Below are positions 1 through 64,000 of a stretch of DNA of 64,000 nucleotides, piece after piece. Source of the DNA: Betaproteobacteria bacterium Ga0077532 (GTDB taxonomy: Bacteria; Pseudomonadota; Gammaproteobacteria; Burkholderiales; Ga0077523); NCBI GenBank assembly GCA_001464895.1, contig LNEE01000016.1, forward strand, positions 62,001-126,000. The letters are read 5' to 3'. How positions within the stretch are numbered: the first letter of the stretch is position 1; the number at the start of each line of letters is the position of its first letter. The notes beneath the pieces were generated by a model that was not told the DNA's origin, did not search any database, and worked only from the letters and a program-made list of their open reading frames with translations. Both the position numbers and the translations under genes were made by a program.

Positions 1-1304
1 GCGCTGCTGGTGACGAGCGCCCGGACCTTCTCGAGGGTGCCGCGATGCGCGAGGACGAGCAGTGCGACGTGCGCCTGCTCCATCCGCGAGAAGCCGGGCA
101 TGTCGGCGTTGCCGAGGATGTAGGCGGAGTGCTTGTGATAGCCGGTGTGCGCGACCATGAGACCGAGCTCGTGCAGATGCGCCGCCCACGACAGCAACTG
201 TCGGAGCGTCTCGTCGGTCGCCCGCCGGCCGTCGAGCGCCTCGAAGAGATCCTGCGCGAGGACGTCCACGCGCCGCGCCTGCTGGAGATCGACGTGGTAG
301 CGCTTGGCGAACTGGCGCACCGTGGTGTCCCGCATGTCCTTGTGGTGCAGCCGACCCAGCATGTCGTACAGGATGCCCTGCCGCATCGCGCCGTTCGCCA
401 GGATCATCTCCTCGACGTTCAGCTCGGCGAATAGGCCCGCCATGATGGCGAACCCGCCGGGCAGCACCTGCGCGCGATCGGCCTTGAGACCCAGGGTCGA
501 GACGCGATCGACCTCGCCCACCTTGAGCAGCTGTGCCCGGAGCTTCTCGAGACCATCGGCCGTGATGGCGCCATCGCCCCAGCCATGAGCTGCGATCAGA
601 TCGGCGATCGCGCGTGCCGTGCCCGAGGAACCCACGGCCTGATGCCAGTGCCCGCTGGAGAACTCGTTCTCGATGGTCTGGATCTCGATGCGCGCGGCCA
701 GCTCGGCCTGACGCATCGCGCCCTTAGTGATCCGCCCGTCACCGAAGTAGCGCATCGTGTAGCTGACGCAGCCCATGTACAGGCTCTCGAGCTTCTGCGG
801 ACGGTAGCCGGAGCCGATGATGAACTCGGTGGAACCGCCACCTATGTCGACCACCATGCGCTTGTCGGACGTGGGCGGGAGACTGTGGGAGACGCCGAGG
901 TAGATGAGCCGCGCCTCCTCCTTGCCCGCGACGACCTCGATCGGGAACCCGAGCGCGTGCTCGGCGCGGATCAGGAAGTCGCGCGCGTTCTTCGCGACGC
1001 GCAGCGAGTTGGTGCCGACTGCCCGCACTGCCCCTGGCGGGAAGCCGCGCAGACGCTCGCCGAAGCGCTTGAGCGCGAGCAGCGCCCGCTGCTGGGCAGC
1101 ATCGTCGATGCGCTTGTCGACAGTGAGCCCGGCGGCGAGGCGCACGACTTCGCGCAGGGAATCGAGGGGATAGATCTGGTCATCGACGACCCGACCCACC
1201 TGAAGCCGGAAGCTGTTGGACCCGAGGTCCACCGCGGCCACGACGTCGTGGGTCGCAGGGACGTCGCCGTGGGGGCGGGCCCTAGCGACCGCGCCGTCCG
1301 CCAA
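1..1304 (-). CDS. ppx: Exopolyphosphatase (Ppx/GppA family), C-terminus truncated by the window edge
   Basis: Reverse-strand reading gives AAVDLGSNSFRLQVG near the N-terminus and VVDIGGGSTEFIIG, typical of the Ppx/GppA fold. Open to the left edge. Start uncertain (TTG near 1304 or internal GTG). Next to phoU. Confidence 0.85.
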   Translation of the reverse strand, partial: MADGAVARARPHGDVPATHDVVAAVDLGSNSFRLQVGRVVDDQIYPLDSLREVVRLAAGLTVDKRIDDAAQQRALLALKRFGERLRGFPPGAVRAVGTNSLRVAKNARDFLIRAEHALGFPIEVVAGKEEARLIYLGVSHSLPPTSDKRMVVDIGGGSTEFIIGSGYRPQKLESLYMGCVSYTMRYFGDGRITKGAMRQAELAARIEIQTIENEFSSGHWHQAVGSSGTARAIADLIAAHGWGDGAITADGLEKLRAQLLKVGEVDRVSTLGLKADRAQVLPGGFAIMAGLFAELNVEEMILANGAMRQGILYDMLGRLHHKDMRDTTVRQFAKRYHVDLQQARRVDVLAQDLFEALDGRRATDETLRQLLSWAAHLHELGLMVAHTGYHKHSAYILGNADMPGFSRMEQAHVALLVLAHRGTLEKVRALVTSS

Positions 1305-1370
1305 GCGGGGCTCCGAGGCGGGGGAGACACTGCGGAGCGCCGTCGGCGTCCGCGGGCTGGCTGCCTGCCA

Positions 1371-2078
1371 TCAGTTGCTGATCTCGCGTTCGATCTCCTC
1401 GACGCTCACATGGCGGACATCCTTGCCCTTGACCATGTAGATGACGTACTCGGAGATGTTCTTGGAGTGGTCGCCGATACGCTCGATGGCCTTGGCGATG
1501 AACAGGATCTCGATGGAGGCGCTGATCGTGCGCGGGTCTTCCATCATGAAGGTGATGAGCTGCCGGACGATCCCGCGGAACTCGTCGTCCACGTGCTGAT
1601 CCTGGCGCACGACCTCGGCAGACGCCGACAGGTCGAGACGGGCGAAGGCGTCGAGGGACTTGCGCAGCATCTCGGTGGCGATCCCGGACATGCGCCGGAT
1701 CTCGGTGAAGCGCGGCTGCATCAGACGGTCCGAGGCTCCGATCAGCTTGGCCATCCGGGCGATCTTGGCGGCCTCGTCACCGATGCGCTCCAGGTCGGTG
1801 ATGGTCTTCACGACGGTCATGATCATCCGCAGGTCGCCGGCGGCCGGCTGGCGGCGCGCGATGATCGTGCTGCAGTCCTCGTCGAGAGAGACCTCCATGC
1901 CGTTGACCCGATGGTCGTTCGCCTCGACCGAAGAGCAGAGGTCGAAGTCGCCCGTCACCAGCGCCTCCACCGCGAGCTTGATCTGCTCCTCCACGAGACC
2001 GCCCATCTGCAGCACGCGGGCACGGAGGGCTTCGAGTTCGGCATCGAACTGCTTGGAGGTGTGTTCGTTGATGCTCAT
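1371..2078 (-). CDS. phoU: Phosphate signaling complex protein PhoU
   Basis: MSINEHTSKQFDAELEALRARVLQMGGLVEEQIKLAVEAL..., two PhoU helical repeats. Start placed at MSINEH inside the longer ORF 1371..2381. Confidence 0.93.
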   Translation of the reverse strand: MSINEHTSKQFDAELEALRARVLQMGGLVEEQIKLAVEALVTGDFDLCSSVEANDHRVNGMEVSLDEDCSTIIARRQPAAGDLRMIMTVVKTITDLERIGDEAAKIARMAKLIGASDRLMQPRFTEIRRMSGIATEMLRKSLDAFARLDLSASAEVVRQDQHVDDEFRGIVRQLITFMMEDPRTISASIEILFIAKAIERIGDHSKNISEYVIYMVKGKDVRHVSVEEIEREISN

Positions 2079-2151
2079 CGGGGCGGACTCCGCAGGAAGC
2101 TGCGTTCGGCGTTTCGAGGGGGGAATAGCGTAGAGGATGCCTGTGACCGTT

Positions 2152-2844
2152 TCATGGCAGTGACACCGCACCCGGACGACGCCGGGTCTCGACGCCGTGC
2201 GCGCCACCGAGCAGGAGGACGTCCGCCGGGCGCCGCGCGAACAGACCGACCGTGACGACACCGGTGATGCCGTCGATGGTCGACTCCAGAGCGGCGGGAT
2301 CGGGGATGTCGAGCCCATGCACGTCGAGGATGATGTTGCCGTTGTCGGTGGTGAACCCTTCCCGCAACCTCGGCTCGCCACCGAGAAGCCCGAGTTGCCT
2401 CGCCACGTGCGCCCGGGCCATCGGAATCACCTCGACCGGCAGAGGGAAACGTCCAAGGCGGTCCACCAGCTTGGACCCGTCGGCGATGCACACGAAGACC
2501 CGCGAGACCGCCGCGACTATCTTCTCGCGGGTGAGCGCTCCGCCGCCGCCCTTGATCATGGCGAGGCCGGGCGTGACCTCATCGGCGCCATCGACGTACA
2601 CCGGCAGTTCCGTGACGCTGTTGAGATCGACCAGCGGGATGCCGAACGACGCGAGGCGCTTCGCCGAGGCTTCGGAACTCGCGACAGCGCCGGAGATCCT
2701 GCCGGGGTCGGCCCCGAGGGCGTCGATGAAAAGGTTCGCCGTGGAGCCCGTGCCGACACCGATCACGGCGCCAGCGGGGACGTGTTCGACCAAATACGCG
2801 ACCGCGGCTTCCGCGACGGCCTTCTTCAACTGGTTCTGATCCAT
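2152..2844 (-). CDS. rpiA: Ribose-5-phosphate isomerase A
   Basis: [18 protein letters not shown]...[15 protein letters not shown]...[28 protein letters not shown]; hallmark RpiA motifs. Confidence 0.95.
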
Positions 2845-2993
2845 GAGTGCCCGCGGAAAGCGAGGCCTGTGCCATTCGTGTCGCAAGGATAGCCGCTCCC
2901 AGGTGGCGGCTCAACGAAGACCGGGGCGCAGCATGCTTTGCCCCGACGCGGGGCGCTGCTACCCTCTGCCCTTGTCGGTCCTTCCCGCGTCCC

Positions 2994-4502
2994 ATGCCCA
3001 CGGATTACCTCGCCAGCATCCTCAACGCCCGCGTCTACGACGTGGCCGTCGAGACCCCGCTCGAACCCGCCCCGCTGCTGTCGGCCCGCATCGGCAACAC
3101 CGTGCTGCTGAAGCGCGAGGATCTGCAGCCGGTCTTCTCGTTCAAGATCCGGGGGGCCTACAACAAGATGGCCCGCCTTCCCCGCGCAGCCCTGGAACGC
3201 GGGGTCATCACGGCCTCTGCCGGCAACCACGCGCAGGGGGTCGCCCTCTCGGCCCGGCACCTGGGCTGTACGGCCGTCATCGTGATGCCCGTGACGACAC
3301 CGCGGATCAAGGTCGACGCCGTGGCCGCACGCGGCGCCAAGGTCATCCTGGCGGGCGACTCCTACAGCGATGCCTACGCCACCGCACGCGCGCTTGCGAA
3401 GCAGGACCAGCTCACCTTCGTGCATCCGTACGACGACCCCGACGTGATCGCCGGCCAGGGCACGATCGGCATGGAGATCCTCCAGCGGCACGGTGGTCCG
3501 CTCGACGCCATCTTCGCGGCCGTGGGCGGCGGCGGGCTGATCGCCGGCGTCGGGAGCTACGTGAAGCGTGTCCGACCCGGCGTCCGGGTGATCGGTGTCC
3601 AGCCCGTCGACTCGGACGCGATGACGCAATCGCTGCAGGCGGGGCGGCGCGTCCGGCTCGACAACGTGGGCTTGTTCGCCGATGGCGTGGCCGTGAAGCA
3701 GGTCGGAACGGAGACCTTCCGGATCGCCCGGCAGGTCGTCGACGAGATGGTGCTCGTGGACACGGACGCCATCTGCGCGGCCATCAAGGATGTCTTCGAG
3801 GACACCCGCACGGTGCTGGAGCCTGCGGGGGCACTGGCCATCGCCGGTGCCAAGGCATGGGCGGAACGACACCGCGTGCGCGGGCGCACGCTCGCGACCA
3901 TCGCCTGCGGCGCGAACATGAACTTCAACCGCCTGCGCTTCGTCGCAGAGCAGGCGGAGGTCGGCGAGCGCCGGGAGGCCGTCCTGGCGGTGACGATCCC
4001 CGAGCAGACCGGCAGCTTCAAGCGCTTCTGCACCCTGCTCGGCGCCCGCAACGTGACGGAATTCAACTATCGGATGGCGGATGCCGATGAAGCCCATGTG
4101 TTCGTGGGTGTCCAGGTCGAGGGCCGCACCGAGATCCGCCAGTTGGTGCGATCCCTCAACGAGGCAGGGCTCCGCGCACGCGACTTCAGCGACAACGAGA
4201 TGGCCAAGCTCCACGTGCGCCACATGGTCGGCGGCCGGGCGCCGCAGGCCGAGCACGAAGTTCTCTACCGATTCGAGTTTCCCGAACGCCCCGGCGCGCT
4301 GATGCGCTTCCTGGATGCCATGAGCCACGACTGGAACATCAGCCTTTTCCACTATCGCAACCACGGCGCGGCCTACGGGCGCGTGCTCGCGGGGATCCAG
4401 GTCCCGCCGTCGGCGCGGGCCGCCTTCCGGCGCTTCCTGCGGGTGCTCGACTATCCCCACGTCGACGAGACCGCGAACCCGGCCTACCGGCTCTTCCTCT
4501 GA
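2994..4502 (+). CDS. ilvA: Threonine ammonia-lyase, biosynthetic
   Basis: MPTDYLASILNARVYDVAVETPLEPAPLLSARIGNTVLLKREDLQPVFSFKIRGAYNKM (PLP lysine region) plus C-terminal ACT-like repeats. Confidence 0.95.
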   Translation: MPTDYLASILNARVYDVAVETPLEPAPLLSARIGNTVLLKREDLQPVFSFKIRGAYNKMARLPRAALERGVITASAGNHAQGVALSARHLGCTAVIVMPVTTPRIKVDAVAARGAKVILAGDSYSDAYATARALAKQDQLTFVHPYDDPDVIAGQGTIGMEILQRHGGPLDAIFAAVGGGGLIAGVGSYVKRVRPGVRVIGVQPVDSDAMTQSLQAGRRVRLDNVGLFADGVAVKQVGTETFRIARQVVDEMVLVDTDAICAAIKDVFEDTRTVLEPAGALAIAGAKAWAERHRVRGRTLATIACGANMNFNRLRFVAEQAEVGERREAVLAVTIPEQTGSFKRFCTLLGARNVTEFNYRMADADEAHVFVGVQVEGRTEIRQLVRSLNEAGLRARDFSDNEMAKLHVRHMVGGRAPQAEHEVLYRFEFPERPGALMRFLDAMSHDWNISLFHYRNHGAAYGRVLAGIQVPPSARAAFRRFLRVLDYPHVDETANPAYRLFL

Positions 4503-6421
4503 TGCGTCACCTCTGGCCCCTGTTCGTCCTGATCTTCGTGAACACCGCCGCGGCGGCACCGGGCGACACCGAGTTCCTCACCGCACGCGAAGCTTTCCAG
4601 CGCGGCGCCCATGACCGCGTCGCGGAACTGGCCCCCGCCCTGCATACCCACCCGCTCATGCCGTACGTGGAGTGGTGGCAGCTGCGCAGCCGACTCGCGG
4701 AACTCCCCAGGGATGACGTCCGGCGTTTCCTCGACCGCAACGCGGGGCAGCTCGTGGCGAACCGCCTGCGCGCCGACTGGCTGAGGGCCCTCGCCCGCCA
4801 GCGGGACTGGGAGGCATTCGAGGCCGCGATGCCGCAGCTGGTGGACCCGGATACCGACATACGCTGCCTGCACTTCCAGAGCCGCCTCCAGCGCAACGAC
4901 CGTGAGGCGCTCCGCGACGGCCGGGCGCTGTGGCTGACTGGTCGCGAATTGCCGGATGCCTGCACGCCCGTGTTCGATGCAGCCTTCGCGGCGGGCGTTC
5001 TCGACGAGGACGACGCCTGGGCGAGGGTGCGCCTCGCGTTCGCATCCGGGAACGCCACGCTCGCCCGCGCGGTCTCGCTGCGGGTCCCCGCAGTACGCCG
5101 CCCGGACGCGAAGCTGGTGGACGCCGCCACCCGGAACCCGCAGAAGTACCTCGACGCGAAGGCGCCGCTGCTGCGTCATCGCGGGGATCGGGAGGTGGTG
5201 CTCTACGCGCTCGGACGGCTGGCCGGGGGCGTCCCGCAGGGTGCGGCGCAGACCTGGCGGCGCATCGAGCCCCGCCTGCCGAAGGAGGATCGCGCGTTCG
5301 GGTGGAGCCTCCTCGCGACGGCTGCCGCCCGCAAGCATCTTCCCGAGGCCCAGACCTGGTTCCGCGAGGCCGGACCCGGCGTGGCCCTGGATGACGGGCA
5401 GAGCGAGTGGCGCGCGCGCGCAGCGCTGCGCGCCAAGGACTGGCCGGAACTCGCCTCGGCCATCGAGGCCATGCGCAGCGAGGTCCGTGACACGCCGGTG
5501 TGGCGCTACTGGCGGGCACGGGGGCTGCGCGAGCAGGGTCGCGAGATGGAGGCGGGCGCCATCTTCGCCGTGCTCGCGAACGACCACGGATTCCACGGCC
5601 TGCTCGCGCGGGAGGATCTCGGCCCGGCGGTGGGCGCCCCGCCCGAGAACTACAAGCCCAAGGAGGACGAGGTCCGCGCCGCTGCGCAGATCCCCGGATT
5701 CCAGCGGGCGCTCTCGTTCTATCGCATGGGGCTGCGCTACGAGGGCAACCTCGAGTGGATGTGGACCGTGCGCAGTCTCGACGACGTGCAGTTGTTGTCC
5801 GCCGCCGAGCTGGCGCGGCGCGAAGGCTGGTACGAGCGCGCCATCGCGACCGCGGATCGCACCAAGAAGCTGACCAACATGGAGCTGCGGTACCCGACGC
5901 CCTATCAGGATCTGCTTCGGGCATCGGCCCGCGAGTTCGACCTCGACGATGCGTGGGTCTACGGACTGATCCGCCAGGAGAGCCGCTTCACCGCCAGTGC
6001 CAAGTCGACCGTGGGGGCCTCGGGCTTGATGCAGGTGATGCCGGCCACCGCCCGATGGATCGCGGGCAAGCTCGGCCTCGCCGAGTGGCGCCATGCGGTC
6101 AGCGACGGCGCGGATGCGAACATCAGCTTCGGCACCTTCTACCTCAGGCACGTCCTGAATCGCCTCGATGGGAGTCCGGTGCTCGCCTCGGCCGCGTACA
6201 ACGCGGGCCCCGGTCGCGCCCAGGGATGGCGGGCAACCTCGCCGATGGAGGGTGCGATCTACATCGACACCATCCCGTTCTCCGAGACGCGCGACTACGT
6301 CCGGAAGGTGATGGCCAACGCAACCCAGTACGCGCGCCTGCTCGGCCGCCCGCAGGACTCCCTCCGGACCCGCATCGGCACGGTCCCCGCCCGCGCAGGC
6401 GCGGGGCCGGTCGAGCAGTGA
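4502..6421 (+). CDS. slt: Soluble lytic murein transglycosylase (Slt70-like)
   Basis: Long superhelical N-terminus followed by the SLT domain (LIRQESRFTASAKSTVGASGLMQVMPATARWIA...AYNAGPGRAQGW). Overlaps the ilvA stop. Confidence 0.9.
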   Translation: MRHLWPLFVLIFVNTAAAAPGDTEFLTAREAFQRGAHDRVAELAPALHTHPLMPYVEWWQLRSRLAELPRDDVRRFLDRNAGQLVANRLRADWLRALARQRDWEAFEAAMPQLVDPDTDIRCLHFQSRLQRNDREALRDGRALWLTGRELPDACTPVFDAAFAAGVLDEDDAWARVRLAFASGNATLARAVSLRVPAVRRPDAKLVDAATRNPQKYLDAKAPLLRHRGDREVVLYALGRLAGGVPQGAAQTWRRIEPRLPKEDRAFGWSLLATAAARKHLPEAQTWFREAGPGVALDDGQSEWRARAALRAKDWPELASAIEAMRSEVRDTPVWRYWRARGLREQGREMEAGAIFAVLANDHGFHGLLAREDLGPAVGAPPENYKPKEDEVRAAAQIPGFQRALSFYRMGLRYEGNLEWMWTVRSLDDVQLLSAAELARREGWYERAIATADRTKKLTNMELRYPTPYQDLLRASAREFDLDDAWVYGLIRQESRFTASAKSTVGASGLMQVMPATARWIAGKLGLAEWRHAVSDGADANISFGTFYLRHVLNRLDGSPVLASAAYNAGPGRAQGWRATSPMEGAIYIDTIPFSETRDYVRKVMANATQYARLLGRPQDSLRTRIGTVPARAGAGPVEQ

Positions 6422-6566
6422 GACTCGCGGCAGGAGTGCCTGCCGGACGGGGATCCACCGCATACTTCGCGGGGTCGAAGGGTCGCCGCCCGGCACCGGA
6501 TGTCTTCTCCAGCCATTCCTTCATCACTTCCGCGGTGCCCGATCGTCACCGCACCGGATTCTCGTC

Positions 6567-7520
6567 ATGAAACTCGACACCGTCTGTCTCATCGGTGGCT
6601 CCGGATTCCTCGGCAGCCACGTCGCCCGCCAGCTCGCCGCCCGCGGCATCGAAGTGCGGATCCCCACCCGCGATCGGGAGCGCGCGAAGGACACCCTCAT
6701 CCTGCTTCCCACCGCGGAGGTGGTGCGAGGTGACGTGCACGACACCGCCTTCCTGCGCCGGATGGTGACGGGCGTGGATGCGGTGGTGAATCTCGTGGGC
6801 GTCCTGCACGACGGCCGCGGGAACGGGTTCCAGCGGAACCACGTCGACCTGCCGAAGAGGATCGTGTCGGTCTGCCGCGATGCCGGTGTCGAACGCCTTG
6901 TGCACGTCAGCGCCGTGGGGGCGTCATCCAGCGCGCCCAGCCGCTATCTGCAATCGAAGGCGCAGGGTGAGGCGGAGATCAAGGCAGGGGCATCGCACGG
7001 CATCGCGACGACCGTCTTCCGCCCTTCGGTGGTCTTCGGCCCGGGGGACAGCTTCCTCTCGTTGTTCGCCGCGATGGTCCGGTGGTTCCCCGTACTGCCG
7101 CTCGCCTGCGCCCACGCGCGGTTCCAGCCGGTGTTCGTCGAGGACGTCGCCCGGGCGATCTCGATGGCCCTTGGCGCCAAGGCCACCCACGGCCAGACCT
7201 ACGAGCTGTGCGGCCCGACCGTCTACACGTTGGGCGACCTCGTCCGCAACGTCGCGCATACGCTGGGCCTGCAGCGGACCGTGGTGCCGCTTCCCGGATC
7301 CCTCGGCATGTTGCAGGCGTTCGTCCTCGAGCACCTGCCCGGCCGGTTGATGACCCGTGACAACGTGCGCTCGATGCAGGTCGACAACGTCTGCGGCTGT
7401 TCCTTCCCCGAGGTCTTCGGCTTCGCGCCGACGCCGCTCGAAGCCGTCGCGCCGCTATACCTCGCCGACCGGACGTCGCGGGCGCGATACGACCGGTTCC
7501 GCTTCTTCGCGCGCCGCTGA
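6567..7520 (+). CDS. Complex I NDUFA9-like NAD(P)-binding SDR protein
   Basis: MKLDTVCLIGGSGFLGSHVARQLAARGIEVRIPTR; Rossmann GGSGFLG motif and NDUFA9/atypical SDR pattern. Confidence 0.8.
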   Translation: MKLDTVCLIGGSGFLGSHVARQLAARGIEVRIPTRDRERAKDTLILLPTAEVVRGDVHDTAFLRRMVTGVDAVVNLVGVLHDGRGNGFQRNHVDLPKRIVSVCRDAGVERLVHVSAVGASSSAPSRYLQSKAQGEAEIKAGASHGIATTVFRPSVVFGPGDSFLSLFAAMVRWFPVLPLACAHARFQPVFVEDVARAISMALGAKATHGQTYELCGPTVYTLGDLVRNVAHTLGLQRTVVPLPGSLGMLQAFVLEHLPGRLMTRDNVRSMQVDNVCGCSFPEVFGFAPTPLEAVAPLYLADRTSRARYDRFRFFARR

Positions 7521-7530
7521 GGCCACGCCC

Positions 7531-8652
7531 TTGAAGGTCTACGAGGTCGGCGGCGCCGTGCGCGACGGAATGCTCGGGCGTCCCGTCCAGGACCGCGACT
7601 ATGTCGTCGTGGGTGCGACGCCGGAACAGATGGTCGAGCTGGGTTATCAACCGGTGGGCCGCGACTTCCCCGTGTTCCTGCATCCACGGACCCACGAGGA
7701 GTACGCCCTCGCGCGGACAGAACGCAAGAGCGGCCGGGGATACAAGGGTTTCACGGTGCAGGCGGCGCCGACGGTGTCGCTGGAGGAGGACCTCGCGCGC
7801 CGCGACCTCACCATAAATGCGATGGCGCGCGATGCTTCGGGCACCCTCATCGACCCGTTCGGCGGCGCGTCGGACCTGCGTCTCGGCGTGCTCCGACACG
7901 TGAGCCCGGCCTTCGAAGAGGACCCCGTTCGCATCCTGCGCGTCGCCCGATTCGCAGCCCGCTTCGGGTTCTCGGTCGCGGAGGACACCATGGCGTTGAT
8001 GCGTCGCATGGTGGAGGTGGGCGAGGCGGATCACCTGGTGCCCGAGCGCGTGTGGCAGGAGATCGCGCGCGGGCTCATGGAAGACCGCCCGTCCGCGATG
8101 TTCGAGGTGCTCGCGGAATGCGGCGCCCTGGCCCGGGTCGCACCGGAGTGGGAGCATGCACTCGATCCGCGTCGCGATGCCGGCGCCCGGGCGCTGGCGG
8201 TGATCGACCGTGCGGCGGCGCATTCGGCACCGCTCACGGTGCGCTTCGCGCTGGGCGGGATGCGTGCCGGAGGCGCGGCCGGGTCGCTCTGCACGCGGCT
8301 GCGCACGCCCACCGATTGCCGCGATCTCGCCCTTCTCTGCGTTCGCGCGATGTCGCAGATCCGGATCGCTGACACGATGGATGCCGTGGAACGCGTCGAT
8401 CTGCTCCAGGTGGCGGACGCCTGGCGGCGTCGGGCGCGGCTCGATGAACTGATCTGGGCCACGGCACTGGACGACGACGTGGCACGCGACGACTATCCAC
8501 CGGCGGCGGCACTCTCGATGGCCTTCGACGCGACGCTTGCCGTGGACATGGCCTCTCTGGCGGCCGCCAGCGACGATCCGCGGCCGATCCCTGAACGTAT
8601 CCGGGCAGCACGCATCGCCGCCGTGCAGTCCGCCATGGATGGCGGGGACTGA
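7531..8652 (+). CDS. cca: CCA tRNA nucleotidyltransferase
   Basis: (TTG)[33 protein letters not shown]...[10 protein letters not shown]...DPFGGASDL; class II Cca motifs. TTG start inferred. Confidence 0.9.
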
Positions 8653-8737
8653 AAGGGATCCGATGAACGCAGCGCCTCCTACGTCCGGCCGTCCCAGACA
8701 CCAGCATCTGCACCGACACCTGCACCGGAGAAATGCC

Positions 8738-9361
8738 GTGATCGACCTGTACACGTGGGGAACACCGAATGGCCGCAAGGTCTCCATCATGCTCGAGGAG
8801 TGCAGCCTGCCTTACCAGGCGCACGCGATCGATATCGGCAAGGGCGAGCAGTTCTCGGCCGAGTTCCTCGCGGTGTGTCCGAACGGAAAGATCCCCGCGA
8901 TCCTCGATCCGGATGGTCCCGACGGCAAGCCGATGGCGCTCTTCGAGTCCGGTGCGATCCTCGTGTATCTCGCGGGCAAGTCCGGCCGGTTCCTGCCGGC
9001 CGACGACCGCGGGCGCTTCGAGGCGCTGCAATGGCTCATGTTCCAGATGGCCGGGGTCGGACCGATGTTCGGGCAGGTGCACCACTTCGTGCGCGCGGCA
9101 CCCGAACCGGTCCCCTACGCGATCGAGCGCTACTCCAAGGAGACGAAGCGCCTCTACGGCGTCCTCGACAAGCAGCTGGGCGAGCGGGAATTCCTGGCGG
9201 GCGAGTACTCCATCGCGGACATCGCGACGTACCCCTGGGTCGCACGGCACGAATGGCACAAGGTGGATCTCGCGGACTTCCCGAACGTGAAGCGCTGGTT
9301 CGATGCGATCGGCGCACGTCCAGCGGTGGTCCGCGGCATGAAGGTCCCCTTCCTCAACTGA
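8738..9361 (+). CDS. Glutathione S-transferase family (YfcG/YghU-like disulfide-bond oxidoreductase)
   Basis: (GTG)[25 protein letters not shown]...[15 protein letters not shown]..., GST N- and C-terminal domains. Confidence 0.85.
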
Positions 9362-9455
9362 GGGACGGACAGCCCGCTCAAGTTGCGGGGGGGCGGGTCG
9401 TTCAGCATCGTGCCGCCACCCATCCCGGGTGGAGGCTCCCGACGCCTCTCGATCC

Positions 9456-10757
9456 ATGCCCGACATCCCGCCCGCCTACATCGGCAAGTACCGCGTCCTG
9501 AGCGAACTGGGGCGCGGCGCCACCAGCACGGTCTACCTCGCCGAGGATGCCTTCCACCGGCGGGAGGTGGCGATCAAGGTCGTGAAAGCCGGACCGGCCA
9601 CCGACTCGGAACTTCAGCGTCGCTACAAGCGGGTGTTCATCAACGAATCGTCGTTGGCGGGGCGTCTGTCGCACCCGCACATCGTCGCGATCTACGACGC
9701 GGCCGACGACGGCGAACAGACGTACATCGTGATGGAGCGTGTCGAAGGCGGCACCCTCGAGCAGTACGTCACCCCTGATGCGCTGCTGCCGCTCACGCGG
9801 CTCGTGGAGATCGTGTTCAAGGCGAGCGTCGCGCTGGACTACGCCCACCGCCACGGCGTGATCCATTGCGACATCAAGCCGGCGAACATCCTCATCCACG
9901 GGGACACCGACATCAAGATCTCGGACTTCGGGGCAGCCTATGTGGGAGCGGCGGAGCACACGTTCCTGACGGGGGTGGGGTCACCGGCGTACATGTCACC
10001 GGAGCAGATCCAGGATCGGCAGGTGACCCACCAGACCGACATCTACTCGCTGGGCGTGGTGATGTACCAGTTGCTGACCGGACGATTGCCGTTCTCCGGA
10101 TCGAGCCGCGGCAGCCTGCTGTACCAGATCGTCAACATCGACCCGACACCGCCATCGAACCTGCGTCGGGGACTGACGACCGCGCTGGACCGCATCGTCC
10201 TCCGAGCCCTCGCGAAGAGCACGTCGGACCGCTACGGGACCTGGGCGGAGTTCAGCCGGGACCTGGCCCTCGCGTTCCGACATCTGTCGCTGCCCGACGA
10301 ATCGACTTCCGACACGGAGAAGTTCTCCTCGCTCCGCGCGATCCCCATGTTCAGGGACTTCCGCGATGTCGAGCTTTGGGAACTGCTGCGCATCGCCGGA
10401 TGGCGGCGGGTGCCCGTGGAGACGACGCTCCTGCGGGAGGGGGACCAGAGCGACATGCTCTACGTGCTGGTCGAGGGCGAGGCGAGCGTCACGCGGCGCG
10501 GCGTGAGGCTCGACAGCCTCGTGGCGGGGCAGTGCTTCGGGGAGATCCAGTACTTCGAGACGGTAGCAGGCCAGCGGAGCACGACGATCACGTCGACGCT
10601 GCCGTGTACGCTGCTGGAACTTCAGGCGGCGCACCTCCGCCAGTCGTCCGACGCACTCCAGATGCAGTTGAACCGCGCATTCATCCGGGTGCTGGTGAGC
10701 CGGCTCGAAGCGCGGGACCACCGCCTGATCCTGCAGGCAGGCGCCCAAGCCGCCTGA
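9456..10757 (+). CDS. Serine/threonine protein kinase with C-terminal cyclic-nucleotide-binding-like domain
   Basis: YRVLSELGRGATSTVYLAED, VAIKVV, HCDIKPANILI, DFGAA, SPEQI kinase motifs all intact; C-terminus LLREGDQSDMLYVLVEGEASVTRRGVRLDSLVAGQCFGEIQYF is cNMP-binding-like. Confidence 0.9.
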   Translation: MPDIPPAYIGKYRVLSELGRGATSTVYLAEDAFHRREVAIKVVKAGPATDSELQRRYKRVFINESSLAGRLSHPHIVAIYDAADDGEQTYIVMERVEGGTLEQYVTPDALLPLTRLVEIVFKASVALDYAHRHGVIHCDIKPANILIHGDTDIKISDFGAAYVGAAEHTFLTGVGSPAYMSPEQIQDRQVTHQTDIYSLGVVMYQLLTGRLPFSGSSRGSLLYQIVNIDPTPPSNLRRGLTTALDRIVLRALAKSTSDRYGTWAEFSRDLALAFRHLSLPDESTSDTEKFSSLRAIPMFRDFRDVELWELLRIAGWRRVPVETTLLREGDQSDMLYVLVEGEASVTRRGVRLDSLVAGQCFGEIQYFETVAGQRSTTITSTLPCTLLELQAAHLRQSSDALQMQLNRAFIRVLVSRLEARDHRLILQAGAQAA

Positions 10758-10793
10758 GGCGACCGGGCGGGACTGCCGTAGCCCAGGGTCCTG

Positions 10794-11675
10794 CTAGAGG
10801 GCTGCCTTGAGCAGGCGTCCCATCTCCGCCGGATTGCGGGTGACCGTGATGCCGCTGGCGGCCATCACTTCCAGCTTCTCGTCGGCCGTGCCCTTCCCAC
10901 CGGAGATGATCGCGCCCGCGTGACCCATGCGCTTGCCGGGGGGGGCCGTGACGCCGGCGATGAACCCGACGATCGGCTTCTTCATGTGGTCCTTCGCCCA
11001 GCGCGCGGCCTCTTCCTCGTCGGACCCGCCGATCTCGCCGATCATCACGACCGCCTCGGTTTCCGGATCATCGTTGAAGAGACGCAGCACATCGATGTGC
11101 TTCAGGCCGTTGACAGGGTCCCCACCGATGCCCACGGCGGACGACTGACCAAGGCCCAGTTCCGTGAGCTGACCGACGGCTTCGTAAGTGAGCGTTCCCG
11201 AGCGGGACACGACACCGATGCGACCCTTGCGATGGATGTGGCCGGGCATGATGCCGATCTTGATCTCGTCGGGCGTGATGACGCCGGGGCAGTTCGGCCC
11301 CACGAGGATCGTCCGGCTGCCTGCCTTGCGCATGCGATCGCGTACTTCGATCATGTCGCGCACCGGGATGCCCTCGGTGATGCAGATCACGAGGTCCAGA
11401 CCCGCTTCGACGGCCTCCCAGATCGCGGCCGCCGCACCCGCCGGCGGCACATAGATCACGGAGGCGTTCACGCCCGCGCGTTCCTTGGCCTCCTTCACCG
11501 ACCCGTAGATCGGTGTGCCTTCGAAGTCCTGGCCGGCCTTGGAGGGATGCACGCCGGCCACGAAGCACGCAGCCCCGTTGGCGTAGTCGCGGCACATGCG
11601 TGTATGGAACTGCCCGGTCTTCCCGGTGATGCCCTGGGTCACGACCCGGGTGTCCTTGTTGATCAGGATCGACAT
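10794..11675 (-). CDS. sucD: Succinate-CoA ligase subunit alpha
   Basis: [34 protein letters not shown]...[19 protein letters not shown]. Confidence 0.97.
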
Positions 11676-11741
11676 GAGAACCCCTGTTTCAGCGCGAGGC
11701 GCAGGACGGGCGCCCGGAGGCGGCGTCCCGGCGCGTGGAGA

Positions 11742-12911
<1,170 letters not shown>

Positions 12912-13274
12912 GGGAGTCAGATGGTTGGAGGCACCACGAACCGACGGTGCCGTGCATCAATGGAGGCGGCGAGTATAACCGAGGGTCCGTGCCGAAACGG
13001 GGCGCTCGACGTCGAAAAGTGGGCATTCCTCGACGCGCGGCGACCATGCGCAAGGCGACCCCGGTGTACCTCGGAAAACACGACGTGGTGGCGATCACAC
13101 TCTGGTGTCGCCGGATACCGCAGACCGGATTCAGCTTCGGCCCACCCGATCATGCGACTGGCATTCCTGATGCTTTGAGTGGGGTATCCCCGCCGGCCCG
13201 CTGCGCTGAAGTCGAGCGCCCTCCGCCTCGCCAGGGACACCGTCTCCTCCCCCCCGGTCCCGAATCGGGGTCTC

Positions 13275-13316
13275 GAGGGCAGCCACTCGATCCTCCGCGG
13301 CTGCCCTCATTTTTTT
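13275..13316 (+). terminator. Rho-independent terminator with no annotated upstream gene on this strand
   Basis: GAGGGCAGCC-N14-GGCTGCCCTC followed by ATTTTTTT; perfect 10-bp stem and T-run. Confidence 0.8.
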
Positions 13317-13338
13317 CCAGTGCGCACAAATCTCGGTC

Positions 13339-13367
13339 TTGCAACCGGATCGCCTCATACCCATAAT
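13339..13367 (+). promoter_or_regulatory. Candidate sigma70-type promoter of groESL
   Basis: TTGCAA-N17-CATAAT immediately upstream of and abutting the CIRCE element. Confidence 0.6.
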
Positions 13368-13393
13368 TAGCAGCCTAGTCGGGTGAGTGCTAA
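13367..13393 (+). promoter_or_regulatory. CIRCE element (HrcA operator) upstream of groESL
   Basis: TTAGCAGCC-N9-GAGTGCTAA versus consensus TTAGCACTC-N9-GAGTGCTAA; right arm perfect, left arm 7/9, spacing exact. Confidence 0.9.
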
Positions 13394-13446
13394 CAGCGCC
13401 GCCCGCACCATCCCGAACAACTTGTTTCCCTCTAGGAGAGTCAACC

Positions 13447-15424
<1,978 letters not shown>

Positions 15425-15460
15425 TCCGGCTTCACGCCAGACGCAGTACCGAAGTAGCCA

Positions 15461-15488
15461 ACGCCCCGCCTCGTGCGGGGCGTTGTCG
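15461..15488 (+). terminator. Probable groESL terminator
   Basis: ACGCCCCGC-CTCGT-GCGGGGCGT hairpin just after groEL; weak T-tract. Confidence 0.6.
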
Positions 15489-15570
15489 TTTCCGCCGACG
15501 CGAAAGCGGCCGGAGGCGCGGCCGGCGTTCCCGTTGCTACACTGCCGACACCTTCCGATCGCCCAGCCTG

Positions 15571-17478
15571 ATGGACCAGCCCAGCCGACCCATCGCCGCC
15601 GCCCTTGCCCCCGCCACCGTCGAGGATCTGCGAAGGCACGCGCCGTTCGATCGCATGGACCGGGACGATCTCGACTGGCTGGTGGTGCGGCTCTCGGTCG
15701 TCTACTTCGCGCCGGACGCTGTCGTGATGTCTCCCGATGACGGTATCGTCCAGTGGCTGTACGTCGTGAAGCAGGGCGCCGTTCCCGGGTTCTCGCCCGA
15801 AGACCTCGCACAGGGCAGTCCGCGCTGGCACCTGTCCGTGGGAGAGTGTTTTCCCCTTGGGGCACTGATCGCGAAGCGCCCTGTCACCAGTCGCTACCAG
15901 GCGGCGGGCGACGTCTTCTGCTACCGCCTGCCGGCGGAGGACTTCCACACCCTGCTTTCCCGCAGCGCGGCCTTCCGCGACTTCGCCACCCAGCGCCTTG
16001 CTGCCTTGCTGATCGAATCGCGGCGCGCGCAGTTGGCGGAGACGGCCACGGGAAGTCGGCAGCCGCTGGAACGCTCCCTCCGCGAGATGCTTCCAGAAAC
16101 CACCGTCTACGCAACCCCGGACGAAAGCGTGCGCCTCGTCCTCGAACGCATGCGGTCGGGTCGCAGCGACTCGGCAGTGGTCGTCGACGACACCGGACGG
16201 GCTAGCGGCATCTTCACGCTCCGAGACCTTCGCGATCGCGTCGCACTGGCCGGCAAGGATGTCGCATCCGCGATCCGCGACGTGATGACGCCGGACCCGG
16301 TCGGCCTGCCCGCCGACACGATGGGATTCGAGGCCGCCCTCACCATGGCGGAGCGCGGCTTTCGTCACGTCGTGGTGACGGACAACGGGCGCGCGGCCGG
16401 GTGCCTTTCGGAGAGCGACCTCTTCGCGATGCAACGGATCGGAGTCCCGGCCGTCGCTGCCGAACTACGCTCGGCGCGCGATCTGACAGACCTCGTGCGC
16501 GCCAGCGGACGCATCGGCGAACTCGCCCGGGAACTGGCTCTCCAGGCCATGCCGGCGGAGCATCTCACCCGCCTGGTCGCCACCCTGAATGACGCCCTGA
16601 CCCGGCGGGTCGTCGCGCTGGTGGCAGCCGATTGCGGCGTGGACCTCGACGACTTCTGCTGGCTCGCGTTCGGGTCCGAGGGACGCCACGAGCAGACGTT
16701 CTTGACCGACCAGGACAATGGCCTGCTGTTCCGGGACGTGGATCCCACGGAACGCGAAGCGCATCGCGCCGCATTGCTCGCGTTCGCCCGGCAGGTCAAC
16801 GACGCGCTCGCCGCATGCGGTTTCCCGCTGTGCAAGGGACAGGTGATGGCGAGCAACCCGCGATGGTGCCTCTCGTTCCCGGAATGGCAGGCTGCCTTCG
16901 GCGCCTGGATGCACAAACCTGATGGCCCGGCGCTGCTGAACGCATCGATCTTTTTCGATCTGCGGCCGCTATGCGGCAACACCGCACTCGGGGCCGAACT
17001 CGCCCACTGGCTGTTCGCGGTCGCGGCGGGGGAGCCCGTCTTCCTGCGTCTTCTGGCGGAAACCGCGCTGCGCAACGAGCCACCGCTCGGCGTGATCCGC
17101 GATTTCGTGGTCGGGGATCACGACGGCCATGCCGACACGCTCGATATCAAGTTGAACGGCGCGACGCTCTTCGTCGACGCCGCCCGGGTATTGAGCCTGG
17201 CAAGCGGCGAAGCCGCCGCGGGCACAGCCGATCGGCTACGCGGCGTCGCGCGGCGGCGCCCGGCGGCCACAGCCGAGATCGAAGGCTGGCTGGACGCCTT
17301 CCATTTCGTGCAGCACGTACGCCTGGATCACCAGATGCGCTGCATCTCCGAAGGTCGCCCGGCAGACAATTACGTGTCACCCGACGCCCTCAATGCACTC
17401 GATCGCCGCATCCTCAAGGAAGCCCTGCGCCAGGCGCGCAAGCTCCAGGAACGCTTGCGGCTCGACTTCCGCCTGTGA
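15571..17478 (+). CDS. cNMP-binding/CBS-pair/DUF294 nucleotidyltransferase-like signalling protein
   Basis: N-terminal Crp-like domain, CBS pair (DDTGRASGIFTLRDLRD...TDNGRAAGCLSESDLF), then FGSEGRHEQTFLTDQDNGLLF, a DUF294/GlnD-like motif. Confidence 0.85.
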   Translation: MDQPSRPIAAALAPATVEDLRRHAPFDRMDRDDLDWLVVRLSVVYFAPDAVVMSPDDGIVQWLYVVKQGAVPGFSPEDLAQGSPRWHLSVGECFPLGALIAKRPVTSRYQAAGDVFCYRLPAEDFHTLLSRSAAFRDFATQRLAALLIESRRAQLAETATGSRQPLERSLREMLPETTVYATPDESVRLVLERMRSGRSDSAVVVDDTGRASGIFTLRDLRDRVALAGKDVASAIRDVMTPDPVGLPADTMGFEAALTMAERGFRHVVVTDNGRAAGCLSESDLFAMQRIGVPAVAAELRSARDLTDLVRASGRIGELARELALQAMPAEHLTRLVATLNDALTRRVVALVAADCGVDLDDFCWLAFGSEGRHEQTFLTDQDNGLLFRDVDPTEREAHRAALLAFARQVNDALAACGFPLCKGQVMASNPRWCLSFPEWQAAFGAWMHKPDGPALLNASIFFDLRPLCGNTALGAELAHWLFAVAAGEPVFLRLLAETALRNEPPLGVIRDFVVGDHDGHADTLDIKLNGATLFVDAARVLSLASGEAAAGTADRLRGVARRRPAATAEIEGWLDAFHFVQHVRLDHQMRCISEGRPADNYVSPDALNALDRRILKEALRQARKLQERLRLDFRL

Positions 17479-18206
17479 GCTTCGGTCGCTGGTGGTCGCG
17501 GAAGACGGACTCGGATTCGGCGGTGGTCCGGGCCGCACGCGATCACTGGCGGCACATCGCCAAGCCGGAGGAACGCGCCCCGTTCAGCGCGCTTCGCTTC
17601 TCGGTGGTGGATACCGAGACCACGGGCCTGGACCCCTATCAGGCCGAGCTGCTCTCGATCGGCACCTGCCCGGTCGAGCGCGGCGCCATCGTGCTGACCG
17701 ACAGTCTGGAGATCGCCGTCCGACCTCGGGCACCCAGCGGCCATGAAAATGTGCTCGTGCACGGCATCGGACACGCGCAGCAGGCCGCTGGCGATGCGCA
17801 GGCCGAAGCGCTGGGAAGCTGGCTGATCGCAGCCACCCCCGGCGTGCTGGTGGGCTATCACGCACTCTTCGACGCAACCGTCATCGCGCGCGCCGCGAGG
17901 GAATCGCTCGATGTGCGCCTGCCACTCGATTGGCTGGACATCGCGCTTCTGCTGCCCGCTCTCACTGCGGACCCGGCGTCACGTGCGGAAGTGCGTCCAC
18001 TCGACTACTGGCTTCAGCGCTTCGAGATCGCGGCGACTGGGCGACATGGCGCAGCGGCAGATGCCTACGCCACCGCCCAACTCCTGCTCCTGGTCCTCCA
18101 TCGGGCGCAGGTGCGCGGCATTCACGATGTTCGTGGTTTGCGCAGACTTCAGCAGGATCTGCTGAGCAAGCTCGCGAACCACGCGAGTGGAGGCACAGGC
18201 GCCTGA
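17475..18206 (+). CDS. 3'-5' exonuclease, DnaQ-like DEDDh family
   Basis: FSVVDTETTGLDPYQAELLSIG (ExoI), HGIGH, and HGAAADAYATAQLL (ExoIII His-X4-Asp). GTG start overlapping the previous stop. Confidence 0.85.
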   Translation: MSFGRWWSRKTDSDSAVVRAARDHWRHIAKPEERAPFSALRFSVVDTETTGLDPYQAELLSIGTCPVERGAIVLTDSLEIAVRPRAPSGHENVLVHGIGHAQQAAGDAQAEALGSWLIAATPGVLVGYHALFDATVIARAARESLDVRLPLDWLDIALLLPALTADPASRAEVRPLDYWLQRFEIAATGRHGAAADAYATAQLLLLVLHRAQVRGIHDVRGLRRLQQDLLSKLANHASGGTGA

Positions 18207-18444
18207 TTTTCAGAGTGTTCTTTGACTTTTACACTGCCCCCTAATATCCTCGCCGAGCCCTTCGGGAGGGGCCTTGGGTGGTGCTGACGCAGCGGTTTGC
18301 GAGCCATCCGGGAGTGTTTTGCAGAGCGGTTTTCGGGTACGTCTGCCACGGCCGGATCACGGCATTGCGATGGCGTCCTTGTCGCGGTGCCTGCCGGCCA
18401 CGAAGAGCCGCTCAACCTACAAGATCAGACTGAGGAGGATGCCG

Positions 18445-18771
18445 ATGGCTGCCAAGCCAATGGACTGGATCGCAATCGACCAGGACCCGAGATTCCAGGC
18501 ATTGCATGCGAAGAAGTCCCGCTTCCTGTGGGGCCTCATGATCTTCTCGATCATCTACTACTTCGCACTGCCGATCGGCGCTGCCTACTTCACCGACGTG
18601 TTCAAGATCAAGGTCTGGGGACCCATCAACGTCGGCATCCTGTTCGCGCTCTCCGAATTCGTGGTCGCGTGGGGCATCGCCTGGATCTACGCCCGGCGCG
18701 CCAATTCAGAGTTCGACGCCATGGCAACGGAACTGAACCGCGTCGCCCACACCCTCGGAGGCTCCAAGTGA
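18445..18771 (+). CDS. DUF485 family membrane protein (YjcH-like)
   Basis: Two TM segments, FLWGLMIFSIIYYFALPIGAAYFTDVF...; AGGAGG upstream; overlaps actP as in acetate-transport operons. Confidence 0.85.
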   Translation: MAAKPMDWIAIDQDPRFQALHAKKSRFLWGLMIFSIIYYFALPIGAAYFTDVFKIKVWGPINVGILFALSEFVVAWGIAWIYARRANSEFDAMATELNRVAHTLGGSK

Positions 18772-20675
18772 ACGTCGTGCGCTGGCTCTCCCCGTCAATT
18801 GCTGTTCCGCTGGCGGTCGCCGGCACATCGGCGTTCGCTGCCGACACGAGCGCCGTCTCCGACAAATTCCGCTGGCTCACCTTCGTCGTCTTCGGCGTGA
18901 TCATCGGCTTGACGATGTATGTGACGTACCTCGCCGCCCGCCGGGTCAAGAGCGCGAGCCAGTTCTACGCTGCCGGGCGTTCGGTCACCGGCATCCAGAA
19001 CGGATGGGCGATCGCCGGCGACTATCTGTCGGCTGCGTCTTTCCTGGGGATTGCCGGCCTGATCTCCCTCTACGGTTACGACGGTTTCATGTACTCCGTC
19101 GGCTGGCTGGTAGCGTACATCACGGTGCTACTGGTCATCGCCGAGCCGTGCCGCAACATCGGCAAGTACACCCTCGGTGACATCCTCGCCTTCCGGAACA
19201 ACCCGAAGTCGGCCAAGACTGTGGCCGCGATTTCCACCATCACCGTCTCGATCTTCTACCTCACGGCCCAGATGGTCGGTGGCGGCGTGCTCGTGAAGAC
19301 GCTCGTCGGCATCGACTACGAGATCTCGGTGATGGTCGTCGGTGTGCTGATGCTGGCCTACGTGTTGTTCGGCGGGATGGTCGCGACGACGTGGGTGCAG
19401 ATCATCAAGGCCGTGCTGCTGGTGACGGCGTCGATCCTGCTCGTCGTGTTCACATGGGCGCCTTACGGATTCTCGCTTCCGGGCTTTCTGCAGGCCGCCG
19501 TGGATTCCGTGAACATCCAGGGGCAGGTCACGAAGCTGGTCGGAGATGCCGCCAAGAACATGACGCCGCAGGAACTCGGACAACGGTTCCTCGAGCCCGG
19601 CCTCTTCCTGAAGAACCCCATCGATCAGATTTCCCTGGGCATGGCGCTCGTGCTCGGCACCGCCGGCATGCCGCACATCCTCATGCGGTTCTTCACGGTG
19701 CCGACGGCCAAGGACGCGCGGGTCTCCGTGATCTGGGCCATGGGCATCATCGGCGGCTTCTACGTGCTGACCCTTTTCCTCGGTCTCGGATCTGCGATCA
19801 ACGTGGGTCAGGCCGAGATCACCCGGATCGACAAGGGCGGCAACATGGCCGGCCCTCTGCTCGCCCAGTTCCTCGGCGGTGGTCCGGAGAGCATGCTCGG
19901 TAATCTGTTCCTCGCCTTTGTCGCCGCAGTCGCGTTCGCCACGATCGTCGCGGTGGTGGCAGGTCTGGTCCTCGCATCGGCCTCCGCGATGTCCCACGAC
20001 ATCTGGGTGGGCGTGGTCCGGGGCGAGAAAGCAACGCAGGACGAAGAGGTGCGTGCGGCGCGGATCTCGTCGATCCTGGTCGGCATCCTCGCGATCGCGA
20101 TCGGCATCCTGGCCAAAGGTCAGAACGTCGCACACCTCGTGGCACTCGCGTTCGCGGTCGCGGCCTCTGGGAACTTGCCCTGCGTTCTGATGACGCTCTA
20201 TTGGCGCAAGTGCAACACAGGAGGCATCGTCGCCGGGATGATTATCGGATCGCTCACGGCGATCGGTCTCGTGCTCGTCTCGCCCAACATGACCTATCCG
20301 TCGATAGTGCGCCCGGCGCAGGAGAAGATCATCCAGATTGCCGACGAGAAGATCGCCTCGCTGAACAGTGATCTCTCATCGGCAGCCCCCGAGGAACGGA
20401 CGAAGATCGAGACGGCACTGGCGGCCCAGGAGAAGACACGTAAGGTCGCACTGGACACCATCGCCAAGCTGGGAGACGACACGACCAGCCTGGTCGGTCT
20501 GGAGAAGCCACTGTTCGAGCTGAAGAATCCCGGGCTCATCTCGATTCCGCTCGGTTTCCTCGCGGTCATCATCGGTTCGCTGCTCTACCGCGACAAGCGT
20601 GCGGACGACATGTGGGACGAGTTGTACGTGCGGCAGAACACGGGGATCAACGCAGAGGGCGCAACCGCGCACTGA
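18768..20675 (+). CDS. actP: Cation/acetate symporter (sodium:solute symporter family)
   Basis: Signal-like N-terminus, FYAAGRSVTGIQNGWAIAGDYLSAASFLGIAGLISLYGYDGFMYSVGWL...GTAGMPHILMRFFTVP; SSS family, ActP-like. Confidence 0.92.
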   Translation: MNVVRWLSPSIAVPLAVAGTSAFAADTSAVSDKFRWLTFVVFGVIIGLTMYVTYLAARRVKSASQFYAAGRSVTGIQNGWAIAGDYLSAASFLGIAGLISLYGYDGFMYSVGWLVAYITVLLVIAEPCRNIGKYTLGDILAFRNNPKSAKTVAAISTITVSIFYLTAQMVGGGVLVKTLVGIDYEISVMVVGVLMLAYVLFGGMVATTWVQIIKAVLLVTASILLVVFTWAPYGFSLPGFLQAAVDSVNIQGQVTKLVGDAAKNMTPQELGQRFLEPGLFLKNPIDQISLGMALVLGTAGMPHILMRFFTVPTAKDARVSVIWAMGIIGGFYVLTLFLGLGSAINVGQAEITRIDKGGNMAGPLLAQFLGGGPESMLGNLFLAFVAAVAFATIVAVVAGLVLASASAMSHDIWVGVVRGEKATQDEEVRAARISSILVGILAIAIGILAKGQNVAHLVALAFAVAASGNLPCVLMTLYWRKCNTGGIVAGMIIGSLTAIGLVLVSPNMTYPSIVRPAQEKIIQIADEKIASLNSDLSSAAPEERTKIETALAAQEKTRKVALDTIAKLGDDTTSLVGLEKPLFELKNPGLISIPLGFLAVIIGSLLYRDKRADDMWDELYVRQNTGINAEGATAH

Positions 20676-20740
20676 GATTCCTGACGCACCGGGGGCGGGC
20701 TGCCGCGAACGCGCATCACTCCCCCTGAACCTCTGGAGTG

Positions 20741-20771
20741 AAGACCCCGTGACGTTTCGCGGGGTCTTTTC
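20741..20771 (+). terminator. actP terminator
   Basis: AAGACCCCG-N10-CGGGGTCTT followed by TT. Confidence 0.75.
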
Positions 20772-21045
20772 ATTCCGGGCCTTCGACGATAGGCCCCAGG
20801 CCCCCTCGGGTGGCGATGTCGTGGACTTACAGACGATCACGACCCTCGTGGCTGTCCTGCCGTATCCGTCTGCTGTGAAAAGACCATTGCGCAGCTGTAG
20901 ACGCCCCACTTGACCACTGCATCCCACGCCACATCGCTCGTGGGACTGCGGAACTCGGATCGGCGAGGCGCCTGAGGTGAACGCGTTGGCTCAGTGCGCC
21001 ACCTCTTCGGGTCTGCAGGTACCGCACGCTGGTCGTCGACATCCT

Positions 21046-21084
21046 CAAAAAGAAAAAGCCCCATTCGATCGAACGGGGCCTTTC
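21046..21084 (-). terminator. Terminator downstream of the PEP-CTERM gene
   Basis: On the minus strand GCCCCGTTCGATCGAATGGGGC followed by TTTTTCTTTTT. Confidence 0.75.
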
Positions 21085-21151
21085 TCGCCGACAACTCTGC
21101 GTACCGGTCGAACTCGCGCGCGAGCAACTACACAGCGACTACTGACTACTC

Positions 21152-22072
21152 TCAGGCGACGGAGGCCTTGCGGCGACGGGAGGCTCCTGTAGCGCCAAGA
21201 ACCGCCGCACCAATCAGGGACAGCGCGGCAGGTTCGGGCACGCGACCACCACCGGGCGGAGAACTCGGGCTGGCTGCAGCCACGGACATGAGCTTGAAGT
21301 AGTCGTTGCCGACGTTCAGCCCCGAGATGCTGGTGTCACCACCGCGCGTCGGGTTGTAGGCACTGATCATCCAGTACTTGGAAGTCACGGTGGCGGCACT
21401 CACGCCGTCCGCCGAACCGGTGGCGCCGTTGATCAGCCGCTGCGTCCCCGCAGTCAGGTTGGCCTCGTGCTCGACGTAAGACCAACCGGCAGCAGTAAGT
21501 TGGCCGTAGTTCAGGCCGGCCAGCGTCGGAGCGCCAGTACCCAGGTAGGCAGAAACGGTGATGTCGGCATCGTATCTGACCCAGCCGATGGTGACCCCCG
21601 TCAGCGCCACGGCTGTGTCGAACGAAAGCAAGATGGAGTCGTACACGGCTGCCGTGGACGCAATGGTGTTGTTGGTGCTCGACGAGTTCCGGAAGTTGTT
21701 GTCCATCGCGTGTTCGGGCGCGGTGCCCTCGCCGGAGTCCGCAGCAGACTGGTTCCGAACTCCGAGCCCGACAGTGCTTCCGTCAGAGTTGGAGTACACC
21801 ATCACGGTGCCCGTCTGCAGCCCGGCCCCGGAGGTATTCGTGGTACTGGTCGTCAACCCAGCCGTATTTGCCCAAGCGGTAGCCACCACTTTCGGTGCGC
21901 CACCGCCATTCGGCGTGCACTGGACGAAATTACCAGCACTGGTCCCCGAACTCGTGCACGGCGCGTTGGCCGGCGGCGGCACATCGAAGGTCCAGGTAGT
22001 GGCCGCCTGCGCGGAGAACCCTGCCCCACTACCAATTGCCGCCAACGCGAGCCAAAGAATTTGCTTATTCAA
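21152..22072 (-). CDS. PEP-CTERM sorting domain-containing protein
   Basis: Signal peptide LNKQILWLALAAIGSGAGFSAQA and C-terminal VPEPAALSLIGAAVLGATGASRRRKASVA (PEP motif, TM, Arg-rich tail). TTG start supported by AGGGG about 8 nt upstream. Confidence 0.9.
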   Translation of the reverse strand: MNKQILWLALAAIGSGAGFSAQAATTWTFDVPPPANAPCTSSGTSAGNFVQCTPNGGGAPKVVATAWANTAGLTTSTTNTSGAGLQTGTVMVYSNSDGSTVGLGVRNQSAADSGEGTAPEHAMDNNFRNSSSTNNTIASTAAVYDSILLSFDTAVALTGVTIGWVRYDADITVSAYLGTGAPTLAGLNYGQLTAAGWSYVEHEANLTAGTQRLINGATGSADGVSAATVTSKYWMISAYNPTRGGDTSISGLNVGNDYFKLMSVAAASPSSPPGGGRVPEPAALSLIGAAVLGATGASRRRKASVA

Positions 22073-22130
22073 TTCGTATCCCCTGATGTCCAGTCTGCCT
22101 TGGCTGTCGAAGCCAGTGGCGTCGCTGATC

Positions 22131-22146
22131 AGCAACAGTCAGACCA
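22131..22146 (-). promoter_or_regulatory. Candidate sigma54 (-24/-12) promoter of PEP-CTERM gene 21152..22072
   Basis: TGGTCTGACTGTTGCT on the minus strand; GG-N10-GC spacing exact, TTGCT perfect; 59 nt upstream of the proposed start. Confidence 0.6.
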
Positions 22147-22230
22147 TGTGCGACGACTAGTTTTTAATCAGCAACTTGCGGGCGATCGCCTGGAATATCC
22201 CTCTCGGAACGTCAAGGGACTCGACACAAG

Positions 22231-25044
22231 TCACCGGAGGCCGAGCTTGCGTGCCAGCGCGTCGACCTCGGCTGCCTCGGGGAACGTCAGCGGTTTGCTC
22301 AAGACTTCCTTCAGTTCTGCGCGCGCTTCCGCAGTCTGGCCCGCACCAGCCAGGACAGCAGCGAGATGAAACCGGATCTCCGGGTTCCTGGAATCGCGCA
22401 GTCGCGCCTCCCGCAGATGGCGCAGTCCACTTTCGATCGCCCCCGTCTTGAACAACAGCCAACCCAGCGTATCCCGCGCAGCAGCATCCTCGGGGGCAAC
22501 CTGGACGGCCTGCTCGGCGTACGTGATCGCCTTGGCCGAGTTGCCCTGCAGCGCCAGCGCATTGGCCAGATTGTTCAACACGATCGGATCCTTCGGACGG
22601 GATTTCAGCAGTGCCTCGAGGCGGCTGACCGCAGCCGGGTAGTTGCGGACCTTGAGGTAGCCTTCCGCCAGCGCGCGTGCGGAGACGACATCCCCGGGGT
22701 GCTTCGCCACCCAGGGTTCGAGAAACGCCACCGCTTGCGCCGGTGCGCCCGAGCGAATGTGGGCAGCAAAGACGCGCAGCGCGTGGTCGGTGTCTGCCGC
22801 CCTGGCAAAGGCGAGGCGATACTGGGAAACGGCATCGGGGAATCGTCCGGCTTGCAGGTGCAAGTCCCCGAGAACGCGATAACCGTCCGGTACCGAGGGG
22901 ACATCTGCGATCAGCGCGCGCGCGCGTCGCTCCGCCGCTTCGACCTGCCCCTTCGCCATCTCGATTTCGGCCAGGAGCGCCCGGGAAGGCACATGCTCGG
23001 GACGCTCGGACAGCGCCTTGTCCAGACTGTATGCAGCGGCCGCGGAGTTTCCTGCGGCGAGATACAACTGAGCGATCTCGAATTGGCGGGTTGCGTCGAA
23101 CTGGGCCACTCGCGTCATCCGCTGTAGTACGGACTGCGCACCGAGGTTATCCCCCGCCGCGAGCCGGGCTCGCACGCCCCGCGCCATCACGTCGTGGTTG
23201 TCGGCAGCGCGACTCTCGAGATCCCGCGCGAGATCGACAGCTTTCGTGGGCTCCTTCGCGGCGATGTAAGCGTCGATGAGGTCAAACGCCACGGGCAGAA
23301 ACGCAGGGTCGGCGGCGCGCGCTTTCTCCAGCCACTCCACGGACGCGGCGGTGGCGCCGCGCCGCTGCTCGAGCTTCGCCAGCTCGTGCATGGCCTGAAC
23401 GGATTTCGAGTCTGCCTTGAGGACGGCGGCGTACTTGGCGACCGCCTGCTCGAATCGACCCTCCCGGAGATCCAACTTTCCGAGATTGAGCTGAGCTGGC
23501 GCAAACCCCGGCGACGCCACCAATGCCTGTTCGAACGCCGCCCGGGCCCCATTGATATCTCCCGAGGACAGGCGCACGACGCCGAGCGTGTTCAGGTAGC
23601 CAGGATTCCCGGGTACTTTCTGGACCACCCGCTCCATGACCGCCACGGCTCGCTTCGAATCACCGGAGGCAAGGTACGCAGACGAAAGCGCCAACCCGAC
23701 CCTCGGCTTTCCGGGGTCCTTCTCGAAGGCGATCCGTAGTTGCTGGATACCGGCGTCCCGCCGACCACCGCGGAGCAGACTGACGCCGTACGCGGTCTGT
23801 ATCTCGAGGTTGTCCCCACGAAGCTGGAAAGCGCGCTCCAGCAGCTCCGCCCCGGCAAGGTTCCGGCCCTTACCCATGTAGGCCTCGCCCAGCAGGAGGA
23901 GGATCTGCGGATCGTTCGGCGCTTTCCGCTGCGCGGGTTCGAGAATCTTGATCGCGGAGACGAAATCGCGCTTTCCAAGAAAAATGGATCCGAGAAGCTT
24001 GTGCGCCGCCAGATCGCCCGGGGTCACCGTCAGGACAGCTTCGAGGTACGCGCGCGCACGCTCGTGCTCGTCGAGCCCGTGGAACACCAGGGCGGTGAGC
24101 ATCAGCAGTTCGGGCGCACGGCGTTTCAGCACTTCGGGCGGCACCGGGGAAAGCACGCGCGCGGCCGCCGAGAGCGCGGCACGGGCACCTTCGCTGTCGC
24201 CCTTCTGGCCCAGATACACCGCCCTCAGATAGTTGCCGCGCGGCTCCGCGGACTGCTCACGCGCGAAATACTCGACATCCGTCGCGGCGCCGGCGTCGTC
24301 TCGATTGCCGATCGCGAGCGAGAGGCGTGCAACGCGCGCATCCGAGTAGCCCGGCTGGAGTTCGAGGGCTCGCGAGTAAGCGTCGATAGCGCCCTTCCGA
24401 TCGCCGCTCTGCTGAGCGATCACGCCCTTCATGTACCAGACGGTCGGATCCGCAGGCGCCTCGGCAGCGGCTCGCCCCACCAATGCCAACGCCTCGGCGT
24501 GCAACCCCTTCTGCGCCGTCAGCTCCGCCAACGACAGCAGGGCTGTGACCGAACGGGGGTCGATGACGCGCGCGTCTTCGAAGTTCCGCTCGGCGGAACT
24601 CAGTTCGCCCAATGCCTTGTAGGCGTGACCGCGGAAGACGAGCAGTCTTGCCTTCGCAGGCCCCTGGAGAACATCGGGCGGCAGGCGGTCCAGCAGATCA
24701 CGGGCCTTGCCCTGCGCCAGAAACACCTCGGCCAGCAAAAGTGCGATCTCTGACTTGTCGATGCCAAGCCGAAGTGCGCGCTCCAGGGCTTCCTGCGCCT
24801 GGTCGGGTTGCTGGTTCCTGAGGAATGCCTCGCCCAGGAGAGCATGCGCCGCGAGCAGATTGGCGTCCTGCTGCAAAGCGTTCTTGAGCTGGATGATCGC
24901 GCCTGCTGTATCACCCTTTGAGAGCCGCGTGCGCGCATCTTCGTAGAAGCGGGTGGTCCGATCATCGCCGGCGGCGGACGCCTCGGCAGACAGGACAAAC
25001 ATCGTGGCGATCACCAAGCTGGCCACGGTTCTGCTGTGCGACAT
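22231..25044 (-). CDS. PEP-CTERM system TPR-repeat protein (PrsT-like), non-lipoprotein paralog
   Basis: Multi-TPR protein opening ...RLSKGDTAGAIIQLKNALQQDANLLAAHALLGEAFL, the same architecture as the two paralogs at 46-52 kb. Confidence 0.85.
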   Translation of the reverse strand: MSHSRTVASLVIATMFVLSAEASAAGDDRTTRFYEDARTRLSKGDTAGAIIQLKNALQQDANLLAAHALLGEAFLRNQQPDQAQEALERALRLGIDKSEIALLLAEVFLAQGKARDLLDRLPPDVLQGPAKARLLVFRGHAYKALGELSSAERNFEDARVIDPRSVTALLSLAELTAQKGLHAEALALVGRAAAEAPADPTVWYMKGVIAQQSGDRKGAIDAYSRALELQPGYSDARVARLSLAIGNRDDAGAATDVEYFAREQSAEPRGNYLRAVYLGQKGDSEGARAALSAAARVLSPVPPEVLKRRAPELLMLTALVFHGLDEHERARAYLEAVLTVTPGDLAAHKLLGSIFLGKRDFVSAIKILEPAQRKAPNDPQILLLLGEAYMGKGRNLAGAELLERAFQLRGDNLEIQTAYGVSLLRGGRRDAGIQQLRIAFEKDPGKPRVGLALSSAYLASGDSKRAVAVMERVVQKVPGNPGYLNTLGVVRLSSGDINGARAAFEQALVASPGFAPAQLNLGKLDLREGRFEQAVAKYAAVLKADSKSVQAMHELAKLEQRRGATAASVEWLEKARAADPAFLPVAFDLIDAYIAAKEPTKAVDLARDLESRAADNHDVMARGVRARLAAGDNLGAQSVLQRMTRVAQFDATRQFEIAQLYLAAGNSAAAAYSLDKALSERPEHVPSRALLAEIEMAKGQVEAAERRARALIADVPSVPDGYRVLGDLHLQAGRFPDAVSQYRLAFARAADTDHALRVFAAHIRSGAPAQAVAFLEPWVAKHPGDVVSARALAEGYLKVRNYPAAVSRLEALLKSRPKDPIVLNNLANALALQGNSAKAITYAEQAVQVAPEDAAARDTLGWLLFKTGAIESGLRHLREARLRDSRNPEIRFHLAAVLAGAGQTAEARAELKEVLSKPLTFPEAAEVDALARKLGLR

Positions 25045-25169
25045 TGGATGCTCTCTTTCCGTCAGGGCCCCGAACCGAATAACCGGTCGAGCACAGTCAC
25101 CCTAACGATGACAGCAGGCCCGGCGTCCGTCGGGGGCATACGCAACGAACGCAGGACCATATGCGGGTT

Positions 25170-25952
25170 CTACTGGACCTTCTTGAGGTACTCCTTCGTG
25201 AACATCTTCTCGGGGAGATCCACCAGCCGCATGTCGTCGTAGTCCATCACCGACTTCGTGTCCGTCTTGACGCCATCGATCATGACCAGACGAGTCGGTC
25301 TTATCTTGCCGCCCAGCTGCCGGTAGTTCTCGTAGCTGCACGTCTTCAGCAGGCGATCGGAAATGGAGTAGAACTCCGCCTTGTACGGGGCGCTGCCGGA
25401 TTGGCGGACCCAGTACTTCACCTTCTGATACGTGACGCTGCGATCGACGGCCGTCAGCTCCAACACGTGGTACGCCTCCTCACCGATCTTCTCGCTGCCG
25501 ACGATCTTCGCCGTGTAATCGCCACTGAAGTTCGCCCGCGCGATGTCGCCATTGGAAACCACCCCCGTCAGGCGCTGCGCCAGCGACAGTCGTACCGGCT
25601 GCGAAACGTTGGGCACGAACAGCCACAGGTCGCGACCTTTCATCAGCAGGATCTGGCCACGTTCTGCAGCGGGCTTGGTGGTCTGGACGATGGTGTTCTC
25701 GTTCCCCTTGGAATACACGCGGAACTCGCGCTCTTCGGGTGAACCACCACCTTCGACCGATCGGATCCTGACGGCGACCTCGAACCCCCGAACGGGGAAA
25801 CGAATCTCGTCGGCCTTTTGGAGTATCGCCTTCGCCTGGGCATCGTCGTCATCGTCTGCACGCACAGCTGGCGATGACGTTGCAAGGACTGCCGCCACCG
25901 CGAACAAGAACATGCGACGGCGACCTTGGAATGGAGATTGGATATAGCGCAT
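25170..25952 (-). CDS. Outer membrane lipoprotein-sorting protein-like (LolA-like fold)
   Basis: Start at MRYIQSPFQ; signal peptide MFLFAVAAVLATSSPAVRA; QAKAILQKADEIRFP...LMKGRDLWLFVPNVSQPVRLSLAQRLTGVVSNGDIARANFSGDY, typical of the LolA-like/DUF4292-type group. Confidence 0.8.
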   Translation of the reverse strand: MRYIQSPFQGRRRMFLFAVAAVLATSSPAVRADDDDDAQAKAILQKADEIRFPVRGFEVAVRIRSVEGGGSPEEREFRVYSKGNENTIVQTTKPAAERGQILLMKGRDLWLFVPNVSQPVRLSLAQRLTGVVSNGDIARANFSGDYTAKIVGSEKIGEEAYHVLELTAVDRSVTYQKVKYWVRQSGSAPYKAEFYSISDRLLKTCSYENYRQLGGKIRPTRLVMIDGVKTDTKSVMDYDDMRLVDLPEKMFTKEYLKKVQ

Positions 25953-26027
25953 GAGCCCTCGTCTTGAATCTCGTACGACCTTATCATATGCCCGCGCTCG
26001 AACCGAACCGGGCTGGGTTTCGCACAC

Positions 26028-26795
26028 ATGTCGATCGTAGTGTTGGAGCACGTGAGCAAAGAGTACCGGCTTGGGGATCACATGGTCCGGGCGCTCGACG
26101 ACGTGACGCTGTCCTTCGAAAGCGGCGTCTTCCTCGCGATCGCCGGCCCCTCTGGCAGCGGGAAATCCACTCTGTTGAACGTGATCGGCTGCATCGATAT
26201 GCCCTCGAGCGGCCGAGTCGTCATTGCCGGCCACGACATCAGCGGCCAGACGCCAGATCAACTGGCGAGCCTGCGCGCCAGGACTATCGGCTTCGTGTTC
26301 CAGACCTTCAATCTGTTTCCCGTGCTCACGGCCGAAGAGAATGTGGAGTACCCACTGCTGCAGATGGAGGAGCTCGACAAGCAAGACCGTCGGGAGCGCG
26401 TGAAGGAAATGCTCGAGCTGGTTCAGCTCGGGAAGTTCGCGAAGCATCGGCCCTCGCAGTTGAGCGGCGGTCAGCGTCAGCGCGTCGCCATCGCGCGGGC
26501 GCTCGTGACCCGACCGGAACTGGTCCTCGCGGACGAACCGACGGCGAACCTCGATCACAAGACCGGTGAAGGCATTCTTGCGCTCATGCGGGACATCAAC
26601 CGCCGCTACAAGACGACATTCATCTTCTCTACGCACGACAAGAAGGTCATCGACGCTGCCGACCGCCTCGTCGGCATCGAGGACGGCACAGTACGAATCC
26701 TCGGCGTCCGCAAGGAAGGCCAGTGGGCGATCACGAATGTGGCCCGCCGGGCAGCCTCCACGACCGACACCGAAGCAGCAGCCCTGAAACGCTGA
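26028..26795 (+). CDS. ABC transporter ATP-binding protein (LolD/MacB type)
   Basis: GPSGSGKSTLLNVIGCID (Walker A), LSGGQRQRVAIARAL signature, LVLADEPTANLD (Walker B). Confidence 0.95.
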   Translation: MSIVVLEHVSKEYRLGDHMVRALDDVTLSFESGVFLAIAGPSGSGKSTLLNVIGCIDMPSSGRVVIAGHDISGQTPDQLASLRARTIGFVFQTFNLFPVLTAEENVEYPLLQMEELDKQDRRERVKEMLELVQLGKFAKHRPSQLSGGQRQRVAIARALVTRPELVLADEPTANLDHKTGEGILALMRDINRRYKTTFIFSTHDKKVIDAADRLVGIEDGTVRILGVRKEGQWAITNVARRAASTTDTEAAALKR

Positions 26796-26807
26796 TACCG
26801 GAAAGCC

Positions 26808-28343
26808 ATGGCAAGCCTCCCTCTGCTGTTCCCGCCCAAGCGCCACATTGCGCAGGCCATCGTGGCTGCAGTTGCGTACATGCAGTTGGACAGCCAGGCC
26901 GCACCCGATGGGGCGTGCCGATCAGGGGACGCCGCCTGCCTCCGGCCCCCGGCCCGCATGCTGGCCGCGAATGACCTGAAGGATCTCATCCCCGCCGACG
27001 ACGATGACTCACCTCCCTCACTGTCCGATGGACTGCCGTCGCTGGTGCCGTCGGATGACGACGCGCTGCCATCACTCAGCGGGGAGGACGGACTGCGCTC
27101 CCTCAGCCCCAAGGAATCCGAAGCTCCGAAACTCCGCGGGTTCCTTCAGCAGGAGACGGCTTACACCTACGCCTCCCCCGCGCACTTCTCCACCGCGGTG
27201 ATCCGTGCACGCGTCGGATCATCGGGTCAGTGGTCGAGCAACCTGAAGTGGAAGGCATCGCTCATCGGCGAGTTCGATCCGGTCTATGCCTGGTCCAACT
27301 TCTACCCCGACAACGTCAGAAACGACCAGCGCTTCTACGGGATCATCGGTGAGACCTACATCGATACGTCGTACAAGGGCTGGGATCTCCGCCTCGGTCG
27401 GCAGAACGTGGTCTGGGGCGAGATGGTCGGCCTGTTCTTCGCCGACGTCGTCACCGCGAAGGACCTGCGGCACTTCATCCTGCCTTCGTTCGACGTCATC
27501 CGGATTCCCCAGTGGGCTGCGCGAGGCGAGTACTTTCTGGGGGACTCGCACATCGAACTTCTCTGGATCCCGTACACGACCTTCGACCGGATCGGCAGGG
27601 CCGGGTCGGAGTTCTATCCCATCCAGGCGCCGGCACCCGACGGCTTCACCAATACCTTTCGCGATGACTTGCTGCCGTCACGCAGTCTTTCCAACTCGAA
27701 CTACGGTGCCAGGGTGTCGACGTTGGCGAAGGGCTGGGATCTTTCGGCGTTCTTCTACAGCAGCATGGACAGCGCCGCGACGTTCTACCGCGATATCGTG
27801 CCGACCGGCCCGGCATCGGGGACGATCATCTTCACGCCCCGGCACGATCGCATTTCCCAGACGGGAGGCACGTTCTCCAAGGACCTCGGCGAGGCCGGGA
27901 TCCTGAAGGGCGAACTGGTGTACACCTCGGGCAGGAGCTTCAATGTGAGCCGGATCACCCAGGCGAATGGCGTGGTCCAGAAGGACACCATCGACTACGC
28001 CGTGGGTCTCGACTACACGCTGCCCGAAGAGGCGCGGATGAACGTCCAGGCATTCCAACGCGTGTACTTCGGCCACGACCCGGACATGTTCCAGGAGCGC
28101 TACGAAACCGGCGTCACCTTCCTCTACAACCGCAAGCTGCGGCCGAAGGTCGAAGGCGAGTTCCTCTGGATACAGAGTCTGAATCGCTGGGAGAACCTCA
28201 TCCGGCCTCGCGTCATCTGGCGGGTCGAGCAGAACCTGAGGGTCGCGTTCGGCCTGGACGTGTTCAATGGTCCGGTCACAGGCGTGCTCGGCCGCTACGC
28301 GAACCGCGATCGGATCTACGTCGAAACCCGCTATGACTTCTGA
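26808..28343 (+). CDS. Outer membrane beta-barrel protein (DUF1302-like), acidic Ser/Pro/Asp-rich N-terminal segment
   Basis: Alternating strand pattern, WDLRLGRQNVVWGEMVGLFFADVVTAKDLRHF, aromatic C-terminal ETRYDF; low-complexity region DDDDSPPSLSDGLPSLVPSDDDALPSLSGEDGLRSLSPKES. Confidence 0.7.
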   Translation: MASLPLLFPPKRHIAQAIVAAVAYMQLDSQAAPDGACRSGDAACLRPPARMLAANDLKDLIPADDDDSPPSLSDGLPSLVPSDDDALPSLSGEDGLRSLSPKESEAPKLRGFLQQETAYTYASPAHFSTAVIRARVGSSGQWSSNLKWKASLIGEFDPVYAWSNFYPDNVRNDQRFYGIIGETYIDTSYKGWDLRLGRQNVVWGEMVGLFFADVVTAKDLRHFILPSFDVIRIPQWAARGEYFLGDSHIELLWIPYTTFDRIGRAGSEFYPIQAPAPDGFTNTFRDDLLPSRSLSNSNYGARVSTLAKGWDLSAFFYSSMDSAATFYRDIVPTGPASGTIIFTPRHDRISQTGGTFSKDLGEAGILKGELVYTSGRSFNVSRITQANGVVQKDTIDYAVGLDYTLPEEARMNVQAFQRVYFGHDPDMFQERYETGVTFLYNRKLRPKVEGEFLWIQSLNRWENLIRPRVIWRVEQNLRVAFGLDVFNGPVTGVLGRYANRDRIYVETRYDF

Positions 28344-28382
28344 GCGATACGCCAGCGACTTCGACGCGCGCAGGCGCCCGTT

Positions 28383-29678
28383 GTGTTGAGCTTTCTGGAA
28401 CGGCTGATCCCCGCACATCGCCGGGAACAACTGGAACATGCCTGGTTCATCGCGCGCCAGGATCTGATGCTCGCCAGCCGGAACGTCTTCCGCCAGCGAC
28501 GTCGCACGAGCGTGAGTCTCATCGCGATCATCGGCGGCGTTGCGGCCATGCTGCTCGCTTCCGGATTCTTCGAGTGGAACTACGACACGATGCGCGAAGG
28601 CGCGATCCGCGCCCGTATCGGCCATGTGCAGATCACGCGTGACGGTTTCGCGGAAGGCGGCACTGCCGATCCGCTCCGCTACCTGATGGCGGAGACCTCC
28701 GAGGACCGCAAACTCATCGAGGCATTCCCCCAGGTGGACACCCTGGCGCCCCGGCTGTCGTTCACGGGGCTCATCAGCATCGGGGATTCCACCACGTCGT
28801 TCGCGGGTGAAGGAGTCGATCCCGAACGCGAGAAGAAGGCGAGTGGCGCTCTCACCATCCTGTCGGGCCAAGACCTTTCCGGTATCGACGCCAACGAAAT
28901 CACGGTGGGGCAGGGGCTCGCCGACAACCTCAAGCTCCAAGTCGGGCAGACGGTGGTGCTGCTCGCCAACACCGGCAGTGGCGGCATCAACGCCATCGAG
29001 GTGAAGGTGGTGGGCATCTTCGCCACCATCACCAAGGCCTACGATGATTTCGCCCTGCGCATCCCGTTGAAGACGAGCCAGCGGCTGCTACGGGTGACGG
29101 GGGTGCACACGTGGTTGGTCCTGCTGGAACGCACGGGCCAGACCGACAACTTTCTGGCCAAGCTGAGGCCCTTGCTACAGACCCCGGGCCTCAGCATCGT
29201 TCCGTGGTACGAGACCGCCGCGGCAGACTTCTACAACAAGACGGTCTCGCTCTTCTCGAAGCAAGTGCTCGTCGTGAAACTGATGATCGCTTTCATCATC
29301 GTGCTAAGCATTTCGAACACGATGATGACCAACGTTCGTGAGCGCTTCGGCGAGATCGGAACGCTCATGGCCCTCGGGGACACCCGGGCCAAGGTGCTGC
29401 GCCGCTTCCTTGCGGAAGGAGCCGTCCTGGGTTTCGCCGGCGGTGTCCTGGGGAGCATCCTGGGCGTGGGCGCCGCCCGGCTCATCAGTTGGGTCGGGAT
29501 TCCGATGCCGCCTCCACCGGGGATGGCGAACAGCTTCGTTGCCGGCATCATGGTCACCCCGGGTCTCGTCTTCGAAGCGATCTTCCTCTCGGTCACCACT
29601 GCCGTCCTTGCCGGCCTCTACCCGGCCTGGAAAGCCTCCAGACTCAACATCGTCGATGCTCTCAGACACGCCCGCTAA
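28383..29678 (+). CDS. ABC transporter permease (FtsX/LolE family), copy 1
   Basis: RNVFRQRRRTSVSLIAIIGGVAAMLLASGFFEWNYDTMREGAIRARIGHVQI...; three C-terminal TM segments. Confidence 0.9.
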   Translation: MLSFLERLIPAHRREQLEHAWFIARQDLMLASRNVFRQRRRTSVSLIAIIGGVAAMLLASGFFEWNYDTMREGAIRARIGHVQITRDGFAEGGTADPLRYLMAETSEDRKLIEAFPQVDTLAPRLSFTGLISIGDSTTSFAGEGVDPEREKKASGALTILSGQDLSGIDANEITVGQGLADNLKLQVGQTVVLLANTGSGGINAIEVKVVGIFATITKAYDDFALRIPLKTSQRLLRVTGVHTWLVLLERTGQTDNFLAKLRPLLQTPGLSIVPWYETAAADFYNKTVSLFSKQVLVVKLMIAFIIVLSISNTMMTNVRERFGEIGTLMALGDTRAKVLRRFLAEGAVLGFAGGVLGSILGVGAARLISWVGIPMPPPPGMANSFVAGIMVTPGLVFEAIFLSVTTAVLAGLYPAWKASRLNIVDALRHAR

Positions 29679-30924
29679 GCGACGCCGCCCGACCCGGCTG
29701 GCCTTCCGGGCCAAGTTCACGCTCGCGGTGAGAAATGTGTTGAGGCATCGCGGACGCGCATTCACGACACTCGGCGCAGTGGCGTTCGGCGTCGCGACAC
29801 TCATCCTCAGCCAGGGATTCGTCGAGGACATCTTCGTGCAGTTGGGCGAGGCCATCATTCATTCGCAGACCGGTCACATACAGCTGGCGCACGAAGGGTA
29901 CTTCGTCCATGGCGCGCACAAACCCGATGGCTACCTGGTTGCGGATCCGGAGGGAGACAAGGCACGTATCGCGACGATGCCGGAAGTCGAAGATGTCATG
30001 GCGCGACTCGGTTTCCCGGGATTGCTCAGCAATGGCCGTGCGGATCTGCCCATCCTCGGCGAGGGGATCGAGCCCGCCAAGGAGGAAAAGCTGGGCTCGT
30101 TCGTGAAGATCTCGTCGGGTCGCCGACTGAAAGCCGAGGACCATTTCCACGCGCTGCTCGGCGATGGCGTCGCGAAGTCCCTCCGTCTGAAGACGGGGGA
30201 CCGCGCAGTGCTGATGGTCAGCACCAAGGACGGCGCCACCAACACCCTCGATGTCGAGGTCGTCGGCACCTTCCAGAGTTTCTCGAAGGAGTACGACAAC
30301 CGTGCCGTGAAGCTGCCCCTCACGGCGGCCCAGGAACTGATGAACACGAAGACGGCGAACACGCTGGTGGTGTCGCTGAAGCAGACGGCCGACACCCGGA
30401 AAGTGGCCAACACCCTGACGGAACGGAACGTCTGGCGGGATCAGGAAGTGAAGATGTGGGACCAGATCAACGACTTCTATCCGAAGACTGTCGCGCTCTA
30501 CGGAAAGCAGTTCGGGGGTCTCAGGATGGTGATCCTGCTTATGGTGCTCCTCAGCGTGGTGAACGCCGTGAACACTGGCGTGTTCGAGCGGACTGCCGAG
30601 TTCGGAACGGCGCGCGCGCTCGGCAATCGCCGACGCAACATCCTCGAGATCATCCTGATCGAGAACTCGCTGCTCGGTTTGCTGGGCGTCGCAGCGGGCG
30701 TCGGCATCGGCGTGGGTCTGGCCAAAGCGATCTCATACGTGGGCATTCCGATGCCGCCCCCCCCAAACTCGGATCTGCCCTACGTGGCGCTTGTTCGCGT
30801 CAGCTGGAACGCTGTCATCACAGCATCCGCAATCGGATTCGCTGCGACCTTCCTCGCGTCGATCTTTCCGGCGGTGAAGATGGCACGGATGGATATCGCG
30901 TCCGCGTTGCGAAAGGCCATCTGA
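29656..30924 (+). CDS. ABC transporter permease (FtsX/LolE family), copy 2
   Basis: RNVLRHRGRAFTTLGAVAFGVATLILSQGFVEDIFVQLGEAIIHSQTGHIQLAHEGYF; start overlaps the upstream permease. Confidence 0.9.
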   Translation: MLSDTPAKRRRPTRLAFRAKFTLAVRNVLRHRGRAFTTLGAVAFGVATLILSQGFVEDIFVQLGEAIIHSQTGHIQLAHEGYFVHGAHKPDGYLVADPEGDKARIATMPEVEDVMARLGFPGLLSNGRADLPILGEGIEPAKEEKLGSFVKISSGRRLKAEDHFHALLGDGVAKSLRLKTGDRAVLMVSTKDGATNTLDVEVVGTFQSFSKEYDNRAVKLPLTAAQELMNTKTANTLVVSLKQTADTRKVANTLTERNVWRDQEVKMWDQINDFYPKTVALYGKQFGGLRMVILLMVLLSVVNAVNTGVFERTAEFGTARALGNRRRNILEIILIENSLLGLLGVAAGVGIGVGLAKAISYVGIPMPPPPNSDLPYVALVRVSWNAVITASAIGFAATFLASIFPAVKMARMDIASALRKAI

Positions 30925-31115
30925 GCCGCTGAGAGTGTGGGCCGTCGAGCTTGGAGACGGCTACTAGTTCCTCGGAACGAGTGGACCAAGTTCCGGCCTG
31001 ATCCTCGCCCGTACCGCGCGAGTCGGCATACCCAGACGATCAACTGACGGCGAATGCAGGCATGCGAGGCGAAGGCTCGCAAGAAGGGTTACTCATACTC
31101 CTGGGACGCTGGCTC

Positions 31116-31134
31116 GAGCCGCCTCGCGGCTTTT
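31116..31134 (+). terminator. Weak terminator candidate downstream of the ABC operon
   Basis: AGCCGC-CTC-GCGGCT followed by TTT. Confidence 0.4.
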
Positions 31135-31195
31135 CTGGTCCCAATCCTTCTTCTACGCGGCAAATCGGTCTCTGCCGCTGGACACAGAGTGTCGA

Positions 31196-31237
31196 CTCAA
31201 AAATGACTGGGGGCCTGCTCTTGCGAGCAGGCCCCCA
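31196..31237 (-). terminator. Terminator downstream of the PepA-like gene
   Basis: TGGGGGCCTGCTC-N4-GAGCAGGCCCCCA perfect 13-bp stem; minus strand continues GTCATTTTTG. Confidence 0.75.
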
Positions 31238-31263
31238 ACTACAACCGTCGGAAAACTGATCTA

Positions 31264-32079
31264 TCAGACCTTGCGGCGACGCGCCGTGAAGCCGATACCA
31301 GCAACCGCAGCGCCGATCAGGGCCAGGCTACCCGGCTCAGGGATCTTGATGAAGAAGGCATCAGCGGAACCGTTGATGGTCTGGTTACCCACGGGCTCGA
31401 AGAAGTTGAACTGACCCTTCACGTCCAGAACGATGTGGAAGGGGTCCGGAGCAACAAAGAATGCGGTGCCGCCGGGCGCCGTCAGCGTGAACGGCGAGAA
31501 CACCAGGTCGAAGTTACCGTTGGCAGAACCCACACCGCCGGCAGCGCTGTTACCGGAACCGAACAACAGGGAAGCGGACGCCACTTGGTAGTCGTCGGCT
31601 GTTCCGCCACCGATGGTCACGGCATCGAAGCCCGTCGCGCCAAGCGCCTTCGTCGTGTCGTTGTTCGGGTCGATGAACAGTTCGAACGAGCCACCGTTGG
31701 CGATGAAAGTGAAGCCGCCACCCGCATTCGGCACGAAGTTGCCGGTCGCGGTGAACGTGGCGTACATGCCGTACTGGAGCGTGGAGAACGAAGGATTCGT
31801 CGTCAGGCCGCTGCCGACAGCGGTTGCACCATCGTCCTTGGCATAGCTAGCGGCATCCCAGTACGCCGAAGTCGAAAACGTACCGTTCAGCAGACCCGTG
31901 AAAATCTCGTTGTAGTTACCGATGATCTTGTCGACCGTGATCACGGGATTGGAGAGGGTTTCCGAACCCGGAACAGAGGACTGGTCGATGGTGAAATCGA
32001 GGAGTTCTGCAGCGTTAACGCCCGCGCTCGCAATGCCCAGGACTGCGACACTCAGCACTTTCTTCATGAATTGGTTCAT
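31264..32079 (-). CDS. PEP-CTERM protein resembling flocculation-associated PepA
   Basis: MNQFMKKVLSVAVLGIASAGVNA signal; DFTIDQSSVPGSETLSNPVITVDKIIGNYNEIFTG...LQYGMYATFTATG...GGFTFIANGGSFELFIDP; C-term IPEPGSLALIGAAVAGIGFTARRRKV. Confidence 0.85.
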   Translation of the reverse strand: MNQFMKKVLSVAVLGIASAGVNAAELLDFTIDQSSVPGSETLSNPVITVDKIIGNYNEIFTGLLNGTFSTSAYWDAASYAKDDGATAVGSGLTTNPSFSTLQYGMYATFTATGNFVPNAGGGFTFIANGGSFELFIDPNNDTTKALGATGFDAVTIGGGTADDYQVASASLLFGSGNSAAGGVGSANGNFDLVFSPFTLTAPGGTAFFVAPDPFHIVLDVKGQFNFFEPVGNQTINGSADAFFIKIPEPGSLALIGAAVAGIGFTARRRKV

Positions 32080-32150
32080 TTTAAGACTCCGACAAGCTGT
32101 AGAAATTTGGTTGGACTGTGTGGGCAGTCTGGTGACCACGACCCTCTATA

Positions 32151-32166
32151 AGCAGCAGCCGTACCA
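32151..32166 (-). promoter_or_regulatory. Candidate sigma54 promoter of the PepA-like gene
   Basis: TGGTACGGCTGCTGCT on the minus strand; GG-N10-GC exact, 10 of 12 consensus positions (TGGCACG-N4-TTGCW); 72 nt upstream of the start. Confidence 0.65.
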
Positions 32167-32492
32167 GGATAGCAAGTCATTGTTTTTGATAATTTTATTT
32201 GTTTCCCCGGAATCACACCGAAGAGAGATGTAAGGGCGCCCGACATTGGACTTACCCTCTAGTCGAGTGCGAGATGGCCTCACACTGCCAAGCAGCAGCG
32301 AAACCATGTACGGAGGGCAGGGAACAACGCCATCGGATACCACGACGCGTTGAGCATTCGAACAGGAGGCGGCACAGGCCTTGGCATGGATATCCGTATT
32401 TGTCCGACTACACTAGCGATGTGCTTCCGCATGGGTGATTCGCACTGAGCCATCCGCCTGCTTCGACCCAGTTCATCCAGGAGAACACGTCC

Positions 32493-33173
32493 GTGATACC
32501 CCCCTCAAGCGACGAAGATGTTTCACTTGCGAAGATCGAGCGCGCCTATGACTCGCCCCCATGGTGGTACGACGTGCGGGGCTTCTTCATTCTGACCTTT
32601 GCGTACCGGAGCACTCTCTGGGAGCAGGTTCGACTCTTCGGCAACAACATCGGCCCGGTGCATCTGGAGGGCGCCATCGGTAGTGGCACCTTGTTCGGCA
32701 TCATCTTGTGGTGGAAGCGTTTTACGCGGAAATCCATCGGCAGCGTCGTGGGCTTCGACTACGCCGAGGCGATGCTTGCGGGCGCGATCCGACGCTTTCG
32801 CGGCGACACCAGGATTCGCCTGCTGAAAGCGGATGTGGGAAGCCTGGACCTTCCGTCCTCGACGTTCGACACGGCCAATGTTGCAAACGCTGTGCACTGC
32901 TTTCCCGATGTCGATGCCGGATTCCGGGAACTGTTCCGAGTTCTGAAGCCCGGGGGCACACTCGCGATGAACGTGCTTCTATACCCGCGCGGCGCTGCCC
33001 CGCTTCGGTGGATAGCCGAGCGCATCGACCAGTGGGGCATGAAGAAGGGCATCCTGTACACGCCTTACGAACTCGATGACATCAAGCGGAGAATCTGCGC
33101 CGCGGGGTTCGAGATCGAGTGGGACGACATCACTGGCAACACCTACAACGTCAGGGCACGGAAGCCCAGATAG
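32493..33173 (+). CDS. Class I SAM-dependent methyltransferase
   Basis: VGFDYAEAMLAGAIRRF...LLKADVGSLDLPSSTFDTANVANAVHCFPDVDAGFRELFRVLKPGGTLAMNV; motifs I-III of the Methyltransf_11 type. Confidence 0.85.
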   Translation: MIPPSSDEDVSLAKIERAYDSPPWWYDVRGFFILTFAYRSTLWEQVRLFGNNIGPVHLEGAIGSGTLFGIILWWKRFTRKSIGSVVGFDYAEAMLAGAIRRFRGDTRIRLLKADVGSLDLPSSTFDTANVANAVHCFPDVDAGFRELFRVLKPGGTLAMNVLLYPRGAAPLRWIAERIDQWGMKKGILYTPYELDDIKRRICAAGFEIEWDDITGNTYNVRARKPR

Positions 33174-33202
33174 CGGAGGCCTGACATGCGTAGTCGTCAG
33201 CG

Positions 33203-34078
33203 TCAGCTCTCGCCGCGGACATCCATTTTGAGTTTCAACTTGGCGAGCACGAGCATCAATCTCATCAATGGGTTGCTCATGCCACCAGGGCGCCAGGTAC
33301 GGACAAACTTGTTCCGGTAGGCGTCGAACTGGAATCCGTGGGGTGCCGACAGAACCCGCCCGCGGCCGAGCAGAATCTTCAGTACTTCGACGCCCGCAGC
33401 CCCGGCACACATCTGGCAGGCCATTCCTGTCGAAGGCCCCGCGCGCTCGCCGAATTTCACCCGGTCCGGATCGACGAGGTACGTGCGCTGCAACAGCGCG
33501 GGTGACAATCCGATCAGGAAATGGAGAGCCTTTTCCTTCGGAGGAAGCCCTCGCAGCTGGAAGTATTCCTCGAATGTCATCCCGCCCGGGAGGAAGTTGA
33601 CGATGGCCGTCCCCATCCCTAGCGGAGCCGCGATGACTGCGGGAATCCGCTTCTCTGCAAGCTTGCGGTAGACAAGGTCCCGGGCATCGAACGCGAAGTA
33701 GTCCAACGCATCGACATAGATGTCGACCCCTTCGAGAAACCGATCGACGTTGTCTTCTGTGACGCCATTCGGGAACGTCTGAATGGCCAACTGGGGATTG
33801 ATGTCTCGCGCCATCTCATCCAGCACATCGATCTTGGGGCGGCCGAGAGTGGATACCATTGCTCCGGCCTGGCGGTTGAAATTCGCGAGTCCGAAGGTGT
33901 CGAAATCGGCGATGTTGAATGCGCCGATCCCGAGTCGGGCGAGCGTCAGTAGGTGGACACCACCAGTCCCGCCGAGACCGGCAATTGCAACACGCTTGCG
34001 CCGGAGTGCCGCCTGCTCCTCAGCGGTAACCCAGCCCAGATTTCTTGAAAAAGCTTCGTCATAAGAGAACATCGGCAA
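33203..34078 (-). CDS. ThiF/MoeB/HesA family E1-like adenylyltransferase
   Basis: VAIAGLGGTGGVHLLTLARLGIGAFNIADFDTFGLANFNRQAGA...DVLDEMARDINP; ThiF nucleotide-binding pattern; MACQMC. Confidence 0.9.
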   Translation of the reverse strand: MPMFSYDEAFSRNLGWVTAEEQAALRRKRVAIAGLGGTGGVHLLTLARLGIGAFNIADFDTFGLANFNRQAGAMVSTLGRPKIDVLDEMARDINPQLAIQTFPNGVTEDNVDRFLEGVDIYVDALDYFAFDARDLVYRKLAEKRIPAVIAAPLGMGTAIVNFLPGGMTFEEYFQLRGLPPKEKALHFLIGLSPALLQRTYLVDPDRVKFGERAGPSTGMACQMCAGAAGVEVLKILLGRGRVLSAPHGFQFDAYRNKFVRTWRPGGMSNPLMRLMLVLAKLKLKMDVRGES

Positions 34079-34155
34079 TCTCTGGGGACATGCACAACCC
34101 CAATCTTATGGCCTTGCTACACCGGACGGAAACGGGGAACTGCAGAACCGATGGG

Positions 34156-34926
34156 TCACAGGAGCGGCGCCGCGCGATGGCGCTCTGGCGGGCACCCATC
34201 CACTCCCTGATCAACGACCACCTCGGGACTGGGAAACAGTGCCAGGCCCTGGAAAGACGCTTGACCAACGCGATCGGACAGTTCTTCTGCGTTGGCATGC
34301 AGAAGCGTCCCAGTGGTGTTGACACGCGGATTGTGACGAGGACTGCCGAGCGCCCGAAAGCCAAGAATCCGCTTGTAGAAAGCAGCATGCCGCGGCGTGA
34401 CCTCTATCAGGACATCCGTACGGTCCAACTGTCGACCGACGGAAAACGCGCTATCGAACAGCTTTCGCAGGAGATCGAGAGATCTGAACGATGGCGTCGA
34501 TGCAAAACGCACTGCCTCGCAAAGACGACAGCCTTGATCCCGAAGTCGAGCAACCTCGTTCGGGTACAGGTGCTCCGCGATCAGGCCGCGCGCCCCGTCC
34601 ATCCGGAGAGTCAATGTGGCCAGGGTCGCACCATCCAGCCGATTCTTTGCGATGAGCACAGGTGCGTCGCCGGAAACGATGTTCTCAGCGCCGCGATCGA
34701 CTGCGTATCCCTTGGGAACGTAACGATTCAGGAGAAGCGCGTTGGCGGCAACGACATCCGATATCGTTTCAGCGACACCCACATCGATCAGTGCGAATCC
34801 GAACCCCGTAGCCGCGATAGCCACAACGGGTTTGATTGCCGGCAAGTCTTGAATCTGACCATGGCTGCCAGTGTCGCCTGCGACTGACGAACCAAGAGTA
34901 CATGTCCTCGAATGAACTTGAGTCAC
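34156..34926 (-). CDS. FeeM-like long-chain N-acyl amino acid synthase (GNAT fold), copy 1
   Basis: LATLTLRMDGARGLIAEHLYPNEVARLRDQGCRLCEAVRFA...TDVLIEVTPRHAAFYKRILGFRALGSPRHNPRVNTTGTLL; start codon uncertain. Confidence 0.7.
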   Translation of the reverse strand: MTQVHSRTCTLGSSVAGDTGSHGQIQDLPAIKPVVAIAATGFGFALIDVGVAETISDVVAANALLLNRYVPKGYAVDRGAENIVSGDAPVLIAKNRLDGATLATLTLRMDGARGLIAEHLYPNEVARLRDQGCRLCEAVRFASTPSFRSLDLLRKLFDSAFSVGRQLDRTDVLIEVTPRHAAFYKRILGFRALGSPRHNPRVNTTGTLLHANAEELSDRVGQASFQGLALFPSPEVVVDQGVDGCPPERHRAAPLL

Positions 34927-35229
34927 AGCAGGTCTCCGGGTTCGGGGATATTGTTTTCCGTTGCTTCCCCGTCTTCAGCATCGAACCCTGTCCTTCAACA
35001 GGACCCCGCGGACCATCTCAGTGCCGATGCTGCTGCGCGCCCTGGAAGGGGCTGCACACAACACCGGAACTGACTGCCCAGCGTGGGATTGAAATCACTA
35101 GCAATTGCCAAGCCCGGCGAAATAAACACCAACTATCAGTGCGGTATGGAACTCAGCACGGATCGACCATACCGATTTGTCGGCCGCATGAGACTAATGC
35201 AGTCGCGGTCAAGACTCATCTTGTACCCG

Positions 35230-36036
35230 CTACCTCCCTTCTTCTAGGCGCGAACCCTCCGGAAGCTGTTCGATTCGCTTCAAACGCTCAACAACACCGC
35301 GTTCCTCCTTTTCGGAGAATGCGTACGGGTAGAGCGTCATGTTCTTCGAATTCTTGCCCCCACCGCCGTGAATTCGTATCTGCTCGGCAGCGTACTCAAG
35401 GTCCAGTCGCAAAAGAACGCCCATTGTGTTGACCCTGGGGTTCAAGCGTACTTCCCCACAGCGCTCGAATCCGAGGAGATGTTTGTAGAAGAGTGCGTGC
35501 TTCGGAGTGACCTCGATCAAGAGATCAGTGCAGTGATTGAGGTGGTAGGCGTAAATGAATGCCACGTGAAACAAGGCAGCGAGGAGGTGCTTCGAATTGA
35601 CGCCGCGGTCGACGGCGAACTTGATCATTTCGCAAAGTTGCCCGCCATTCGCGCGCAGGGCGTCCGCCTCATCGCGGTACAGCACATCCACGAGCAAAGG
35701 GATCCCGCGGTCCAACCCCACAGTCAGCGTTCCGAGAGCGCTTCCGTCGTGATAGTCAGCCGCCACAAGGGTGATTTGGTCCGGTCGCCCAACCACCTGT
35801 TGCCCAGCACCATAGCCACGCCATGAGTACATCTTGTTAAGTAGCAGCGTGGCCCCGAACCGCTTTCCTTCGGAGTCGGCAGGACGAATCCCGAACGTGC
35901 GAGCGTCCGTGCTGAAGATTGTCGCTATGTCCGAATCGGCACTGTGATCAAACGAAAGCGAGGAGAAGACATCGCTCAATTCGTCCCCGGCAGTTGTGAA
36001 CCCGATCGGCGTTTTCGAAGCCTCTCTCGTTGTCAT
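35230..36036 (-). CDS. FeeM-like long-chain N-acyl amino acid synthase (GNAT fold), copy 2
   Basis: LGTLTVGLDRGIPLLVDVLYRDEADALRANGGQLCEMIKFAVD...TDLLIEVTPKHALFYKHLLGFERCGEVRLNPRVNTMGVLL; start at MTTREASK with GGGAGA upstream. Confidence 0.75.
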   Translation of the reverse strand: MTTREASKTPIGFTTAGDELSDVFSSLSFDHSADSDIATIFSTDARTFGIRPADSEGKRFGATLLLNKMYSWRGYGAGQQVVGRPDQITLVAADYHDGSALGTLTVGLDRGIPLLVDVLYRDEADALRANGGQLCEMIKFAVDRGVNSKHLLAALFHVAFIYAYHLNHCTDLLIEVTPKHALFYKHLLGFERCGEVRLNPRVNTMGVLLRLDLEYAAEQIRIHGGGGKNSKNMTLYPYAFSEKEERGVVERLKRIEQLPEGSRLEEGR

Positions 36037-36392
36037 TTCGTATGTCTCCCCGTTCTCCCACATGGGCCGACGTCGCGACGCCCCATCATGGCCGATGTTG
36101 CAGTCCCCAACAAACCGGGCAAAGATCCCTCAGCAACATGGAAACTCCAGCAATGCGCTGATTGGACGCGAGCAGCTTTCTTGCCTGCGGACGAGATCGG
36201 CTCACGGCGAGCCGGCATAGCGAATGCAAGAACTGTCGCCTAGGGGAAACGAAGAGGGTTTCCAAACGAAACCACCCGACGCACTCGACATGGACAAACA
36301 GGTTAAGAGCCTTCGTTGCGGGGACGAAGGACTCTCAAGACTTGACACTCCGGCAGGTTTGGGTTTCCAAACCGCTCAAGCCGGTCCAGCGA

Positions 36393-36722
36393 TCAGGACT
36401 GCGCGGAACCTGGCCCGATGAGCTTCTGCAGTTCGCCGCTCTGATACATCTCGCGCATGATGTCCGCGCCCCCTACGAAATCGCCTCGAACGTACAGCTG
36501 TGGAATCGTCGGCCAGCTCGAGAACTCCTTGATCCCCTGTCGAATGTCCGGATCGTCCAACACATTGACTGTAGCCACTTCCTCGACACCACACGCTTCT
36601 AGAATCTGAATCGCCGCCGCCGAGAACCCACACATCGGCGCGTCCGGGGTGCCTTTCATGTAGAGGACAACGGGGTTCTCAGACACCTGCTTGCGAATCG
36701 CTTCCTTCTTGTCCATGGGCAT
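36393..36722 (-). CDS. grxD: Monothiol glutaredoxin, Grx4 family
   Basis: VVLYMKGTPDAPMCGFSAAAIQILEACGV...SSWPTIPQLYVRGDFVGGADIMREMYQSGELQKL. Confidence 0.95.
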   Translation of the reverse strand: MPMDKKEAIRKQVSENPVVLYMKGTPDAPMCGFSAAAIQILEACGVEEVATVNVLDDPDIRQGIKEFSSWPTIPQLYVRGDFVGGADIMREMYQSGELQKLIGPGSAQS

Positions 36723-36824
36723 GCTGCTCCGTTCATTTCGAGGCATCCAAAGACGGACACCTCCTATAGAAACTGATGGTAACGGCTCCATGCCGACGCA
36801 ACAACCGAGGCGCCGGACGGATCG

Positions 36825-37724
36825 TCAAGCGCTCACTGCGGTGCTCTTGCGACGCGCCTTGTCTGGCGCCTTTCGCGCCATCCGACCAACAACGATACGG
36901 GGAACTCCACTCAGGTCGTTCGCGGTTTCCACGGACTGGAAACCCGCCGCAGTGAACATTTGGCAGACTTCGTCTCGCTGGTCGTACCCGTGCTCGACGA
37001 CGAGTGTGCCGCCCGCATCGAGGTGGCTAGGCGCAGTCGAAACAACCACGCGCAATGCATCGAGACCGTCGGATCCCCCAACCAAGGCGCGCGCGGGTTC
37101 GAACTTCAGTGCATCCAAGTGCGGATCACCTTCTGCGACGTAGGGTGGATTCGATACGATCACCTCGAAAGTCTCCCCTGCCAGCGCGCGATACCAATCG
37201 GACTGCAGCAGACGCGCGTTGCTCGCGCCGAGACGCTCGGCGTTCTCGCGCGCAACCGCAAGCGCCTCTTCGCTCGCATCCACACCTGTGACGAGCGCCG
37301 CAGGCCTGGCAAGCGCGATCGAGATGGCAATACAACCGCTACCGGTCCCGAGATCAAGGACGCGCGCAGCGCGCCCTTCCGGGCAGGCACCGAGTGCCGC
37401 CTCAACGAGCACTTCGGTGTCTGGACGAGGAATCAGAACGTCCTGCGTCACTTTGAACAGGTGGTCTCTGAAGGGCCATTCCCCGAGCACGTAAGGAAGT
37501 GGCTCACCTCGAAGGCGTCGATCGAAGACTATCCCGTAGGCAGAAAGATCGAAGCGGCCGGGAGATTCCCGTTCCCGAACGATCAACTGAGCCGGCGTCA
37601 GTTGCAGTGCATGCGTTGCGAGCCGTCGAATCTCGCGCATGGCGTCGCCCCGGGATATCTTGACCGTCGCGGCCAAGCGCCGGGCATCTGCTGCCAGACG
37701 CGCACCCAAAGTAAACAGACTCAT
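36825..37724 (-). CDS. prmC: Peptide chain release factor N5-glutamine methyltransferase
   Basis: [43 protein letters not shown]...[16 protein letters not shown]...VSNPPYV; overlaps prfA. Confidence 0.95.
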
Positions 37725-38803
37725 TGCTCCTCCGCTAGTGAAGCCAGTTGCTCCGCCTGATGCTCAGCCATGAGCGCAGCACAAAGTTCCTCGATGTCGC
37801 CATCCATGATCTGGGCAATCTTGTGGAGCGTGATGTTGATGCGGTGATCCGTCACTCGCCCCTGGGGAAAGTTGTAAGTTCGGATACGCTCGGAACGATC
37901 CCCACTACCAATCATGGACTTGCGATCAGCAGCCGTCTTCGCGGCCTGTTCTCTCACCTGCTTGTCACGAATCCGCGCGGCGAGAATCGACATCGCCTGC
38001 GCCTTGTTCTTGTGTTGGGATCGGTCGTCCTGACACTCCACCACGATCCCCGTGGGCAAGTGGGTGACGCGCACGGCGGAATCGGTCTTGTTGATGTGCT
38101 GCCCCCCGGCGCCGGAGGCGCGAAAGGTGTCAACTCGCAGATCGGCCGGATTCAGAATGACATCCGTGACGTCGTCAACCTCCGGCAGGATGGCCACTGT
38201 GCATGCCGACGTATGGATCCGCCCCTGCGCTTCCGTCGCTGGTACTCGCTGGACCCGATGACCACCTGATTCGAACTTGAGCTTCGAGTAGGCCCCCTGA
38301 CCGGCGATCTTGGCGATGATTTCCTTGAAGCCACCCAACTCGCTCGGACTCTGGGCAACGAGCTCGACCCTCCAGCCATTGCGCTCGGCGAACCGCGAAT
38401 ACATGCGGAACAAGTCACCCGCAAACAACGCGGATTCGTCTCCCCCGGCACCCGCTCGAATCTCGAGAAAGATGTCGCGGTCGTCGTTGGGGTCGCGAGG
38501 CAGAAGCTCCCGCTGAAGTTCGGACTCGAGTTCCTCCAGGCGCCGGCGAGTGGCCCGAGTCTCTTCTTCAGCGAACTCACGCATGCCCGGCTCGGCCGCC
38601 ATCTGTTGGGCGGCCGCCAGGTCATGCTCTCCTTCACGGTAGGCGCGATAGAGGTCGACAACCGGTCGGATGCCTGCATGTTCCCGCACCAGCTTTCGAT
38701 AGGTATCGAGGTCACGCGTGACCTCTTCCTGGGCCAACAGGTGATCGATCTCTTCGATGCGTGCAGAAAGTCGCATCAGTCGCGACGAAAGCGATGCCTT
38801 CAT
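37721..38803 (-). CDS. prfA: Peptide chain release factor 1
   Basis: [67 protein letters not shown]. Confidence 0.97.
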
Positions 38804-40053
38804 GCCCGCCTGTCGCCCCCGAAGAGGCCCGACAGCACACCGAGGATCCGGTCTCGATCGTCGCCCTCGGCACCTTGGAGTGCCTGCGTCGGACCATGGA
38901 GGAACTTGTTCGTCAGCCCGTGTGAGAGCGCCTCGAGCACCACTTTCGGATCATCACCACGCGCAATGGCTCTCAGCGCGCGATCGACCTCATGCTGTCT
39001 GACGGCCTCTGCACGCCCGCGGATCTCCCGGATCGCCGGCACCAACTCGCGGGACCGCAACCACCGCATGAAATCGGACACACCCGTGGCGATGATCGAC
39101 TCCGCCTCGGCAACAGCGGCATGACGGTGGTCGAGCCCCTCACGGACGATCGTCCCGAGATCGTCAACCGTGTAGAGGAAGACGTCCCCGAGCTTGGCAA
39201 CCTCCGGCTCGATATCTCGAGGCACCGCGAGGTCCACCAGCAGCATCGGCCGATGCCGCCTCGCCTTCAGCGCCCGCTCGATAAGGCCCTTGCCAAGGAT
39301 CGGCAGCGGGCTGGCAGTACACGTCACGACGATATCGAACTGCGCCACCGCATCTGGAAGCGCCGACAGAGGGATGGCCTGGCCGGAATACTTGACCGCC
39401 ATTCCTTCCGCCCGCTCCATCGTTCGGTTCGTGAAAACAGCACGCCGCGGCTTCCGAGCACAGAAATGGGCTGCGCAGAGATCGATCATCTCGCCTGCGC
39501 CGATGAAAAGAACGGCTTGCTCCGCGATGGAAGGAAAGATCCGCTCGGCGACCCGGACACCCGCCGCGGCCAGCGACACCGAGCTTGCGCCGATATCGGT
39601 CCGGGTCCTGACCTCCTTCGCAACAGAGAACGTTCGCTGAAAAAGCTTGTGAAGGACGGTACCAAGAGTCCCGGCCTCTTCCGCGAAACGTACGGCCTGC
39701 TTCATCTGCCCCAGGATCTGCGCTTCGCCGATGACCATGGACTCGAGGCCGCTGGCGACCCGGAAAGCATGCGCAACCGCCTGTTCGCGGGGGAATTCGT
39801 AGAGGTAGGGGGCGAGCTTGTCAGCGCCGAGCCCGTGGTACTTCGCGAGCCAATCGATGATCCGCGAGGGCTCGGCTGTGGCGCAAAACACTTCCGTGCG
39901 GTTGCAGGTCGAGATGATCGCGGCTTCGTCGACGCGCTGATTCTTGACAAGATCGACGAGCGCGGGCCGAAGGCCTTCTGCGGCGAAGGCCACCTGTTCG
40001 CGCAACGCAAGTGGCGCCGTCTGGTGGTTGACGCCTAGCGCGACCAGTTCCAT
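38800..40053 (-). CDS. hemA: Glutamyl-tRNA reductase
   Basis: [23 protein letters not shown]...[11 protein letters not shown]...[21 protein letters not shown]. Confidence 0.97.
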
Positions 40054-40198
40054 CGGCTATCGGTCCGGACGCGGCATAGCGGAAATTCGCGAAGTTTGAT
40101 GCTGCCTCCGGAATCGCACACCACGGTCTGCCGCTGGGCGGCGGTCTCCATGCTAGGACCCCTCGGAACGAAGGAATCGCTCCGGAAGACAGTGGGGT

Positions 40199-40274
40199 TG
40201 GTGGCCAAGGGCGGAATCGAACCACCGACACAAGGATTTTCAATCCTCTGCTCTACCGACTGAGCTACTTGGCC
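40199..40274 (-). tRNA. tRNA-Phe (anticodon GAA), CCA encoded
   Basis: Minus strand GGCCAAGTAGCTCAGTCGGTAGAGCAGAGGATTGAAAATCCTTGTGTCGGTGGTTCGATTCCGCCCTTGGCCACCA folds as a cloverleaf with TTGAAAA anticodon loop. Confidence 0.95.
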
Positions 40275-40918
40275 GTCGTCACACAGTCGACATCCCGCCC
40301 AGACGCTCCCCCGAACGATTAGAGGGAACTGTTGATTCAGTGCGAGGCGTCGAAACGTTCCGGTTGAGACACTCAGCTGGCTGGTTTCCCTCGCCGCATG
40401 GCTTTTCTTCGCCATAAGGCAGCAGGCATTACGTAAGCCAACCCGTCCGCAACCGAACGAAAATTATAGACGATCGATGCAGCGATGGCGAGCCAGGCGA
40501 GCACCTAGAGAATCATGCACTCCCGCGCGGACTCGCGATAACATCGACGGGGGAAGGAGTTTGTTGTCTGTCCACGGAGCCCCACGGCGGACACAGGCGC
40601 AATCGCGCCCTTTCGCCGGAGTGTCGGATAAGCACGCCACCGACACGAGCGACAGGTGATGGGCTCGCCTCGTCGGAAGCCATCGGACATCGGGCCAAGA
40701 GCGCACGACACCCAGACTGCAAACGAATCGACCGCCGTCAACACCATTTAGGAAACCAGTCACAGATACGAGCGGCCCGTCGCGAATTGCGCGGGCAACC
40801 GCTCCCTGAGATCCGATCGCCAAGCCAGATCCTGGCTACGACGGAGCCCGGCTCCCCGGTCCCTTACCCCTACAAGCCAGGCGCAGTACCCGGAACCGCC
40901 AGCGAGCCCCCACCCAGC

Positions 40919-42904
40919 ATGGAACGCATACTTCTCGTAGAGAGCAACGCCACCCTCAGGGAATGGTGCCGGCTTCATCTCAACGCAAATGGTTACCAGG
41001 TGACCGCGGGGGATCACCTCGGCCAGATGCTCGATGCAGCACGGAGCGAACGATCTGACCTGGCGATCATCTCGACCGACCTGCCCGGCAGCAACGCATT
41101 CGTGCTTGCCGCCACGCTGCGCTCCGATGCACGCACCGCCATGATTCCTCTGCTTTTCCTCGTTCCGGGAGATGAGCCGGAGACGTATTCCCGAGCGCTG
41201 ACCATTGCCCCGGGCGGCGTTCTAAGCAAGCCCTTCGGATGGCCCGTACTGCGGGAAGCGGTTCGCGCTCGACTGGGCTCCGAGATGAATGGCGGGGCCG
41301 GCACGGACATGCCGGCACTCTCCGCGTGGGGTACGAGCCCGCTTGCGTCACCGGGGATGCTCGTCGAGTCCCGTAGTGCGAGCGTGCTCTTCGTTTCGTT
41401 GCGAAACCTCGTGACACTCGCAAGGTCTCTGCGCGGCAGAACACTCGAGTCGCTGCTGCAGAAGTTCGTGACCGACTCGCGCGACGCCATTCTCAGCCAG
41501 GGCGGCTGGGTCGTTCGCGCTGACGCCACTGGACTGCTGGCGCTCTTCGAGGATGGCCCGAACACGGACCGAACGCATTCGACCCGCGCCTTCGAGGCGG
41601 CGATGGCGGCCATGCTCACCGCCAGGCGGGTCAAGACGTGGGCTCACGCCACGCTCTCGGACGCGTTCATACCCCAGATTTCGATCGGCTGCGGGATCGA
41701 CTCGGGAGAGGTGATCGTGGCGCGTCTGGCAATCGGGGGCACCGTGGTACCCAGCGTCGCCGGCCCGGCCGTCGATGTGGCGAGCCGGCTGGATGGCCGC
41801 TCCAAGGGGCTGGGTTGGAGCATCGCGGTGTCTGAAGCGAGCGCACTGCTTGCCGGCAACCGCTTTCAACTGGGCCGCCGAGCGACCGTCACGGACTCCG
41901 ACCACGGCACCATCCCGATCGTCGAAGTGAGCGGGTTCAACCCAGGGACGGCCCGCCCCGGCGAACTGATCATGATGACCGAGGCCAGCGAGGCAATCCT
42001 GTCGAATGGCATCCTGGCCCGCCTGCCTGGCGACGCCGAGCCCGACGAAGCCGATCGAACGATCGTGGTGGGCGGGTCGTTGCGCCCGCCGGAGGAGCAC
42101 GACGTCGGTGTCCCGCATCGGAAGATAGTGAAGCGTGTCGGGCAGGGCTCGAGCGTCACTGCGTATCAAGCAGTACACGAACACACTGCGAGGGACGAGT
42201 TTCTCAAGGTGATCCCCGTCCGTGAGGTCCCGGACGGCTTCATCGAGCAATACCTCGACGACTATCGCCGGATTGCTGACCTCGACCAGCGCAACGTTCT
42301 CTCGGTCTTCGAGATCGGGCGTACCGACGACATCGCATTCGTGGCAACGGAGTTCCTGCCGGGAGGGAGCCTCGAGGCCGCGATCCGCAAACGCGTCCCG
42401 ATCGGTCTGTCACTCAACTATCTTGCGCAGATGAGCTTCGCACTCGACGCCCTGCACGGGCTGGACCTCTTTCACGGATCGCTCGGCGCGGAACATTTTC
42501 TGTTCCGAAAGGAACGGGTCGTGGTGTTGGCTGACTTCAACACCACCGAACGAGCATTGCGCACAGCGCGCCGCGAAAATGTTTCAGCTTCCGAGCGTGA
42601 AGCGTATCTCCAGAACGGCCGACGGGCGGATTTCCGCGCGCTCGGACTCATCCTGAGCGCACTGCTTCGAGGGGACACGCCAGCTCGAAGCGGGGGCCAG
42701 CCCGACGGAGATCTGACAGCATCGCTGCGCCTGCCCGAAGAACTCGCAGCACTTCGACCCTGTCTGGAAGGGCTCCTCGGAACAGGGCGAAATCGCGCGT
42801 TCGAAAGGGCCGAGGAAGTGCTCGTTGAATTGATGACGGTCCGGGAGGTGTTTCCGTTCGACATGCGCGCCGGTGATCCCGACAGCGCGCCGCTGCTTCC
42901 ATGA
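40919..42904 (+). CDS. Receiver-like, class III cyclase-like, protein-kinase-like fusion with degenerate catalytic motifs
   Basis: MERILLVESN...IISTDLPG...GGVLSKPFGWP (REC); VLFVSLRNLVTLARSL...GWVVRADATGLLALFEDG...IGCGIDSGEVIVARLA (cyclase-like); VKRVGQGSSVTAYQAV...FLKVIPV...HGSLGAEHFLF...LADFNTTE (kinase-like). Confidence 0.75.
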   Translation: MERILLVESNATLREWCRLHLNANGYQVTAGDHLGQMLDAARSERSDLAIISTDLPGSNAFVLAATLRSDARTAMIPLLFLVPGDEPETYSRALTIAPGGVLSKPFGWPVLREAVRARLGSEMNGGAGTDMPALSAWGTSPLASPGMLVESRSASVLFVSLRNLVTLARSLRGRTLESLLQKFVTDSRDAILSQGGWVVRADATGLLALFEDGPNTDRTHSTRAFEAAMAAMLTARRVKTWAHATLSDAFIPQISIGCGIDSGEVIVARLAIGGTVVPSVAGPAVDVASRLDGRSKGLGWSIAVSEASALLAGNRFQLGRRATVTDSDHGTIPIVEVSGFNPGTARPGELIMMTEASEAILSNGILARLPGDAEPDEADRTIVVGGSLRPPEEHDVGVPHRKIVKRVGQGSSVTAYQAVHEHTARDEFLKVIPVREVPDGFIEQYLDDYRRIADLDQRNVLSVFEIGRTDDIAFVATEFLPGGSLEAAIRKRVPIGLSLNYLAQMSFALDALHGLDLFHGSLGAEHFLFRKERVVVLADFNTTERALRTARRENVSASEREAYLQNGRRADFRALGLILSALLRGDTPARSGGQPDGDLTASLRLPEELAALRPCLEGLLGTGRNRAFERAEEVLVELMTVREVFPFDMRAGDPDSAPLLP

Positions 42905-42940
42905 CGAGCAAGCGGCCCGGGCAATCTGCCGGACTGACGC

Positions 42941-43720
42941 CTACTTGATGGTCTTCATCAGATCCAGCAGCCACTGAACCGGAAGCGCGTACGCGATGCC
43001 GCTGGGCTGCGACAGGAGCGTCTCTCTCGACGCCTTAACGAATACGCTGTTCAGGATTCCGACCACCCCACCCGACTCGGGGTCGTAGAGGGGACTCCCA
43101 CTGTTACCCGGGTACGCGGTGGCATCGAGTTGCATCACCGCAGCAGCCCCGCTCGACAGACGTCGAATCGCCTGAGCATCGAGCTGTGCCGCATCGCTCG
43201 TAGGTATCGATATCGGTGTGAGCGCCGCCACCATCGCCCGATGGGTCACCGGTATGAGCCCCAGCACCGCGCCGATGGGAAAACCAGTGAAGTAGAGCGT
43301 CTGGCCTTCGCGAACGCGGAACGTCTCCAAGATCCGAAGCGGCGGAAGCTTGGCCCCTTCGATGGCAAGAATCGCCAGATCATTGGTGCGATCCACGGCG
43401 AGGACTCGAGCCATGCGGGCCTGCCCCGTTGAGATGTTGATCCCGGGCAGCACAGCCACCAGGGATTCCCGGCGCTCACTGTCCAGGGTTGGCGGAAGGA
43501 CATGCGCATTGGTGACGATCCACGCGCCGTCACCGATGGCGAATCCAGTCCCGCGAAAGGCGAAGGCAGGATTTCGAGTGCGCTCATAGGTGCCAACTGC
43601 CACCACCGACGCCTTCACACGCTCGATGGTGTCCATCGGATCGGAGCGCGCCTCGCCCACTGCCAAGGTCAGCAGAAGCCACGGGAGTCCCATCCGGAAA
43701 ACGCGGACGAGCGCCGTCAC
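42941..43720 (-). CDS. Secreted trypsin-like serine protease
   Basis: Signal-like MGLPWLLLTLAVGEARS; VTNAHVL, TNDLAIL, AYPGNSGSPLYD catalytic-triad motifs. GTG start at 43720 inferred. Confidence 0.8.
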   Translation of the reverse strand: MTALVRVFRMGLPWLLLTLAVGEARSDPMDTIERVKASVVAVGTYERTRNPAFAFRGTGFAIGDGAWIVTNAHVLPPTLDSERRESLVAVLPGINISTGQARMARVLAVDRTNDLAILAIEGAKLPPLRILETFRVREGQTLYFTGFPIGAVLGLIPVTHRAMVAALTPISIPTSDAAQLDAQAIRRLSSGAAAVMQLDATAYPGNSGSPLYDPESGGVVGILNSVFVKASRETLLSQPSGIAYALPVQWLLDLMKTIK

Positions 43721-43725
43721 GGACT

Positions 43726-44772
43726 TCACTCGCCGCGCCCCGGTTCTCCGTATTCGGACAAGTACCATGGCAACGCCTCCCGCAGACCATTCTCGAGATC
43801 GTGCGTCGGCTCATACCCGAGAAGACTCTGGGCAAGGCCGACATCGGCCAAGGAGTGGCGCACGTCACCCGGACGAAAGTCGTGGTACTCAGGAACGGCC
43901 TCGATGCCCATCAGGTCGCGAAGCATGCCGAACAGCATGTTCAAGGACGTCCTGTGGTGTACCGCAACATTGTAGATGCGGTTGACCGCATCCGGCGATT
44001 CGGTCAGCGCCGCCAGCAGGTTCATCTGGACGACGTTCTTGACGTAGCAGAAGTCCCGGGAGGTCTCGCCATCGCCGAAGATCTTCACGGACTCCCCCGC
44101 GAGCATCGCCTTCACCCATCGTGGAATAACCGCCGCATAAGGTCCTGCAGGATCCTGCCTGGCACCGAAGACGTTGAAGTACCGCAGGCCGACCGATTGA
44201 AGACCATAGCTTCTGGCGAACACCGATGCATAGAGTTCCGTGACGTACTTCGTCACGGCGTACGGAGAGAGCTGCTGCCCGATGACGTCCTCGACCTTGG
44301 GAAGGGCCGGGTGATCTCCGTACACCGAACTGGATGATGCAAAGACGAAGCGATGCACCTTGGCATCGCGAGCTGCCACCAACATGTTGAGGGTGCCATT
44401 CACGTTGGCCGCGTGCGAAAGCAACGGATCGGCGATGGACCGCGGCACCGACCCCAGCGCAGCCTGATGCAGTACGTACTGCACACCCTCGCACGCCGCC
44501 ACGCATACATCGAGGTCGCGTATGTCGGCCTCGATCAGCCGGTGCCTTGCCCAGGAAGCCTCACCCACCGACGCACGCACCAGATCGAGGTTGCGACGTC
44601 GACCAGTGGCGAAATTGTCGAGCGTCACCACCTCCTGACCGGCGCCCAACAGGGTCTCGATGAGATGGGACCCAATGAATCCCGCACCTCCCGTCACCAA
44701 CCAGCGGGCGCGTGTCCGAAGCAGCGCCGGAGGCAGCCTCGCTGCCGTCGGTGCCTTCGCGAGATCGGTCAA
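43726..44772 (-). CDS. NAD-dependent nucleotide-sugar epimerase (UDP-GlcNAc 4-epimerase, WbpP/TviC-like)
   Basis: [34 protein letters not shown]...[17 protein letters not shown]...[16 protein letters not shown] start overlapping the upstream gene inferred. Confidence 0.85.
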
Positions 44773-46049
44773 AGCCGCCAGACCGTCACGCCGTGCTTCT
44801 CGAAGGCGGCGGCGTCCGCCTGACACTTCACGTCCGTCAACACGGCGCCGGGTCGCATCTTCGCCACGAACTCGGGGATCGGACGATTCACGAACTCCGA
44901 GTGCGCCACCGCGTAGACCACCGCCGCCGCCTTCGGAAGATCGTCCCACGCAGTCAGGGTGACGCCGTACTCGTGCATCGCTTCCTCGGCATTCGCGACC
45001 GGGTCATGCACGTGCACGTTGGCGCCGTACGACTTCAGCTCCTGGATGACATCGATCACGCGGGTATTGCGGGTATCCGGGCAGTTCTCCTTGAACGTCA
45101 GTCCCAGGACGACAACGTCGTCTCCGCGGATGCTGAACCCCGCGCGGATCATCTCCTTCACCGTCTGCTCGGCGACGTACTTTCCCATCCCGTCGTTGAT
45201 GCGTCGCCCGGCGAGAATCACCTGCGGGTGATAGCCCACCTTCTCCGCCTTGTGCGTGAGGTAGTACGGATCCACACCGATGCAGTGACCGCCCACCAGG
45301 CCGGGTCGGAAAGGCAGGAAGTTCCACTTCGTGCCCGCCGCCTTCAGCACTTCCAGCGTGTCGATGCCCAGACGGTGGAAGATGAGCGCCAGCTCGTTCA
45401 TGAGCGCGATGTTCAAGTCGCGCTGCGTGTTCTCGATGACCTTCGCGGCCTCGGCCACCTTGATGCTCGAGGCCCGATGCACCCCGGCAGTGATCACGCT
45501 CTCGTAGACCTTGGCGACGCGCTCCAGCGTTTCCGGCGTGTCGCCCGACACCACCTTGATGATCTTGGTGACCGTGCGCTCCTTGTCACCGGGGTTGATC
45601 CGCTCGGGGGAGTACCCAACGAAGAAGTCGGTCTTCCACTTCATGCCCGAGACGCGCTCCATGATCGGCACGCAGACTTCCTCGGTCGCGCCGGGATACA
45701 CCGTGGATTCGAACACCACGGTCGCGCCTCGCTTCATGTGCTTGCCGACCGATTGGCTGGCGCCAATGAGCGGACTGAAGTCGGGGTTGTGCGCGTCGTC
45801 CACGGGAGTGGGCACAGCGACGATGATGAAGTCGGCCTCCCCCAGCGCCTTGGGATCCGTGGTTGCGGTGAAATGCTTGGCCGCCGCGAGATCCGAGGTG
45901 CTCACCTCGCCAGTCGGATCCACATACGCCCGGTACGCGCGCACCTTCTCCTCGGACAAGTCGAATCCCACGGTCGGAACCTTCTTGCCGAACTCCACAG
46001 CGAGGGGCAACCCCACGTATCCCAGTCCCACCACAGCGATTGAATGCAT
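44769..46049 (-). CDS. UDP-sugar 6-dehydrogenase (TviB/WbpO-like nucleotide sugar dehydrogenase)
   Basis: [23 protein letters not shown]...[20 protein letters not shown]...[28 protein letters not shown]...[14 protein letters not shown]. Confidence 0.93.
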
Positions 46050-46099
46050 GAACTCTCGAGCCTCACGTTTCTGAATTTTTCCAGTGGTCGGACGCTTCG

Positions 46100-48871
46100 T
46101 CACAGCGAGCTTCTGACCTCTTCGATTTCCTTCTTGAGCGACTCGCCGGTCGCCGTCTTGGCGGCAGCATCCACGTGCTGCCTTGCCTCGTCCTTGCGGC
46201 CCGCCCGTGCGAGTGCACGCGCCATGCGCAGGTGCACCGTCGGCGACTCGGGCACCTTCGCCAGGGCCTTCTTGAGATGTTCGATGCCCTTCTCGATCTG
46301 GCCGGCCTGGACATAGACCCAACCAACCGTGTCCAGCACTTCGGCACTTTCGGGCGCCTTCTGAAGTGCTCGGTCGGCGATCGGAATCGCCTCCGGATGC
46401 TGAAGCTTCCCGAGAACCCACGCGAAGTTGTTGAGTAGAACAGGGCTGTCAGGACGAAGCTCTACCGCACGCCGCAGCCAGCGTTCCGCCTCACGGAAAT
46501 CCCCCTTCCCGAGAAAGATTGTGCCTGTCGATCCGATGATCGATGCATCCTTCGGATGGTCCGCGTACCACTTGTTGGCCACGTCCTCCGCTTGCGCGAT
46601 CTTGCCGCTGGCAACCAGCGCCGCCACGAGCTTCTCCGCCAGCACCACCTGTCCGGTTTCCGCAACGCCGGTGCGAAGCACTCGCTCGGCTCCATCGCGG
46701 TCGTTCTGTTTGAGGAGCAGCTGGGCTTCCGCTTCGTATCCATCGACGTCCCGTGGCCACTTCTTCTGGATGAATCTCGCCTTCTCCAGGGCCTCACGCG
46801 TGAATCCAGCGCGCATCTCGACGCCGAAACGCGCGGTCTGCACGGCCTTCGACTCCGGCTCCATTTCTGCCGCGCGTGTCAGCGCCTCCCTTGCGAGTTT
46901 CCAGTCGCGGGCAGCAATGTGGACCTCAGACTGTCCGACATACGGCGCTGCGGAACCTGGCATCAATGACACGAGCTTCCCGTAGGTGGTAAGCGCCATG
47001 GATCCGTCGCCAATCTTCAGCTGCAGTCGCCCGAGCGCCAGCAGAACCTCGGGAGAATCCGGAATGACGGACTGCGCCTCTTTGGCCACCTCCATGGCCT
47101 CGCGGATCTTGCCCCGCTGGCTCAGGAACGCGATCTTGCCGACACGCGGCTTCATCGACGCTGGAGAAGCCGCGATGGCCGCATCGAGAACCTGAAGAAC
47201 CTCGGCATCGGGCAGATCGGCCTGGAACATCAACTGCGCTAGTGCCACTGATGCGTCGACAGCCTTGGGGTTCTTGGCGATCGCAGCAGCGAATCGTCGG
47301 CGTGCGGAGTCAGGTTTGTTGTCCTGAAGGTCCATCACCACCAACCCCTCGACCGGGGCCATGTAGAAGGGGTCGAGTGCGAATGCCTTCTCGTAGGCCT
47401 CGCGCGCACTCGCGCGATCCTTAACCGTCAGCAAGGTCATCCCGAGCGCGTAGTGGGCTGGCGCACTCTCCGGCAGGCGTTCGACCAACCTTCTGGAGAT
47501 CGCGAGCGCTTCCTTCGACTGACCTCGCTGTATGTAATGGCCAATGAGCGCCAGCGCGGCTCCTGGTTGTGAAGGGTCGGCCGCTGAGGCTTCGTCGAGT
47601 TCCCGCACCCCGGTGGCCACGTCTCCGTCCAGAAGATGCGCCCGACCGAGCAACGTCCGGAAGCGGGCACTCTTCGGCTCCATGACCACGGCCTTCCTGA
47701 AGTGCTCGATGGCTCCCTTCAAGTCACCGGAAACCAATGCAATCTCTCCGGCGATCTCATGGATGCCCGGGTCGACAATCACCCCCTTCAGTAGAGGATC
47801 GATGGCCTTCCGCGCAAACGGAATGTTGCCCGACCGCACATAGGTGGTCGCGAGGAGCTTTCGGGGTTGGACATCTTTCGGTCTCGCATCGACAACCTTC
47901 GACAGATACTGCTCCGCCAGGCGATAGTTGCCGAGTTCGAACTCGAGATTGCCCGCGAGGAGCAAGCCCCTGGAATCCTCGGGCAGCAGACGCACCACCT
48001 GCTGTGCTTTCTCCCTGGCGAACTCTTTCCGATTCTCGGCGTAGGCGATGAGCGCATCGAAGTACAGCGTTGCTACCGCCCTTGGAAGCACCTTGCGCAT
48101 CCGTTCGAGCCGAGCCTTTGCACCCGCGATATCCTTGCTGTTGATGAGCAACGGAATGGCGGCACTGAACGCGCGCACATCGGTTGGCCGAAGTTCGAAC
48201 GCGCGGTCGTACAAGCCGACCGCATCGGCCGTCCGGCCTTCCGCACCGAGAATCTCGCCGAGAATGAGCAGCGCTGGCAGTGAGTTCGGATTGTCGGCAA
48301 TCACCTGCTCAAGCATCTTCTTGCCACCGGACGTCTCACCGCGCAGCAAGGCGATTCGCGCCTTCCCGATTGCAGCAGTCTCGTTGGCAGGCTGTATCGA
48401 GGCCGCCTCGGCATAGAGCTTGTCCGCCCCATCCCCACGACCCATCGCGAACTCGACGTCGCCGCGCTTTGCGATGATCTCCGCTTTTGCATCGGGTTGT
48501 GTGATGCCGTCGAGAGACCCTTCCTTCAAGGCATCCAGCGGCCGGCCGGATTCGACCAGGAGCGTCATGAGCGCTGGCTTTACCAAGTTGGCGTCGTAGC
48601 CGAGCGTGCTGGCCCTGCGCAATTCGGTCTCTGCCGCAGCGAAATCGCCGTTGCGCTGGAGTGCAAGGCCAAGCATGTAGCGAACGTCAGCTCGCGCCGG
48701 CTCCGCTTCGGCAGCATTCTTCAGTTCGATCACCGCAGACGAGACCTGTCCCTTGTCGAGGAAGGACTTGCCGTTGGCTAGGAAGTCGTTGGTTGCATCC
48801 TTGCCACACCCTGAGAAAAGCGCAACGAGGCAGAGCAGCAAGGACAGGCGGACGTTCACGATGTTCTTCAT
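46100..48871 (-). CDS. prsT: PEP-CTERM system TPR-repeat lipoprotein (PrsT family), paralog 2
   Basis: MKNIVNVRLSLLLCLVALFSGCGKD (lipobox LFSGC) then tandem TPRs; located by prsK/prsR. Confidence 0.9.
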   Translation of the reverse strand: MKNIVNVRLSLLLCLVALFSGCGKDATNDFLANGKSFLDKGQVSSAVIELKNAAEAEPARADVRYMLGLALQRNGDFAAAETELRRASTLGYDANLVKPALMTLLVESGRPLDALKEGSLDGITQPDAKAEIIAKRGDVEFAMGRGDGADKLYAEAASIQPANETAAIGKARIALLRGETSGGKKMLEQVIADNPNSLPALLILGEILGAEGRTADAVGLYDRAFELRPTDVRAFSAAIPLLINSKDIAGAKARLERMRKVLPRAVATLYFDALIAYAENRKEFAREKAQQVVRLLPEDSRGLLLAGNLEFELGNYRLAEQYLSKVVDARPKDVQPRKLLATTYVRSGNIPFARKAIDPLLKGVIVDPGIHEIAGEIALVSGDLKGAIEHFRKAVVMEPKSARFRTLLGRAHLLDGDVATGVRELDEASAADPSQPGAALALIGHYIQRGQSKEALAISRRLVERLPESAPAHYALGMTLLTVKDRASAREAYEKAFALDPFYMAPVEGLVVMDLQDNKPDSARRRFAAAIAKNPKAVDASVALAQLMFQADLPDAEVLQVLDAAIAASPASMKPRVGKIAFLSQRGKIREAMEVAKEAQSVIPDSPEVLLALGRLQLKIGDGSMALTTYGKLVSLMPGSAAPYVGQSEVHIAARDWKLAREALTRAAEMEPESKAVQTARFGVEMRAGFTREALEKARFIQKKWPRDVDGYEAEAQLLLKQNDRDGAERVLRTGVAETGQVVLAEKLVAALVASGKIAQAEDVANKWYADHPKDASIIGSTGTIFLGKGDFREAERWLRRAVELRPDSPVLLNNFAWVLGKLQHPEAIPIADRALQKAPESAEVLDTVGWVYVQAGQIEKGIEHLKKALAKVPESPTVHLRMARALARAGRKDEARQHVDAAAKTATGESLKKEIEEVRSSL

Positions 48872-48940
48872 CAATCGCCTTGGGGTCCAGGGAACGGCGT
48901 TATCCAAATGGGCGCAATGCGGCGTGGGGCGACAGTCCGT

Positions 48941-48956
48941 TGCATACGCCCGGCCA
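48941..48956 (-). promoter_or_regulatory. Candidate sigma54 promoter of prsT paralog 2
   Basis: TGGCCGGGCGTATGCA on the minus strand; GG-N10-GC exact; 70 nt upstream of the start. Confidence 0.55.
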
Positions 48957-49081
48957 CATCCAACCTGTCGTCAAACAAACCACGTGACTCCTCGGGCCCC
49001 TGCCGTGATCGAACGTGTGCGGTGCCCGGGCAACTCCAATTCCTCCTTCCGTTCCTACGGACAAAAAGGGCGTCGTTGTTC

Positions 49082-51865
49082 CTAGAGAGTTCGGCGCAAC
49101 TCCGCGATCTCCTGCCTCTGGGGATCCGTCCTCGCGTCCTTCAATGCTGCGTCGAGCTCCGCGCGGGCCTCGTCCTTCTTGCCAACCAATGCCAGAACGC
49201 GTGCCATGTTCAGGCGCAGTCCGTGCGAATGCCCCCCGAACTTCACCGCTTGTTGCAGATAGTCGAGCCCCTTCACGGGATCTCCCTTCTGCGCATAGAG
49301 CATGCCGACCGTATCCAGCACCGCCGCGTTTCTGGGCGCCTTCTCTAGTGCCCGCCGGCCCACATCGAGGGCGCGATCGTCGTTCAACTTTCCAAGCACC
49401 CATGCCCAGTTGTTCAGGACGACCACGTTCTCCGGTTCGATCGCGGAAGCCCGCCCGTACCAGGTCGCCGCGCGCGCATGGTCGCCCGACCGGAGTCGAC
49501 CATCCGCAATTCGAAGCGCCACCCTTGCCGCCTTGGGATGCGATGCGAGCCACGCCTCTCCGAACTTCTCTGCATCCTGGATTCTTCCTGCCTGCGCGAC
49601 CACCTCGTAAACGGCATCGACCAACGAGTCATCACCCGTGGCTTCGATCCCTGAACGAAGCACCCGCTCGGCTGCGTCGAAGTTCTTCTCGAGCATGAGC
49701 AAGCGGGCCTCGGCCGCATACCCATCGGGGCGCTTCGGCCATTTCCGTTGGATTTCCTTCGCCGCATCCCGCGCGGCAACCAACTCTTTGGCATCGATGT
49801 TCACCGATACGAGGGCCAACCGCACTTCGAGGACATCGGGAGCGATGGTCACAGCCTTGCGGGCCGCCTCCAGCGCTGCGGTCCAGTTCTTGTCCATCGT
49901 ATGGGCTGCCACCAGACCAAGCAGTGGGACCGGCGAGTTCGGCATGCGCTGACTCAGCTTCCCGTAAGTCGTGACGGCCTGCGCGGTCTCGTTGGCCATC
50001 AGCTGGATGCGCGCCAGCCACTGAAGCAAGGCCGTGCTCTCCGGCAGGTCTGCCACCGACCTCTGCGCCAGCTCGAACGCCTCCCGGACCCGCTGCTCCT
50101 GAAGAAGGTACTGGAGCTTCCCGATCCGGGCCCGCTCCGAGGTGGGCGCAGCAACAATGAGCTTGTCCAGGGTCGCCAGCACCGCCGCGGACCCAGCGCC
50201 CGCACGGGCTTGGATGATGGCGAGCTGAAGTGCGGAAGACTCCGACGCAGGGCGCTTCGCAAGGACCCCTTCGAGATACTTCTTCGCGGCTTCCGGATTT
50301 CCTTCCCGGGCAGTCAGAATGGCGAGGCTTCCCGCCGCCTCCTCGAACGCGGGGTCGATCGCCAGTGCCTTCTCGAACGCCACCCGTGCCTTTGCTTCCG
50401 CGCCATCGGCGAGCAGTGCCGTCCCCATGGTGCTGTGGGCCGTCGCGCTGTCCGGCAAGCGCATCACGAGTGCCTCTGCCGCCGCGAGCGCCTCGCGCCT
50501 CCTTTGGGCCTGCAGCAGATAGGTGACCAGGGCGACATCGGCGGAAGACTGCTTCGGGTCGGTGGCGATGGCCGTCTTGAGCGACGCAACACCTGCCTCG
50601 CGGTCACCGTTCACCAATTGCATCTGACCAAGAGCCGTCCTGTAGGCGACGCTTTGCGGTTCGAGATCCACCGCGCGCTTGACGTACTCGATCGCACCCT
50701 TTTGATCGGAGCGCGCCATGGCAATCTGACCTGCAATCAGAAGTGCGGGGGCATCCGCCTTGCCGGAATTGACCACGGGGGCGATCGCCTCCCAGGCCTT
50801 GTCAGGGTTCCCCAACTGCACGCGGGTCGCAGCGAGAAGCCGCCGCGCGTAGGCGTCGTTCGAGTTCTGCGACACGAGCTTGGCGAGGTGCTGCTCCGCC
50901 AGAGCAAAGTTCCCGAGATCGAACTCGACAGAGCCAGCAAGCAGCAACCCACGCAAATCGTCGGGCATGGCCTTCACGACGAGTCGAACGAGGTCCCGTG
51001 CAACCGCCTTGTCGCCAGCGGCATAGGCGATCAGGGCTTTGAGATACGTCGTCGCGATGCCACCCGGAGCCAACGCTTCCAGCTTGGCGATCCGGGTCTT
51101 CGCCCCAGCGAGGTCATGACTCCCGATGAGTGCCGGGATCACGCCCAGATAGGCACGCGCATCCGCCGGGCTCCGGGCAATCACTTCATCGAAAGCCTTG
51201 GTAGCTCCGGGAACATCACCGATCTGCACCAGCACGCCGCCGAGCAGTAGCTGACCGCGAACCGATCCTGGATGTTTGGCGACGAGGTCCTCGAGCAACG
51301 CCTTCGCTTTGAGCGCATCCCCGGAAGTGAGCGCGATCGTGACTTGCCCGATGCCGGCGCCCTCACTGTTTGGGTCGAGTTCGGCGGCCTCGGAGTAGCG
51401 CTCGATGGCCTCGTCGCGACGCCCGAGTGCGATGAGAGCATCTCCGGCCAGTGCCAGCACCTGCGACTTCGCTGAGGGATCGGTGATTCCTTCCGTCACG
51501 GCATCCGTCACGACGGTCTTGAAGTCACCGCTCGTGAGGACTGCCGCCAGCAGTTCCGGACGCAGTTTGGCGGAATCGTAGCCTTGCGCAATCGCCTTCC
51601 GGTACTCCACGACAGCCTGCTGGGCACTGCCGGAACGCTGGAGGGCCGAGCCGAGGAGATACCGCACTTCTCCGTTGTCGGGCTGCTCCTGCAGGGCATT
51701 CTTGAACTGGATGATCGCCCCTGCTGTGTCACCCGCGTCGAGCAACTTTCTGCCGGAGGCCACGAAGTCGTCGGACGATCCACCACCACCGCAGCCCGCG
51801 AGGACTGCAACGACGAGCAGACTGCGCACGCGGAAGCGCCGAATCAATTGTGCGATCGTCGCCAT
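49082..51865 (-). CDS. prsT: PEP-CTERM system TPR-repeat lipoprotein (PrsT family), paralog 3
   Basis: MATIAQLIRRFRVRSLLVVAVLAGCGGGGSSDDFVASGRKLLDAGDTAGAIIQFKNALQEQPDNGEVRYLLGSAL; lipobox VLAGC, many TPRs; directly downstream of prsR. Confidence 0.92.
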   Translation of the reverse strand: MATIAQLIRRFRVRSLLVVAVLAGCGGGGSSDDFVASGRKLLDAGDTAGAIIQFKNALQEQPDNGEVRYLLGSALQRSGSAQQAVVEYRKAIAQGYDSAKLRPELLAAVLTSGDFKTVVTDAVTEGITDPSAKSQVLALAGDALIALGRRDEAIERYSEAAELDPNSEGAGIGQVTIALTSGDALKAKALLEDLVAKHPGSVRGQLLLGGVLVQIGDVPGATKAFDEVIARSPADARAYLGVIPALIGSHDLAGAKTRIAKLEALAPGGIATTYLKALIAYAAGDKAVARDLVRLVVKAMPDDLRGLLLAGSVEFDLGNFALAEQHLAKLVSQNSNDAYARRLLAATRVQLGNPDKAWEAIAPVVNSGKADAPALLIAGQIAMARSDQKGAIEYVKRAVDLEPQSVAYRTALGQMQLVNGDREAGVASLKTAIATDPKQSSADVALVTYLLQAQRRREALAAAEALVMRLPDSATAHSTMGTALLADGAEAKARVAFEKALAIDPAFEEAAGSLAILTAREGNPEAAKKYLEGVLAKRPASESSALQLAIIQARAGAGSAAVLATLDKLIVAAPTSERARIGKLQYLLQEQRVREAFELAQRSVADLPESTALLQWLARIQLMANETAQAVTTYGKLSQRMPNSPVPLLGLVAAHTMDKNWTAALEAARKAVTIAPDVLEVRLALVSVNIDAKELVAARDAAKEIQRKWPKRPDGYAAEARLLMLEKNFDAAERVLRSGIEATGDDSLVDAVYEVVAQAGRIQDAEKFGEAWLASHPKAARVALRIADGRLRSGDHARAATWYGRASAIEPENVVVLNNWAWVLGKLNDDRALDVGRRALEKAPRNAAVLDTVGMLYAQKGDPVKGLDYLQQAVKFGGHSHGLRLNMARVLALVGKKDEARAELDAALKDARTDPQRQEIAELRRTL

Positions 51866-51933
51866 GAACGTCTCGGTGCTTTCCGGGTACGGGCGCTTGG
51901 TCATGGGTCGCGTCTTCGAATCCGACAGTGATA

Positions 51934-51949
51934 TGCAGCAGGCCTGCCT
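51934..51949 (-). promoter_or_regulatory. Candidate sigma54 promoter of prsT paralog 3
   Basis: AGGCAGGCCTGCTGCA on the minus strand; GG-N10-GC exact but first T replaced by A; 69 nt upstream of the start. Confidence 0.45.
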
Positions 51950-53303
51950 AGGACCGCAAGCCATACTTCGACATGAGGTCGTACAGCGTCGGACGACTGA
52001 CCCCAAGGAGCTCCGCAGCCTTGCTGATGTTGCCGTTCACCCTGCCGAGAACACGCACGATCGCCTCGCGCTCAGCCTCGTCGCGCGCACGTCGGAGGTT
52101 GAACATTTCGGGCTCTGGCGCCACCGCCTGAAGTCCGAAGTCCTCGACTCTCAGGGTTGAGCCCTCCGCCATGATCACGGCGCGTTTCGTGCGGTTCTCC
52201 AGCTCACGGACATTGCCAGGCCACTCGTAGGCTTCGATCGCATCGACAGCATCCGGCATCATCGTGAGCGTACCGGCCTTCTGCTCATCCGCGAACTTGC
52301 GAACGAATGCGTGCGCCAGCAGGCTTGCGTCGCCCTTCCGCCGTCGGAGCGGGGGAATCTCCAGAACGATTTCAGCGAGACGGTAGAAGAGATCCTCGCG
52401 AAACTTTCCGTTGGCGATCAGATTCTTCAGGTCCTGGTGCGTCGCGCAGACGATCCTGACGTCCACCGGAATCTCTTCGCGCCCACCGATCCGCTCGATC
52501 ACCCGCTCTTGCAGGAAGCGCAACAACTTCGCCTGCAGCGAGAGCGGCAGGTCGCCCGTCTCGTCGAGGAAAAGGGTGCCGCCGTTGGCAACTTCGATCT
52601 TGCCCGGCGTTTGTTTCGCGGCGCCAGTGAACGCCCCCTTTTCGTAGCCGAACAGCTCGCTCTCGAGAAGATTCTCTGGAATGGCAGCGCAATTGATGGC
52701 CACGAATCGATTGGCCTTGCGTGGCGAATGCGAATGAAGTGCGCGCGCCAGAACTTCCTTCCCAGTACCTGACTCTCCGAGCAAGAGAATGGTGGCATTG
52801 GTGCTCGCCACTTTCTCGATCGTCCTGCAGAGCCGCTGCATCTCGGGATCCCGGGAGATGATCCCCGAGACACCCGGCGCCGACTGGGCGTTCTGCAGAC
52901 GCCGGTTCTCCGCTTGCAGTTCATACAACCGGAACGCGCGCTCGATGATCAGAGAGAGGACTTCTGGCTGGAACGGCTTCTCGCAAAAGTCGTAGGCGCC
53001 CAGCGCAATGGAACGTACGGCATTGTCGCGATCGTGCTGTCCCGTGATGACGATCACCTTGGAATCCGGCGACAGGGACATCATCTCCTGGAGCAGCTTG
53101 AACCCTGTCGTCGTGTCATCCGGGTGCGGCGGCAGCCCGAGGTCCATGGTGATCACGGCAGGCTCGAATCTTCGCAACTGTGCGATGGCCGAATCGCGAT
53201 CATCGGCGACGAGGACCTCGTATTGGTCGAGCGCCCACTGCATCTGCTTCTGCAGCGCGGGATCGTCTTCGACTACCAGCAATGGCTTGCGCTTTTCTGT
53301 CAT
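51948..53303 (-). CDS. prsR: PEP-CTERM-box sigma54-dependent response regulator PrsR
   Basis: Receiver domain (LLVVEDDPALQKQM...ITMDLGLPP), AAA+ with GESGTGKEVLARALH and GAFTGA, C-terminal Fis-type HTH (ISKAAELLGVSRPTLYDLM). Confidence 0.93.
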   Translation of the reverse strand: MTEKRKPLLVVEDDPALQKQMQWALDQYEVLVADDRDSAIAQLRRFEPAVITMDLGLPPHPDDTTTGFKLLQEMMSLSPDSKVIVITGQHDRDNAVRSIALGAYDFCEKPFQPEVLSLIIERAFRLYELQAENRRLQNAQSAPGVSGIISRDPEMQRLCRTIEKVASTNATILLLGESGTGKEVLARALHSHSPRKANRFVAINCAAIPENLLESELFGYEKGAFTGAAKQTPGKIEVANGGTLFLDETGDLPLSLQAKLLRFLQERVIERIGGREEIPVDVRIVCATHQDLKNLIANGKFREDLFYRLAEIVLEIPPLRRRKGDASLLAHAFVRKFADEQKAGTLTMMPDAVDAIEAYEWPGNVRELENRTKRAVIMAEGSTLRVEDFGLQAVAPEPEMFNLRRARDEAEREAIVRVLGRVNGNISKAAELLGVSRPTLYDLMSKYGLRS

Positions 53304-55414
53304 GCGGCTTCCGCGCGGCTCTCGTCCGATGCTATGTCCCTGGAACGTGCGGGCAGGATGACCTTCATCCGAGTGCCCACCCCAACCGTGCTTTCCACGG
53401 CAATGCGGCCTCCGAGTTCGCTCACGTACTGTTGGCTCTCGTAGGCGCCTATCCCCATGCCCGTCGACTTGGTCGACCGAAATGGCTTGAACAGCTGCTC
53501 ACGGATGAACTCGCTCGACATGCCCTTTCCTTTGTCTTCCACCTCGGCCACGGCGTGCAACCCTTCCGTCGCAATTCGGACGATCACTGAACCTCGCCCC
53601 TCCATCGCATCGAACGCGTTCTGTACGAGATGGCCGAGCACGCGCTCGATTCTCTCCTCGTGCGCCATCGCCCAGACGCTGCTCGACGCCTCCAACACGA
53701 CTTCCCTCCCCTGGCGAGCGTAGGAAGTCCTGATCCGAGCCATCACCGCGCCGATGTCCACGGGTGTGGGACTGCCGATGGGAGCCGCTCCGGAACGCAG
53801 CTGCAGAAGCAACCGATTCATGCGATCCACCACGTGCTCGATGGTGGATCGCATGTCCTTCTGAAACTCGGGATTCGCGCTGTGGCGCTCGGCGTTCTTC
53901 AGCATCAGGGACAACTGTGCCACGAGATTCTTGAGGTCATGCACGACGAATGCCGACATGCGGTTGAAGGCACTGAATTGCTGCGCTTCGACCAAGGCCT
54001 CGGTTGCCCTTACCTGCCCGATGACAGTAGCGGCCTGCCGAGCAGCCGTCTTGAGGAGATCCAGCACTTCCCAGTCGACCTCGACCTTTGCCCTCGGCAG
54101 CTGCAAGACCACGAATCCGCCCAGCCCATCACCCTCCGGCATCGGGATGACAAGCCATGCGTCCGACCGCTCCTGCAGCCAGAGCGGCAGTTCCAGGTCC
54201 GGATACTTGTCCGGCCTCTCGCGGAACTCCTCGAGATCGATCACCCACCAGGTCGACGCGAGGAAACGCACGAGCGATGCCTCGGCCGTAATCGTGCTGG
54301 CCAGAGCCGGCGTGTTCCAATGCCCCGCCGGTCGATAGACGCCATCGCCATCACGCCACCATTGCAGGCCTGCTGGACTCTCGACGAGATCGGCAAGCGC
54401 CTGGATGGACCTTTCCACGATGCTCTCCGCGTTGGAGGTCGTTGCGAGCATCTTCGTGAATCGGAGCCACTCCTCCCGATAGTCGTACCGATACGAGAAG
54501 AAGTTCTTGTTGATGAAGACGCGTAGGCGCGCCCGTACGGATCCGGAAAAGAACAAGAGCGCCAGGACCAAAAGCGCGATGAAGAGAAAGACTGCCTGGA
54601 TGGCTCGGCCCCAGTCACCACCGAAGATCCGGACGTAGTAGCCGGCACCAGCAACAGCCAGCATGTAGAGCCCGGATAGCAGCAGGGCCGTGGAGCCGAA
54701 CACGATGTTTCGCGAAACGGCGACATCGATGGTCCAGTTCCGATTCCGCGCTGTGGCGACGAGGATCAGGGGAATCGCGAGGGCGTGCACCGCCCCGCGG
54801 ACGGTCCAGACCTGCTCGTCGACGCCGCGCAACAGAAGCGCATCGGAGAACATGAAGAGGTCGTAGCCGAGCATCGCTCCGAGCCCGAGCACCAATGGCT
54901 TGATACCCCATCGAGCCGCTTCCTTGGTCCCTCGATACAGCTGCTCACAGAGGCTGAGGCCGATCACGGCTGCGATCGCCGAAACACCAAAGCTCGGCAC
55001 GAGACGCTGCAAGGGCCCGGCGACACTCGCAAACAGACCGACACCGCCGGCGACAGTCGCAAACCAATGCCCCAGGACGAGGGAAGATGCCAGGACGAAC
55101 CGGCTGCGGGTAGACAGGGCGAGGGTCAAGCCAGGAACCTGGAGGGACTGCAGCAGCGCGAGGACGAAGCCGAACCACGCGCCGAATCGCAGTCCGTCGG
55201 CCAACAGGTGAAACAGCCAGGATGCATCGCTCGGCGTGAGTGCCACGACGACGCCGGACACCTGCCACAGGAACGAAGACAGTGCCGCGAACAGCAGTAC
55301 GCCGGAACGGCCTGCCCAGCCGCGCCGGATACCGATCTGGATGGCGAGCACGGCGTAGGCCGCGGCTCCGAATCCGTAGCTGGCAACGGCGATTGCGGCG
55401 GTGGAGGCCGTCAT
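53300..55414 (-). CDS. prsK: PEP-CTERM system membrane histidine kinase PrsK
   Basis: Multiple N-terminal TM helices, GAF-like region, FVVHDLKNLVAQLSLMLKNAERH (H-box), NAFDAMEGRG (N-box), GKGMSSEFI...STKSTGMGIGAYESQQYV; overlaps prsR. Confidence 0.93.
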   Translation of the reverse strand: MTASTAAIAVASYGFGAAAYAVLAIQIGIRRGWAGRSGVLLFAALSSFLWQVSGVVVALTPSDASWLFHLLADGLRFGAWFGFVLALLQSLQVPGLTLALSTRSRFVLASSLVLGHWFATVAGGVGLFASVAGPLQRLVPSFGVSAIAAVIGLSLCEQLYRGTKEAARWGIKPLVLGLGAMLGYDLFMFSDALLLRGVDEQVWTVRGAVHALAIPLILVATARNRNWTIDVAVSRNIVFGSTALLLSGLYMLAVAGAGYYVRIFGGDWGRAIQAVFLFIALLVLALLFFSGSVRARLRVFINKNFFSYRYDYREEWLRFTKMLATTSNAESIVERSIQALADLVESPAGLQWWRDGDGVYRPAGHWNTPALASTITAEASLVRFLASTWWVIDLEEFRERPDKYPDLELPLWLQERSDAWLVIPMPEGDGLGGFVVLQLPRAKVEVDWEVLDLLKTAARQAATVIGQVRATEALVEAQQFSAFNRMSAFVVHDLKNLVAQLSLMLKNAERHSANPEFQKDMRSTIEHVVDRMNRLLLQLRSGAAPIGSPTPVDIGAVMARIRTSYARQGREVVLEASSSVWAMAHEERIERVLGHLVQNAFDAMEGRGSVIVRIATEGLHAVAEVEDKGKGMSSEFIREQLFKPFRSTKSTGMGIGAYESQQYVSELGGRIAVESTVGVGTRMKVILPARSRDIASDESRAEAA

Positions 55415-55609
55415 TGGAGGCGAGAGTTCCTGTGGGCCCTGAGTTGTTTCGCGGGATCCCTCCGCACCGAGCAGGCGCGATGAGCGATCACCACAAGCGG
55501 TGAATCCCGGACATCCATGGCTTTGGGCAGACCGAGGACCTCACTGCACAACCAAGAATCGTGCTCGGCGAAGCCCGGGACTTCAGGAGGGCTCCAGCGA
55601 CGCGTTTGC

Positions 55610-56995
55610 CTAGCGGGCGCCGTCGCCCGACAGCACGACTCTCACGGTGCCCAACAGAATCACGATGTCCAGCAGGATGGTGTGATTCTTCACGTAATAG
55701 AGGTCGTACTGCAACTTGCGAACAGCATCTTCCACTGACGCCCCGTAGCTGTACTTGACCTGAGCCCAGCCGGTGAGCCCGGGCTTCACCGTATGCCGAG
55801 CCCCATAGAAAGGAACCTGCTCCGTGAGCTGAGAAACGAAGAAGGGCCGCTCGGGTCGGGGACCGACGAAGCTCATCTCCCCCTTCAGGACGTTGAAGAT
55901 CTGGGGAAGCTCATCGATCCGCGTACGTCGCATGAATCGCCCGAACTGGGTCACCCGGGGATCCGCTGTGCTCGCCCAGCGGGGAACCCCATCCTTCTCG
56001 GCGTCGGCACGCATGCTCCGAAACTTGAGCAACATGAAAGATCGTCCACCCAGACCCACGCGCTCCTGGCGGAAGATGATCGGACGCCCGCTTTCCAGAA
56101 AGATCACCAGTGCGGCGACCAGCATGATGGGAGCAGCGAACACGAGGAGGATCGCCGCTGCCACCACATCGAGCGCGCGCTTGACGAACCGACGTGACCA
56201 GTTCTGCCGGAAGCCGTCGCCGTAGATCAGCCAACTTGCCTTGAGCGAATCCACCGGGACCTCCCCCGTGACGCGCTCGAAGAAGCCGGACAGGTCGGTG
56301 ATTCTGACGCCCCTCAGCCGACAGGTCAGGAGTTGGCTCACCGGGAGCAGGCCACCCCGCTGCTCCTGCAGCGCCACCACAACCTCGTTGACTTCCAGCT
56401 TCCGGATGGTGTCCTCGAGGGATGCGGCCGACCGAATCACCCGATCGGGGGATACGGCGCAGACGCTGCTGGCACTGATGGGGAAGAACCCGATCAGATT
56501 GACGCCCGACTTGGAAGCCCCCTGAAGAGCCCTCTCGACGGCGAGCGCCTCGGGGCCTGTGCCGAGCACCAGCATCCTGTGCGTAAGCCAGTCCATCTCT
56601 ACGCCGAAAACCAGGACGAGCCTGACCAAGAGAAGACCTGCCGCTGAAAGCAGGAGGGCCTCGGGAAGCGCCGCACGGTATTCGGCACCATCTGGAAACA
56701 TCGCGAAAACGCCGTACACCAGCAGGCTACCGGCCGCCAGACTTCCCAGAATTCTCAGGGCGAACGCGGTCGCAGAGACGCTGCGGTCCATTCGATGAAG
56801 CCTGAAGGCGCCAAGGCAAAGGATCTGACCGAGAGCGAAGATACCGACGGCCGCAGCAACAACGAACGCATCCTGTTGAGAAAAAGTGGAATGTCCGGCC
56901 ACCGCGCTCATGAAGGACGCACAGAAGACCAGGCAGGCAAGCGCCAACTCCAATACGGCCACCAGGGGAACCCTCTGATTGAAAAGCAGAACCAT
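55610..56995 (-). CDS. TIGR03013-type PEP-CTERM/XrtA system undecaprenyl-phosphate sugar transferase
   Basis: N-terminal TM helices, then KRALDVVAAAILLVFAAPIMLVAALVIFLESGRPIIFRQERVGLGGRSFMLLKFRSMRADAEKDG...RRTRIDELPQIFNVLKGEMSFVGPRPERP. Confidence 0.92.
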   Translation of the reverse strand: MVLLFNQRVPLVAVLELALACLVFCASFMSAVAGHSTFSQQDAFVVAAAVGIFALGQILCLGAFRLHRMDRSVSATAFALRILGSLAAGSLLVYGVFAMFPDGAEYRAALPEALLLSAAGLLLVRLVLVFGVEMDWLTHRMLVLGTGPEALAVERALQGASKSGVNLIGFFPISASSVCAVSPDRVIRSAASLEDTIRKLEVNEVVVALQEQRGGLLPVSQLLTCRLRGVRITDLSGFFERVTGEVPVDSLKASWLIYGDGFRQNWSRRFVKRALDVVAAAILLVFAAPIMLVAALVIFLESGRPIIFRQERVGLGGRSFMLLKFRSMRADAEKDGVPRWASTADPRVTQFGRFMRRTRIDELPQIFNVLKGEMSFVGPRPERPFFVSQLTEQVPFYGARHTVKPGLTGWAQVKYSYGASVEDAVRKLQYDLYYVKNHTILLDIVILLGTVRVVLSGDGAR

Positions 56996-57062
56996 GCCGT
57001 CACACCTCGCTCAGCTCCAGCGAGTGACTGCCCGCTGGAATGTCTCCGTGGGCCCATAAGCG

Positions 57063-57078
57063 AGCACAGTGCCCGCCA
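57063..57078 (-). promoter_or_regulatory. Candidate sigma54 promoter of the TIGR03013-type sugar transferase
   Basis: TGGCGGGCACTGTGCT on the minus strand; GG-N10-GC exact; 68 nt upstream of the start. Confidence 0.55.
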
Positions 57079-57375
57079 GCGGATGCGAAGCCAGATGAAG
57101 CGATGACAGAACGAGGCCGGTCGACAGGCTCACGAACCTGGACAGAGGATTGGCGCCACCCCCGCGCGACAAACCCTCGGAAGTCACCGGATTCCAGGAG
57201 AATTCCTCGATCATCAGGCCAAAGAGAATCCGGCTAGCGGTTGGCGCTCACGCCATCCCGATCCCATTCGCTCCACGCCGCGCGACGACCGAGACCGTGG
57301 CGAGGACTTCCTGAGTTGGGCACTTGAGGACGGAATTGGGCGCGTCCGCAACGCCCCCAGAAGCGACCGACTGCA

Positions 57376-58500
57376 TCATTCCCGTCTGAGGGGATCCGTG
57401 GCTTCCGGACGGCGTCGCGCGCTCCGCAGCCCCTTCATGGCCGCGTGGTAGATCAACAGCCAGGGGGGCATTCGCAGCCAGACCGCGCGTGCCGCAAGAA
57501 TGCGATGGGAAAGGGGCGGGCGCCGTGCGGGACGGCCATCGGGGTGAGGTGGAAACAGCGCGCGATGAACGAGAGTGTCCATTGCACGCTGGACGATCGT
57601 ACCGGGTGCAAACTCATCAATGGCACGGGACAACGCTGGCGACACGGGCGTACCCAACCAAGCCTGCGCATACCGAAGTGCGTACCAGAGTGGCCGGCCG
57701 AGGCCATGTATCGCGGCATGCTTCGGGAGCGCGTCATCGAGAGCCTCACCTGCATGGACTCGAAGCAGTGCGTCGACGTCCACCAACTCCCTGAGACGAT
57801 CGACGCAGTCCGAGTCCTGAAACAGATGAACTGCGACGTGAAGCACCTGATCTGCGGGTGACAGTGCGTGCCATGGTCCACCCGGAATCGGAACGGCTGC
57901 TTCGAGGAGCTTGGCCGCATCGGGCTTGAGGCGCCCGGTCACGGGAAGAATCGTGTGATGCACATCCAGCTGAAGGAGAAATCGCGGATGCCGCATCGGC
58001 GGGAGCTCGTGAGCCCACGCACGGTAGTAATGCTGATCGTACGCGTCAGGCTTCTCGCTCAGCCAACCCGCCCGGTGGAGCCGGGATTCCACATCGTCGA
58101 GGACACCACGGCTCACCATCAGGTCGACGTCGTCGAACATCCGTCCGACAGAAGACGGGATGCCCTGGGCTACGTACGCGGCGCCTTTGAGAAGCACGAG
58201 CTTTTCCGGCATGGCATCGAGGGCACGAGCCAGGCCGCGCAGGAGGTACCGCGCCATCTGGGCGCGGTGCAAGTAGAAGGCATGCGCTCCCGCCAGGTGC
58301 CTCCGGGGCGCCTCAGGGACCGCTCCGAGGACGCCAGCGTGCGCGAGGCGCCCGTGTACCGTGCCGAGCAGCTCCGCAACGCCGGCGACTCGCACGACGA
58401 GATCCCAGTCGTCGCTGCTCAGACTCTTGGCTGAGTCAGGCTCGACTATGAGCTGAATGAGCGTCTGAAGGTAGGGAGGCGGCGGGGCAACGATTGTCAT
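57376..58500 (-). CDS. Uncharacterised nucleotidyltransferase family protein (NTP_transf_5-like)
   Basis: LVLLKGAAYVAQGIPSSVGRMFDDVDLMVSRGVLDDVESRLHRAGW...QLDVHHTILP; start at MTIVAPPPP. Confidence 0.8.
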   Translation of the reverse strand: MTIVAPPPPYLQTLIQLIVEPDSAKSLSSDDWDLVVRVAGVAELLGTVHGRLAHAGVLGAVPEAPRRHLAGAHAFYLHRAQMARYLLRGLARALDAMPEKLVLLKGAAYVAQGIPSSVGRMFDDVDLMVSRGVLDDVESRLHRAGWLSEKPDAYDQHYYRAWAHELPPMRHPRFLLQLDVHHTILPVTGRLKPDAAKLLEAAVPIPGGPWHALSPADQVLHVAVHLFQDSDCVDRLRELVDVDALLRVHAGEALDDALPKHAAIHGLGRPLWYALRYAQAWLGTPVSPALSRAIDEFAPGTIVQRAMDTLVHRALFPPHPDGRPARRPPLSHRILAARAVWLRMPPWLLIYHAAMKGLRSARRRPEATDPLRRE

Positions 58501-58544
58501 GCCCCATTCTATCGGCGCGGCCAACAAAGACCGTACACCACTCG

Positions 58545-59489
58545 TCATTCGCCAGGCGACACGCGACCCGCACGGATATCGTCGACCAGCGTCTCGATGG
58601 CTCGAATGGCCTGATCAAGGTCGCCGAAGACCAGGCGCCTGCACACACTACTGCGGACGAGTGCATTGATCGAGTCAAACGCAGCCGCCCCAAGAAGTTC
58701 GTAGTTGAAGGAGTTCACGGTCAACTTGCTGAACGCTTGCGCGGGATCGATTGCCTCGACGGCGAGCGCAGCTCCCGCCTGGAACTTTGGGAAAAGCACG
58801 ACACCTGGCCGAGCCGGAACGCCGATGGCTGCGACGCTCGCCGCGTCGGCCCCCATATGGGCGACATCCCCTTTCCGGGTCCCACGGAACACCGGACCCA
58901 ACGCCACACCCGGAAAGCGGGCGCGAATCACGTCGATCGAAGCGTTCTTGAGCGCAATCGGTCTGGGCAGAGGGTGCAGCAACCCCGACTCGAGGGATAG
59001 GACCCCAAACTCGTCGGATAGCAGACGGAAGCGGCCGCTGCCCACCATTCCAGCAGTCAACGTGCTTTTTCCGGAACCGGGAACTGCCGGCATGACGATA
59101 CCCACGCCATCCCGCTCGACGGTCCCGGAATGCAACAGAAGATAGTGGGTGCAGCGCTCGGTGAAGGCGAAGTTCAAGCCCCATTCCAGAAGAGGCAAAT
59201 GAACAGCGGCCGGAAAGGGTGCGAATGGCGAGGCACCATCCACCACGAACTCCACCTGCGGCCTGAGGTGGCGCCTCAGGCCCCGCACCCTGAGCACGCT
59301 GGCGGTCACGTCGCAGAAGCCCGTGGAGGGCTCCGTTGGAAAGCGCCCGTAGACAGCTGCAAGCGGCGCAACGATCTCGTTGACGTCGGACCGCACTCTG
59401 AACCTTGCCGCCCCTAGACGAAGGACCAACCCCTCCTCTCCGAGGACTCTGGCGATATCAGACGGGGAAGTTTCGGCCAGGGTTGGCAT
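58545..59489 (-). CDS. HprK-related kinase A (TIGR04352-like)
   Basis: HSGTVERDGVGIVMPAVPGSGKSTLTAGMV (Walker A), LLSDEFGVLSLESG; HPr kinase-like P-loop. Confidence 0.88.
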   Translation of the reverse strand: MPTLAETSPSDIARVLGEEGLVLRLGAARFRVRSDVNEIVAPLAAVYGRFPTEPSTGFCDVTASVLRVRGLRRHLRPQVEFVVDGASPFAPFPAAVHLPLLEWGLNFAFTERCTHYLLLHSGTVERDGVGIVMPAVPGSGKSTLTAGMVGSGRFRLLSDEFGVLSLESGLLHPLPRPIALKNASIDVIRARFPGVALGPVFRGTRKGDVAHMGADAASVAAIGVPARPGVVLFPKFQAGAALAVEAIDPAQAFSKLTVNSFNYELLGAAAFDSINALVRSSVCRRLVFGDLDQAIRAIETLVDDIRAGRVSPGE

Positions 59490-59492
59490 GCT

Positions 59493-59780
59493 TCAACTTG
59501 CTCTGATCAAGCCAAGCTCTTCAAGACCGACCAGAAGCTTCGACAACTCACGAAGCTCTTCAGAGGTGGTATCGGCACCAATCAGAGCGCGTTCGAGTTC
59601 AAGTAAAGACACTCTGCGTTGTCCGATCAATTCAAGGACATCAGCCGCGTGGGCAGAAGCAAAGTGCGTCTCCCACGAGACCGAATTGAAAATCATGCAG
59701 TGATCGCCGAATCTGGCGATCCGTTGACCACCCGGGTCCTCACGCTCCCAGAAGCTCTTCACCGGAATGACCGAAACCAC
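59493..59780 (-). CDS. HPr-rel-A system PqqD family protein (TIGR04353-like)
   Basis: HCMIFNSVSWETHFASAHAADVLELIGQRRVSLLELERALIG...ELSKLLVGLEELGLIRAS; 4 bp from the HprK-related gene. Confidence 0.85.
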   Translation of the reverse strand: MVSVIPVKSFWEREDPGGQRIARFGDHCMIFNSVSWETHFASAHAADVLELIGQRRVSLLELERALIGADTTSEELRELSKLLVGLEELGLIRAS

Positions 59781-59830
59781 TCAGGAAACGCCAATGGCGC
59801 AGCTGGCGTCCTGCATCTCAGGACATTGGA

Positions 59831-60334
59831 TCAGGGCTTGAAAGACGTGTAGCAGGACTTCGTGATCTTTCCACCGGGAATTCCGGTCTCCCATTGGAAG
59901 CCCACAATGTTGCCGGAGTTGTCGACGAGAACGAGTGCTTGCTTGAAATGGCCGGTTCTCGTAACGGTCAAGTTCGCGGCGCCCACCGAGTAAAAAGTCG
60001 GCGTCGGAGCGCTCGTGTTAGAGACAAATTTCAAATAGACACTTGCATGCCCTGGGAACGGTTCGAGGAAGAAGCCGTCGAGCACTGCGTTGGTGGACGT
60101 ATCCTTCAGCTGCAACAATTCCACTTGTCGCCGTAGCCAAATATCGGGATCGGGCGCATACGCGCCACTTGTCACTGGGTCCGGAAGAATCTCCGGAGTC
60201 CCCTGCTTGCCAGCATTCACGAAGCAGGAGGTGCTCGAAGCGGCAAGTACGGAACCAGGATGAACTGTCATGATGAATGGCGCAGCTGCACTGCCACTCA
60301 GGAACCTGCGTCGGGATTTCTTTTCATCACTCAT
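59831..60334 (-). CDS. Hypothetical exported protein with twin-arginine-like signal
   Basis: MSDEKKSRRRFLSGSAAAPFIMTVHPGSVLAAS..., SRRRFL Tat-like motif; first gene of the HPr-rel-A operon. Confidence 0.7.
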   Translation of the reverse strand: MSDEKKSRRRFLSGSAAAPFIMTVHPGSVLAASSTSCFVNAGKQGTPEILPDPVTSGAYAPDPDIWLRRQVELLQLKDTSTNAVLDGFFLEPFPGHASVYLKFVSNTSAPTPTFYSVGAANLTVTRTGHFKQALVLVDNSGNIVGFQWETGIPGGKITKSCYTSFKP

Positions 60335-60386
60335 GTACTTGGGCCCCGGGACAAACATCAACAGCACTAGGATACCGCTGACTGCG

Positions 60387-60402
60387 AGCAATTCGGATAC
60401 CA
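60387..60402 (-). promoter_or_regulatory. Candidate sigma54 promoter of the HPr-rel-A operon
   Basis: TGGTATCCGAATTGCT on the minus strand; GG-N10-GC exact, TTGCT perfect; 53 nt upstream of the proposed start at 60334. Confidence 0.5.
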
Positions 60403-60570
60403 ACGCCCCGAGAATATCTAACGCGTTGATAACTTGACGTTCTGACGAGAGCGATTTGCAATCCGACGAATCGATGTAAATGGAGTCGACAGATCTGGAA
60501 GCCTGCAGACCGATTCAGCTGGGCCCTCGGACCTTACCCCCGCCCTCTCATGGCAGTCTAGGGTGGAAGC

Positions 60571-62412
60571 TCACAGTGCTTCCACAGTGAAATCCGCCGC
60601 ATGGGATCGGAGCCATTGCTCGAGGAGCATGAGGATCCAGATGACCTCCCCATAGAACCCCGGATGCGCTGGCAGCTTGGTTGCGAAAACATCGGACGCG
60701 AACTCGGCGCGAATGATTTTTCGTTCGACCAACGACAAGAGGCTGGCCCGCGAGAACCGCTGGAGTTCAGGGTCCTTGAGGACCCAGGCACCAAAGGGCA
60801 GACCGAACCCGTGCTTGGCCTTCGTCAGAATCTCGTTGGGCAGGAAGCCAGCGGAGGCCTCCTTGAAGAAGTGCCTCAGTTCGACCCCTTTCACCTTGTA
60901 GTCAGGCGGCAGCGCATTGGCGAAGTCGACGAGTTCGTCCGCCAACATCGGAAACCGGACTTCGCAACCCGCGAGTTCCGCGGTGTGAACCACCTTCGGA
61001 AGGTCTGTGTCGGCGAGCGTGTACTTGAGGTCGTAGGCAAGCAGCTGGTTCACGATGGCCGGATCACGGCAGCGGTCGTACACCTCCTTTTGCTGCAACG
61101 CTGGCGCCAATTGAAGAATCGCGCCTGCGAACATGGGTGTCAGCATGTTCTCGACACCGAGCCGGTGCACGAGATTGTAGGTTTCCAGGCGCGCGGGCAG
61201 TCCGAGCTTCGCCTGTTCAACGTAACTCGCTGCCTTGCGCAGCAGCGGCAGGTTGCGCATCGGCCCGAGCAGGATGGGCTCGAGCAATGCTCGGCGCAGT
61301 GACGACGGCACGCGCTCATACCATTCGAAGACCTTCTGTTTCGCGTATCGCGTGTTTCCGCCGAAGATCTCGTCCCCACCGTCTCCGGCCAGGAGGATTC
61401 GAACGCCATCCTGCGCCGCCATGCCGGCGCAGGAGAATCCTGGCAATGCCGAAGAGTTTCCGAACGGTTGATCGTAGCGCTGCGCTACGAGCGGCACGCC
61501 GCGGACGATGTCCGCCGGCGTGACGTAGTACTCGTGGTGATCGGCACCGAAGTGCTTCGCGGCGAGGCGGGCATAGGCCATCTCGTCGTAGCCCTCGGCA
61601 TCGAATCCGATGGAGTAGCACTGCGCCGGCTTTCCGCTCGTCTTCCCCAGCCAGCCGGTCACGGTGGAACTATCCGTCCCTCCGCTCAGATAGCTCGCGG
61701 TGCCTTCGGCGTCGGCGTCACGGGCCACGCTTTCGCGCATCAGATCTCGGAACTCGGCGATGAGCTTTTCCCGGGATTCCCCGCGTCGCTCGCTGTAGTC
61801 GGGTTGCCAGTAACGTTTGACCTCGAACCGCCCGTCAGCAAACTCGCCGTACTGGGCCGCCTCGAGTCTGCGGACCGCCTTGTAAACGGTGGCTGGCGCC
61901 GGAATCACGTGGAAGTACAGATAGTCGAAGAGCGATTGCAGATCCAGTGCGCTGCCGTTCGGTAGCAGACCGGCCACTTCGTCGGCAAAACGACCGATCA
62001 CGACAGCGTGATCGAGCAAGCGATAGGCGAGCGGATAGATGCCGAAGCGATCCACGGCTGCGATCGTGCGACCGGTCGTTGCGTCGTGGGCGACAAACGC
62101 AAACCCACCCGCCATCCGCTGCAACATCGCATTGCCGGTGCTCCGATAGGAAGACAACAATTCAGAAGCTGTGAGGCGCATACCCGGGGCCGCACCACGG
62201 AGGCGCGGAACGCCGATCGCCACGCAGAATCCAGCGTCGTCCTGATGGGACTGGATCTGGGGCGCGGGCGAGGCGTCCATCCAGGCGGTCGGCGCGCGCA
62301 TCCTGTGCGCTGCCCCCGCGGCGGGAGCGTCCGCAGTACCCGCGACCTCCCGGAGCATCGTCGACAGCGCAGGATCGCTGGTCGCAATGCCGATCAGACG
62401 GACTCGGCTCAT
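60571..62412 (-). CDS. Asparagine synthetase-like amidotransferase, glutaminase nucleophile Cys absent
   Basis: SYLSGGTDSSTVTGWL PP-loop, LLAGDGGDEIFGGNTRYAK, FPMLADELVDFANALPPDYKVKG; N-terminus reads MSRVRLIGI, not MCGI. Confidence 0.88.
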   Translation of the reverse strand: MSRVRLIGIATSDPALSTMLREVAGTADAPAAGAAHRMRAPTAWMDASPAPQIQSHQDDAGFCVAIGVPRLRGAAPGMRLTASELLSSYRSTGNAMLQRMAGGFAFVAHDATTGRTIAAVDRFGIYPLAYRLLDHAVVIGRFADEVAGLLPNGSALDLQSLFDYLYFHVIPAPATVYKAVRRLEAAQYGEFADGRFEVKRYWQPDYSERRGESREKLIAEFRDLMRESVARDADAEGTASYLSGGTDSSTVTGWLGKTSGKPAQCYSIGFDAEGYDEMAYARLAAKHFGADHHEYYVTPADIVRGVPLVAQRYDQPFGNSSALPGFSCAGMAAQDGVRILLAGDGGDEIFGGNTRYAKQKVFEWYERVPSSLRRALLEPILLGPMRNLPLLRKAASYVEQAKLGLPARLETYNLVHRLGVENMLTPMFAGAILQLAPALQQKEVYDRCRDPAIVNQLLAYDLKYTLADTDLPKVVHTAELAGCEVRFPMLADELVDFANALPPDYKVKGVELRHFFKEASAGFLPNEILTKAKHGFGLPFGAWVLKDPELQRFSRASLLSLVERKIIRAEFASDVFATKLPAHPGFYGEVIWILMLLEQWLRSHAADFTVEAL

Positions 62413-63398
62413 GCCGCCACCTGAAGCGTCCGGGATTCCGGTGCGCGCCAGAGAGCTCGGGCCAACTGCAGGCCGAACTTCGGCATCGATTCGCCCCAGG
62501 GCGTGAACCGGGGCAACTGCAGCGGGTCCGCAGGCGCGGATGCCACCCCTTGGGCCGTGCTTACGGCGTGGCGGAACCCAGCCCTTCGCACCATCTCGAC
62601 ATGCTCGGCACGATAGTCCTTGTCGGGGCGCCCATTGGGGTAGGCGAAGAGGTCCACACGCTTCTGGAGCATCCCCTCGAGATCTGCGCGGGAGCCCGCA
62701 ATTTCTGCCTCGGCCTCGCCAGCGGCCGTACAAGCGAGGATCGGATGGCGTCGCGTGTGCGCTCCGATCGTGATGTTCGGGGCGGCCGCAAGTTCACGCA
62801 GTTGGGGAGTGGTCAGCATCAGGTCGGAGGGAGGGGTCACGCGCGCCCGGCGCGCGATCGCGTCGGACAGGGAGATGCGCTCATCCACGGGTCGGTACTT
62901 GATGAGCGGCAGGAGCGCGCCGATCGCTTCACGCTTCTGATCCATGGTCGCCAGCGGCACCGTCGGGAGCCCTAGATCGCCGAGGTCCAGCGTCTCGACC
63001 GAAGTGCGGCGGATCGATTCGATCACCGTGTCGTTCCACATCCGGCCGCCGTCGAGGTACCCCGTGGCAATGAAGATGGTGGCGGGCGCATTGAACCGCG
63101 CGAGGATGGGCGCAGCCAGCGTCAGGTTGTCCACATAGCCATCGTCGAACGTGATGCAGGCGGCTGCAGCGGGCAGAGTCCCCGCAGCAAGACGCTCCGC
63201 AGCCTCGGCGAGCGGCAGCAAAGTGAACGCCACGGAAAGAAAGCGGATCAAGCGTTCGAAGCGCGCCACATCGGGTTCTCCCGGAGCCAACGGGTCGATG
63301 CGCGGATACACCCGATGAAAGATGAAGATATCGAGCTTGGCCGTTGCACCGCCGGGCGATAGCAGTCGGTACGGACTCAGACGCGCCGCCACAGGCAC
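62409..63398 (-). CDS. Polysaccharide deacetylase family protein
   Basis: DIFIFHRVYP...ACITFDDGYVDNLTLAAPILARFNAPATIFIATGYLDGGRMWNDTVIESIR...IGAHTRRHPIL; NodB-type motifs; GTG start inferred. Confidence 0.88.
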   Translation of the reverse strand: MPVAARLSPYRLLSPGGATAKLDIFIFHRVYPRIDPLAPGEPDVARFERLIRFLSVAFTLLPLAEAAERLAAGTLPAAAACITFDDGYVDNLTLAAPILARFNAPATIFIATGYLDGGRMWNDTVIESIRRTSVETLDLGDLGLPTVPLATMDQKREAIGALLPLIKYRPVDERISLSDAIARRARVTPPSDLMLTTPQLRELAAAPNITIGAHTRRHPILACTAAGEAEAEIAGSRADLEGMLQKRVDLFAYPNGRPDKDYRAEHVEMVRRAGFRHAVSTAQGVASAPADPLQLPRFTPWGESMPKFGLQLARALWRAPESRTLQVAA

Positions 63399-63429
63399 TC
63401 CCGGATCGCCGGATTTCGGTCGATGGTGG

Positions 63430-64000
63430 TCATACGAGCACCTCGACCGGCGCCGGGTGACTGAGAAACAGGTGCGGGCTCGACGTGTAGCCATAGGCGC
63501 CGGACATCAGCACGCAAACCAGGTCTCCGGGCTCAGCGCGCGGCAAGTCCATCCGGTCGCCCAACAGATCGAGCGGCGTGCAGAGCGGGCCAACGATGGA
63601 GGACGACTCCGTGTCGGTCGCGTCCATCCGCGTGCCGACAACAACGGGATAGTTCTTACGGATCACCTGCCCGAAGTTGCCCGAAGCGGCGAGATGGTGG
63701 TGCAGCCCGCCGTCGGTCACGAGGAAGACCTGTCCGCGCGACACCTTGCGATCGAGCACCTTCGCGACGTAGATACCCGAATGTGCCACGAGATAGCGCC
63801 CGAGTTCGATGACCAGCGTGGCCCCCGGGAGGGTGGTCTTCGCCTCCTCGGCGAGCACTCGAAGATTCTCGGCGACCGGAGCTACGTCGAGTGGCACATC
63901 GCCGGGGAAGTACGGGACACCGAATCCACCACCCATGTTGAGGACTTGCACCGGCCCCGGGGCGTCCTGCGCCAGCCGGACGGCGAGGTCGAGCGTCTTG
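63430..64000 (-). CDS. PLP-dependent (ornithine/DAP-type) decarboxylase, exosortase A system-associated; truncated by the window edge
   Basis: VQVLNMGGGFGVPYFPGDVPLDVAPVAENL...VIELGRYLVAHSGIYVAKVLDRKVSRGQVFLVTDGGLHHHLAASGNFGQ...VGPLCTPLDLLGDRMDLPRAEPGDLVCVLMSGAYGYTSSPHLFLSHP. Confidence 0.88.
   Translation of the reverse strand, partial: KTLDLAVRLAQDAPGPVQVLNMGGGFGVPYFPGDVPLDVAPVAENLRVLAEEAKTTLPGATLVIELGRYLVAHSGIYVAKVLDRKVSRGQVFLVTDGGLHHHLAASGNFGQVIRKNYPVVVGTRMDATDTESSSIVGPLCTPLDLLGDRMDLPRAEPGDLVCVLMSGAYGYTSSPHLFLSHPAPVEVLV

Follow-up and report, generated by a model that had tools for sequence, protein, structure and literature searches.

Three of six candidate sigma54 promoters in the window (the whole 64-kb stretch of DNA that was analysed), those upstream of XDP1, of pepA and of the HPr-rel-A operon, are very probably promoters of the PrsK/PrsR regulon organised as three-part modules, and the other three appear to be chance matches as regards PrsR. 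It had originally been predicted that all six minus-strand 16-mers were sigma54 promoters. The coordinates and strand given for them were exact and each 16-mer is single-copy in the window, so that the letters stood for all six, whereas a function as promoter was supported for three (22146, 32166 and 60402). The sequences of the module parts, their order, their spacing and their conservation are described below, and from them we infer that PrsR and IHF bind at these three promoters and that their activity depends on rpoN and prsR.

The locus encodes PrsK, PrsR, three PrsT paralogs, EpsB2, PepA, XDP1 and the HPr-rel-A operon. PrsR scored 727 bits against TIGR02915 (cut-off 502.6), which places it in that family of receiver, GAFTGA AAA+ and Fis HTH proteins, and it is the sole copy above this cut-off in the genome; the AAA+ domain with GAFTGA that the original prediction attributed to it was indeed seen. 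A single rpoN was found in the genome, outside this locus.

51948..53303, minus strand: PrsR response regulator, presumed activator, with GAFTGA at residue 223, Walker A and a Fis-type HTH
53300..55414, minus strand: PrsK histidine kinase (TIGR02916)

The sigma54 motif, the PrsR box and their combination

The GG-N10-GC signature occurs 1116 times in the window, counting both strands. The sigma54 consensus TGGCACGN4TTGCW, allowing up to three mismatches, was found 89 times in the window against 102 expected in shuffles, and this consensus alone was dropped as a discriminating test because no enrichment was seen. A -24/-12 matrix derived from sites of other genera, a kind of model that had been proposed for checking the original prediction, placed 22146, 32166 and 60402 at ranks 1, 3 and 4 among the 1116 occurrences, whereas 48956, 57078 and 51949 ranked 24, 35 and 47, so that this check favoured only half of the sites. 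The distances of 53-72 nt to the start codons were correct for the starts that had been chosen, except that the value for prsTa holds only if the second in-frame ATG is used, and not the upstream ATG at 51904.

The treatment of the six sites as one group was rejected, since they are split three and three by a further element, the PrsR box. This 17-bp imperfect inverted repeat, with the consensus TGTCGRN5YTKACR, emerged from comparing the upstream regions of 61 PEP-CTERM genes in the genome. It is present at 22226, 32245 and 60491, with spacers of 63, 62 and 72 nt to the -24/-12 element that fit the published 62.8 ± 10.6 nt to motif 2, and none was found at the proposed sites 57078, 51949 and 48956. 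The box corresponds to the published motif 1, 17 nt long and with a TTTACA-like hexamer at its 3′ end, which was recognised at the former three positions and not at the latter three. The distance from motif 2 to the start codon, as originally counted, is 59 nt for XDP1, 72 nt for pepA and 53 nt for the HPr-rel-A operon, in agreement with the published value of about 71 nt (SD 38.5), and all three elements are intergenic, given an XDP1 start at 22072. Two simpler versions of motif 1 were tried and discarded, namely the exact inverted repeat TGTAAAN5TTTACA, which showed no excess, and TTTACA alone, whose three matches correspond to the chance level. The PrsR box, the decisive part, had been overlooked in the original prediction, as had the prior description in Haft 2006.

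XDP1 promoter and neighbouring genes
22231..25044, minus strand: TIGR02917 match, the third of the PrsT paralogs, lying upstream of XDP1 and adjoining the XDP1 PrsR box with its end
22210..22226, minus strand: PrsR box TGTCGAGTCCCTTGACG, 63 nt before the -24/-12 element
22166..22178, minus strand: putative IHF site CAAGTTGCTGATT, a perfect match to YAANNNNYTGATW
22131..22146, minus strand: sigma54 -24/-12 element TGGTCTGACTGTTGCT
21152..22072, minus strand: XDP1, exosortase-dependent surface protein with PEP-CTERM (NF041927)

pepA promoter and gene
32229..32245, minus strand: PrsR box TGTCGGGCGCCCTTACA
32173..32185, minus strand: putative IHF site AAACAATGACTTG, one mismatch
32151..32166, minus strand: sigma54 -24/-12 element TGGTACGGCTGCTGCT
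31264..32079, minus strand: PepA, flocculation-associated PEP-CTERM protein (NF033554)

HPr-rel-A operon and its promoter
60475..60491, minus strand: PrsR box TGTCGACTCCATTTACA
60419..60431, minus strand: putative IHF site TATCAACGCGTTA, a perfect WATCARNNNNTTR
60387..60402, minus strand: sigma54 -24/-12 element TGGTATCCGAATTGCT, part of the best composite in the window
59831..60334, minus strand: lead gene of the operon, a 167-aa protein with a twin-arginine-like signal (SRRRFLSGSAAAPFIMTV), matching no assigned family
59493..59780, minus strand: HPr-rel-A PqqD-like chaperone (TIGR04353, 33.2 bits, just below the 35-bit cut-off)
58545..59489, minus strand: HprK-related kinase A (TIGR04352, over the cut-off)
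57376..58500, minus strand: nucleotidyltransferase (PF14907)

Genome-wide analysis, which consisted of pattern searches and fetched loci, looked for a PrsR box followed at 45-75 nt by a -24/-12 element. Twelve separate places in the 4.9-Mb genome matched, against 2 for a reversed-pattern control. Eight of these places precede PEP-CTERM genes, one precedes the HPr-rel-A operon and three lie elsewhere; the window holds three of the 12, all of them among the six proposed sites. Two of the matches found elsewhere (C32:61198 and C40:25398) fall within coding sequence and have poor -24/-12 scores, and were therefore taken as chance; the remaining one is C39:46871. Composite scores, obtained with matrices trained on 27 sites from other genera but from a PrsR-box seed consensus first read in this genome, which makes the training less than fully independent, were highest in the window for 60402 (35.9 bits), 32166 (31.1) and 22146 (27.9), the next distinct site reaching 15.7, and 57078, 48956 and 51949 ranked 29, 57 and 82. 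The genome contains 62 PEP-CTERM matches, and a composite score of at least 15 bits was observed in 10 of the 61 PEP-CTERM upstream regions against 0.2 expected from shuffles.

Comparison of orthologous upstream regions, also suggested at the outset, supported the same three promoters and spoke against those of epsB2 and prsT. Both the PrsR box and the -24/-12 element of XDP1 are conserved in the nearest relative, G190, and the pepA composite is kept in three of four loci from other genomes (G193, G186 and G187, at 31-37 bits), with no composite upstream of the fourth locus tested (L233), a partial PepA match. The assignment of these two matrix-protein promoters to PrsR was thus upheld by a box at the published distance that is conserved in relatives. 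For the HPr-rel-A operon, the box and the -24/-12 element are both conserved in 7/7 same-genus loci, and its place among the PrsR targets, as originally proposed, is probable.

The operon itself answers to the definition of an HPr-rel-A system, in which the HprK-related kinase A, the PqqD-like chaperone and the nucleotidyltransferase occur together, although the chaperone scored slightly under its cut-off. Motif 1 and the sigma54 element were found as a pair before the lead gene in 17 of 19 HPr-rel-A operons, a sample spread evenly over the class and counting in the operon of the window, and in most of them the lead gene encodes a protein of 150-240 aa with a twin-arginine-like signal. The HPr-rel-A operon is thus probably a conserved PrsK/PrsR target outside the PEP-CTERM genes, not earlier known as a member of the regulon.

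Helical phasing and the putative IHF site

The distance between the PrsR box and the promoter was found to vary in steps. Among 101 distinct composite sites, a number that is not a frequency since loci had been selected on the presence of the motif, of prs genes or of PEP-CTERM genes, the spacers cluster at 52, 63, 74, 85, 96 and 106 nt, with a period of about 10.7-11 bp (Rayleigh p ~1e-22, and ~1e-20 with similar spacers removed, values that are optimistic given the relatedness of the sequences); a reversed-sequence control returned 2 matches against the 101. The IHF consensus, with at most one mismatch, was present in 66/101 spacers against 17.6 in shuffles, and the perfect consensus in 14/101 against 1.1. 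These matches lie mostly at set positions before the -24 element (6, 16 and 27 nt in the forward orientation, 19 and 29 nt in the reverse), and the distances from the box to the IHF match also step by ~10.5. All three promoters of the window fit this pattern, with spacer, box-to-IHF and IHF-to-promoter distances of 63, 31 and 19 nt for XDP1, where the putative site occupies a canonical position, of 62, 43 and 6 nt for pepA, and of 72, 43 and 16 nt for the HPr-rel-A operon. One ihfA-type gene over the family cut-off was found in the genome. An IHF site between the PrsR box and the promoter, at which IHF would bind, is accordingly probable on these sequence grounds.

In the proposed mechanism, a site for a PrsR dimer would be followed, towards the gene, by a probable IHF bend site and then by the -24/-12 element. 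Because the parts lie near whole helical turns apart, phosphorylated PrsR would face the sigma54-RNA polymerase across the IHF bend, and its GAFTGA-bearing AAA+ domain would then open the promoter.

The epsB2, prsTa and prsTb sites and the competing explanations

57063..57078, minus strand: proposed epsB2 site, unsupported as a PrsR promoter, with no PrsR box within 300 nt and a register that is not conserved
57059..57074, minus strand: overlapping GG-N10-GC register GGGCACTGTGCTCGCT at epsB2, a possible sigma54 promoter with another activator
51934..51949, minus strand: proposed prsTa site, rejected
48941..48956, minus strand: proposed prsTb site, unsupported; G190 offers no ortholog for comparison

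It was originally held that PrsR activates all six sites and thereby co-ordinates matrix proteins, PrsT paralogs, the priming glycosyltransferase EpsB2 and the HPr-rel-A operon. This wide reading, which we consider very unlikely, draws on the pattern WGGN9TGCW, common to the six at ~53-72 nt from a plausible start and found 45-80 nt from the start in 0/41 other genes called in the window, the pattern itself having been defined on the six sites. However, three of the sites have neither a PrsR box nor an IHF match within reach, and in all the relatives' loci compared the composite was seen upstream of 0/15 epsB2 and 0/16 prsT orthologs. The prsTa site, which starts within the prsR stop codon, is already lost in the nearest relative, and this loss, together with the missing box and IHF site and a composite rank of 82, led to its rejection. 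Moreover, prsT of Aquincola is not RpoN1-dependent (PMC9850573). Control of the PrsT paralogs and of the priming glycosyltransferase was therefore not borne out, and with regard to PrsR the epsB2, prsTa and prsTb sites most probably reflect chance occurrences of GG-N10-GC. At the opposite extreme, it is barely credible that all six arose by chance, as the abundance of GG-N10-GC in DNA of 64% G+C and the unenriched sigma54 consensus might suggest, given that three of them stand out by composite score, phasing and conservation. A sigma54 promoter of epsB2's own, shifted by 4 nt to 57074-57059 and served by an activator other than PrsR, is possible but doubtful: its GGGCAY and CTCGCT boxes flank a variable middle and are kept in 5/7 same-genus loci, but two genomes lack such boxes, its -24/-12 score is weak (rank 107/1116), a search for an activator site found none, and EPS genes of Aquincola seemed RpoN1-independent.

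For the three accepted sites, it might also be argued that they are real sigma54 promoters whose TGTCGR-TTKACR box is bound by an NtrC-family activator other than PrsR, since the genome holds five further near-full-length NtrC-like regulator matches and the composite occurs in 11 genomes in which no prsR was detected. This is very improbable, because prsR lies inside the same locus and because, in 150 genomes of the order, the composite follows the distribution of prsR, as in the phylogenetic profile of Haft 2006 (PMC1569441). The strict composite pattern was present in 33/38 genomes with prsR against 11/112 without it (Fisher 1e-18, p-values being optimistic as the genomes are related), where prsR presence was judged from 10 candidates scored per genome and some of the 11 exceptions are incomplete genomes, so that some carriers may have been missed among the negatives. 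Activation by PrsR of the XDP1, pepA and HPr-rel-A promoters is thus the preferred reading.

Implications and relation to known systems

It seems likely that the PrsK/PrsR regulon follows a fixed three-part promoter grammar with near whole-turn spacing and has, in the HPr-rel-A operon, a conserved target outside the PEP-CTERM genes. If so, PrsK/PrsR would control a second secreted-protein pathway, that of the variable lead protein with a twin-arginine signal, beside the sorted matrix proteins, and in PEP-CTERM bacteria the uncharacterised HPr-rel-A operon would be linked to control of the biofilm matrix. The consensus of 2006 would also become a precise, searchable grammar by which genuine PrsR targets can be told apart from the numerous GG-N10-GC occurrences in G+C-rich genomes, and which predicts ~10 PrsR-controlled PEP-CTERM genes among the ~60 of this genome.

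The PrsK/PrsR system itself is already known (Haft 2006; Xia 2023). Haft 2006 described a cis-element upstream of 99/167 proteobacterial PEP-CTERM genes, in which a 17-nt motif 1 with a 3′ TTTACA is separated by 62.8 ± 10.6 nt from a sigma54 motif 2 located ~71 nt from the start, and named PrsK, PrsR and PrsT by phylogenetic profile, with PrsR as the presumed binder (PMC1569441). The element reported here shares motif 1, spacer, motif 2, start distance and presumed binder with that description, and differs from it in the reading of motif 1 as TGTCGRN5YTKACR, in a spacer that changes by helical-turn steps and in the HPr-rel-A operon as a non-PEP-CTERM target; neither an IHF site nor helical phasing is named in the searched text of Haft 2006 (PMC1569441). 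In Aquincola tertiaricarbonis RN12, Xia 2023 mapped an RpoN1-dependent -24/-12 start of pepA, with TGGCAC and CTGCTT as promoter elements, and noted an enhancer (PMC9850573). Of the two factors that a sigma54-dependent promoter needs, RpoN and an AAA+ activator, it is the former, as RpoN1, whose role was demonstrated for that pepA. The gene at 31264-32079 fits the same PepA family model, NF033554, and IHF and helical spacing are unmentioned in the Aquincola text as searched (PMC9850573).

Helical phasing, the IHF element and the HPr-rel-A target appeared in none of the papers searched, a limited literature from which the names HPr-rel-A and HprK-related kinase are also absent. In sigma54 promoters of the NtrC/NifA type assisted by IHF, the order of the parts is activator box, IHF bend and -24/-12 element. 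The modules described here have this same order, and differ in that the activator would be PrsR, acting through a box sequence of its own, and in that the role of IHF is deduced from the DNA.

Distribution of the PrsR element

The PrsR element, in which a PrsR box and a sigma54 -24/-12 element are combined at set spacing, was absent from about 50 of the roughly 60 PEP-CTERM genes of the G000 (host) genome. Outside the window, one more composite element of about 21 bits was found at G000:C39:46871 (locus L081), and the same pattern, with similar sequence, was observed in the close relative G190 (C14:9492).

Upstream region of epsB2 and other genes

GGGCAY...CTCGCT boxes located 5′ of epsB2 (57059-57074, minus strand), 4 nt out of register with the original prediction, were kept in five of seven genus loci and constitute a possible sigma54 promoter, which would answer to an activator other than PrsR.

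Also seen in the window were:
22231-25044, minus strand: third PrsT paralog, immediately 5′ of the surface protein gene XDP1 and distant from prsKR
33203-34072: ThiF-like gene accompanying the following pair
34156-36063, minus strand: two neighbouring genes for N-acyl amino acid synthases of the FeeM type (PF21926)

Lead proteins of HPr-rel-A operons

The lead protein in the window (59831-60334, minus strand) had no family match in Pfam or NCBIfam. This protein and those of L163-L181 are variable but have an SRRRL-type signal in common, and CTxSGxxSGNLS was often present.
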